Shown here: one piece after another, positions 1 to 64,000 of the stretch
Numbering within the stretch: position 1 is the stretch's first letter
Layout: each line of letters starts with the position of its first letter
Assembly (NCBI GenBank): GCA_943735955.1
Contig: OX030962.1
Span: 216,001 to 280,000 of the forward strand
Origin: Piscicola geometra
Taxonomy: Eukaryota > Annelida > Clitellata > Hirudinida > Piscicolidae
Reading direction: 5' to 3'
DNA length: 64,000 nucleotides
Position numbers and translations under genes: made by a program
The notes under the pieces: generated by a model
Seen by the model: the letters and a program-made list of their open reading frames with translations, nothing else
The model's database searches: none
What the model was told of the DNA's origin: nothing

Positions 1-66
1 CCACACATTCACCACGCCACGACCACACATTCACCACGCCACGACCACACATTCACCACGCCACGA
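1..66. repeat. 22-bp tandem repeat, 3 copies
   Basis: Three consecutive copies of a 22-bp unit (CCACACATTCA followed by CCACGCCACGA) run from the window edge. They lie in the intron upstream of the first visible CDC23 exon, and the array may continue outside the window. Confidence 0.85.
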
Positions 67-134
67 CCACACTAAAACACGCCCAAATCCTAATTGCTGC
101 CACGCAACCAAACCACACCACACCTGCCACACAG

Positions 135-3100
135 GCAACTACTACAGTCTGAAGCAGCAGCACGACAAGGCAGTGCACTACTTCCAACGGGCGATCCGTC
201 TGGAAGCGACCTACCTGACGGCATGGACGCTGATGGGACATGAATACATGGAACTCAAGTCCACCTCGGCTGCCATCCTTTGCTACCGCAGAGCCATCGG
301 TAGGAGGGGCTGGTTGGTGGTCAGTTGAAAGGGCAGGTGGCGTTATACCGGATATCTAACTTCTAAAACATTTCTATTTCGTCTATTTTTTATTTTATTT
401 TTGAAAGTATTTTATTTATTTATTCATATTTATATGTTCACCACTCGTCCACCGAGCAACCACCACCGCTCAGACGTGAACAAGCGGGACTACAGGGCGT
501 GGTATGGCCTGGGACAGACGTACGAGATCCTCAAGATGCCCTTCTACTCTCTCTACTACTACAAACAGGCGCATCTCCTCCGGTCAGCCTCGATCAAACT
601 TTTCTGGTTTTCAAACCATTTAACCTTCTCTAAGAAGTAACATCATCCAGTGATAAGTTTACTGTAATCAAGCTTGCAGAACCGCCTCTTTTTCTTCGGC
701 TCGGCTTTGGCTCTCTATAGAAGGGGTGTCATACGAGAAAAACTTGCGCAAACTTTGACTTAACAATTGTTGCAACAAAAGAAAGCACAATTTATGATAA
801 GCAGTGCCTTCTAATTGGTTAACTGAATTTTTTTCATAGATAACGATGTTATATTAAAACAGTTATAGGAGCGAAATTGTTTTGTTGTTCCGGCTTCACC
901 AAAGTGTAGCGGCTCTTCGGCTTCACGGCTCTGGTTCTGGCTCGGCTCTACACCACCACACTTCTCTATATAGCCCTGAAGCACCACCACCACACCACTT
1001 CATATATCCCGCCAAAGCACACACGAGCAAACCAAGCCACCACACCACTGGCGCCCAGACCAAACGACTCTCGCATGGTGGTGGCGCTGGGCGAGGCGTA
1101 CGACAAGCTGGGCTGGCTGCAGGAGGCGAAGAGGTGCTACTGGAAGGCCAGGTCGCTCGGAGACGCCGAAGGACTCGCTCTCCTCAAACTCGCCAAGTTG
1201 GTGGTGATGATGAGGGTGATGATGATGATGATGAGGGTGGTGGTGTTTGTTGGTGGTGATGATGATGATGAGGGTGGTGGTGTTTGTTGGTGGTGATGAT
1301 GATGATGATGATGATGATGAGGGTGGTCGTGTTTGTTGGTGATGATGATGATGAGGGTGATGATGATGATGATGATGATGATGAGGGTGGTCGTGTTTGT
1401 TGGTGGTGCTGATGATGATGATGATGATGATGAGGGTGGTCGTGTTTGTTGGTGGTGATGATGATGATGAGGGTGGTGTTTGTTGGTGATGATGATGATG
1501 AGGCGGGTCGTGTTTGTTGGTGGTGATGATGATGAGGGTGGTCGTGTTTGTTGGTGATGATGATGATGAGGGTGGTGTTTTGGTGTTGGTGGCTTGTAAA
1601 TAAATAAGTAATAAATAAATTTGTGGGTTTTAGGTGGTGTTTATGATGATATGTTGGTGGTGGTGTTGAGGTGCGGTTGTTGGGGTGGTTTTGTTTTGGT
1701 GGTGTGGTTGTTGGTGGTAAGGTTGTTGGTGGTTGGGTTGTTGGTGGTGGTGGTGTTGGTGATGGGGCTTTTGGTGGTGGGGATGTTGGTCGTGTGGTTG
1801 TTGGTGGTGGGGATGTTGGTCGTGTGGTTGTTGGTGGTGGGGATGTTGGTCGTGTGGTTGTTGGTGGTGGGGATGTTGGTCGTGTAGTTGTTGGTGGTGG
1901 GGTTGTTGGTGGTGTGGTTGTTGGTGGTGGGGATGTTGGTGGTGTGGTTGTTGGTGGTGTGGTTGTTGGTGGTGTGGTTGTTGGGGTGGTTTTGTGTTAG
2001 TGGTGTGGTTGACGTGTTTTTGGTGTGATTGGTCATTCATGAGGTTGTTGAGGTGTTGGTGGTGAGCGTGTTGGCTTAGATGGTAAGTCATAGGACTTGC
2101 AACTTAAAGGTCGCAGGTTCGAACCCCCTGATGAGCAACCGTGAGCTATCATATACCTAGTTTCGTGCCTTGGCGCTTTATAAAGACGCATTATTTGTTA
2201 TATATTTATTGTTATTAATATTTATTCGAGTGAGGTTTATGGGCAGTTAATGATCGCTTGTGTCAACAATTTATGAAAGTCCCTCCTGGTGATGAGTGGG
2301 ATGTTGAGTATTCAAGTGTGCTGATCAGGCTGTGGCAGTGCTTTTGATCATAATCAAGATGATGATGCTGATGATGATAATGATACAGTCTCTTTGAGAA
2401 GCTGGACGACAACAGACAGGCTGCAGGGGCGTACACTGCATACATCAACGAGACCATCCAGGTCTCCATCACCCTCTCCTTCCAACAAAACACACAACAC
2501 CACATAAAACAAAAAACCGCACACACATAACACACACACACACAGATCCGCAGGGAAGGACAGGCGCACGCCTTCTGCTTCCTAGCAAACTACCACTTGA
2601 CGCAGCAGAACTTCGAGGACGCCTACATCGCTGCCCAACGATGCTCCGACTACCCTGAGGTTCTTGCTCTTGTTGTTGAGTTTTTGTTGCTCCTAATGTT
2701 GTTAATGTTGTTTGTTGCTCCTAATGTTACTGTTGCTGCTAATGTTGCTTAATGAATAAAAGATCTTTTTACTTTTTAGTTAATTTTTTTAAAATTAAAA
2801 CAAAAAAATATTTTAATCATCTATAAATCATTGAATAAATAGGTAAATTAAAATAATATTTTAAATATAAATTTTAAATACCGTTTTAAAATGTTTATAG
2901 AGCACTTTTTTATCTCTAGAATTTGCTTTCGAGTGCTAGTGCGCCTTATACATGGAGCTTTTCGTTAGAGCTAGCTTGAGACCTCCAGGGCACAGTATTT
3001 GTTGACTAGCTTTTTGAATAAGTAATTGAAAGAGTACTTGACTGAGTAATTGACTGAGTACTTGAATAAGTAATTGACTGAGTACTTGAATAAGTAATTG

Positions 3101-6100
3101 ACTGAGTACTTGAATAAGTAATTGACTGAGTAATTGAATAAGTAATTGACTGAGTACTTGAATAAGTAATTGACTGAGTACTTGAATAAGTAATTGACTG
3201 AGTACTTGAATAAGTAATTGACTGAGTACTTGAATAAGTAATTGACTGAGTACTTGAATAAGTAATTGACTGAGTAATTGAATAAGTAATTGACTGAGTA
3301 CTTGAATAAGTAATTGACTGAGTACTTGAATAAGTAATTGACTGAGTACTTGAATAAGTAATTGACTGAGTACTTGAATAAGTAATTGACTGAGTAATTG
3401 AATAAGTAATTGACTGAGTACTTGACTAAGTAATTGACTGAGTAATTGAATAAGTAATTGACTGAGTAATTGAATAAGTAATTGACTGAGTACTTGACTA
3501 AGTAATTGACTGAGTACTTGAATAAGTAATTGACTGAGTACTTGAATAAGTAATTGACTGAGTACTTGACTAAGTAATTGACTGAGTACTTGAATAAGTA
3601 ATTGACTGAGTACTTGAATAAGTAATTGACTGAGTACTTGAATAAGTAATTGACTGAGTACTTGAATAAGTAATTGACTGAGTACTTGAATAAGTAATTG
3701 ACTGAGTACTTGAATAAGTAATTGACTGAGTACTTGACTAAGTAATTGACTGAGTACTTGAATAAGTAATTGACTGAGTACTTGAATAAGTAATTGACTG
3801 AGTACTTGAATAAGTAATTGACTGAGTACTTGAATAAGTAATTGACTGAGTACTTGACTAAGTAATTGACTGAGTACTTGACTAAGTAATTGACTGAGTA
3901 CTTGAATAAGTAATTGACTGAGTACTTGAATAAGTAATTGACTGAGTACTTGAATAAGTAATTGACTGAGTACTTGACTAAGTAATTGACTGAGTACTTG
4001 AATAAGTAATTGACTGAGTACTTGAATAAGTAATTGACTGAGTACTTGAATAAGTAATTGACTGAGTAATTGAATAAGTAATTGACTGAGTAATTGAATA
4101 AGTAATTGACTGAGTAATTGAATAAGTAATTGACTGAGTACTTGAATAAGTAATTGACTGAGTACTTGAATAAGTACTTGACTGAGTACTTGAATAAGTA
4201 ATTGACTGAGTACTTGAATAAGTAATTGACTGAGTACTTGACTAAGTAATTGACTGAGTACTTGAATAAGTAATTGACTGAGTACTTGAATAAGTAATTG
4301 ACTGAGTAATTGAATAAGTAATTGACTGAGTAATTGAATAAGTAATTGACTGAGTACTTGAATAAGTAATTGACTGAGTACTTGAATAAGTAATTGACTG
4401 AGTAATTGAATAAGTAATTGACTGAGTAATTGAATAAGTAATTGACTGAGTAATTGAATAAGTAATTGACTGAGTACTTGAATAAGTAATTGACTGAGTA
4501 CTTGACTAAGTAATTGATTGAGTAATTGAATAAGTAATTGACTGAGTAATTGAATAAGTAATTGACTGAGTACTTGAATAAGTAATTGACTGAGTAATTG
4601 AATAAGTAATTGACTGAGTAATTGAATAAGTAATTGACTGAGTACTTGACTAAGTAATTGACTGAGTACTTGAATAAGTAATTGACTGAGTAATTGAATA
4701 AGTAATTGACTGAGTAATTGAATAAGTAATTGACTGAGTACTTGAATAAGTAATTGACTGAGTAATTGAATAAGTAATTGACTGAGTACTTGAATAAGTA
4801 ATTGACTGAGTAATTGAATAAGTAATTGACTGAGTACTTGAATAAGTAATTGACTGAGTAATTGAATAAGTAATTGACTGAGTACTTGAATAAGTAATTG
4901 ACTGAGTACTTGAATAAGTAATTGACTGAGTACTTGAATAAGTAATTGACTGAGTACTTGAATAAGTAATTGACTGAGTACTTGACTAAGTAATTGACTG
5001 AGTACTTGACTAAGTAATTGACTGAGTACTTGAATAAGTAATTGACTGATTACTTGAATAAGTAATTGACTGAGTACTTGAATAAGTAATTGACTGAGTA
5101 CTTGAATAAGTAATTGACTGAGTACTTGAATAAGTAATTGACTGAGTACTTGAATAAGTAATTGACTGAGTACTTGAATAAGTAATTGACTGAGTACTTG
5201 AATAAGTAATTGACTGAGTACTTGAATAAGTAATTGACTGAGTACTTGAATAAGTACTTGACTGAGTACTTGAATAAGTAATTGACTGAGTACTTGAATA
5301 AGTACTTGACTGAGTAATTGAATAAGTACTTGACTGAGTACTTGAATAAGTACTTGACTGAGTACTTGACTAAGTAATTGACTGAGTACTTGAATAAGTA
5401 ATTGACTGAGTACTTGAATAAGTAATTGACTGAGTACTTGAATAAGTAATTGACTGAGTACTTGACTAAGTAATTGATTGAGTAATTGAATAAGTAATTG
5501 ACTGAGTAATTGAATAAGTAATTGACTGAGTACTTGAATAAGTAATTGACTGAGTACTTGAATAAGTACTTGACTGAGTACTTGAATAAGTAATTGACTG
5601 AGTACTTGAATAAGTAATTGACTGAGTACTTGAATAAGTAATTGACTGAGTACTTGAATAAGTAATTGACTGAGTACTTGAATAAGTAATTGACTGAGTA
5701 ATTGAATAAGTAATTGACTGAGTACTTGAATAAGTAATTGACTGAGTACTTGAATAAGTAATTGACTGAGTACTTGAATAAGTAATTGACTGAGTACTTG
5801 ACTAAGTAATTGACTGAGTAATTGAATAAGTAATTGACTGAGTAATTGAATAAGTAATTGACTGAGTACTTGAATAAGTAATTGACTGAGTACTTGAATA
5901 AGTAATTGACTGAGTACTTGAATAAGTAATTGACTGAGTACTTGAATAAGTAATTGACTGAGTACTTGAATAAGTAATTGACTGAGTACTTGAATAAGTA
6001 ATTGACTGAGTACTTGAATAAGTAATTGACTGAGTACTTGAATAAGTAATTGACTGAGTACTTGAATAAGTAATTGACTGAGTACTTGAATAAGTAATTG

Positions 6101-9100
6101 ACTGAGTAATTGAATAAGTAATTGACTGAGTAATTGAATAAGTACTTGACTGAGTACTTGAATAAGTACTTGACTGAGTACTTGACTAAGTAATTGACTG
6201 AGTACTTGAATAAGTAATTGACTGAGTACTTGAATAAGTAATTGACTGAGTACTTGAATAAGTAATTGACTGAGTACTTGAATAAGTAATTGACTGAGTA
6301 CTTGACTAAGTAATTGATTGAGTAATTGAATAAGTAATTGACTGAGTAATTGAATAAGTAATTGACTGAGTAATTGAATAAGTAATTGACTGAGTACTTG
6401 AATAAGTAATTGACTGAGTACTTGAATAAGTAATTGACTGAGTACTTGAATAAGTAATTGACTGAGTACTTGAATAAGTAATTGACTGAGTACTTGAATA
6501 AGTAATTGACTGAGTAATTGAATAAGTAATTGACTGAGTACTTGAATAAGTAATTGACTGAGTAATTGAATAAGTAATTGACTGAGTACTTGAATAAGTA
6601 ATTGACTGAGTACTTGAATAAGTAATTGACTGAGTACTTGACTAAGTAATTGACTGAGTACTTGAATAAGTAATTGACTGAGTAATTGAATAAGTAATTG
6701 ACTGAGTACTTGAATAAGTAATTGACTGAGTAATTGAATAAGTAATTGACTGAGTAATTGAATAAGTAATTGACTGAGTAATTGAATAAGTAATTGACTG
6801 AGTACTTGAATAAGTAATTGACTGAGTACTTGAATAAGTAATTGACTGAGTACTTGAATAAGTAATTGACTGAGTACTTGAATAAGTAATTGACTGAGTA
6901 CTTGAATAAGTAATTGACTGAGTAATTGAATAAGTAATTGACTGAGTACTTGAATAAGTAATTGACTGAGTAATTGAATAAGTAATTGACTGAGTACTTG
7001 AATAAGTAATTGACTGAGTACTTGAATAAGTAATTGACTGAGTAATTGAATAAGTAATTGACTGAGTACTTGAATAAGTAATTGACTGAGTAATTGAATA
7101 AGTAATTGACTGAGTACTTGAATAAGTAATTGACTGAGTAATTGAATAAGTAATTGACTGAGTACTTGAATAAGTAATTGACTGAGTAATTGAATAAGTA
7201 ATTGACTGAGTACTTGAATAAGTAATTGACTGAGTAATTGAATAAGTAATTGACTGAGTACTTGAATAAGTACTTGACTGAGTAATTGAATAAGTAATTG
7301 ACTGAGTACTTGAATAAGTAATTGACTGAGTACTTGAATAAGTAATTGACTGAGTACTTGAATAAGTAATTGACTGAGTAATTGAATAAGTAATTGACTG
7401 AGTACTTGAATAAGTAATTGACTGAGTACTTGAATAAGTAATTGACTGAGTAATTGAATAAGTAATTGACTGAGTACTTGAATAAGTAATTGACTGAGTA
7501 CTTGAATAAGTAATTGACTGAGTACTTGAATAAGTAATTGACTGAGTACTTGAATAAGTAATTGACTGAGTACTTGACTAAGTAATTGATTGAGTAATTG
7601 AATAAGTAATTGACTGAGTAATTGAATAAGTAATTGACTGAGTAATTGAATAAGTACTTGACTGAGTACTTGAATAAGTACTTGACTGAGTAATTGAATA
7701 AGTAATTGACTGAGTACTTGAATAAGTAATTGACTGAGTACTTGAATAAGTAATTGACTGAGTACTTGAATAAGTAATTGACTGAGTACTTGAATAAGTA
7801 ATTGACTGAGTACTTGAATAAGTAATTGACTGAGTACTTGAATAAGTAATTGACTGAGTACTTGAATAAGTAATTGACTGAGTACTTGAATAAGTAATTG
7901 ACTGAGTAATTGACTAAGTAATTGACTGAGTAATTGAATAAGTAATTGACTGAGTACTTGAATAAGTAATTGACTGAGTACTTGAATAAGTAATTGACTG
8001 AGTACTTGAATAAGTAATTGACTGAGTACTTGAATAAGTACTTGACTGAGTAATTGAATAAGTAATTGACTGAGTACTTGAATAAGTAATTGACTGAGTA
8101 CTTGAATAAGTAATTGACTGAGTACTTGAATAAGTAATTGACTGAGTAATTGAATAAGTACTTGACTGAGTACTTGAATAAGTAATTGACTGAGTACTTG
8201 AATAAGTAATTGACTGAGTAATTGAATAAGTAATTGACTGAGTAATTGAATAAGTAATTGACTGAGTACTTGAATAAGTAATTGACTGAGTACTTGAATA
8301 AGTAATTGACTGAGTAATTGAATAAGTACTTGACTGAGTACTTGAATAAGTAATTGACTGAGTACTTGACTAAGTAATTGACTGAGTACTTGAATAAGTA
8401 ATTGACTGAGTACTTGAATAAGTAATTGACTGAGTAATTGAATAAGTAATTGACTGAGTACTTGAATAAGTAATTGATTGAGTACTTGAATAAGTAATTG
8501 ACTGAGTAATTGAATAAGTAATTGACTGAGTACTTGAATAAGTAATTGACTGAGTACTTGAATAAGTAATTGACTGAGTAATTGAATAAGTAATTGACTG
8601 AGTAATTGAATAAGTAATTGACTGAGTACTTGAATAAGTACTTGACTGAGTACTTGAATAAGTAATTGACTGAGTACTTGAATAAGTAATTGACTGAGTA
8701 CTTGAATAAGTAATTGACTGAGTACTTGAATAAGTAATTGACTGAGTAATTGAATAAGTAATTGACTGAGTAATTGAATAAGTAATTGACTGAGTAATTG
8801 AATAAGTAATTGACTGAGTAATTGAATAAGTAATTGACTGAGTACTTGAATAAGTAATTGACTGAGTACTTGAATAAGTAATTGACTGAGTAATTGAATA
8901 AGTAATTGACTGAGTACTTGAATAAGTAATTGACTGAGTACTTGAATAAGTAATTGACTGAGTACTTGAATAAGTAATTGACTGAGTAATTGAATAAGTA
9001 ATTGACTGAGTAATTGAATAAGTAATTGACTGAGTACTTGAATAAGTACTTGACTGAGTACTTGAATAAGTAATTGACTGAGTACTTGAATAAGTAATTG

Positions 9101-12100
9101 ACTGAGTACTTGAATAAGTAATTGACTGAGTACTTGAATAAGTAATTGACTGAGTAATTGAATAAGTAATTGACTGAGTACTTGAATAAGTACTTGACTG
9201 AGTAATTGAATAAGTAATTGACTGAGTACTTGAATAAGTAATTGACTGAGTAATTGAATAAGTAATTGACTGAGTACTTGAATAAGTAATTGACTGAGTA
9301 CTTGAATAAGTAATTGACTGAGTACTTGAATAAGTAATTGACTGAGTACTTGAATAAGTAATTGACTGAGTACTTGAATAAGTAATTGACTGAGTACTTG
9401 AATAAGTAATTGACTGAGTACTTGAATAAGTACTTGACTGAGTACTTGAATAAGTAATTGACTGAGTACTTGAATAAGTAATTGACTGAGTAATTGAATA
9501 AGTAATTGACTGAGTACTTGAATAAGTAATTGACTGAGTAATTGACTAAGTAATTGACTGAGTACTTGACTAAGTAATTGACTGAGTAATTGAATAAGTA
9601 ATTGACTGAGTACTTGAATAAGTAATTGACTGAGTAATTGAATAAGTAATTGACTGAGTACTTGAATAAGTAATTGACTGAGTACTTGAATAAGTAATTG
9701 ACTGAGTACTTGAATAAGTAATTGACTGAGTACTTGAATAAGTAATTGACTGAGTAATTGAATAAGTAATTGACTGAGTACTTGAATAAGTAATTGACTG
9801 AGTACTTGACTAAGTAATTGACTGAGTACTTGAATAAGTAATTGACTGAGTAATTGAATAAGTAATTGACTGAGTACTTGAATAAGTAATTGACTGAGTA
9901 CTTGAATAAGTAATTGACTGAGTACTTGAATAAGTAATTGACTGAGTACTTGAATAAGTAATTGACTGAGTACTTGAATAAGTAATTGACTGAGTACTTG
10001 AATAAGTAATTGACTGAGTACTTGAATAAGTAATTGACTGAGTACTTGAATAAGTAATTGACTGAGTACTTGAATAAGTAATTGACTGAGTACTTGAATA
10101 AGTAATTGACTGAGTACTTGAATAAGTAATTGACTGAGTAATTGAATAAGTAATTGACTGAGTACTTGAATAAGTAATTGACTGAGTACTTGAATAAGTA
10201 ATTGACTGAGTAATTGAATAAGTAATTGACTGAGTACTTGAATAAGTAATTGACTGAGTACTTGAATAAGTAATTGACTGAGTACTTGACTAAGTAATTG
10301 ACTGAGTACTTGACTAAGTAATTGACTGAGTACTTGAATAAGTAATTGACTGAGTACTTGAATAAGTAATTGACTGAGTACTTGAATAAGTAATTGACTG
10401 AGTACTTGAATAAGTAATTGACTGAGTACTTGAATAAGTAATTGACTGAGTACTTGAATAAGTAATTGACTGAGTACTTGAATAAGTAATTGACTGAGTA
10501 CTTGAATAAGTAATTGACTGAGTACTTGAATAAGTAATTGACTGAGTAATTGAATAAGTAATTGACTGAGTACTTGAATAAGTAATTGACTGAGTACTTG
10601 AATAAGTAATTGACTGAGTACTTGAATAAGTAATTGACTGAGTACTTGACTAAGTAATTGACTGAGTACTTGAATAAGTAATTGACTGAGTACTTGAATA
10701 AGTAATTGACTGAGTACTTGAATAAGTAATTGACTGAGTACTTGAATAAGTAATTGACTGAGTACTTGAATAAGTAATTGACTGAGTACTTGAATAAGTA
10801 ATTGACTGAGTACTTGAATAAGTAATTGACTGAGTACTTGAATAAGTAATTGACTGAGTACTTGAATAAGTACTTGACTGAGTACTTGAATAAGTAATTG
10901 ACTGAGTACTTGAATAAGTAATTGACTGAGTAATTGAATAAGTAATTGACTGAGTACTTGAATAAGTAATTGACTGAGTACTTGAATAAGTAATTGACTG
11001 AGTACTTGAATAAGTAATTGACTGAGTACTTGAATAAGTAATTGACTGAGTACTTGAATAAGTAATTGACTGAGTAATTGAATAAGTAATTGACTGAGTA
11101 CTTGAATAAGTAATTGACTGAGTACTTGAATAAGTAATTGACTGAGTACTTGAATAAGTAATTGACTGAGTACTTGAATAAGTAATTGACTGAGTACTTG
11201 AATAAGTAATTGACTGAGTAATTGAATAAGTAATTGACTGAGTACTTGAATAAGTAATTGACTGAGTAATTGAATAAGTAATTGACTGAGTACTTGAATA
11301 AGTAATTGACTGAGTACTTGAATAAGTAATTGACTGAGTACTTGAATAAGTAATTGACTGAGTACTTGAATAAGTAATTGACTGAGTAATTGAATAAGTA
11401 ATTGACTGAGTACTTGAATAAGTAATTGACTGAGTACTTGAATAAGTAATTGACTGAGTACTTGAATAAGTAATTGACTGAGTACTTGAATAAGTAATTG
11501 ACTGAGTACTTGAATAAGTACTTGACTGAGTACTTGAATAAGTAATTGACTGAGTAATTGAATAAGTACTTGACTGAGTACTTGAATAAGTACTTGACTG
11601 AGTAATTGAATAAGTAATTGACTGAGTACTTGACTAAGTAATTGACTGAGTACTTGAATAAGTAATTGACTGAGTACTTGAATAAGTAATTGACTGAGTA
11701 CTTGAATAAGTAATTGACTGAGTACTTGACTAAGTAATTGATTGAGTACTTGACTAAGTAATTGACTGAGTAATTGAATAAGTAATTGACTGAGTACTTG
11801 AATAAGTAATTGACTGAGTACTTGAATAAGTAATTGACTGAGTAATTGAATAAGTAATTGACTGAGTACTTGAATAAGTAATTGACTGAGTAATTGAATA
11901 AGTAATTGACTGAGTAATTGAATAAGTAATTGACTGAGTACTTGAATAAGTAATTGACTGAGTAATTGACTAAGTAATTGACTGAGTACTTGAATAAGTA
12001 CTTGACTGAGTACTTGACTAAGTAATTGATTGAGTACTTGACTAAGTAATTGACTGAGTAATTGAATAAGTAATTGACTGAGTACTTGAATAAGTAATTG

Positions 12101-15100
12101 ACTGAGTACTTGAATAAGTAATTGACTGAGTAATTGAATAAGTAATTGACTGAGTACTTGAATAAGTAATTGACTGAGTAATTGAATAAGTAATTGACTG
12201 AGTAATTGAATAAGTAATTGACTGAGTAATTGAATAAGTAATTGACTGAGTACTTGAATAAGTAATTGACTGAGTACTTGAATAAGTAATTGACTGAGTA
12301 CTTGAATAAGTAATTGACTGAGTACTTGAATAAGTAATTGACTGAGTACTTGAATAAGTAATTGACTGAGTACTTGAATAAGTAATTGACTGAGTAATTG
12401 AATAAGTAATTGACTGAGTAATTGAATAAGTAATTGACTGAGTAATTGACTAAGTAATTGACTGAGTACTTGAATAAGTAATTGACTGAGTACTTGAATA
12501 AGTAATTGACTGAGTACTTGACTAAGTACTTGACTGAGTACTTGAATAAGTAATTGACTGAGTAATTGAATAAGTAATTGACTGAGTAATTGAATAAGTA
12601 ATTGACTGAGTACTTGAATAAGTAATTGACTGAGTACTTGAATAAGTAATTGACTGAGTACTTGAATAAGTAATTGACTGAGTACTTGAATAAGTAATTG
12701 ACTGAGTACTTGAATAAGTAATTGACTGAGTACTTGAATAAGTAATTGACTGAGTACTTGACTAAGTAATTGATTGAGTAATTGAATAAGTAATTGACTG
12801 AGTAATTGAATAAGTAATTGACTGAGTAATTGAATAAGTACTTGACTGAGTACTTGAATAAGTAATTGACTGAGTACTTGACTAAGTAATTGACTGAGTA
12901 CTTGAATAAGTAATTGACTGAGTACTTGAATAAGTAATTGACTGAGTACTTGAATAAGTAATTGACTGAGTACTTGACTAAGTAATTGACTGAGTACTTG
13001 ACTAAGTAATTGATTGAGTAATTGAATAAGTAATTGACTGAGTAATTGAATAAGTAATTGACTGAGTACTTGAATAAGTAATTGACTGAGTACTTGAATA
13101 AGTAATTGACTGAGTAATTGAATAAGTAATTGACTGAGTAATTGAATAAGTAATTGACTGAGTACTTGAATAAGTAATTGACTGAGTACTTGAATAAGTA
13201 ATTGACTGAGTACTTGAATAAGTAATTGACTGAGTACTTGAATAAGTAATTGACTGAGTACTTGAATAAGTAATTGACTGAGTACTTGACTAAGTAATTG
13301 ATTGAGTAATTGAATAAGTAATTGACTGAGTAATTGAATAAGTAATTGACTGAGTAATTGAATAAGTACTTGACTGAGTACTTGAATAAGTACTTGACTG
13401 AGTAATTGAATAAGTAATTGACTGAGTACTTGAATAAGTAATTGACTGAGTACTTGAATAAGTAATTGACTGAGTACTTGAATAAGTAATTGACTGAGTA
13501 CTTGAATAAGTAATTGACTGAGTACTTGAATAAGTAATTGACTGAGTAATTGAATAAGTAATTGACTGAGTACTTGAATAAGTAATTGACTGAGTACTTG
13601 AATAAGTAATTGACTGAGTACTTGAATAAGTAATTGACTGAGTACTTGAATAAGTACTTGACTGAGTAATTGAATAAGTAATTGACTGAGTACTTGAATA
13701 AGTAATTGACTGAGTACTTGAATAAGTAATTGACTGAGTACTTGAATAAGTAATTGACTGAGTAATTGAATAAGTACTTGACTGAGTACTTGAATAAGTA
13801 ATTGACTGAGTACTTGAATAAGTAATTGACTGAGTAATTGAATAAGTAATTGACTGAGTACTTGAATAAGTAATTGACTGAGTAATTGAATAAGTACTTG
13901 ACTGAGTACTTGAATAAGTAATTGACTGAGTACTTGACTAAGTAATTGACTGAGTAATTGAATAAGTAATTGACTGAGTACTTGAATAAGTAATTGACTG
14001 AGTAATTGAATAAGTAATTGACTGAGTACTTGAATAAGTAATTGATTGAGTACTTGAATAAGTAATTGACTGAGTAATTGAATAAGTAATTGACTGAGTA
14101 ATTGAATAAGTAATTGACTGAGTACTTGAATAAGTAATTGACTGAGTACTTGAATAAGTAATTGACTGAGTACTTGAATAAGTAATTGACTGAGTACTTG
14201 AATAAGTAATTGATTGAGTACTTGAATAAGTAATTGACTGAGTACTTGAATAAGTACTTGACTGAGTACTTGAATAAGTAATTGACTGAGTAATTGAATA
14301 AGTAATTGACTGAGTACTTGAATAAGTAATTGACTGAGTACTTGAATAAGTAATTGACTGAGTAATTGAATAAGTAATTGACTGAGTAATTGAATAAGTA
14401 ATTGACTGAGTACTTGAATAAGTACTTGACTGAGTACTTGAATAAGTAATTGACTGAGTACTTGAATAAGTAATTGACTGAGTACTTGAATAAGTACTTG
14501 ACTGAGTACTTGAATAAGTAATTGACTGAGTACTTGAATAAGTAATTGACTGAGTACTTGAATAAGTAATTGACTGAGTACTTGAATAAGTAATTGACTG
14601 AGTACTTGAATAAGTAATTGACTGAGTACTTGACTAAGTAATTGACTGAGTACTTGAATAAGTAATTGACTGAGTACTTGAATAAGTAATTGACTGAGTA
14701 CTTGAATAAGTAATTGACTGAGTACTTGAATAAGTAATTGACTGAGTAATTGAATAAGTAATTGACTGAGTACTTGAATAAGTAATTGACTGAGTACTTG
14801 AATAAGTAATTGACTGAGTACTTGAATAAGTACTTGACTGAGTAATTGAATAAGTAATTGACTGAGTACTTGAATAAGTAATTGACTGAGTACTTGAATA
14901 AGTAATTGACTGAGTAATTGAATAAGTAATTGACTGAGTACTTGAATAAGTAATTGACTGAGTACTTGAATAAGTAATTGACTGAGTAATTGAATAAGTA
15001 CTTGACTGAGTACTTGAATAAGTAATTGACTGAGTACTTGAATAAGTAATTGACTGAGTACTTGAATAAGTAATTGACTGAGTAATTGAATAAGTAATTG

Positions 15101-18100
15101 ACTGAGTACTTGAATAAGTAATTGACTGAGTACTTGAATAAGTAATTGACTGAGTACTTGAATAAGTAATTGACTGAGTACTTGAATAAGTAATTGACTG
15201 AGTAATTGAATAAGTACTTGACTGAGTAATTGAATAAGTAATTGACTGAGTACTTGAATAAGTAATTGACTGAGTACTTGAATAAGTAATTGACTGAGTA
15301 CTTGAATAAGTAATTGACTGAGTACTTGAATAAGTAATTGACTGAGTAATTGAATAAGTAATTGACTGAGTACTTGAATAAGTAATTGACTGAGTACTTG
15401 AATAAGTAATTGACTGAGTACTTGAATAAGTAATTGACTGAGTACTTGAATAAGTAATTGATTGAGTAATTGACTAAGTAATTGACTGAGTACTTGAATA
15501 AGTAATTGACTGAGTACTTGAATAAGTAATTGACTGAGTACTTGAATAAGTAATTGACTGAGTACTTGAATAAGTAATTGACTGAGTACTTGAATAAGTA
15601 ATTGACTGAGTACTTGAATAAGTAATTGACTGAGTACTTGAATAAGTAATTGACTGAGTAATTGAATAAGTAATTGACTGAGTACTTGAATAAGTACTTG
15701 ACTGAGTACTTGAATAAGTAATTGACTGAGTACTTGACTAAGTAATTGACTGAGTACTTGAATAAGTAATTGACTGAGTACTTGAATAAGTAATTGACTG
15801 AGTACTTGAATAAGTAATTGACTGAGTACTTGAATAAGTAATTGACTGAGTACTTGAATAAGTAATTGACTGAGTACTTGACTAAGTAATTGATTGAGTA
15901 ATTGAATAAGTAATTGACTGAGTAATTGAATAAGTAATTGACTGAGTAATTGAATAAGTACTTGACTGAGTACTTGAATAAGTAATTGACTGAGTACTTG
16001 ACTAAGTAATTGACTGAGTACTTGAATAAGTAATTGACTGAGTACTTGAATAAGTAATTGACTGAGTACTTGAATAAGTAATTGACTGAGTACTTGACTA
16101 AGTAATTGATTGAGTAATTGAATAAGTAATTGACTGAGTAATTGAATAAGTACTTGACTGAGTAATTGAATAAGTAATTGACTGAGTACTTGAATAAGTA
16201 ATTGACTGAGTACTTGACTAAGTAATTGATTGAGTAATTGAATAAGTAATTGACTGAGTAATTGAATAAGTAATTGACTGAGTACTTGAATAAGTAATTG
16301 ACTGAGTACTTGAATAAGTAATTGACTGAGTAATTGAATAAGTAATTGACTGAGTAATTGAATAAGTAATTGACTGAGTACTTGAATAAGTACTTGACTG
16401 AGTAATTGAATAAGTAATTGACTGAGTAATTGAATAAGTACTTGACTGAGTACTTGAATAAGTAATTGACTGAGTACTTGAATAAGTAATTGACTGAGTA
16501 CTTGAATAAGTAATTGACTGAGTACTTGAATAAGTAATTGACTGAGTACTTGAATAAGTAATTGACTGAGTACTTGAATAAGTAATTGACTGAGTACTTG
16601 AATAAGTAATTGACTGAGTACTTGAATAAGTACTTGACTGAGTACTTGAATAAGTAATTGACTGAGTACTTGAATAAGTAATTGACTGAGTAATTGAATA
16701 AGTAATTGACTGAGTACTTGAATAAGTAATTGACTGAGTAATTGAATAAGTACTTGACTGAGTACTTGAATAAGTAATTGACTGAGTACTTGACTAAGTA
16801 ATTGACTGAGTAATTGAATAAGTAATTGACTGAGTACTTGAATAAGTAATTGACTGAGTAATTGAATAAGTAATTGACTGAGTACTTGAATAAGTAATTG
16901 ATTGAGTACTTGAATAAGTAATTGACTGAGTAATTGAATAAGTAATTGACTGAGTAATTGAATAAGTAATTGACTGAGTACTTGAATAAGTAATTGACTG
17001 AGTACTTGAATAAGTAATTGACTGAGTACTTGAATAAGTAATTGACTGAGTACTTGAATAAGTAATTGATTGAGTACTTGAATAAGTAATTGACTGAGTA
17101 CTTGAATAAGTACTTGACTGAGTACTTGAATAAGTAATTGACTGAGTAATTGAATAAGTAATTGACTGAGTACTTGAATAAGTAATTGACTGAGTACTTG
17201 AATAAGTAATTGACTGAGTAATTGAATAAGTAATTGACTGAGTACTTGAATAAGTAATTGACTGAGTACTTGAATAAGTACTTGACTGAGTACTTGAATA
17301 AGTAATTGACTGAGTACTTGAATAAGTAATTGACTGAGTACTTGAATAAGTAATTGACTGAGTACTTGAATAAGTAATTGACTGAGTACTTGAATAAGTA
17401 ATTGACTGAGTACTTGACTAAGTAATTGACTGAGTACTTGAATAAGTAATTGACTGAGTACTTGAATAAGTAATTGACTGAGTACTTGAATAAGTAATTG
17501 ACTGAGTACTTGAATAAGTAATTGACTGAGTAATTGAATAAGTAATTGACTGAGTACTTGAATAAGTAATTGACTGAGTACTTGAATAAGTAATTGACTG
17601 AGTACTTGAATAAGTACTTGACTGAGTAATTGAATAAGTAATTGACTGAGTACTTGAATAAGTAATTGACTGAGTACTTGAATAAGTAATTGACTGAGTA
17701 ATTGAATAAGTAATTGACTGAGTACTTGAATAAGTAATTGACTGAGTACTTGAATAAGTAATTGACTGAGTAATTGAATAAGTACTTGACTGAGTACTTG
17801 AATAAGTAATTGACTGAGTACTTGAATAAGTAATTGACTGAGTACTTGAATAAGTAATTGACTGAGTAATTGAATAAGTAATTGACTGAGTACTTGAATA
17901 AGTAATTGACTGAGTACTTGAATAAGTAATTGACTGAGTACTTGAATAAGTAATTGACTGAGTACTTGAATAAGTAATTGACTGAGTAATTGAATAAGTA
18001 CTTGACTGAGTAATTGAATAAGTAATTGACTGAGTACTTGAATAAGTAATTGACTGAGTACTTGAATAAGTAATTGACTGAGTACTTGAATAAGTAATTG

Positions 18101-21100
18101 ACTGAGTACTTGAATAAGTAATTGACTGAGTACTTGAATAAGTAATTGACTGAGTAATTGAATAAGTAATTGACTGAGTACTTGAATAAGTAATTGATTG
18201 AGTAATTGAATAAGTAATTGACTGAGTACTTGAATAAGTAATTGACTGAGTAATTGAATAAGTACTTGACTGAGTACTTGAATAAGTAATTGACTGAGTA
18301 ATTGAATAAGTAATTGACTGAGTACTTGAATAAGTAATTGACTGAGTAATTGAATAAGTAATTGATTGAGTACTTGAATAAGTAATTGACTGAGTAATTG
18401 AATAAGTAATTGACTGAGTACTTGAATAAGTAATTGACTGAGTACTTGAATAAGTAATTGACTGAGTAATTGAATAAGTAATTGACTGAGTACTTGAATA
18501 AGTAATTGACTGAGTACTTGACTAAGTAATTGATTGAGTAATTGAATAAGTAATTGACTGAGTAATTGAATAAGTAATTGACTGAGTACTTGAATAAGTA
18601 ATTGACTGAGTACTTGAATAAGTAATTGACTGAGTACTTGAATAAGTAATTGACTGAGTACTTGAATAAGTAATTGATTGAGTAATTGACTAAGTAATTG
18701 ACTGAGTACTTGAATAAGTAATTGACTGAGTACTTGAATAAGTAATTGACTGAGTACTTGAATAAGTAATTGACTGAGTACTTGAATAAGTAATTGACTG
18801 AGTACTTGAATAAGTAATTGACTGAGTACTTGAATAAGTAATTGACTGAGTACTTGAATAAGTAATTGACTGAGTAATTGAATAAGTAATTGACTGAGTA
18901 CTTGAATAAGTACTTGACTGAGTACTTGAATAAGTAATTGACTGAGTACTTGACTAAGTAATTGACTGAGTACTTGAATAAGTAATTGACTGAGTACTTG
19001 AATAAGTAATTGACTGAGTACTTGAATAAGTAATTGACTGAGTACTTGAATAAGTAATTGACTGAGTACTTGAATAAGTAATTGACTGAGTACTTGAATA
19101 AGTAATTGACTGAGTACTTGAATAAGTAATTGACTGAGTACTTGAATAAGTAATTGACTGAGTACTTGAATAAGTAATTGACTGAGTACTTGACTAAGTA
19201 ATTGACTGAGTAATTGACTAAGTAATTGACTGAGTACTTGAATAAGTAATTGACTGAGTACTTGACTAAGTAATTGACTGAGTACTTGAATAAGTAATTG
19301 ACTGAGTACTTGAATAAGTAATTGACTGAGTACTTGAATAAGTAATTGACTGAGTACTTGAATAAGTAATTGACTGAGTACTTGAATAAGTAATTGACTG
19401 AGTACTTGAATAAGTACTTGACTGAGTAATTGAATAAGTAATTGACTGAGTACTTGAATAAGTAATTGACTGAGTACTTGAATAAGTAATTGACTGAGTA
19501 CTTGAATAAGTAATTGACTGAGTAATTGAATAAGTAATTGACTGAGTACTTGAATAAGTAATTGACTGAGTACTTGAATAAGTAATTGACTGAGTACTTG
19601 AATAAGTAATTGACTGAGTACTTGAATAAGTAATTGACTGAGTACTTGAATAAGTAATTGACTGAGTACTTGAATAAGTAATTGACTGAGTACTTGAATA
19701 AGTAATTGATTGAGTACTTGAATAAGTAATTGACTGAGTACTTGAATAAGTAATTGACTGAGTACTTGAATAAGTAATTGACTGAGTACTTGAATAAGTA
19801 ATTGACTGAGTACTTGAATAAGTAATTGACTGAGTACTTGAATAAGTAATTGACTGAGTACTTGAATAAGTAATTGATTGAGTACTTGAATAAGTAATTG
19901 ACTGAGTACTTGAATAAGTAATTGACTGAGTACTTGAATAAGTAATTGACTGAGTACTTGAATAAGTAATTGACTGAGTACTTGAATAAGTAATTGACTG
20001 AGTACTTGAATAAGTAATTGACTGAGTACTTGAATAAGTAATTGACTGAGTAATTGAATAAGTAATTGACTGAGTAATTGAATAAGTAATTGACTGAGTA
20101 CTTGAATAAGTAATTGACTGAGTAATTGAATAAGTAATTGACTGAGTAATTGAATAAGTAATTGACTGAGTACTTGAATAAGTAATTGACTGAGTACTTG
20201 AATAAGTAATTGACTGAGTAATTGAATAAGTAATTGACTGAGTAATTGAATAAGTAATTGACTGAGTACTTGAATAAGTAATTGACTGAGTACTTGAATA
20301 AGTAATTGACTGAGTAATTGAATAAGTAATTGACTGAGTAATTGAATAAGTAATTGACTGAGTACTTGAATAAGTAATTGACTGAGTACTTGAATAAGTA
20401 ATTGACTGAGTACTTGAATAAGTAATTGACTGAGTAATTGAATAAGTAATTGACTGAGTACTTGAATAAGTAATTGACTGAGTACTTGAATAAGTAATTG
20501 ACTGAGTAATTGAATAAGTAATTGACTGAGTACTTGACTAAGTAATTGACTGAGTACTTGAATAAGTAATTGACTGAGTACTTGAATAAGTAATTGACTG
20601 AGTAATTGACTAAGTAATTGACTGAGTACTTGAATAAGTAATTGACTGAGTACTTGAATAAGTAATTGACTGAGTACTTGAATAAGTAATTGACTGAGTA
20701 CTTGAATAAGTAATTGACTGAGTACTTGAATAAGTAATTGACTGAGTACTTGAATAAGTACTTGACTGAGTACTTGAATAAGTAATTGACTGAGTACTTG
20801 AATAAGTAATTGACTGAGTAATTGAATAAGTAATTGACTGAGTAATTGAATAAGTAATTGACTGAGTACTTGAATAAGTAATTGACTGAGTAATTGAATA
20901 AGTAATTGACTGAGTAATTGAATAAGTAATTGACTGAGTAATTGAATAAGTAATTGACTGAGTAATTGAATAAGTAATTGACTGAGTAATTGAATAAGTA
21001 ATTGACTGAGTAATTGAATAAGTAATTGACTGAGTACTTGACTAAGTAATTGACTGAGTACTTGAATAAGTAATTGACTGAGTACTTGAATAAGTAATTG

Positions 21101-24100
21101 ACTGAGTACTTGAATAAGTAATTGACTGAGTACTTGAATAAGTAATTGACTGAGTACTTGAATAAGTAATTGACTGAGTAATTGAATAAGTAATTGACTG
21201 AGTACTTGAATAAGTAATTGACTGAGTACTTGAATAAGTAATTGACTGAGTACTTGACTAAGTAATTGACTGAGTACTTGAATAAGTAATTGACTGAGTA
21301 CTTGAATAAGTAATTGACTGAGTGCTTGAATAAGTAATTGACTGAGTGCTTGAATAAGTAATTGACTGAGTAATTGAATAAGTAATTGAAAGAGTACTTG
21401 AATAAGTAATTGACTGAGTACTTGAATAAGTAATTGACTGAGTACTTGAATAAGTAATTGACTGAGTACTTGAATAAGTACTTGACTGAGTACTTGACTA
21501 AGTAATTGACTGAGTACTTGAATAAGTAATTGACTGAGTACTTGAATAAGTAATTGACTGAGTAATTGAATAAGTACTTGACTGAGTACTTGAATAAGTA
21601 ATTGACTGAGTACTTGAATAAGTAATTGACTGAGTACTTGAATAAGTAATTGACTGAGTAATTGAATAAGTACTTGACTGAGTACTTGAATAAGTAATTG
21701 ACTGAGTACTTGAATAAGTAATTGACTGAGTACTTGAATAAGTACTTGACTGAGTACTTGAATAAGTACTTGACTGAGTACTTGAATAAGTAATTGACTG
21801 AGTACTTGAATAAGTAATTGACTGAGTACTTGAATAAGTAATTGACTGAGTACTTGAATAAGTAATTGACTGAGTACTTGAATAAGTACTTGACTGAGTA
21901 CTTGAATAAGTAATTGACTGAGTACTTGAATAAGTAATTGACTGAGTACTTGAATAAGTAATTGACTGAGTACTTGAATAAGTAATTGACTGAGTACTTG
22001 AATAAGTAATTGACTGAGTACTTGAATAAGTAATTGACTGAGTACTTGAATAAGTAATTGACTGAGTACTTGAATAAGTAATTGACTGAGTACTTGAATA
22101 AGTAATTGACTGAGTACTTGAATAAGTAATTGACTGAGTACTTGAATAAGTAATTGACTGAGTACTTGAATAAGTAATTGACTGAGTACTTGAATAAGTA
22201 ATTGACTGAGTACTTGACTAAGTAATTGACTGAGTACTTGAATAAGTAATTGACTGAGTACTTGAATAAGTAATTGACTGAGTACTTGAATAAGTAATTG
22301 ACTGAGTACTTGAATAAGTAATTGACTGAGTACTTGACTAAGTAATTGACTGAGTACTTGAATAAGTAATTGACTGAGTACTTGAATAAGTAATTGACTG
22401 AGTACTTGAATAAGTAATTGACTGAGTACTTGAATAAGTAATTGACTGAGTACTTGAATAAGTAATTGACTGAGTACTTGAATAAGTAATTGACTGAGTA
22501 CTTGAATAAGTAATTGACTGAGTACTTGAATAAGTAATTGACTGAGTACTTGAATAAGTAATTGACTGAGTACTTGAATAAGTAATTGACTGAGTACTTG
22601 AATAAGTACTTGACTGAGTACTTGACTAAGTAATTGACTGAGTACTTGAATAAGTAATTGACTGAGTAATTGAATAAGTAATTGACTGAGTACTTGAATA
22701 AGTAATTGACTGAGTACTTGAATAAGTAATTGACTGAGTACTTGAATAAGTAATTGACTGAGTACTTGAATAAGTAATTGACTGAGTACTTGAATAAGTA
22801 ATTGACTGAGTGCTTGAATAAGTAATTGACTGAGTACTTGAATAAGTAATTGACTGAGTAATTGAATAAGTACTTGACTGAGTACTTGAATAAGTACTTG
22901 ACTGAGTACTTGAATAAGTACTTGACTGAGTACTTGACTAAGTAATTGACTGAGTACTTGAATAAGTACTTGACTGAGTACTTGAATAAGTAATTGACTG
23001 AGTACTTGAATAAGTAATTGACTGAGTACTTGAATAAGTAATTGACTGAGTACTTGAATAAGTAATTGACTGAGTACTTGAATAAGTAATTGACTGAGTA
23101 CTTGAATAAGTAATTGACTGAGTACTTGAATAAGTAATTGACTGAGTACTTGAATAAGTAATTGACTGAGTAATTGAATAAGTACTTGACTGAGTACTTG
23201 AATAAGTACTTGACTGAGTACTTGACTAAGTAATTGACTGAGTACTTGAATAAGTACTTGACTGAGTACTTGAATAAGTAATTGACTGAGTACTTGAATA
23301 AGTAATTGACTGAGTACTTGAATAAGTAATTGACTGAGTACTTGAATAAGTAATTGACTGAGTACTTGAATAAGTAATTGACTGAGTACTTGAATAAGTA
23401 ATTGACTGAGTACTTGAATAAGTACTTGACTGAGTACTTGACTAAGTAATTGACTGAGTACTTGAATAAGTACTTGACTGAGTACTTGAATAAGTAATTG
23501 ACTGAGTACTTGAATAAGTAATTGACTGAGTACTTGAATAAGTAATTGACTGAGTACTTGAATAAGTAATTGACTGAGTACTTGAATAAGTAATTGACTG
23601 AGTACTTGAATAAGTAATTGACTGAGTACTTGAATAAGTAATTGACTGAGTACTTGAATAAGTAATTGACTGAGTACTTGAATAAGTAATTGATTGAGTA
23701 ATTGAATAAGTAATTGACTGAGTACTTGAATAAGTAATTGACTGAGTACTTGAATAAGTAATTGACTGAGTACTTGAATAAGTAATTGACTGAGTAATTG
23801 AATAAGTAATTGACTGAGTACTTGAATAAGTAATTGACTGAGTACTTGAATAAGTAATTGACTGAGTACTTGAATAAGTAATTGACTGAGTACTTGAATA
23901 AGTAATTGACTGAGTACTTGAATAAGTAATTGACTGAGTACTTGAATAAGTAATTGACTGAGTAATTGAATAAGTAATTGACTGAGTACTTGAATAAGTA
24001 CTTGACTGAGTACTTGAATAAGTAATTGACTGAGTACTTGAATAAGTAATTGACTGAGTATTGAATAAGTAATTGACTGAGTACTTGAATAAGTAATTGA

Positions 24101-27100
24101 CTGAGTACTTGAATAAGTAATTGACTGAGTACTTGAATAAGTAATTGACTGAGTAATTGAATAAGTAATTGACTGAGTACTTGAATAAGTACTTGACTGA
24201 GTAATTGAATAAGTAATTGACTGAGTAATTGAATAAGTAATTGACTGAGTACTTGAATAAGTAATTGACTGAGTACTTGAATAAGTACTTGACTGAGTAC
24301 TTGAATAAGTAATTGACTGAGTACTTGAATAAGTAATTGACTGAGTATTGAATAAGTAATTGACTGAGTACTTGAATAAGTAATTGACTGAGTACTTGAA
24401 TAAGTAATTGACTGAGTACTTGAATAAGTAATTGACTGAGTAATTGAATAAGTAATTGACTGAGTACTTGAATAAGTACTTGACTGAGTAATTGAATAAG
24501 TAATTGACTGAGTAATTGAATAAGTAATTGACTGAGTACTTGAATAAGTACTTGACTGAGTAATTGAATAAGTAATTGACTGAGTAATTGAATAAGTAAT
24601 TGACTGAGTACTTGAATAAGTAATTGACTGAGTACTTGAATAAGTAATTGACTGAGTACTTGAATAAGTACTTGACTGAGTAATTGAATAAGTAATTGAC
24701 TGAGTAATTGAATAAGTAATTGACTGAGTACTTGAATAAGTAATTGACTGAGTACTTGACTAAGTAATTGACTGAGTACTTGAATAAGTAATTGACTGAG
24801 TAATTGAATAAGTACTTGACTGAGTAATTGAATAAGTAATTGACTGAGTACTTGAATAAGTAATTGACTGAGTACTTGAATAAGTAATTGACTGAGTACT
24901 TGAATAAGTAATTGACTGAGTACTTGAATAAGTAATTGACTGAGTACTTGAATAAGTAATTGACTGAGTACTTGAATAAGTAATTGACTGAGTACTTGAA
25001 TAAGTAATTGACTGAGTACTTGAATAAGTACTTGACTGAGTACTTGAATAAGTACTTGACTGAGTACTTGAATAAGTACTTGACTGAGTACTTGACTAAG
25101 TAATTGACTGAGTACTTGAATAAGTAATTGACTGAGTACTTGAATAAGTAATTGACTGAGTACTTGAATAAGTACTTGACTGAGTACTTGAATAAGTACT
25201 TGACTGAGTACTTGAATAAGTACTTGACTGAGTACTTGAATAAGTACTTGACTGAGTACTTGAATAAGTACTTGACTGAGTACTTGAATAAGTAATTGAC
25301 TGAGTACTTGAATAAGTAATTGACTGAGTACTTGAATAAGTACTTGACTGAGTACTTGACTAAGTAATTGACTGAGTACTTGAATAAGTAATTGATTGAG
25401 TAATTGACTAAGTACTTGACTGAGTACTTGAATAAGTACTTGACTGAGTACTTGAATAAGTACTTGACTGAGTACTTGAATAAGTACTTGACTGAGTACT
25501 TGAATAAGTACTTGACTGAGTACTTGAATAAGTACTTGACTGAGTACTTGAATAAGTAATTGACTGAGTACTTGAATAAGTAATTGACTGAGTACTTGAA
25601 TAAGTAATTGACTGAGTACTTGAATAAGTAATTGACTGAGTACTTGAATAAGTAATTGACTGAGTACTTGAATAAGTAATTGACTGAGTACTTGAATAAG
25701 TAATTGACTGAGTACTTGAATAAGTAATTGACTGAGTACTTGAATAAGTAATTGACTGAGTACTTGAATAAGTAATTGACTGAGTACTTGAATAAGTAAT
25801 TGACTGAGTACTTGAATAAGTAATTGACTGAGTACTTGAATAAGTAATTGACTGAGTAATTGAATAAGTAATTGACTGAGTACTTGAATAAGTAATTGAC
25901 TGAGTACTTGAATAAGTACTTGACTGAGTACTTGAATAAGTAATTGATTGAGTAATTGAATAAGTACTTGATTGAGTACTTGAATAAGTAATTGACTGAG
26001 TAATTGAATAAGTAATTGACTGAGTACTTGAATAAGTAATTGACTGAGTACTTGAATAAGTACTTGACTGAGTACTTGAATAAGTACTTGACTGAGTACT
26101 TGAATAAGTAATTGATTGAGTAATTGAATAAGTACTTGACTGAGTACTTGAATAAGTAATTGACTGAGTAATTGAATAAGTAATTGACTGAGTACTTGAA
26201 TAAGTAATTGACTGAGTACTTGAATAAGTAATTGACTGAGTAATTGAATAAGTACTTGACTGAGTACTTGAATAAGTAATTGACTGAGTACTTGACTAAG
26301 TAATTGACTGAGTAATTGAATAAGTAATTGACTGAGTACTTGAATAAGTACTTGACTGAGTACTTGAATAAGTAATTGATTGAGTAATTGAATAAGTACT
26401 TGACTGAGTACTTGAATAAGTAATTGACTGAGTAATTGAATAAGTAATTGACTGAGTACTTGAATAAGTAATTGACTGAGTACTTGAATAAGTAATTGAC
26501 TGAGTAATTGAATAAGTACTTGACTGAGTAATTGAATAAGTAATTGACTGAGTACTTGAATAAGTAATTGACTGAGTAATTGAATAAGTAATTGACTGAG
26601 TAATTGAATAAGTAATTGACTGAGTACTTGAATAAGTACTTGACTGAGTACTTGAATAAGTAATTGACTGAGTAATTGAATAAGTAATTGACTGAGTAAT
26701 TGAATAAGTACTTGACTGAGTACTTGAATAAGTACTTGACTGAGTACTTGAATAAGTACTTGACTGAGTACTTGAATAAGTAATTGATTGAGTAATTGAA
26801 TAAGTACTTGACTGAGTAATTGAATAAGTAATTGACTGAGTACTTGAATAAGTAATTGACTGAGTACTTGAATAAGTAATTGACTGAGTACTTGAATAAG
26901 TAATTGACTGAGTAATTGAATAAGTACTTGACTGAGTACTTGAATAAGTAATTGACTGAGTACTTGACTAAGTAATTGACTGAGTAATTGAATAAGTAAT
27001 TGACTGAGTACTTGAATAAGTAATTGACTGAGTACTTGAATAAGTAATTGACTGAGTACTTGAATAAGTAATTGACTGAGTACTTGAATAAGTAATTGAC

Positions 27101-30100
27101 TGAGTAATTGAATAAGTACTTGACTGAGTACTTGAATAAGTAATTGACTGAGTACTTGACTAAGTAATTGACTGAGTAATTGAATAAGTAATTGACTGAG
27201 TACTTGAATAAGTAATTGACTGAGTACTTGACTAAGTAATTGACTGAGTAATTGAATAAGTAATTGACTGAGTAATTGAATAAGTAATTGACTGAGTACT
27301 TGAATAAGTAATTGACTGAGTACTTGAATAAGTAATTGACTGAGTACTTGAATAAGTAATTGACTGAGTAATTGAATAAGTAATTGACTGAGTACTTGAA
27401 TAAGTAATTGACTGAGTAATTGAATAAGTAATTGACTGAGTACTTGAATAAGTAATTGACTGAGTACTTGAATAAGTACTTGACTGAGTACTTGACTAAG
27501 TAATTGACTGAGTACTTGAATAAGTAATTGACTGAGTACTTGAATAAGTAATTGACTGAGTACTTGAATAAGTACTTGACTGAGTAATTGAATAAGTAAT
27601 TGACTGAGTACTTGAATAAGTAATTGACTGAGTACTTGAATAAGTAATTGACTGAGTACTTGACTAAGTAATTGACTGAGTACTTGAATAAGTAATTGAC
27701 TGAGTACTTGAATAAGTAATTGACTGAGTACTTGAATAAGTAATTGACTGAGTACTTGAATAAGTAATTGACTGAGTACTTGAATAAGTAATTGACTGAG
27801 TACTTGAATAAGTAATTGACTGAGTAATTGAATAAGTAATTGACTGAGTAATTGAATAAGTAATTGACTGAGTAATTGAATAAGTAATTGACTGAGTACT
27901 TGAATAAGTAATTGATTGAGTAATTGACTAAGTAATTGACTGAGTAATTGAATAAGTAATTGACTGAGTACTTGAATAAGTACTTGACTGAGTACTTGAA
28001 TAAGTAATTGACTGAGTACTTGAATAAGTAATTGACTGAGTACTTGACTAAGTAATTGACTGAGTACTTGAATAAGTAATTGACTGAGTACTTGAATAAG
28101 TAATTGACTGAGTACTTGAATAAGTAATTGACTGAGTACTTGAATAAGTAATTGACTGAGTAATTGAATAAGTAATTGACTGAGTACTTGAATAAGTAAT
28201 TGACTGAGTACTTGAATAAGTAATTGACTGAGTACTTGAATAAGTAATTGACTGAGTAATTGACTAAGTAATTGACTGAGTAATTGACTAAGTAATTGAC
28301 TGAGTACTTGAATAAGTAATTGACTGAGTAATTGAATAAGTAATTGACTGAGTACTTGAATAAGTAATTGACTGAGTAATTGAATAAGTAATTGACTGAG
28401 TACTTGAATAAGTAATTGACTGAGTACTTGAATAAGTAATTGACTGAGTACTTGAATAAGTAATTGACTGAGTACTTGAATAAGTAATTGACTGAGTAAT
28501 TGAATAAGTAATTGACTGAGTAATTGAATAAGTAATTGACTGAGTACTTGAATAAGTAATTGACTGAGTACTTGAATAAGTAATTGACTGAGTACTTGAA
28601 TAAGTAATTGACTGAGTACTTGAATAAGTAATTGACTGAGTACTTGAATAAGTAATTGACTGAGTACTTGAATAAGTAATTGACTGAGTAATTGAATAAG
28701 TAATTGACTGAGTACTTGAATAAGTAATTGACTGAGTACTTGAATAAGTAATTGACTGAGTAATTGAATAAGTAATTGATTGAGTAATTGAATAAGTAAT
28801 TGACTGAGTACTTGAATAAGTAATTGACTGAGTAATTGAATAAGTAATTGACTGAGTAATTGAATAAGTAATTGACTGAGTACTTGAATAAGTAATTGAC
28901 TGAGTACTTGAATAAGTAATTGACTGAGTACTTGAATAAGTAATTGACTGAGTACTTGAATAAGTAATTGACTGAGTACTTGACTAAGTAATTGACTGAG
29001 TACTTGAATAAGTAATTGACTGAGTACTTGAATAAGTAATTGACTGAGTAATTGAATAAGTAATTGACTGAGTACTTGAATAAGTAATTGACTGAGTACT
29101 TGAATAAGTAATTGACTGAGTAATTGAATAAGTAATTGACTGAGTACTTGAATAAGTAATTGACTGAGTAATTGAATAAGTAATTGACTGAGTACTTGAA
29201 TAAGTAATTGACTGAGTAATTGAATAAGTAATTGACTGAGTACTTGAATAAGTAATTGACTGAGTAATTGAATAAGTAATTGACTGAGTACTTGACTAAG
29301 TAATTGACTGAGTACTTGAATAAGTAATTGACTGAGTACTTGAATAAGTAATTGACTGAGTACTTGAATAAGTAATTGACTGAGTACTTGAATAAGTAAT
29401 TGACTGAGTACTTGAATAAGTAATTGACTGAGTAATTGAATAAGTAATTGACTGAGTACTTGAATAAGTAATTGACTGAGTACTTGAATAAGTAATTGAC
29501 TGAGTACTTGAATAAGTAATTGACTGAGTACTTGAATAAGTAATTGACTGAGTACTTGAATAAGTAATTGACTGAGTACTTGAATAAGTACTTGACTGAG
29601 TACTTGAATAAGTAATTGACTGAGTACTTGAATAAGTAATTGACTGAGTACTTGACTAAGTAATTGATTGAGTACTTGACTAAGTAATTGATTGAGTACT
29701 TGAATAAGTAATTGACTGAGTAATTGAATAAGTAATTGACTGAGTACTTGAATAAGTAATTGACTGAGTACTTGAATAAGTAATTGACTGAGTACTTGAA
29801 TAAGTAATTGACTGAGTACTTGAATAAGTAATTGACTGAGTACTTGAATAAGTAATTGACTGAGTACTTGAATAAGTAATTGACTGAGTAATTGAATAAG
29901 TAATTGACTGAGTACTTGACTAAGTAATTGACTGAGTACTTGAATAAGTAATTGACTGAGTAATTGAATAAGTAATTGACTGAGTAATTGAATAAGTAAT
30001 TGACTGAGTACTTGAATAAGTAATTGACTGAGTAATTGAATAAGTAATTGACTGAGTAATTGAATAAGTAATTGACTGAGTAATTGAATAAGTAATTGAC

Positions 30101-32070
30101 TGAGTACTTGAATAAGTAATTGACTGAGTAATTGACTAAGTAATTGACTGAGTACTTGAATAAGTAATTGACTGAGTACTTGAATAAGTAATTGACTGAG
30201 TACTTGAATAAGTAATTGACTGAGTAATTGAATAAGTAATTGACTGAGTACTTGAATAAGTAATTGACTGAGTACTTGAATAAGTAATTGACTGAGTACT
30301 TGAATAAGTAATTGACTGAGTACTTGAATAAGTAATTGACTGAGTAATTGAATAAGTAATTGACTGAGTACTTGAATAAGTAATTGACTGAGTACTTGAA
30401 TAAGTAATTGACTGAGTAATTGAATAAGTAATTGACTGAGTAATTGAATAAGTAATTGACTGAGTACTTGAATAAGTAATTGACTGAGTACTTGAATAAG
30501 TAATTGACTGAGTACTTGAATAAGTAATTGACTGAGTACTTGAATAAGTAATTGACTGAGTACTTGACTAAGTAATTGATTGAGTACTTGACTAAGTAAT
30601 TGATTGAGTACTTGAATAAGTAATTGACTGAGTACTTGACTAAGTAATTGACTGAGTACTTGAATAAGTAATTGATTGAGTAATTGAATAAGTAATTGAC
30701 TGAGTAATTGAATAAGTAATTGACTGAGTACTTGAATAAGTAATTGACTGAGTAATTGAATAAGTAATTGACTGAGTACTTGAATAAGTAATTGACTGAG
30801 TACTTGAATAAGTAATTGACTGAGTACTTGAATAAGTAATTGACTGAGTACTTGAATAAGTAATTGACTGAGTACTTGAATAAGTAATTGATTGAGTACT
30901 TGAATAAGTAATTGACTGAGTACTTGAATAAGTAATTGACTGAGTAATTGAATAAGTAATTGACTGAGTAATTGAATAAGTACTTGACTGAGTACTTGAC
31001 TAAGTAATTGATTGAGTACTTGAATAAGTAATTGACTGAGTACTTGAATAAGTAATTGACTGAGTACTTGAATAAGTAATTGATTGAGTAATTGAATAAG
31101 TAATTGACTGAGTAATTGAATAAGTAATTGACTGAGTACTTGAATAAGTAATTGACTGAGTAATTGAATAAGTAATTGACTGAGTACTTGAATAAGTAAT
31201 TGACTGAGTACTTGAATAAGTAATTGACTGAGTACTTGAATAAGTAATTGACTGAGTACTTGAATAAGTAATTGACTGAGTACTTGAATAAGTAATTGAT
31301 TGAGTACTTGAATAAGTAATTGACTGAGTACTTGAATAAGTAATTGACTGAGTAATTGAATAAGTAATTGACTGAGTAATTGAATAAGTACTTGACTGAG
31401 TACTTGACTAAGTAATTGATTGAGTACTTGAATAAGTAATTGACTGAGTACTTGAATAAGTAATTGACTGAGTACTTGAATAAGTAATTGACTGAGTACT
31501 TGAATAAGTAATTGACTGAGTAATTGAATAAGTACTTGACTGAGTACTTGACTAAGTAATTGATTGAGTACTTGAATAAGTAATTGACTGAGTACTTGAA
31601 TAAGTACTTGACTGAGTAATTGAATAAGTAATTGACTGAGTACTTGAATAAGTAATTGACTGAGTACTTGAATAAGTAATTGACTGAGTAATTGAATAAG
31701 TAATTGACTGAGTAATTGAATAAGTACTTGACTGAGTACTTGAATAAGTACTTGACTGAGTAATTGAATAAGTAATTGACTGAGTAATTGAATAAGTAAT
31801 TGACTGAGTAATTGAATAAGTAATTGACTGAGTAATTGAATAAGTAATTGACTGAGTACTTGAATAAGTAATTGACTGAGTACTTGAATAAGTAATTGAT
31901 TAATTGTTTGACTGATGGATTGATTGAAGGTGAAGGAGGAAGGAAAGGCACTCTTGAAGCAGCTGGCTGGCTGCAGACTTACACAGGTTTGTGGTGTTGC
32001 CGATGTTCGTATTGTCGTGGTGCTGATGATGATGCTGAGTAAGGTCACACCAAGCAGAGCACTTAGATAA
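135..32070 (+). CDS. CDC23: Anaphase-promoting complex subunit 8 (CDC23), 3' part, six exons
   Basis: C-terminal part of the TPR scaffold subunit of the APC/C ubiquitin ligase, which drives mitotic exit in the nucleus. Exons seen: 135-299 (acceptor CACACAG, donor GTAGGA), 474-582, 1059-1200, about 2399-2461, 2546-2659, and terminal 31930-32070 with stop TAA. Recognisable APC8 segments in order are [118 protein letters not shown] and [10 protein letters not shown]. Phases agree at each junction (1-1, 2-2, 0-0). The third-to-fourth junction is uncertain: acceptor 2399 keeps phase but loses two family residues (FE), which acceptor 2389 would include out of phase. The last intron (2660-31929, 29.27 kb) is almost entirely a 24-bp minisatellite. 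The 5' exons lie outside the window. The C-terminal tail after the last TPR is shorter than I would expect. AATAAA at 32239 is a likely poly(A) signal. Confidence 0.88.
1201..1600. repeat. GATGAT/GGTGGT microsatellite-minisatellite in a CDC23 intron
   Basis: Irregular array of (GAT)n blocks alternating with GAGGGTGGTCGTGTTTGTTGG-like spacers. It begins immediately after the exon that ends at 1200. Any reading frame here is a repeat artefact. Confidence 0.85.
1640..2010. repeat. GTTGTTGGTGGTG minisatellite in a CDC23 intron
   Basis: Tandem GT-rich repeat, core GTTGTTGGTGGTGGGGATG then TTGGTCGTGTG, with four near-perfect longer units at about 1780-1890. Long open frames on both strands (His/Gln/Pro-rich or Gly/Val-rich) arise only from the repeat. 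Confidence 0.85.
2057..2200 (+). mobile_element. tRNA-derived SINE, copy 1
   Basis: An A-box-like GGCTTAGATGG is followed about 45 bp later by a perfect B box (GGTTCGAACCCC). After it comes a tail (GAGCAACCGTGAGCTATC, then ATATACCT) shared with a second copy at about 57880. It is internal-promoter-like and lies in a CDC23 intron. It is not a functional tRNA: I could not fold a complete acceptor stem, and the shared 3' body marks it as a SINE. Confidence 0.6.
3014..31900. repeat. 24-bp minisatellite array, ~28.9 kb, about 1,200 units, inside the last CDC23 intron
   Basis: The unit on the plus strand is two related 12-mers, TTGAATAAGTAA and TTGACTGAGTAC. Variation is almost all single-base: AATAAG/ACTAAG, GTAATTG/GTACTTG, TTGACTGAG/TTGATTGAG, and GTAC/GTAA at the unit end. 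Register is kept from about 3014 to 24060 without an indel. Single-base deletions occur near 24060 and 24347, and register is then kept again to 31900. All three minus-strand frames are free of stops (octapeptides [24 protein letters not shown]), while every plus-strand frame has a stop per unit. The long minus-strand open frames (2936-31951 and 23442-32048) are therefore a property of the unit and are not annotated as genes. The edges decay: GAAAGAG units near 3025-3040, and TTAATTGTTTGACTGATGG near 31900-31920. Confidence 0.97.
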
Positions 32071-32440
32071 GCCCCCGATGATAACGACAGGAGGAAGGCA
32101 GACAGTCCACCTGCCCACCTGGCAATAGTGACCTTCCGGACGCTTCCCTGGAGCCTTCCACCCCGTCATCACTCGAAGTTACCGACTCTTAAATGCTGAA
32201 TTAGAAAAGTTTTATACTTCGTGAATACTTTTTAAAACAATAAAATCTTTTTTCATTAAGACAATTTCCTTTAGTTTTTGCCTGCGAAGATTATTCATCA
32301 TAAATATTCGTCAGGTTAAACGTTCAAGTGTTTTTCTTATAACTTTGTACTTTTAATAAATGAATTAAATTGGTGGATTTAAAATCAAGAAATCAACCTA
32401 AATCTCTTGTGTTTTATCTAAACATTTTCAACTTCTATGA
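32071..32440 (+). other. CDC23 3' UTR and flank
   Basis: This sequence follows the CDC23 stop. It is AT-rich and non-coding, with an AATAAA hexamer at 32239-32244 about 170 bp after the stop. I see nothing else in it. Confidence 0.5.
32239..32244 (+). terminator. Candidate CDC23 poly(A) signal AATAAA
   Basis: Canonical hexamer 169 bp downstream of the CDC23 stop codon, followed by a T-rich stretch. Confidence 0.45.
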
Positions 32441-32455
32441 GTGTCTTGCTCAATG

Positions 32456-32704
32456 GGCCACCCATAAAAGACGTCCACACAAAAGGAGAGCAAAAAGTGG
32501 ACAAGGGGGAGGGGGTTTATTTGTGAACATATACTCTTTATATTGATGTAAATTATCACAAAATATTCATTGATTTAAATTCGGTAAATTATATATTTTG
32601 GACGTCCACAACTAGGGGGGGGAGGGGGGGTTAAGTCAAAAGTGGACAAGGGGGGGAAGGGTACAAAAAAAATGAATTTTTGGACGTCTTTTATGGATGG
32701 CCCC
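32456..32704. mobile_element. MITE-like element with terminal inverted repeats
   Basis: The left end reads GGGCCACCCATAAAAGACGT. The right end is its inverse (ACGTCTTTTATGGATGGCCC), so the two ends form terminal inverted repeats of about 24 bp around a ~250-bp non-coding interior. The interior repeats TTTTGGACGTCC and AAAAGTGGACAAGGGGG. No transposase is present, so it is non-autonomous. I could not define a target-site duplication. Confidence 0.7.
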
Positions 32705-32942
32705 AAGCTTACTTCATAATGATTTGCACTCATCAGGTGTGACGAGAAGCCAAGCCGAAAACCAAATAAAATGTCACATTTTTTCGATTGATTCATTTTG
32801 CATACAAGCAGGTCATGAAGTCAGACCAAACTTAAGTATGTAGCCAAAGACTATAATTATTTTGTGCTATTATTCATCAGTGTACAAGGCAGACAGTCGA
32901 TGTAGAGTCGGACACAAGTAGAAGAACTTTAAAAAAAGAGGA

Positions 32943-33065
32943 AAGCTTCGAACTAAAAGTAAATTAAAACATTGAACTATAAGTAAATTAAAACATTGAA
33001 CTATAAGTAAATTAAAACATCGAACTAAAAGTAAATTAAAACATTGAACTAAATATAATTTATTA
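32943..33065. repeat. 24-bp tandem repeat, about 5 copies
   Basis: Near-identical copies of GAACTAAAAGTAA followed by ATTAAAACATT, in the intergenic gap between the CDC23 and RCE1 3' ends. Unrelated in sequence to the 24-bp array in CDC23. Confidence 0.8.
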
Positions 33066-33137
33066 TTAAATGCTAAATTGTGCTACTAAAAAGTAAGTTT
33101 AAAAGATCTTGTGAACAAGTAAAAATGGATGAAAACA

Positions 33138-33143
33138 TTTATT
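33138..33143 (-). terminator. Candidate RCE1 poly(A) signal AATAAA
   Basis: AATAAA on the minus strand, about 185 bp past the RCE1 stop. Confidence 0.4.
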
Positions 33144-33324
33144 CGTTCAGCCTTCGTGCATAAGCCTCCATGAAGCAAAGCCCTCTTTTCAAATGAATTC
33201 CTATTTGGATGCAAAGAAGAGGTCGAATGCACCAACTCATCCATGACAACACACGCCCTTGCACAACGTCCAATCTGCAGGCGTCCTTTCTAGAACGTCC
33301 CATCTCCATCATCATGGGGCAAGA

Positions 33325-40241
<6,917 letters not shown>

Positions 40242-41225
40242 TAGGGTGAGTGAAAATTTACAAGTTCTTAAATTTTAGACTTAAAACTGGGAGATAATGA
40301 AATGAGACTTGTAAACATAAACGGTTGTAGGTTAACTGCACACGAATGAAGCACACTGCAAATGTGTTAAATGCAATTTGCTTTTGCACGTTTATTTTGC
40401 GGATTGATGGGGTAAAATTTTTTCTTTTTTTACCGTAAAAAGGAGAAAAATTGGAAAAAACTATATTACAAACATAAACATAAACATAGATAATGTAGCA
40501 TAGACGATAAATAAAATATTAATAAAATATATGGACTAAACTTAACTTAATCCTTAAGGTCCTTTTACAAAAAAATGGACTAATAAACAAATTTTAAAAT
40601 AATGTTGAAATGGAAAAATTTAATAATAATAAGTTTAAATTATTTTTTCAGAATAATCGTCTAACTGATTAAAATAATTTAATCTGTTTGCAATATGTGG
40701 AAAACGTATTTTAAAATGTAGAATTAAATATTTTGGTAACTTTTTCTATGGTTTGACAAAATAACTATCAGTCTCAAACTTGGACCACAAACCTAATCGT
40801 ATGTAGTCTCTTCTTACATCTTGAGAATTCTGTCGATGACCTTAATGCATTTCGAGCACAAGTGCTGTCGTTAGTAAAAATTGTTTGCTGTCGTTTGAAG
40901 CTTTAACTAGAACCCGTCTCATCTAAACCCACATCAACTAGAATCAGGATAAAAAGTCTTCAAGAAAAGATTCTCACGAAAACATTTTTTAAATCTAATT
41001 TTATTTTTGAGAATAGTTAACTAAACTAAAAAATAGTAGTTGAACTTTTCCAAACTATTTTGCAACTATTTTTTCATTCACTTATTGACAGTCAGAATCG
41101 GAAGCAGCCAGGGTCGGCGATCGGCTGCATGAACGATTCTGAAGCCCCCTCCCCCCACTTAAAAAAACATTTTTTAACTTTTGTTTTTAAACGAATATTT
41201 AAGTAAGCAATAAAAAGTTTTATTT
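40242..41225. other. Upstream region of RCE1, no gene seen
   Basis: AT-rich sequence between the RCE1 start codon and dispersed repeat B. It should contain the RCE1 promoter, but I see no clear TATA box or other motif on the minus strand. Confidence 0.35.
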
Positions 41226-41228
41226 TAG

Positions 41229-41422
41229 ACAGCTATAACTATAACTACACATACTCACAATGTATTAATATGTAAAAATTCTGTTTTATGCCATGTTTGA
41301 CGAATGTGCTCTCATCAAAACAAGAGTTTGAAAATATTTTTATTGAAAAAAAAGAAGAGGGGGTCCAAATTAAGGTGAACCCCTTCACTACCAAAAAGTG
41401 GGAGGTCCGGACCCCAAGACAA
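41229..41422 (+). repeat. Dispersed repeat family B, copy 1
   Basis: Shares a ~190-bp segment in the same orientation with 46477-46655. It starts CTATAACTACACATACTCAC and includes ATGCCATGTTTGACGA, and CACTACCAAAAAGTGGGAGG then TCCGGACCCCAAG. Copies differ by scattered substitutions. Short open frames in both copies are not conserved enough to argue for coding. Confidence 0.75.
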
Positions 41423-41550
41423 AGCTTTTTGAAGGATAATACTTTTTTCTCTTCATTAATCCAACAAAGTCCACTTTTTTCACATTTTACCGAGGTTCCG
41501 TCTGTAGTTGATGCTACCAAGTGTTCCTTCTGCAATCCATTTTCTCTTAC

Positions 41551-41614
41551 GAGCGCTCTTGAATTTGAAGAAAGAGCGCTATAGAAATCTATTTGATTGA
41601 TTGATTGATTGATA
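41551..41614 (+). mobile_element. LINE/SINE 3' tail
   Basis: GAAAGAGCGCTATAGAAAT followed by TTTGATTGATTGATTGATTG. This is the same tail as at 50949 and 63006 and, reversed, 55541. It marks the 3' end of a short retroposed copy whose body I could not define. Confidence 0.6.
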
Positions 41615-43476
41615 CGGACTCTACCGCATCAGAAAGTAGAAACGTGCTGGTTGCCGGTTCTAGCATAGCAGAATATTTTGCGATTAAACAGAACTGCACC
41701 ATAAATGTTACAGTAATATATAGAGCTGTGCTTTAATCTACGTTAAATTTCGATTAACGCGTTAATGAATTAACGACTGTTAACATATTTAATGCCGTTA
41801 AATATTTTAACGCATTAAACATTTTTAATGCATTTAAACTTATCCAAATTAAACTTTATTTTGCTGTTTTGGTTACATTGCCAGCAAGTGAACACAAACA
41901 CTATTAGTTTACTGTCGAATGGGAAAAATTACATTTCGTCAAAAAAAAATCATTTTTTGAAGATTTGCAACAGAACTTCTAGAGAGTTTAAAATAATTGA
42001 AATTTTCAATCAATCAATCACTAATAATTTGTATAGCGCCCTTTACTAAGTGAACAAAAGCGCTCAGCCATCACGTCCCAAACAAGTACGTCTTCAGGCC
42101 TCGACGGAAAGTTATGAGTGACTTAGTTGAAGTTAAAGAAGAAGGTAAAGAATTACATAAAAGAGGACCACAGTAAGAAAAAGAACGTTTAGCAAAAGAG
42201 TGTTTAACTGGAAAACGAAAAGAACGATTAAAGGTGGATGATCTTAGACCAGATTTAGGGGGTTGTTTAATTAGATTTTTAAGATAGATTGGAGCATTAC
42301 AGTTATGAATTTTAAACATATTTAGGCATATTTTAAAAGTCACTCTAGATCTCAAAGGTAGCCAATGTAACAAACGAAGATAAGGAGAAATGTGAGAAAA
42401 CTTAGGAGCACGAGCAACAAGACGAGCAGCACAATTGAAGGTTTTATTTAGAGGAGCCAAAGTAGTATTAGGGAGACCATAGTAAAGAGAGTTGCAATAA
42501 TCAATCCTGGACAGAACTATAGAAGATACAAGAAGTTGTAGGGTAGGATCATCGAGAAAAGGAAGAAGCTGTTTAATACGACGAATGTGAAAGTAGCAAG
42601 ATTTAGAGACAGATAGAATTTGAGGAATAAGTTAGAATAAAAAATAAAACCAAGGCTACGAATGGAAGATGAAGGGTTTAGAGTGAATGAAGAGGGGGGA
42701 GGCAAAACTAAAGAAGGAATAGATAGTAAAGACTTTGATTTTTCATTGAAATATATGAGTTCAAATTTGTCCGGATTAAGTTTTAGAAACATAGATGAAG
42801 CCCAAGAGATTATAGATTGAAGACAGAGAGTTATTTTATTAACAGTAAGGTCAAGAGAAGAGTCAGTGAAAGATGTATAAATATAGGAATCGTCAGCATA
42901 AATTTGACTGTTTAGAGAAGATGATGAAATAATATTAGGTAGTTCCGAGGTATAAAGAATAAAAAGTAAAGGACCAAGGATTGAGCCCTGTGGAACACCA
43001 TAAGATAAAGAAACAGAAGAAGAACGAGAAGATTCTATTGATACATAGGAAGTTCGCTCAGAAAGGTAGGATTTAAGCCAGATAAGAGAGGAATCAGAAA
43101 TATTAGAGGAAGAATCTAAAACATTTAATGAAAGAGTATGGTCGACAGTGTCAAAAGCAGCTAAAAAGTCAAGGCATAAAAGAAGAGAAGAGGCATTAGA
43201 ATCAGAAGTTAAAATAAGGTCATTATAGAGTTTAAGTAAAGCAGTTTCAGTGGAGTGGCCAATTCTGAAACCAGATTGAGAGGAAGGAAGAAGTGAGTTT
43301 TTTTTCTAGATAGAAGATCAATTGTTGAGAAATAACTTTTTCAAGGACTTTAGAAAGAAAGGAAAGGTTAGATACAGGTCTATAACTGGATAAGGATGCA
43401 GGATCAAGAGAAGGCTTCTTAATTGTAGGAATAACAAATGAAGATTTGAGGGCAGACGGATATTTAGATGTAAAAA

Positions 43477-44030
43477 AAGTAGAGACCGACCGAAATTCGG
43501 TTCGGTTTCGGTTTCGGCGCCGAAATTGCCAATTTTCTTAGTTTCGGCAATTTTTCGGTTTCGGCCGAATCTAATTTTACAATTTCGGCAATTTTTCGGT
43601 TTCGGCCGAAAATAATTTTGTAATTTCGGCTCAATTTCGGTTTCGGCCGCAATGGATCTCATATTTACCGAAAAACCGAAATTTTTATTTATTTATGTAG
43701 TTTATCTGATATATCTGTATCCTCAATCGAACTATTAAGTTCGGGTTCGATTCTCTATTAGATATCTATTAGTTATCGTGGTTGATTGATTTATGGGTGT
43801 CATCAGACCAATTATTCGAATAACATATACAAGCATCTGGAACAACAATCATGTATTTGAAATTTAAGTAAATTAGGATACGTTCAATGATGATATTTAA
43901 CAAAACTTTTTTTACGCAAATTCTATTTCTTAAAACATTTGTTTTAAAAATTGTTATTGTCAAAAGTAAGTATTTGTATATCCTCAATCGAACTCGAATT
44001 ATTAAGTTTGTGCACTCACAATCTTACCAT
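43477..44030. mobile_element. Unclassified insertion inside LINE copy 2
   Basis: The segment between the RT and endonuclease halves of the LINE opens with a TTTCGG-rich region (43490-43670: repeated AATTTTTCGGTTTCGGCC words). It continues with AT-rich DNA in which TCCTCAATCGAACT occurs twice, at about 43720 and 43981. It has no coding support. Insertion plus loss of the LINE RT N-terminus is inferred. Confidence 0.5.
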
Positions 44031-45247
44031 GGGGATTTTTTAGAGATTAGACGATACCGGAAAGTTTTAAATGGAGCAAAAATATCTAAAAGGGAAGATA
44101 GAGTAAGATTGAAATTATCCATAAAACTATCCACATCAGTAAAAGATTTAGAGCAAAAGTCAGAAGAAAGAAAGCATTTAGTAAAATTTATTTTATCAAA
44201 ATTAGACCAAGAGCGCTTAACAATAGAAGAGGGGAAGTTAGAAAAAGGCTGAACAAGAGATAATTTAAAAGATATAAAGTAGTGGTCAGTAAAGTGGAGT
44301 GGAATAGATGTTAAGTCATTAATTTTGCTATAATTAGAAGAAATCACAAAGTCAAGAGTATTACCAAGAGCATGAGTAGGAAAATTACAGTTTTGAGATA
44401 AATTAAAAAGAGAAAGAATTTCAAGAAACTTAGCAACATAGAAATCAGAAGGTTTATTACTAGAGATATTAAAGTCTCCAAGAATAAAAAATGGACAAGA
44501 TAAAGAATAAAGGAGTTCAGAGAGATTATGAAAATCATCTAAAAATTGAGGTAAGGAACTGTTAGGAGGTCTATATATAGCAATTAAATTAAATTTGAAA
44601 GAAGAAAGTTTAACAGTAGTAAAAAGGCATTCAAAGGAAGAAAAATGAACAGAAGAGTCAACAGAGATAGAATACAAGGACTTAAGTAAAATACAGATAC
44701 CACCATATGAAGAGTGTCGAGGAGAAAGAGGGTTAGTTGGAGGCCGAGCAAGTTCAACAAAGGAAAAACCAGTAGGAGTAGAAGCAATAACTGAGGGTGA
44801 TGAAGCAGATTCATGCCAAGTTTCAGTTAAAATAAAAAAGTCTAAATAGTTAGAGGTAATTAGATCAGAGATATAGAGTGACTTATTATTAAGTGATCTT
44901 GTGTTTAGGAGGCCAAACTTTAGATTAGTATTTTTAGAGATAATATTATTGAAGTTAACTTTATTCTTATTATCATTATTTATTTTTTTATTATTATCAG
45001 AATTTTTATGATAAATTAATTTAGAAGATTTTTTATTAATAATAGAATTTAATTTATAATTCAATTGTGTGTTAGTAGTTTTATCTAGGTTAGGATTAGG
45101 GTTAGAAAGGATAAGCTTTTCATTTTTTTTATAATTTCTAATAAATTTATGGTCTAAGATCTGTAAATTAAAAGCCCTACGTCTTACACTACTTTTAGGA
45201 AGTTTAGCGAAAGAAGAGAGTTCAATTAAAAAGTCCCTAGAATACAT
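44024..45247 (-). CDS. Apurinic-like endonuclease domain of non-LTR retrotransposon ORF
   Basis: About 407 codons from ATG at 45247. The APE-type endonuclease motifs appear in order: LLNTRSLNNKS, FFILTETWHESA, GGICILLK, IAIYRPPNSS, FILGDFNISSN, NTLDFVISSN and FTDHYFISF. The reading frame ends where the element is interrupted near 44030, just after RYRLISKKSPW, where the linker to the RT should start. Intact over its length but part of a broken element. Confidence 0.85.
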   Translation of the reverse strand: MYSRDFLIELSSFAKLPKSSVRRRAFNLQILDHKFIRNYKKNEKLILSNPNPNLDKTTNTQLNYKLNSIINKKSSKLIYHKNSDNNKKINNDNKNKVNFNNIISKNTNLKFGLLNTRSLNNKSLYISDLITSNYLDFFILTETWHESASSPSVIASTPTGFSFVELARPPTNPLSPRHSSYGGICILLKSLYSISVDSSVHFSSFECLFTTVKLSSFKFNLIAIYRPPNSSLPQFLDDFHNLSELLYSLSCPFFILGDFNISSNKPSDFYVAKFLEILSLFNLSQNCNFPTHALGNTLDFVISSNYSKINDLTSIPLHFTDHYFISFKLSLVQPFSNFPSSIVKRSWSNFDKINFTKCFLSSDFCSKSFTDVDSFMDNFNLTLSSLLDIFAPFKTFRYRLISKKSPW

Positions 45248-45779
45248 AATAGAATGGCAATTAGGAAAGAAAAAAATTTAAATTTATAAAAAAATACTAT
45301 TCCACTCATAAAAAACCGTCTAGCCATCAGCAATACAACGTTCAAAACAGTAACAACTGAGCGCCATGCCGCCATGATGGACGCTAAACAAAAAAAAGGA
45401 ATCAATAGTGTTACTTTACACAAGGAATATGCACTTCAGAAGAGGATCCAGCTTATGTTATTTGTTTCAAATTAAAAAAAAATTCCAAACTGGACCAGAG
45501 AAAGATTAATCAAAATATCCAATGGTTAAAGAATTGCCACATCATTAGACCCCTGATTTAAATACTTAAAATGTCTTTAAAAGGATGAAAAATAATTAAC
45601 GTGGAAAGAATTGGAGAAACTATTTAGAAGAAAAAAACTTCCAAAACTCTACAGCCTTCACCAAACAAACGACTATATTTGTATACGAACATATGTAGCT
45701 TCAGATTCTGTAGATAAAGATGCCTCAATGATGACAAAGTCAATAACTCAACGTTATAGAACAGAATCTTAAGTAGGCT

Positions 45780-45970
45780 TTGAGAGTTTTCTTGTTTGGT
45801 GGCAACAACACTAAGGAGCATATCCGGCTCTTGCGAAACTGGCAAGAAAATTCTTGTGATCTCCTGCAAGTACAGTTCAATGTGAACGTCTATTCAGCTT
45901 GTTAGAACACCTAGTTAGCAAGAAAAGAGCCTCTTTAAATACAACTAATGTTGAATAAATTAGACTTAGC
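45780..45970 (+). pseudogene. hAT transposase C-terminal relic
   Basis: The plus-strand reading gives YPALAKLARKFL, then remnants of a serine/leucine segment and KRASLNTTNVE-like sequence interrupted by stops and frameshifts. This matches the layout of the hAT dimerisation domain (P-LA-LARKFL ... SKKRSSL). Ancient and non-functional. Confidence 0.55.
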
Positions 45971-46370
45971 TGTTGTTGTTTCGTCACTTTAACCATAAAT
46001 TTGTTTGCTGGTTCTCGATCGTGGTTATAAAAATTCTTCAAGGAAATAATCTTCAAGAAAGAATACGTTATCCTTAAAACTAAAAGATAAAAATTTAATA
46101 CTTTAATCTAATGTTTGCTCTATTAAAATTAATAAAATTATATAAAAACGCACTTCTTCCTCCCGGTTATTCTCTGGGAGTTCTAACAACATTTCTCATA
46201 AAACTCTGAAAGTTTCATGTCTTTTATTTGATATTTCCAACATAAGCTAAAAATATTTTAAATAATTATTAGGTTTTTTTTATTATTTATTAAATAAATT
46301 TGTTTCTAAAAATTATTTTACATTAACTAAATTAATAAAATTAATAAAAAGCTTTTTCAATGAAAATCTC

Positions 46371-46470
46371 TTCTTGAAGACTTTTTGTCCTGAAGACTTT
46401 TTATCCTAAAGACTTTTTATCTTGAAGACTTTTTATTCTGAAGACTTTTTATCCGAAGACTTTTTATCCG
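46371..46470. repeat. 18-bp tandem repeat, about 5 copies
   Basis: Repeated GAAGACTTTTTATCCT-type units. It lies directly upstream of dispersed repeat family B copy 2. Confidence 0.85.
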
Positions 46471-46476
46471 CTCACC

Positions 46477-46655
46477 AACTATAACTACACATACTCACAA
46501 TGTATTACTATGTAAAAATTCTGTTTTATGCCATGTTTGACGATTATGTTCGATCAAAACAAGAGTTTAGAAATGTTTTTATTGAAAAAAGTGGAGGAGT
46601 TCACATTAAGGCAGACCCCCTCACTACCAAAAAGTGGGAGGTCCGGACCCCAAGA
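46477..46655 (+). repeat. Dispersed repeat family B, copy 2
   Basis: Same orientation and same landmarks as 41229-41422: CACATACTCACAATGTATTA, ATGCCATGTTTGACGA, and AAGTGGGAGGTCCGGACCCC. Confidence 0.75.
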
Positions 46656-47013
46656 TTGCCACCCATGAAAAGGAAACCTCCTACAATAAAGCTATTTGAA
46701 ATGAAAATGAAGTCATAAAATATAAATGAATAAAAAGTGAACTGTACCTTGTAAATGAAAGGTTCTAAGAATAAAGATAAATATTTTGCAAATATTTATG
46801 AGAATGTTGTATGAAACGTATATTTATTTGTCAAAATTCAACTTTTAAATAATAATTAAAATGTCCGCCTATTTCAAAGACTTTCGTCGATTTCAATGCA
46901 TATGTTAATTTTAACCATCGGCGACTTCTTTTTCGGCGACCCCAACGCATACCTTGGAAAATTGCATTTAAAATTATTTTTCAAACACATCTGATCACAT
47001 TCTAGATTATTTT

Positions 47014-47145
47014 TTATTATTTGTTCACAATTTGTATATTATTTTTATAACTTGTTCACAATTTTTATATTATTTTCATTATTTGTTTACAATTTTTCTA
47101 TTATTTTTATTATTTGTTCACAATTTTTCTATTATTTTTCAAATA
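47014..47145. repeat. ~30-bp AT-rich tandem repeat upstream of HSP70
   Basis: Four to five imperfect copies of TTATTTGTTCACAATTTTT followed by ATATTATTT. It ends about 80 bp before the promoter elements. Confidence 0.75.
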
Positions 47146-47233
47146 TTTTTTTAATAATTTGAATTTTCCGTTTGATTTCAAGAAATGACGTTGAATTCAT
47201 TTGTTGGCGAATCAAACGTCAAACGTCGAATTC

Positions 47234-47309
47234 TATAAATACCCTTCGAAAGTTCTGTTGAATCTAGAAAGTTCTGGCGCTCTAGAAGTTTCTTTAGAAC
47301 TTATATAAA
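47234..47309 (+). promoter_or_regulatory. HSP70 promoter: heat-shock elements and TATA boxes
   Basis: Inverted nGAAn/nTTCn modules typical of HSF1-binding heat-shock elements: TTCGAAAGTTC at about 47245, CTAGAAAGTTC at about 47263, and CTAGAAGTTTCTTTAGAAC at 47282-47300. A proximal TATATAAA lies at 47302-47309, about 110 bp before the ATG. A second TATAAATA at 47234-47241 lies upstream of the elements. Transcription probably starts near 47330. Confidence 0.8.
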
Positions 47310-47419
47310 GCCAGGCTGTCACTGAGGATTTTCAGTTTTTGAAAATCAAAAGTCTTTCAAAGATATTATTGTATCTCTAAAGTTCCAAAGCTTTCATATT
47401 GTTAAAAAATCGTTGAAAG

Positions 47420-49464
47420 ATGTCTAAAGCTCCAGCAATCGGAATCGACTTGGGCACCACATACTCGTGTGTGGGTGTCTTCCAGCATGGCAAGGTGGAG
47501 ATCATCGCCAACGACCAGGGCAACAGAACCACTCCCAGCTACGTCGCCTTCACCGACACCGAACGTCTGATCGGAGATGCCGCCAAGAACCAAGTGGCCA
47601 TGAACCCCACCAACTCGGTGTTTGACGCGAAGCGCTTGATCGGCAGGAAGTTTGACGACGCCTCGGTGCAGTCGGACATGAAGCACTGGCCTTTCAGCGT
47701 CATCAACGACGCAGGCAAGCCGAAGATCAGGGTGGAGTACAAGAACGAAGTGAAGACCTTCTTTCCTGAGGAGATATCGTCCATGGTGCTTTTGAAGATG
47801 AAGGAAACTGCTGAAGCGTATCTGGGAAAGACCATCAATGATGCTGTTGTCACTGTTCCAGCCTACTTCAACGACTCTCAGCGCCAGGCCACTAAAGACG
47901 CAGGCACCATTTCAGGCATGAATATTCTCAGAATCATCAACGAACCCACTGCTGCTGCCATCGCCTATGGTCTTGACAAGAAAGTAGGAGGAGAACGAAA
48001 TGTGCTGATTTTCGACTTGGGCGGTGGTACATTTGATGTTTCGATCTTGTCGATTGAGGAGGGCATCTTTGAAGTGAAGTCGACCTCAGGAGACACCCAC
48101 CTGGGAGGAGAGGACTTTGACAACCGTATGGTCACCTACTTCATCAACGAGTTCAAGAGGAAGCACAAGAAGGACATCTCTGATAACAAGAGAGCGGTCA
48201 GGAGGTTGAGAACTGCCTGTGAACGTGCCAAGAGAACTCTTTCAAGCTCCAGCCAGGCCTCAGTCGAGATTGATTCTCTTTTTGAGGGCATCGACTTTTA
48301 CACCAGCATCACCAGGGCAAGGTTTGAAGAACTGAATGGCGACCTGTTCAGAGGAACATTGGATCCAGTTGAAAAAGCTCTGAGAGATGCAAAGTTGGAC
48401 AAGTCAGGAGTGCATGAAGTGGTGCTGGTTGGAGGCTCGACGAGGATCCCCAAGGTGCAGAAGCTGCTGCAGGACTTCTTCAATGGCAAGGAGCTCAACA
48501 AGACCATCAACCCGGATGAGGCTGTTGCCTATGGCGCTGGTAAGTGCTGCAATTTCTTTCTCGAAAAAATAATTTGGAAGTTTATTAAAATAGATATAAT
48601 TTTGGAATCAATATTTTAAATTATTTTTTTAATCTCCCATCAGCTGTTCAGGCTGCTATACTGGGTGGTGACAAGTCAGAGGCAGTGCAAGATCTTCTCT
48701 TGCTGGATGTGGCACCTTTGTCGTTGGGCATTGAGACGGCTGGAGGTGTGATGACAGCACTGGTGAAGAGGAACACCACCATTCCCACCAAGCAGACGCA
48801 GACCTTCACGACGTACTCAGACAATCAGCCTGGTGTGTTGATCCAGGTTTACGAGGGAGAGAGAGCCATGACGAAGGACAACAACCTCTTGGGCAAGTTT
48901 GAGTTGAGTGGCATTCCTCCAGCCCCTCGTGGCGTGCCCCAGATTGAGGTGACGTTCGACATCGACGCGAATGGCATCATGCATGTGTCAGCAGTGGACA
49001 AGAGCACTGGCAAGGAGAACAAGATCACCATCACGAACGACAAGGGTCGTCTGAGCAAGGAGGAGATCGAGAAGATGGTGAAGGATGCCGAGAAGTACAA
49101 GGACGAAGACGACAAGCAGAAGGATCGCATTTCAGCCAAGAACGCCCTCGAGAGCTACGCCTTCAACATGAAGTCGACTGCTGAGGATGAGAAGATGAAA
49201 GACAAGATTTCAGAAAGTGACAAGTCGACGATCCTCACCAAGTGCAACGAGACGATCAAGTGGATGGACGCGAACCAACTGGCTGAGAAGGAAGAGTACG
49301 AACACATGCAGAAGGACCTCGAGAAGGTGTGCATGCCCATCGTCACGAAGCTCTACCAGGGAGCGGGCGGTGCTGAGATGCCTGGTGCTGGTGGCTTTCC
49401 TGGCGCTCCTGGAGGCGGCACTCAGAGCGGTGGGAAGGGACCCACCATTGAAGAAGTTGATTGA
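47420..49464 (+). CDS. HSP70: Cytosolic heat shock protein 70, two exons
   Basis: ATP-dependent cytosolic/nuclear chaperone. Exon 1 is 47420-48539 and exon 2 is 48644-49464, giving 646 residues, the normal size for the family. The intron (48540-48643, GTAAGT...CCCATCAG, phase 1) splits a codon in AVAYGA/AVQAAI. All three HSP70 signatures are present: IDLGTTYS at residues 9-16, [13 protein letters not shown] near 198-210, and [13 protein letters not shown] near 334-346. The substrate-binding domain follows ([20 protein letters not shown]), then a [14 protein letters not shown] linker and the C-terminal EEVD that binds TPR co-chaperones and marks the cytosolic form. GC-rich codon use contrasts with the AT-rich surroundings. 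The heat-shock elements upstream argue for an inducible gene, though inducible genes are often intronless. Reading on past the donor would truncate the protein soon after residue 374. Confidence 0.97.
48540..48643 (+). other. HSP70 intron
   Basis: A 104-bp AT-rich intron with donor GTAAGT and acceptor TCTCCCATCAG. Removing it restores an ungapped HSP70 sequence. Confidence 0.92.
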
Positions 49465-50500
49465 TCTGGGTCGCCTGGTGGACTTTTAACATTCTGCATT
49501 CAAACTTTGTTATTCAAACTTCGTTATTCATCTTCTTGACAGTGGACCACTATGAGTTATTTAAGGATTTGTACCAATCAGTGCTGTTTCTCATTACAAT
49601 TTCAACTGTACGTCTTACACCTTTGAAAGATAAAAAGTGTGAATGTAAAGTTTTCTCGTTTCACTACTAAGATGAATTATGACTTTGGAACACATTATGC
49701 TATAAGTACATAATACTTGAAAGTAAGCTAAAATTGTAAAAATCAGTACAATGGTAATTTTTGTAACAATGCAAAGTTAGAGGGTCCTAAGTAGGCAAAA
49801 ACTGTAAATTCGTTTCATCCACTTGGAATATGGTTCACTAGGTTATTTCATGAATATTTAAAATAGGAAGATGGTACTTTTGATGAAACCCCCACACCCA
49901 ACAAACAAAATCGAAGATTTAGGCTTAAGAGTCAGCGTTTTCAAGTAAGAAATCATTAGAAAATTTAATTTACTCAAATTTTACGATAAAAAATTTACTT
50001 AATATAATATAATATTTAAAAAATATTTGTGCCACCCACACTACACTGGGCTTCAGCAGTGGCATGAATAAAGTTCTGCAATTGGTTGGAACGGATATAA
50101 GCATATATCAGGTTTTACAAAGTTTTATGGTGGAAATGAACGTTTATAGAAAATTTTTTTGGTGTAGTTGGACATGCACTTGACATGTGTCTTCAGCTGG
50201 TGGCTCCCGAGCTCAGCCAAACCCTGGAACCGATTCAATGAGTTTCTTCTCTACCTTGAGCTTCTTTTTCTTTTTGGTTAGCAGCTGCCATCTTGGCAGC
50301 CGCTTTAACCGTAATGATTTTGTTAAATAGTTTGTCTTCTTATCTAATAATTTAGTTTTTTTTTATTTCAAATAATTATAGTAATTATAATTTATATCTT
50401 TTCTTGTTTTCTGGTTTTAAATTTATCTTGCTCTCGGAATTAAAATCCTCAACCAATAACTGTCTAACGGACTACAATAAAAACTGATTTTAAAAGGAAG
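49465..50500. other. HSP70 3' flank, no gene seen
   Basis: AT-rich. No AATAAA was noticed in the first ~500 bp; one candidate (GAATAAAGTT) lies near 50066. No open frame is supported. Confidence 0.35.
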
Positions 50501-50505
50501 AAGTT

Positions 50506-50765
50506 GCCAAGGCCTCAAATTGAGTACTAATGCACAGTTTGCAAGAACCCACTGGCTACCTACTTCACAAGGCAGATGAGCTCTGCAGATGAAGGACAGA
50601 CTGTTAGAACGAATCTTCAATACATGACTGTGTTTATGAAGAAGTGCCAGGGTCTCAATTTGAACACCAGTGCACAGCTTGCAAGCACCCACTGGCTACT
50701 TACTTCACAAGGCAAATGAGCTCTGCAGATGAAGGACAGACTGTCAGAACGAATCTTCTACACAT
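50506..50765. repeat. Direct tandem duplication of a ~140-bp unit
   Basis: Two diverged head-to-tail copies sharing CACTGGCTAC, ACTTCACAAGGCA, ATGAGCTCTGCAGATGAAGG and ACAGACTGT. They start near 50506 and 50645. No coding support. Confidence 0.85.
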
Positions 50766-50879
50766 GACTGTTTATATCTATTATCTATTGAAACTGATGT
50801 ATTAGACAATTACTACCTTACTTAGATGACCCTTCTTTAAAGATGTCCATATATTTGAAACTCATCACCTCCTTATTTA

Positions 50880-51006
50880 ACTACTTCTATATCATTATTT
50901 ACTTTTCGTACGGATCTGAAGACATATCTGTTTAACAAATTCATTTACCAGCGCTCTTGAATTTGAGGAAAGAGCGCTATAGAAATTGATTTGATTGATT
51001 GATTGA
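50880..51006 (+). mobile_element. LINE 3' end fragment
   Basis: The plus strand reads FTFRTDLKTYLFNKF, matching the C-terminal FRRGLKTYLF of the LINE copies at 37129 and 42005. It continues into GAAAGAGCGCTATAGAAAT and (TTGA)n. This shows that the GCGCTATAG tail is a LINE 3' end. Severely 5'-truncated copy. Confidence 0.75.
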
Positions 51007-53147
51007 GCAAAGAATGGTATCCAGTGGGCTGTTTTTTTACAAAGACAACAAGTTTGACTATAGAAAGAAGCCTGTTGAAATCAAAAAGTGATCCTTTCAT
51101 TGAAAATAAAAAAAGGAATTAAAAAAAAATGTTTTTCTAGTGAATAAAAGGTTTAACATCTCCCATTTTGTGTTTTTTTTAAATCGCGGGTGAGGAAAAG
51201 GTTATTTTTGACATAAAAAAATAATTTTTGTATTGTTACTGTTAATCATGTTTTAAATGGAAGTTTTGAAGCTTTGAAATCGATGATTGTGCCCCCACCT
51301 TTGCATAGTGTAAATTTTTTAATGGGAGTCGTCACGGATGAAAAATTAGACCAAGGGGCCAAGGTTGAAACCACTCATAATTGTGTATAATTGTTCTCTA
51401 TCTTGAGCATCAAAAGCAATACTTTTAAATAAATAAAATAACTTTCGCTCGTTCATTCAAATAATTTTTTTGCGACAAGTAGGTTTTGGGAGACAAAAGC
51501 TAATTAGCTATAATGATGGTGTCATGAAAAAACACCCTGATCTGAGGGCTTGCAACCCAAGAATTGCACCATTAGTTCTTTAGAGTCAGAAAGAATAATT
51601 GCATTGCACACGGAAGGAAACCCAAATTTTTGAAACAAGAACAACTAAACTTTCTGAACATTAACATCGATGCAATCATTATTTAATGAATGTGAAAGAA
51701 CAACGAATACAAGGTGATCTTCTCAGATCTTGCACCAACCATCAGTCTCGCAGACTTTGCTTCTTGGTAAACTGGTGGCGCCTGCTTCAGAGGCTTTTGT
51801 GGAAGAATTCTCCGTCATTTGGCATGCTGTGTCAAGGTCGACGAAACTGAATGACAAAATCTCTTATATACTCAATATACTCAATTTCTATAATCTTTGA
51901 ACATTATTTCGTTTTAAATATTTTTTTGCATCGTTACCATGCAAATATATAATATTTTGTATATAATTTATATTCAAATACTTCATAATTTTTGGCATAT
52001 GTTTAAAAAAAATGAAATAATGGATAAAAAATTTATTAAAACTGAAACTATAAATAAATCAAAACAATAAAGAAACGGAAAATAAAAAAACAAAGTAGAA
52101 ACCAAAACAACTAGAATATCTCTGCAATCAACTACTTTTCCTGCAAGCAATCAGCCCACAACCACCTTCCTTGCACTCAGTCAACCATTTATTCAGCACC
52201 CAATCAACCACCCTTGTTGCACCTAATGAACAACTTCTCTGCCCCTAACCTACATAGCTTTGATTGGATAGCTCAGAGGTATATGGTTTGCTTGCGGCCT
52301 GATTGTAATAATGCTCTGAATATTTATATACAATTATTATTAAAGAAGATAAGTTCGAAAAAGAGTAATTTTGAGACATTTATAAATTTAAATAGCTTAA
52401 AATGATGTTTAATGTAGAACAGAAACTATTCGAGATAATCAAATGAAATGCGTTTGAGACAAAGCTAGATAACGACTAGGGCCTAGTCACTAGGCATTCA
52501 AAGATTCAAAAGAGATGAACAAATTAATGACGTCATGGTGATACAATTCGTTTCTAGGTTTTTGTCCACGAGTGATTAAAATGGATAATGAAGTTGAAAA
52601 CTAATTTAAAAAGAATTTTGCATATTTACTTTTCTTTAATTGTAAATAACATTTAATATTTGAGGGCGAATCATTAACACTGGTTTATCCCTTAGATAAC
52701 AGTATTTTTTATTTTGATGTCATGATCATCCGATGCAGAGTTTTGGTCGCACGTGGCCATTCCAGGAAAGATTCCGAAAGTGCTCACTTCCGCTCTGATC
52801 TTTATTTCATAACGCTCTTTTTGATAACTTCTACGGGGTTTAAGAGTTCTTAGTTGTTAGAAGTAGTCAAATTTTCAAAAAACATTTTATAACTTATGGT
52901 GACATCTATGTGGGAAAGATTATTATGGCGATTATGATTATGATGAGGAGGACGAGGAAGCGATGGTAAAATGAGGAAGATGTGATAATGATGCAAATGT
53001 TAAACTAAAACACGAGATTTTAAAAGTCGTTAATCTAAGTTGAGCGAATGATTTAAGGAATATTTATGGAATGCATGGATCAAACATGCATGCAACCATC
53101 CATGCATCCATCCATGAATCCATGCATCCAAGCAGCTTTTGGTTGTA
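51007..53147. other. Intergenic AT-rich sequence, no gene seen
   Basis: No supported coding region on either strand. Short words such as GGATAGCTCAGAGGTATATG near 52267 look like a tRNA A box, but there is no B box. Confidence 0.35.
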
Positions 53148-53150
53148 CAT

Positions 53151-54588
53151 GCCCTGTGAACATTCTATATGGGCCTATATGGGTCCCATATGGGCTAAAT
53201 GGGCTAAGGGTAATCAATATGGGTCCTATATGGGCTTCGTGGGCTAGAGATTATCTATATGGGCCCTATATGGGTCCTATATGGGCTAAATGGGCTTTAA
53301 AAAAGAATAAAATTTAACGTGTTTTTAAAGAAAAACCTATTTGGGAAGTATATGGGTCCTAAATGGGCTAAATGAGCTTTGAATAATAATAAAAGTTAAA
53401 GTGTTTTTATGGAAAACCTATATGGGTCCTATATGGGTCCTATATGGGCTAAATGGGCTTTGAATAATAATAAAAGTTAAAGTGTTTTTATGGAAAACCT
53501 ATATGGGTCCTATATGGGTCCTATATGGGCTAAATGGGCTTTAAAAAAAATAATAATTCTGAGTGTTTTTATGGAATGCCTATGTGGGTCCTATATGGGT
53601 CCTATATGGGCTAAATGGGCTTTGAATAATGAAAAAAGTTGAAGTATTTTCATGGAAAGCCTATGTGGGTCCTATATGGGTCCTATATGGGCTCAATGGA
53701 CTTTGAATTAGTGTAACATATGGCCATGGTTTTTGTAAAATATTTTTTATTATTTTATTTTAGTCATTTGAATTTATTATCTCTTTTATTTTAGAAATGT
53801 TATCTTCTGTTGTAATTATTTAAAAAGTATTTGTCTATAAAAGTCATTCTGGTTTCTTATTAAAGTTGTAAAAAAAAATTCTCATTATTAAATATTAACA
53901 TTAAAAAATTTAAAGTTATGCAAATAATTATTCAATAGTTCAACAAACTTTTCGAAACCCCACAAGTTGTAATCAATGTATTCAATATCTATATAAGATA
54001 CCAGCCATTTTCATTAATATATGTAATGACAAAAAGAAGCCGGTTAGCACTCCCCTTCACCAGAACAAATGAAACCGTGATATATAATTCATCAATAAAT
54101 TATTCGCAACAGGTTCTGTCAAAACCAACTCAACTCAAACATACAGAAGATAAATCAAAGTACACGTGTCCAAATTAAAAAAGCAAGCCAAGCAAAATTC
54201 AAAAAAAAATAATCTTGAAAAATCTGATTAATTACATTTTTTATATTTGGACTATTTTTCTTACATCTTTAAATTTATGTTTGGCAGAAATATTTTAATT
54301 GCTTTTTATAAAAATAAATAATTTATCAATCAATCATGTGTTGCCCATATAGCCCATATGGGACCCACTTAATTTGGTGTAGTATTTTAACATGGGTCCC
54401 ATATGGGCTGCCGATCTAGGGCCCATATGGGCTGCCGATCTAGGGCCCATATAGGCTGCCCATATAGTTGCCCATATAGCCCATATGGGACCCACTTAAT
54501 TCGGTGTAGCATTTTGACATGGGTCCCATATGGGCTGCCCATATGGGGCCCATATAGTTGCCCATATGGGACCTATATGTTCACTGGG
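53151..54588. mobile_element. Long TIR/foldback element rich in ATATGGG, copy 2
   Basis: The left end CCCTGTGAACATTCTATA and the inverted right end (CCCAGTGAACATATAG when reversed) suggest terminal inverted repeats. The left arm (53151-53710) holds about five ~80-bp subrepeats built of CCTATATGGGTCC, GGGCTAAATGGGCTTT and AGTTAAAGTGTTTTTATGG. The right arm (54339-54588) holds inverted words such as GGGCCCATAT and GACCCACTTAATTTGGTG, also found at 38745. The middle is AT-rich and non-coding. Confidence 0.6.
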
Positions 54589-55299
54589 TGTTTGTGGATA
54601 CGATGAAGAAAAGTGATAAAGTCATTATAAATTCGAAATAAATAATTTCTTAAAATAATATTTGATAGGGTCAGAAAACTAAAAAATAGGAGAGCTTAAA
54701 TTTAAATGGATTATAATAATTAGATTATAATATATTAGGGGGAGGTTGGTCAAGATGAGCCGGTTCCAAAGATGGAACGAGTCTATTTACAGTTATGCGC
54801 TTTAAAAATGAACAAAGTTTTTATTTCATATCTATGCATCCGTCTTATAATCACATTTGTATGTTGGTTTCGCTTCTAATAGTTGTCTCACTCAATTAGA
54901 ATACTTGAAAAACTGATTTCTAAAAGAATTGTTAAAATATTAGGCGATAAAATATTGCGCTTTTTTCTCAACTTTCAATTTTTTATTAGTAATTAGATGA
55001 TGCAATACAGTTTTTTCGTGTGCAAGTTGTGAAATTGAAAATTAGTGATTGGCTTGTTATGACCATGAATGTGTAGCATGGTCATAGTTGCCTAAAATGG
55101 AATACCAATGGTTGCCTAAAATTAAATTTAAAATGAGACTGTAGAAGTTGATAAGTCTATATACTATATACTCTACATAGTCCATATAGTATATAGACTA
55201 TATAGAGAATATATTTTACATGGACTTTATATATTATATATTTTATATAGACTATAGAAAGTATATATTTTATATAGACTATAGAGAGTATATATTTTA
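54589..55299. other. AT-rich intergenic sequence with TATATAGACTATA palindromic repeats
   Basis: Includes a short imperfect repeat of TATATAGACTATAGA-type words at 55155-55300. No gene seen. Confidence 0.4.
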
Positions 55300-55925
55300 C
55301 ATAAACCTTCTATTTATTTTATAATATTTAAAAATACGTAAGTATTCATTAGCTTTTGCATCGGCTTTATAGCACATCATAGCCGAAATGTAAACTAGAA
55401 AACCTGGATAAAAATATATATATATATAAAGTTGAATTTGCAAAAGTAACCTAAAAGCTGAATTTAATTTAGTAAAGTAAATTTTATTAAATGACAATTT
55501 ACATTAAAATGCAAACTTGTGTATTTCTTTAGATAACCAATAAATCAATCAATCAAATAAATTTCTATAGCGCTCTTTCCTCAAATTCAAGAGTGCTCAA
55601 GAAGTAACAAGTTTGACGATAAATACAACGTTTAAATGGTATTTTTTATTAAATACAATATAACTTCATCTTAGGAAACTATTCATTCCATCCTAGTAAC
55701 CCATTTGCCCAACATGGAATTTTTTAGTGTTCATGTTTGAAGTAAAAAAACTTTTTTTACTTTTTTTATTTATTCTTATGTTTGAGTTCACATGACTAGA
55801 CAAGGTATCAATATAATGGCTGGATAAATTTAAATAATCTCTTAAGAAATTGAGCTATGAGGCTACGTTTAAAAATCGTTCCATCTTGTGCAACCTCCCC
55901 CTACATTTTTTGTCGTTCCTTACAA
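55300..55925 (-). repeat. Dispersed repeat family A, copy 2 (inverted)
   Basis: Reverse complement of the family at 35880-36415, with the same block order. A LINE-type tail (55541-55600, GCGCTATAGAAATTTA reversed) is inserted in it, so this copy is longer. Confidence 0.7.
55541..55600 (-). mobile_element. LINE/SINE 3' tail, minus strand
   Basis: AATCAATCAATCAAAT followed by TTTCTATAGCGCTCTTTCC, which is the reverse complement of the tail seen at 41551, 50949 and 63006. Confidence 0.6.
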
Positions 55926-55997
55926 GCAGTGTGTTGATTGGTTCAATATTGTAGGAGTAACAGTACTAGAGCCACTTACTTAATCGACTGTAATAAA

Positions 55998-56551
<554 letters not shown>

Positions 56552-56666
56552 TCCACACACTCATAAAACACTAACACAATTGCAAGTATGTTAAAATATT
56601 GAATATCAAATAAAAACACACAAACATTAAGAAACTCGCAAGCCAAACATCTTTCTGAAACCTCAC

Positions 56667-59600
56667 TCAAATCGCAAACAAAGGGTTTTCAGGTCTGCCT
56701 TTAACCACGCCTACTTCGTTGATTGACAGACCCAGGCGTATAAAAGGAGGAGCGGGAAGGGAGGAATGAATGGAGTCTGCATAAATTGCACACCCCATGA
56801 AGGGACAAGGCGCGTCTAACCAGGCGTACCGGAAGCCTAAATAGTTTCTTTGGCAATTAAAACCGGAAATGATGACGTCACTGCCTGCAGCGGAAATGGT
56901 TGCCCTCTCCCAGTGGTCGCTCTTGTCGGCCTTGCAAGACTGGTTTTGCAGCTGTGAACAACACACCTGTAAGAGTGCTCATGCTAATAATACATATAAA
57001 TAATACATATAAATATTTTATTTAATATAAAAATCAATAAATTCTATAGAAGTGACATTATTCTTGATGAAACTACAAACTATTCAAAGCAACACAAGTA
57101 GCGAACTAGAAAAAGTGAAGGCAGGCAAAAACTTAGAGGCGCTTTGGACGGGAATACAAACCGAAGGCATAAATTGGTTCAAGCCACAAAACCTCTGTAA
57201 AAAAGTATCCAGATTATCTAGAAAAATTTAATGAGGTCCTTGTTAGGATTAAAAACAATGACAGGAAAGAAACTTCAGCTTACCCCAAATTGACTGGCAG
57301 AGATATCCATCTACCGCAAGCAATAAACACTATGCAGAGTGAACAGCTATGACCGATTTGCAAAGACGCATTCCTGCACCAAGTCGTTCATCCGCACACT
57401 AGAATAACAAAGGATACCAGCAACATCCTTGACCTTTTCTTCACTAAGAATACAACCCTCATCAATGAATACTAGATGATTCCAGGAATAGGAGACCTTG
57501 AGGCCATGGTCGTGAATGCCACCCAGAAGAAACAACCCCGTTTGAAACACGACTCAAAAACCCGATGAAAGAGTATGCCCCGCTAAAGATGCTGTCTGAA
57601 AAGAAAATCTATAAAGCAGTGATAATGAAAGAGGGCTAAGCACAGCTTCGAAAAAGAATTACGCTCTTCTGTCGTCAACGTGAGACTGGGAAGCAAGAAG
57701 ACCAGGTCAAGGCGGCCACTCAAAGAATTGAAATAAAAGCCTACTGGAAGTACATTTAAAATGTCATGGAGTTGGCGAGGCAGAAAAAAGTAACAACCAA
57801 ACAAACAGAAGACCTTCTGCAACATCATCAAGTGAGGCCAAAAGACAACTCTGGAGTGGCTTATCTGTTTTAAAATGGGGAGCGGGGATGGCTTAGATGG
57901 TAGAAGTCGGAGTTGCAACTCAAAGGTCGCCAGTTCGAATCCCTGACGAGCAACCGTGAACTATCGTATACCTGGTGTATATGATGCGGTGTTTGCGACG
58001 TATGCATTGAGAGATGTGTACGTCGTGTGGAGTGGCGTCTCTGGCGCATAAGAACCATGGTTCTCAGAACCATTGTAACATGGCCTGCGTCTGTCAGGCT
58101 GTGAGTAATACAGAGCATAAAAAATAATAAAAAATAGCAAGCTCTATGCAATAGAGTCTATTGGAGACCACTTGATAAGAAAACATACTGAATTGACATT
58201 AACGTCAGTTTTCATCTCTGAAAATGATAGTGACATCAACCCAAAAGAGAAACCAGCATCACCAATGCCACTAACAGAATCACATATAATGGGGTCCTGA
58301 AACTACTCTGGAAGCTCAACGAACAAAGAACTTCCCTCGTTCAACTAATCACAAGCAAACAACCATCGCCCAGTCCCGCTTGCATATTCTTGAGCAAATC
58401 ATTGTCAGCAACGTCATAAGACATCCTTCCACTCTCTCCCCTTTATTTTGACCACTCACACATATTTAATATTTCCTTCCTGCCATCATCACTTCCCCCG
58501 CCCACCCACCAACCCCTCACTTCAACTCCTTCGGATGACTTCAGCTTGATCTTCTGGTTGAACGACACTTTCACCCTTCCATCGGTCATCACCACCCATG
58601 CCACCGGAAAAGGATAATCCATCTTTTTGTTTCCGTATGCCACGTGAGAAGCCCCTTTGAAGAGCCTATCAGCGAGCTCCTGTTGTTGCCTGTGATTGGG
58701 TGGCGGAATGGAGGGTGTGTTGAAGTGTTGGTGCAAGGATTGATAGGGGTGTTGCAGTATCAATTGTGTAGGGGAGTAGATGCAAGGGAGAGTGTTTTTG
58801 GGAAGTCAATGGTGATTGAAAAATATAATATGGACTGATACTCAATTAAAAATTAAAAACAAACTTCTTAATGGAAAAAATAAATTATAAAAAATAAATT
58901 TTTAGAGAAAAAAAAGCCCTACATAGGCTGGGAGGAGTCAGGGAGGTCAATGGGACAGGCTAGAAAGCTGTTTGGCAATTGGTTGTTGGGCAAGTAACCA
59001 TGACCACCTGTGGCCAACCACCGTAGAGTGGCCACTGCATCATCGTCGCTACTGCTGTTGGACGGTAAAGACTGTAAAAGAGGTGTGGTGGTGGTGGCGT
59101 GGTTGGCGTGAAGGTTGCTTTGGAGTGCAAAGTCTTGGTGAGTTGTCACCAAACATCGAAACACTCCCATCAGCAACACGCAATACTTTCCCACATCGCA
59201 CCTGCACCACTCCAAAAGGCAGCAACGGCATGACGTCACGTGTTTGCACACCACGTGCCCACGAAGAGGCTGAGTAATTGCGCCACTGCTGCACGAAGCC
59301 CTTCAAGAGGCAAGCGTGTGCTTGCGTGTGCGAGAGTATTTCTTTCTTTTCTTCCTCTGTGTTGGTTGTGAAGGAAAGGTGGTTGAAGAGAAGGGGGTTG
59401 AAGAGAAGTGGTTGAAAAAGGGTCGGGGGGGGGGGGGGGTTAAAGATGGGTGGTTGAGAAAAAATGGTTGAGAAAAAGTGTTTGAAGGGCGGTGGTTAGG
59501 AAAAGATGATTGTGGAAGGGTGGAAATAGATGTATGGTGATGGTTAAAGATGAATTCCTTTTAGTTTGTTTGGGCTTCGCAACATCGATCCAGTCGAAGA

Positions 59601-62274
59601 GTGGCAACCAATAGCAGCCAAATCCAACATCAAGCAGACGAAAGCACTCGCGTGCAACCACAACCAACCACAGTCAACCACAACCAACCACAGTCAACCA
59701 CAACCAACCACGCCACCTTCAACGCCAGCCTGCTGCCACACCATTCCAGTGACAGGCATGTTGATGAGAGGGTGGAGCATCCCATTCCAAATGCGCGACG
59801 AAGCGTCACTGTAGGGAACTCCACAAGCGTCTGCCACTTCAACAGGCGCCCACTCCAAGAGTCTACTGTCGCTGTAAGTGATGCCTACCACTCCGACTGG
59901 TCGTTTCAGTCGCTGCTGCAACTGCTGGCCGAAGAACCAACAAGTGCCCGGAAAGCTCGAAGTTTTGTAAATTCGCTTGTCTCGGACTTGTTGGAGACTT
60001 TGAACGTCTGCTTCGGAAATAGTTGGAAAGTTGAGCGTTTTCAAATAGTTGAAAGATGCTTTTTAAAGAAAATATTTGCTTAACTGAACAATACTGTTTC
60101 AAAAATAAAATAAAAACAATATTTCAATTATTTGTATAAAAAATATATATTAGCATTTCTCACTGGCAACACTCCATGATATGTCCACCACATGAATGTC
60201 AGACCATGGCAAATCAGATTTGGCAGGAAAAACAGAAAAAAATCTGAAGTATTTGCTGTTCTTGTCATCTTTTTGCAGATGATATGAAAAGTTGGAGACC
60301 TTCAGATTTGAAAGTAATAATGAAATTATCTTCATAGTTAATTCCAGAGTTTTTAAATAACTTTTCTCATTAATTTTAAATAACTTTTTTGATTAATTTT
60401 AAATAACTTTTTTGATTAATTTTAAATAACTTTTTTGATTAATTTTAAATAACTTTTTTGATTAATTTTAAATAACTTTTTTTATTAATTTTAAATAATT
60501 TTTGATTAAGTTTAAATAATTTTTGATTAAGTTTAAATAATTTTTTCATTAATTTTGAATAATTTTTTCCTTAATTTTGAATAATTTTTTCATTAATTTT
60601 GAATAATTTTTTCATTAATTTTGAATAATTTTTTCATTAATTTAGAATAATTTTTCCATTAATTTTAAATAACTTTTTCATTATATTTTCTATAGGGAAG
60701 GCAAAACATTTTTTTAAATCCAAGTTTAATTCGTATTTAAATTTCAAAGCCACCAACCCATCACGAACCTTGAAGATGTTGTTCTGGCGTCTGCTGTGGC
60801 CAGTGCACAGCCACACGTCACCCACCATGACGTCATACAGTCTGATCTCGTGACCTTCTTTTTCGCCAATCAGAGATGCACTCACGATGAAGGGACCTCT
60901 TTCTTCCAAAGGACCAATAGAAACCCTCCATGTGTTCCCAGCCGCTTTGTGGGATGGTGAATATGTTTTATCTAAAAAGTATTCAGTTTGCTAAATAATT
61001 CGAATTAATATTAATCAAGTGGTCATTTCCATTTTTCTCAGAACTTTAATAAGATCAAAACCACCTCTATCAATAGATCCACATCACCACCACTACCACC
61101 ACGACCACCTCTATCAATAGCACCACATCACCACCACTACCACCCACTTTACCGCTCACTCCCCCACCACCCCTACCCCAATCAGCCACACCACATCACG
61201 CACCAGTCAAAAGCACAGTAGCATTTTCCTCGGCTACTTTCACTCCCAGCGAATCTTCGACATTTCCTTGTGAAGCATTCATGGTCTTGAGAGGGGCAGC
61301 TGCGGTGGTGTAGATTTGGACAAGCACTCTTTGACCCTTTCCCTCCTCGGGCCTGGGTCCGTAGCCCCAGATGACGGTGTGCTGAGGGCTTCCCTGCAGC
61401 ACCATGTGGTCGGAAAAGTAGTTGCCGAAGCGGAAGTGAGTCGCTTCTTCCACTGGTGTGGGGGAGTTTTATGGGTGGTGTAGATAGTGTGTGGAGAAAG
61501 AAGAGTGTGAGTGGAGTGGTGGAACAAGTAGTGTAGTGAAAGAATGAAAGTAAATTGAAGAAAAATTTTCTACATTCAATTATAAACTGAGCAGTTTCAA
61601 GCCTTCGAACCATTAGCTTGGCTGGAGAAGAGGAAAAAGATGACGACGATCAGGAGCGTCGTTACCATGACAACCAGAAAGACGACACACCTGGTCTCCC
61701 AGCCCCTCCTGCCCTCCTCCACCGCCTCCAAGTCCTTGCTCCATCCATCCTCGTCCCCCTTGACCCCTCCCCCCGAGGTGCTTGCTGGCTTGTTGTTCTG
61801 GTGGTGGCTTTCGTAGTTGTTGTGGTTGGAGGAGGGCACGTGACGGTCGCTTAGCAACAAGGCGTTGTCGTCGTCAGGACTCTTTCGCCTCTTGCGACGG
61901 TGCGTCTTGTCTGCGTCTGTGTCGCTCAAGTCCGCCGTCACGTCGTCGTCGTCTTCCAGAGGCAGCGTGTCTGCATCACTGAGTCTACCTCTTCCTCTTC
62001 TTCCTTCTCCTCCTCTTCCTCCTTCTCTTTTCCCTCTTCTTCCCTCATCATCTGACGTCATCACATCGTCAGGGTCGTCTGTCGTGTTGTCGTAGTCGCT
62101 GTTGTCGCTTGTCACTTGGTGCTTGAGTGTGTGGTGGCTTGGCGTGTGTGGGAGAGTGCTTTCAGGCGTGGTGAGGTTCGAGAGGTGCTGGTTCCTCGTC
62201 GTCTGCACACTTTCGCCTTCCGCCATCTTGTCAACCTTCACTTTCTCTTTTTTCTTCTTCTTCAACAGTGGCAT
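56667..62274 (-). CDS. SIAE: Sialate O-acetylesterase-like type II membrane protein, nine exons
   Basis: Exons 5' to 3': 61611-62274, 61204-61452, 60769-60971, 60164-60299, 59724-60007, 59202-59354, 58923-59071, 58521-58689, 56667-56966. Coding length is 2307 nt (768 residues), and every junction keeps phase (1,1,0,1,0,0,2,0). The C-terminal 550 residues follow the SIAE family (SGNH hydrolase, removes O-acetyl groups from sialic acid): FRFGNYFSDHMVLQG, GDVWLCTGHS, WNGMLHPLINMPVTGMVW, PLLPFGVVQ, GHGYLPNNQLPNSFLA, FRYAWLDAPCPF and SSLPAPPFIRL. Unusually, exon 1 gives an acidic/basic low-complexity N terminus of ~195 residues and one hydrophobic helix (residues ~196-216), predicting a type II anchor instead of a signal peptide. 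The catalytic blocks look eroded: GHSRRQ where GQSNM is usual, AGEEK for GESN, and no HPRDK histidine. ATG at 62274 is the first in frame; ATG at 62226 has a stronger Kozak context. Exon 9 ends just before the (CA)n tract. Confidence 0.85.
57050..58440 (+). pseudogene. Degenerate non-LTR retrotransposon in the last SIAE intron, split by a SINE
   Basis: The plus strand carries broken endonuclease-like text near 57390-57520 (TSNILDLFFTKNTTLINE, MIPGIGDLEA). After a SINE at 57880-58140 it carries a broken RT N-terminal-like segment near 58290-58400 (GVLKLLWKLNEQ). Many stops and frameshifts. It belongs to a different family from the 37- and 42-kb copies. Confidence 0.65.
57880..58140 (+). mobile_element. 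tRNA-derived SINE, copy 2
   Basis: GGCTTAGATGGTAGAAGTC (A-box region), then AGTTCGAATCCC (B box), then GAGCAACCGTGAACTATC and a unique body. The head and the following ~40 bp match the copy at 2057. It is inserted inside the degenerate LINE, so it is younger than that element. Confidence 0.65.
59641..59712. repeat. CAACCACAGTCAACCA short tandem repeat in a SIAE intron
   Basis: Several imperfect copies of ACAACCAACCACAGTCAACC just after the donor of SIAE exon 5. The intron also holds a G13 homopolymer-like run near 59426-59438. Confidence 0.75.
60345..60680. repeat. ~23-bp AT-rich tandem repeat in SIAE intron 3
   Basis: About 14 copies of TTAATTTTAAATAAC plus TTTTTTGA, degenerating to TTAATTTTGAATAATTTTT. 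It lies between the exons at 60769 and 60299 and next to the putative catalytic exon. Confidence 0.9.
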
Positions 62275-62401
62275 AGTTTTCTTGCAGTTTTTGAGATTTT
62301 GGTTCAAGAATTAGTTATAAGTTAGCCCATCCCCGTACTTCAGTTACCATTGCTTTATCATATTTTTTCATACATAATTTTAAAGAAAATATACATTTTT
62401 A

Positions 62402-62653
62402 TCAAAATTCGTTTAAAGTAAATAAGAAAATATGTATATATTTCTTAGACTGTTTATTGATTAATCCACAAGCAAGCAGCAATTTATTTAACTCCCAATT
62501 AACATTCAACCTCCCAAATCCATCTACAAGTAGATAATTCGAGCAGTTCAAACTTTCAATATATTCAAGTTTCTCTCTCAAAAGCCTCACATAGATGGCT
62601 TGGTGCAGCCGCACTGATCGGCACTCCCCACTACAACTCACTGCTGTCCACAC
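62402..62653 (-). CDS. Unassigned open stretch upstream of SIAE
   Basis: About 80 codons on the minus strand without an ATG, containing HQAIYVRLLREKLEYIES and a Leu-rich end. I recognise no family. It could be a 3' terminal exon of an unseen gene, or chance. No splice site can be defended. Confidence 0.15.
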   Translation of the reverse strand: MWTAVSCSGECRSVRLHQAIYVRLLREKLEYIESLNCSNYLLVDGFGRLNVNWELNKLLLACGLINKQSKKYIHIFLFTLNEF

Positions 62654-64000
62654 TTTCGTGCCTCGACCCTTTCTATTTCAATTTATAAAGCTCAACAACA
62701 CTCCTGAGTCTCGACTGGAGTCATCTCCTCAATTCCCAGCAAGACATGGACTCGAATGAACAATGCAATGGAAGCGTATACACATCTATGTGCGTACAAA
62801 TGTGTGTGCACATGTTTATGCATGTACGTTAAAGTGTACGTCTGCAAAGATGTACACTTGAATATTTGGATTTTGCGTTTGGGTAAAATGTATGCCAGAA
62901 TGATATGCCATCTGATAGAGTCAAAAAAGCAGCTCCTACAGGGGAGAAGTGTTTCCTAAGCAATTGAAGCAATTGTGTTCCTTTGAAGCATAACACTATA
63001 GCTTTTGAATTTGAAGAAAGAGCGCTATAGAAATCTATTTGATTGATTGATAGCTTTTTTGAAATATAGGAGTCTATCTCTACCTGAAATGGGCGCATTC
63101 CTTCATAGAATGAGACGATACAGTAAGCGTGTGCGTGTGAGATGAATCCACACTTCCTTTGGTTGAACGTTCGAGAGGATGAGTCACACGTGGGTGATCA
63201 TCATCATCATCCTCATCATCATCAGCGTTGTTCACCACTCGATGGCGTGTCAAAGCTTTCATGATTATCCGAGACACTCTCGCATGATTTAGATCACTGC
63301 TTGATTCAAGACTTTCACTATGAGGCAGTCTGTGTCGAAAATCTTCATGCAAGATTGTTCTAGTCTGCAAGGCGGTTCAATGCCTCACAACAGCGCAACT
63401 TGTATAGGAATGATATTTACTTCAAATAACTCCAAATCATGTATGCTGGATTAATTATTAATCTATTGATTTAACTTAATAGACCCTAATTATTGCATTG
63501 AGGTGATTAAAAATGATTAATTCATTAATAGGGTCAGTGCCGTTCGATCGAGACTTCTTCACAATGTGTTTTCATCGCATTGTGCTTTTGAGAGCCTCAA
63601 AAATAACAATGCACAAAGAAGAACGAAATAATTATTTGTATTATTAAACGATTGGATGAGCGCTTTCCGATATATTGCTTCAAAAAGATAAACAACTTAT
63701 TCACATTCACAATGTCTTCTGAATCGCCTGAGTCCCCATCGCATGCATCTTCCCCACAATAGTACTTAGTGGCATCCCAAAATGAGTGAGGATCGTCTCA
63801 AAGAAGAACGGAAGCAGAAGCGGAACGAAGGAAGCACCAGAAAGTGAACCTAAATGAGAACTAATCAACGCGCGAAAATGGAGAAGTTCTTTGGAGATGG
63901 AGTGCTAACAAACTGTGGCGATAATTGAGAAAAAAAACAAGAAGAGCTTCGAAGCTGGAGGAGATAAACAGATTTCAAAGCCATCACCTGAACACCAGCT
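62654..64000. other. Upstream flank of SIAE, no supported gene
   Basis: Contains a LINE/SINE tail (63006-63051), a CATCATCAT microsatellite (63196-63225) and a short ATG frame at 63782. An acidic minus-strand frame at 63080-63370 comes partly from the (ATC)n run. Nothing recognisable. Confidence 0.35.
63006..63051 (+). mobile_element. LINE/SINE 3' tail
   Basis: GAATTTGAAGAAAGAGCGC, then TATAGAAATCTATTTGATTG with TGAT repeats, as at 41551 and 50949. Confidence 0.6.

Follow-up and report, generated by a model that had tools for sequence, protein, structure and literature searches.

A very probable 29-kb intron of the leech CDC23 (APC8) gene, filled almost entirely by one private 24-bp minisatellite

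Minisatellites, or VNTRs, are arrays of units of about 10-100 bp arranged head to tail, and subtelomeric minisatellites and satellites form a known class. The closest known system to the locus described here is an intronic VNTR of human CACNA1C, named TRACT, which has a 30-bp unit, a length of 3-30+ kb and recurring unit variants, and whose growth is attributed to runs of identical units that reach 26 in some human alleles (PMC13131567). Gigantic introns filled with satellites are described for Drosophila Y fertility genes such as kl-3 and kl-5 (PMC6508621, PMC11207136).

The stretch analysed here (hereafter the window) comprises 64,000 nucleotides of contig OX030962.1 of Piscicola geometra, C8 in our genome coordinates. 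Its array resembles TRACT in being an intronic minisatellite with a unit of similar size (24 against 30 bp), a similar length and recurring unit variants, the longest run of its commonest unit being 13 where some human alleles carry 26 identical units. Unlike TRACT, it is known from one haplotype of one animal, lies in the gene of a cell-cycle subunit and sits at a scaffold end where other arrays abound. With kl-3 and kl-5 it shares an intron full of simple tandem repeats that has to be transcribed and then spliced out. Those introns, however, reach megabases and belong to Y genes expressed in spermatogenesis, whereas the repeat here is private, CDC23 should be required by all dividing cells, and P. 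geometra is listed as a hermaphrodite in its genome report (PMC11134150). A gigantic-intron gene of the Drosophila Y type was rejected on size, the CDC23 intron measuring only 29.3 kb. We consider it likely (probability about 0.85) that the interval between the two CDC23 exons is a true intron of CDC23 (APC8), a single-copy gene in this piscicolid leech, and that a 24-bp minisatellite private to the locus expanded within it to ~29 kb.

The protein encoded by the CDC23 exons of the window found its best match in chain 4ui9_C ('cell division cycle protein 23 homolog'; E 1.1e-79, chain residues 332-549), which we take to be the human CDC23 homolog, and matched known CDC23 across the TPR domain. 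This alignment was gap-free around the junction of exons 14 and 15 and contained a single 4-residue gap elsewhere. Upstream, Pfam ANAPC8 scored above cut-off at two places, at one of which two in-frame stops fell in intron bases preceding the exon. Identity to a Helobdella record was 59%. Five of the six CDC23 matches in the 171-Mb genome mapped to this one locus; the sixth, a weak match on C3, was dismissed as a second CDC23, its best hit among natural protein chains being CDC27. The recognised gene spans C8:211,334-247,986, at 0.21-0.25 Mb from the scaffold end. The assignment to CDC23 made in an earlier note on this DNA is thus borne out; the exons were further compared with P0241, a record from a relative.

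All six CDC23 exons of the window (Table 1) have AG and GT borders and together make one open frame, exon 15 beginning in phase 0 directly after an AG and agreeing with P0241 in 17 of its 19 residues. P0241, whose 1,809-nt contig suggests a transcript, contains exactly the joined sequence of exons 14 and 15; therefore, the 29,270 bp between them are very probably an intron, one that accounts for about 80% of the gene as far as it was recognised. The open frame, the borders and this junction agree with the earlier note in placing the array between two CDC23 exons, in phase 0, within 29.27 kb. The donor of intron 14 is weak: counting the donor itself, 1,507 of the intron's 2,429 GTs fit a 9-base consensus equally well or better.

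Table 1. Features of the CDC23 locus in the window (exon numbers follow our own count)
Feature	Position	Strand	Details
CDC23 exon 10	135..299	+	Ends ...YRRAI; 4ui9_C and P0241 alignment
CDC23 exon 11	474..582	+	4ui9_C and P0241 alignment
CDC23 exon 12	1059..1196	+	Ends ...LLKLA; end fixed by the N of P0241 'LANLFEK'
CDC23 exon 13	2389..2461	+	P0241 alignment
CDC23 exon 14	2546..2659	+	Ends ...CSDYPE
Intron 14 (very probable), 29,270 bp	2660..31929	+	GAG/GTTCTT ... TTGAAG/GTG
Candidate intronic poly(A) signals	2755..2839	+	AATAAA at 2755 and 2834; ATTAAA at 2794; interval between exon 14 and array
24-bp minisatellite array	3014..31899	+	Unit TTGAATAAGTAATTGACTGAGTAC; TRF and unit census
Internal block duplication	13766..18110	+	~65 units (from 13766) against ~62 (from 16622), offset 119 units
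Last non-array stretch before acceptor	31900..31929	+	
CDC23 exon 15	31930..31986	+	19 residues; probable donor CAG/GTTTGT after it

The earlier note had called this the last intron of the gene, a claim that is probably mistaken. Similarity between P0241 and the window stops at 31986, exactly at CAG/GT, and P0241 extends 27 residues beyond this point, so that intron 14 would probably be the penultimate coding intron. No convincing tail exon was found after exon 15 down to C8:300,000, 2,700 N bases lying outside the reach of the search: queries with the tails of P0241, of Helobdella (P0242) and of P0001 yielded best downstream scores of 30, 34 and 40, against 30, 33 and 34 in the respective minus-strand controls. 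The candidate scoring 40, near 35099, was discarded, as it lay 49 residues from a stop and neither of the other two tails matched there. Read through its donor, exon 15 reaches a stop at 32068-32070, with an AATAAA at 32239; since the search retrieved no following exon, it is possible that exon 15 is itself the terminal exon.

The array runs uninterrupted for 1,203.7 head-to-tail copies with 96% matches by TRF and occupies 98.7% of intron 14, in keeping with the ~1,200 tandem units and ~99% of the intron that had been noted earlier. Its 1,201 whole units take 17 forms and include 726 identical copies, and it contains two 1-bp deletions (24062 and 24349). The map of unit variants revealed shared blocks beyond those seen in shuffles, the longest shared variant run being 37 units as opposed to 12-18 in 20 shuffles and the best self-alignment score 73.6 as opposed to 16.3 and 14.8 in two shuffles; the longest exact repeat within the array is 911 bp (14438 / 17222). 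These shared variants, like the duplicated blocks, speak for slippage and unequal exchange. When 24-mers with up to 3 mismatches were sought throughout the 171-Mb genome, all 1,204 of 1,204 fell in this array and on the forward strand only. The unit is thus private to the locus, and the alternative of a genome-wide satellite was rejected on the same count. The array length given here is that of one haplotype of one animal; accessions for the alternate haplotype of the assembly (GCA_943735945.1) and for the raw HiFi reads (ERR9744411) are listed (PMC11134150), and the unit-variant map makes turnover of the array measurable between the two deposited haplotypes. A plausible origin would be a two-part (12+12) seed sequence in an intron formerly of ~0.4 kb, grown to ~29 kb by replication slippage together with unequal exchange or conversion. 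Similarity to the array unit in the flanks was insignificant, shuffles doing as well in 66/500 cases for 31900-31929, 170/500 for 2960-3013 and 158/500 for 2660-2959; TTGACTGA, located beside the acceptor, was accordingly not retained as the seed, being equalled in those 66/500 shuffles.

Between the two exons lie ~2,400 AG and ~2,400 GT dinucleotides. Within the array, AGs are spaced about 12 nt apart and pyrimidine tracts are lacking; the array would therefore present no suitable 3' splice site, and its many GTs would be left without an acceptor that could complete a false exon. The acceptor AG (31928) follows the preceding AG (31891) by 37 nt, with 35 bases between them; over the final 29 kb of the intron, no other AG lies more than 24 nt after its predecessor. 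The splicing machinery could then ignore the array, given the close spacing of its AGs and their lack of a tract as against the longer AG-free approach to the real acceptor. The array, which is also free of AATAAA and ATTAAA, would be tolerated because it is presumably removed by co-transcriptional splicing, and a dedicated function would not be required. Given that nearly the whole stretch between the exons is one unit, intron 14 offers a clean experiment of nature on the signals that splicing and transcription pass over, and a gap-free example of how large an intronic tandem array can be in a household cell-cycle gene of a compact 171-Mb genome.

That the assembly inflated, collapsed or misplaced the array is unlikely. 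HiFi libraries were sheared to 12-20 kb on average (PMC11134150), so that few or no single reads would span 29 kb, and block duplications do occur inside the array. However, the window is devoid of N and the array is thus uninterrupted by a scaffold gap, the published HiFi depth is 76-fold with a QV of 51.3 (PMC11134150), the longest exact internal repeat is so far below the size of HiFi reads that tiling is resolvable in principle, and each edge of the array continues into CDC23 intron sequence adjoining the exons. Very unlikely, too, is that most CDC23 transcripts end at the poly(A) signals ahead of the array, leaving a protein without its last helix and exon 15 as a relic. The position of the two AATAAA motifs, in a gene whose array contains neither AATAAA nor ATTAAA, would suit such a reading, as would the weak donor and a read-through of exon 14 that adds 30 residues and stops at 2750-2752, directly before these signals; yet AATAAA is frequent wherever DNA is rich in A and T, the tail produced by reading through is hydrophobic and does not resemble the CDC23 tails compared, and both the intactness of exon 15, with its near identity to P0241, and the full junction in that relative's record speak against this reading.

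The same signals figure in a proposal that we hold to be highly improbable, namely that the array is a length-set governor of APC8 dose: polymerase would either stop at these signals just before the array, so that the product lacks the last helix, or have to cross 29 kb before full-length mRNA could be spliced, and allele length would tune how much of a core subunit of the anaphase-promoting complex is made, and when. Hardly to be credited is a functional element that delays transcription, soaks up binding proteins or serves as template for antisense transcripts or proteins, even though the array holds 1,388 copies of TAATTG (a homeodomain core), shows a sense-strand G-over-C skew of 0.37-0.51 per kilobase, includes a 288-base piece that folds better than shuffles (z -4.58 as ssDNA, -2.08 as RNA) and carries a minus-strand ORF of 9,680 codons, as every one of these features follows from repetition of the 24-bp unit and long arrays are frequent at this scaffold end. 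An antisense gene was likewise rejected, since a unit lacking minus-strand stops accounts for the long ORF (stops occurred in 0, 1 and 93 of 1,200 units in the three minus-strand frames).

On the reading of a genuine, repeat-filled intron, this minisatellite is probably young, tolerated and situated at a chromosome end rich in repeats; its kind is known already, its size extreme for an ordinary gene. Of 82,414 non-N bases surrounding the array, 26,983 belong to tandem repeats, and the same scaffold end harbors a 6.3-kb array of a 20-bp unit, 8 kb of (TCTA)n and at least 19 kb of a 9-bp satellite. The comparison drew on eight interior 10-kb samples and four further samples of the C8 end; the longest tandem array in the interior samples was 408 bp, but one of the eight was 27.4% tandem repeat, in short arrays, and the scaffold end thus differs from the interior in array length more than in repeat content. 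The length that had been singled out as striking was confirmed for this assembly, although the array is less isolated than this implied, other arrays of several kilobases lying no farther than ~300 kb from that scaffold end. An Rfam scan at gathering scores and ARAGORN returned no RNA gene or tRNA in the window. Like subtelomeric arrays, the CDC23 array lies within 0.25 Mb of a scaffold end and near the 9-bp, 20-bp and (TCTA) arrays; the 9-bp family, in contrast, is dispersed (3,322 + 4,347 exact 36-mers, on both strands), whereas the unit in CDC23 occurs at a single locus and on a single strand.

The 24-bp array in CDC23, the gene for an essential APC/C subunit, is in our reading a real and extreme, yet understandable, intronic minisatellite, of the same kind as TRACT, the 30-bp VNTR in an intron of human CACNA1C. 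The translated exons of the window matched the CDC23 chain, which we take to be human, of APC/C structures (E 1.1e-79), and Pfam ANAPC8 matches were found at places upstream of these exons. Searched against the genome, the window's CDC23 protein yielded six hits, five at the CDC23 locus and one on another contig, C3; the latter was rejected as a second CDC23, its closest match among natural chains being CDC27. With P0241, the 564-residue CDC23 record of a related species, as a guide, recognised exons spanned C8:211,334-247,986 (C8 being contig 8, of which the window covers 216,001-280,000), and the rough joined translation was 81% identical to it. The borders of the window's six exons are AG and GT without exception, and their joined sequence forms a single open frame. 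Because its contig measures 1,809 nt, P0241 is probably transcript-like, and its sequence reads through the junction of exon 14 (ending CSDYPE at 2659) and exon 15 (from 31930), which argues that the two exons are spliced as the earlier note had proposed. The intron thus delimited (2660-31929) measures 29,270 bp, 98.7% of it array, the remaining CDC23 introns in the window measuring 84-1,192 bp and the second-longest of the gene, between C8:212,280 and 213,641, about 1.4 kb. None of the 15 CDC23 5′ splice sites, as placed within C8:211334-247986, reads exactly GTAAGT; GTGCAC, GTGCTT, GTGCCT, GTTGGT, GTCTCC and GTTCTT are far from it, GTTGGT being backed by the P0241 residue at that junction.

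The long minisatellite itself held up, positions 3014-31899 being called as a single 24-bp tandem array of 1,203.7 copies with 96% matches and, after rounding, 0% indels, in a window that contains no N. Cut into units, the array gave 1,201 whole 24-mers of 17 forms, among which 726 were TTGAATAAGTAATTGACTGAGTAC and the variants differed from it chiefly at positions 5, 12, 17 and 24; single-base deletions numbered two (24062 and 24349). The unit consists of two related 12-base halves, TTGAATAAGTAA and TTGACTGAGTAC; in the common variants at positions 5, 12 and 24, three out of four, one half takes on the base that the other has. Since the unit is devoid of minus-strand stops, the antisense strand carries an open frame of 9,680 codons (window 2936-31978, minus strand).

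The genome searched comprised 171,024,195 bases in 66 contigs; its mitochondrial COX1, translated with code 5, shares 97% identity, over the 447 residues compared, with a record of Codonobdella sp., a piscicolid leech. In this genome the array 24-mer with up to 3 mismatches occurred 1,204 times, on the forward strand only and every time inside this array, and all 606 exact array 45-mers genome-wide fell in the window. The array is private to its locus, in contrast to the 9-bp satellite ATCGTCTTC, whose exact 36-mers numbered 7,669 genome-wide (3,322 forward, 4,347 reverse). The order of the unit variants is non-random: the longest exactly repeated run comprised 37 units, compared to 12-18 in 20 shuffles, and a block of ~65 units recurred 119 units on, with a self-alignment score of 73.6 against 16.3 and 14.8 in two shuffles. 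Among the best 22 self-alignments, other blocks scoring above both shuffles had offsets of 9, 13, 17, 130, 238 and 918 units. Repeated blocks of this sort are the trace expected of slippage and of unequal exchange or conversion. HiFi reads derive from 12-20 kb fragments (PMC11134150) and the longest exact repeat in the array is 911 bp, so that reads could in principle be tiled across it; few or none should span it whole. One stretch of the array, a 288-base single strand, was folded; compared with shuffles its fold was better at z -4.58 when taken as DNA, and less markedly so when taken as RNA (z -2.08).

Of the 2,426 AGs in the intron, 2,404 lie between 3040 and 31890, spaced by 12 nt in 2,399 cases and by 24 nt at most; for those from 3100 to 31890, the pyrimidine content of the 30 bases upstream never exceeds 50%. 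From the preceding AG to the acceptor AG (31928) the distance is 37 nt (35 bases between), and the pyrimidine tract of the acceptor, at 53%, is weak; AG exclusion zones have reportedly served to predict human branch points (PMC1431707). Neither AATAAA nor ATTAAA was found inside the array, AATAAA being present shortly upstream of it (2755, 2834) and downstream of exon 15 (32239). Judged against a 9-base consensus, 1,507 of the 2,429 GTs in the intron, the donor itself included, equal or better the real donor. Lacking acceptors, the donor-like GTs of the array should define no exon, and the splicing machinery would presumably ignore it. Such signals would be missing from a fair share of 24-bp units picked at random; their absence thus accounts for toleration and does not demonstrate selection. 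A function of the array beyond toleration, though possible, is not indicated.

The earlier claim that this intron is the last of the gene is probably wrong. Similarity to P0241 stops at 31986, precisely at CAG|GTTTGT, and P0241 runs 27 residues beyond exon 15, so that a further coding exon is likely. A search with three tails down to C8:300,000 (2,700 N bases unreadable) revealed no convincing tail exon, the best scores being 30, 34 and 40 versus 30, 33 and 34 for the best minus-strand controls.

With the CDC23 array left out, C8:186,001-300,000 has 82,414 readable bases, of which 26,983 are tandem repeat.

Tandem arrays in the window and near the C8 end
Array	Location	Extent	Remarks
20-bp array	C8:285068-291403	6.3 kb	
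(TCTA)n run	C8:294201-302353	8.15 kb	one break; start adjoins an N stretch
9-bp satellite ATCGTCTTC	C8:90001-109084	at least 19 kb	filled throughout
19-bp x 22.8, 21-bp x 19.9 and (AC) x 282 arrays	window 33569-34489 and 55997-56560		

All 87 exact 40-mers of the 20-bp array genome-wide were on C8, 81 within the array itself and six at C8:432481-432620. Interior samples of 10 kb, one from each of the eight contigs C1-C8, contained 0.5-27.4% tandem repeat with no array longer than 408 bp. Given the long arrays near the C8 end, it is this scaffold end that giant arrays characterise, and the CDC23 array has probably grown within these repeat-rich surroundings. It is the longest array observed complete in the regions examined. 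Near the end of C1, ATCGTCTTC recurs, among the matches listed, over at least 86 kb (C1:63704-150144), so larger tandem stretches may exist in the genome.

A tRNA-like stretch with a GGTTCGAACCC box, possibly a SINE, lies at 2060-2160 in CDC23 intron 12, where ARAGORN called no tRNA. By eye, minus-strand frames at 37384-38392, 42071-43305 and 44024-45277 resemble the reverse transcriptase and endonuclease of a non-LTR retrotransposon, and an Hsp70-like gene with two open frames and an apparent intron occupies 47417-49464 on the plus strand.
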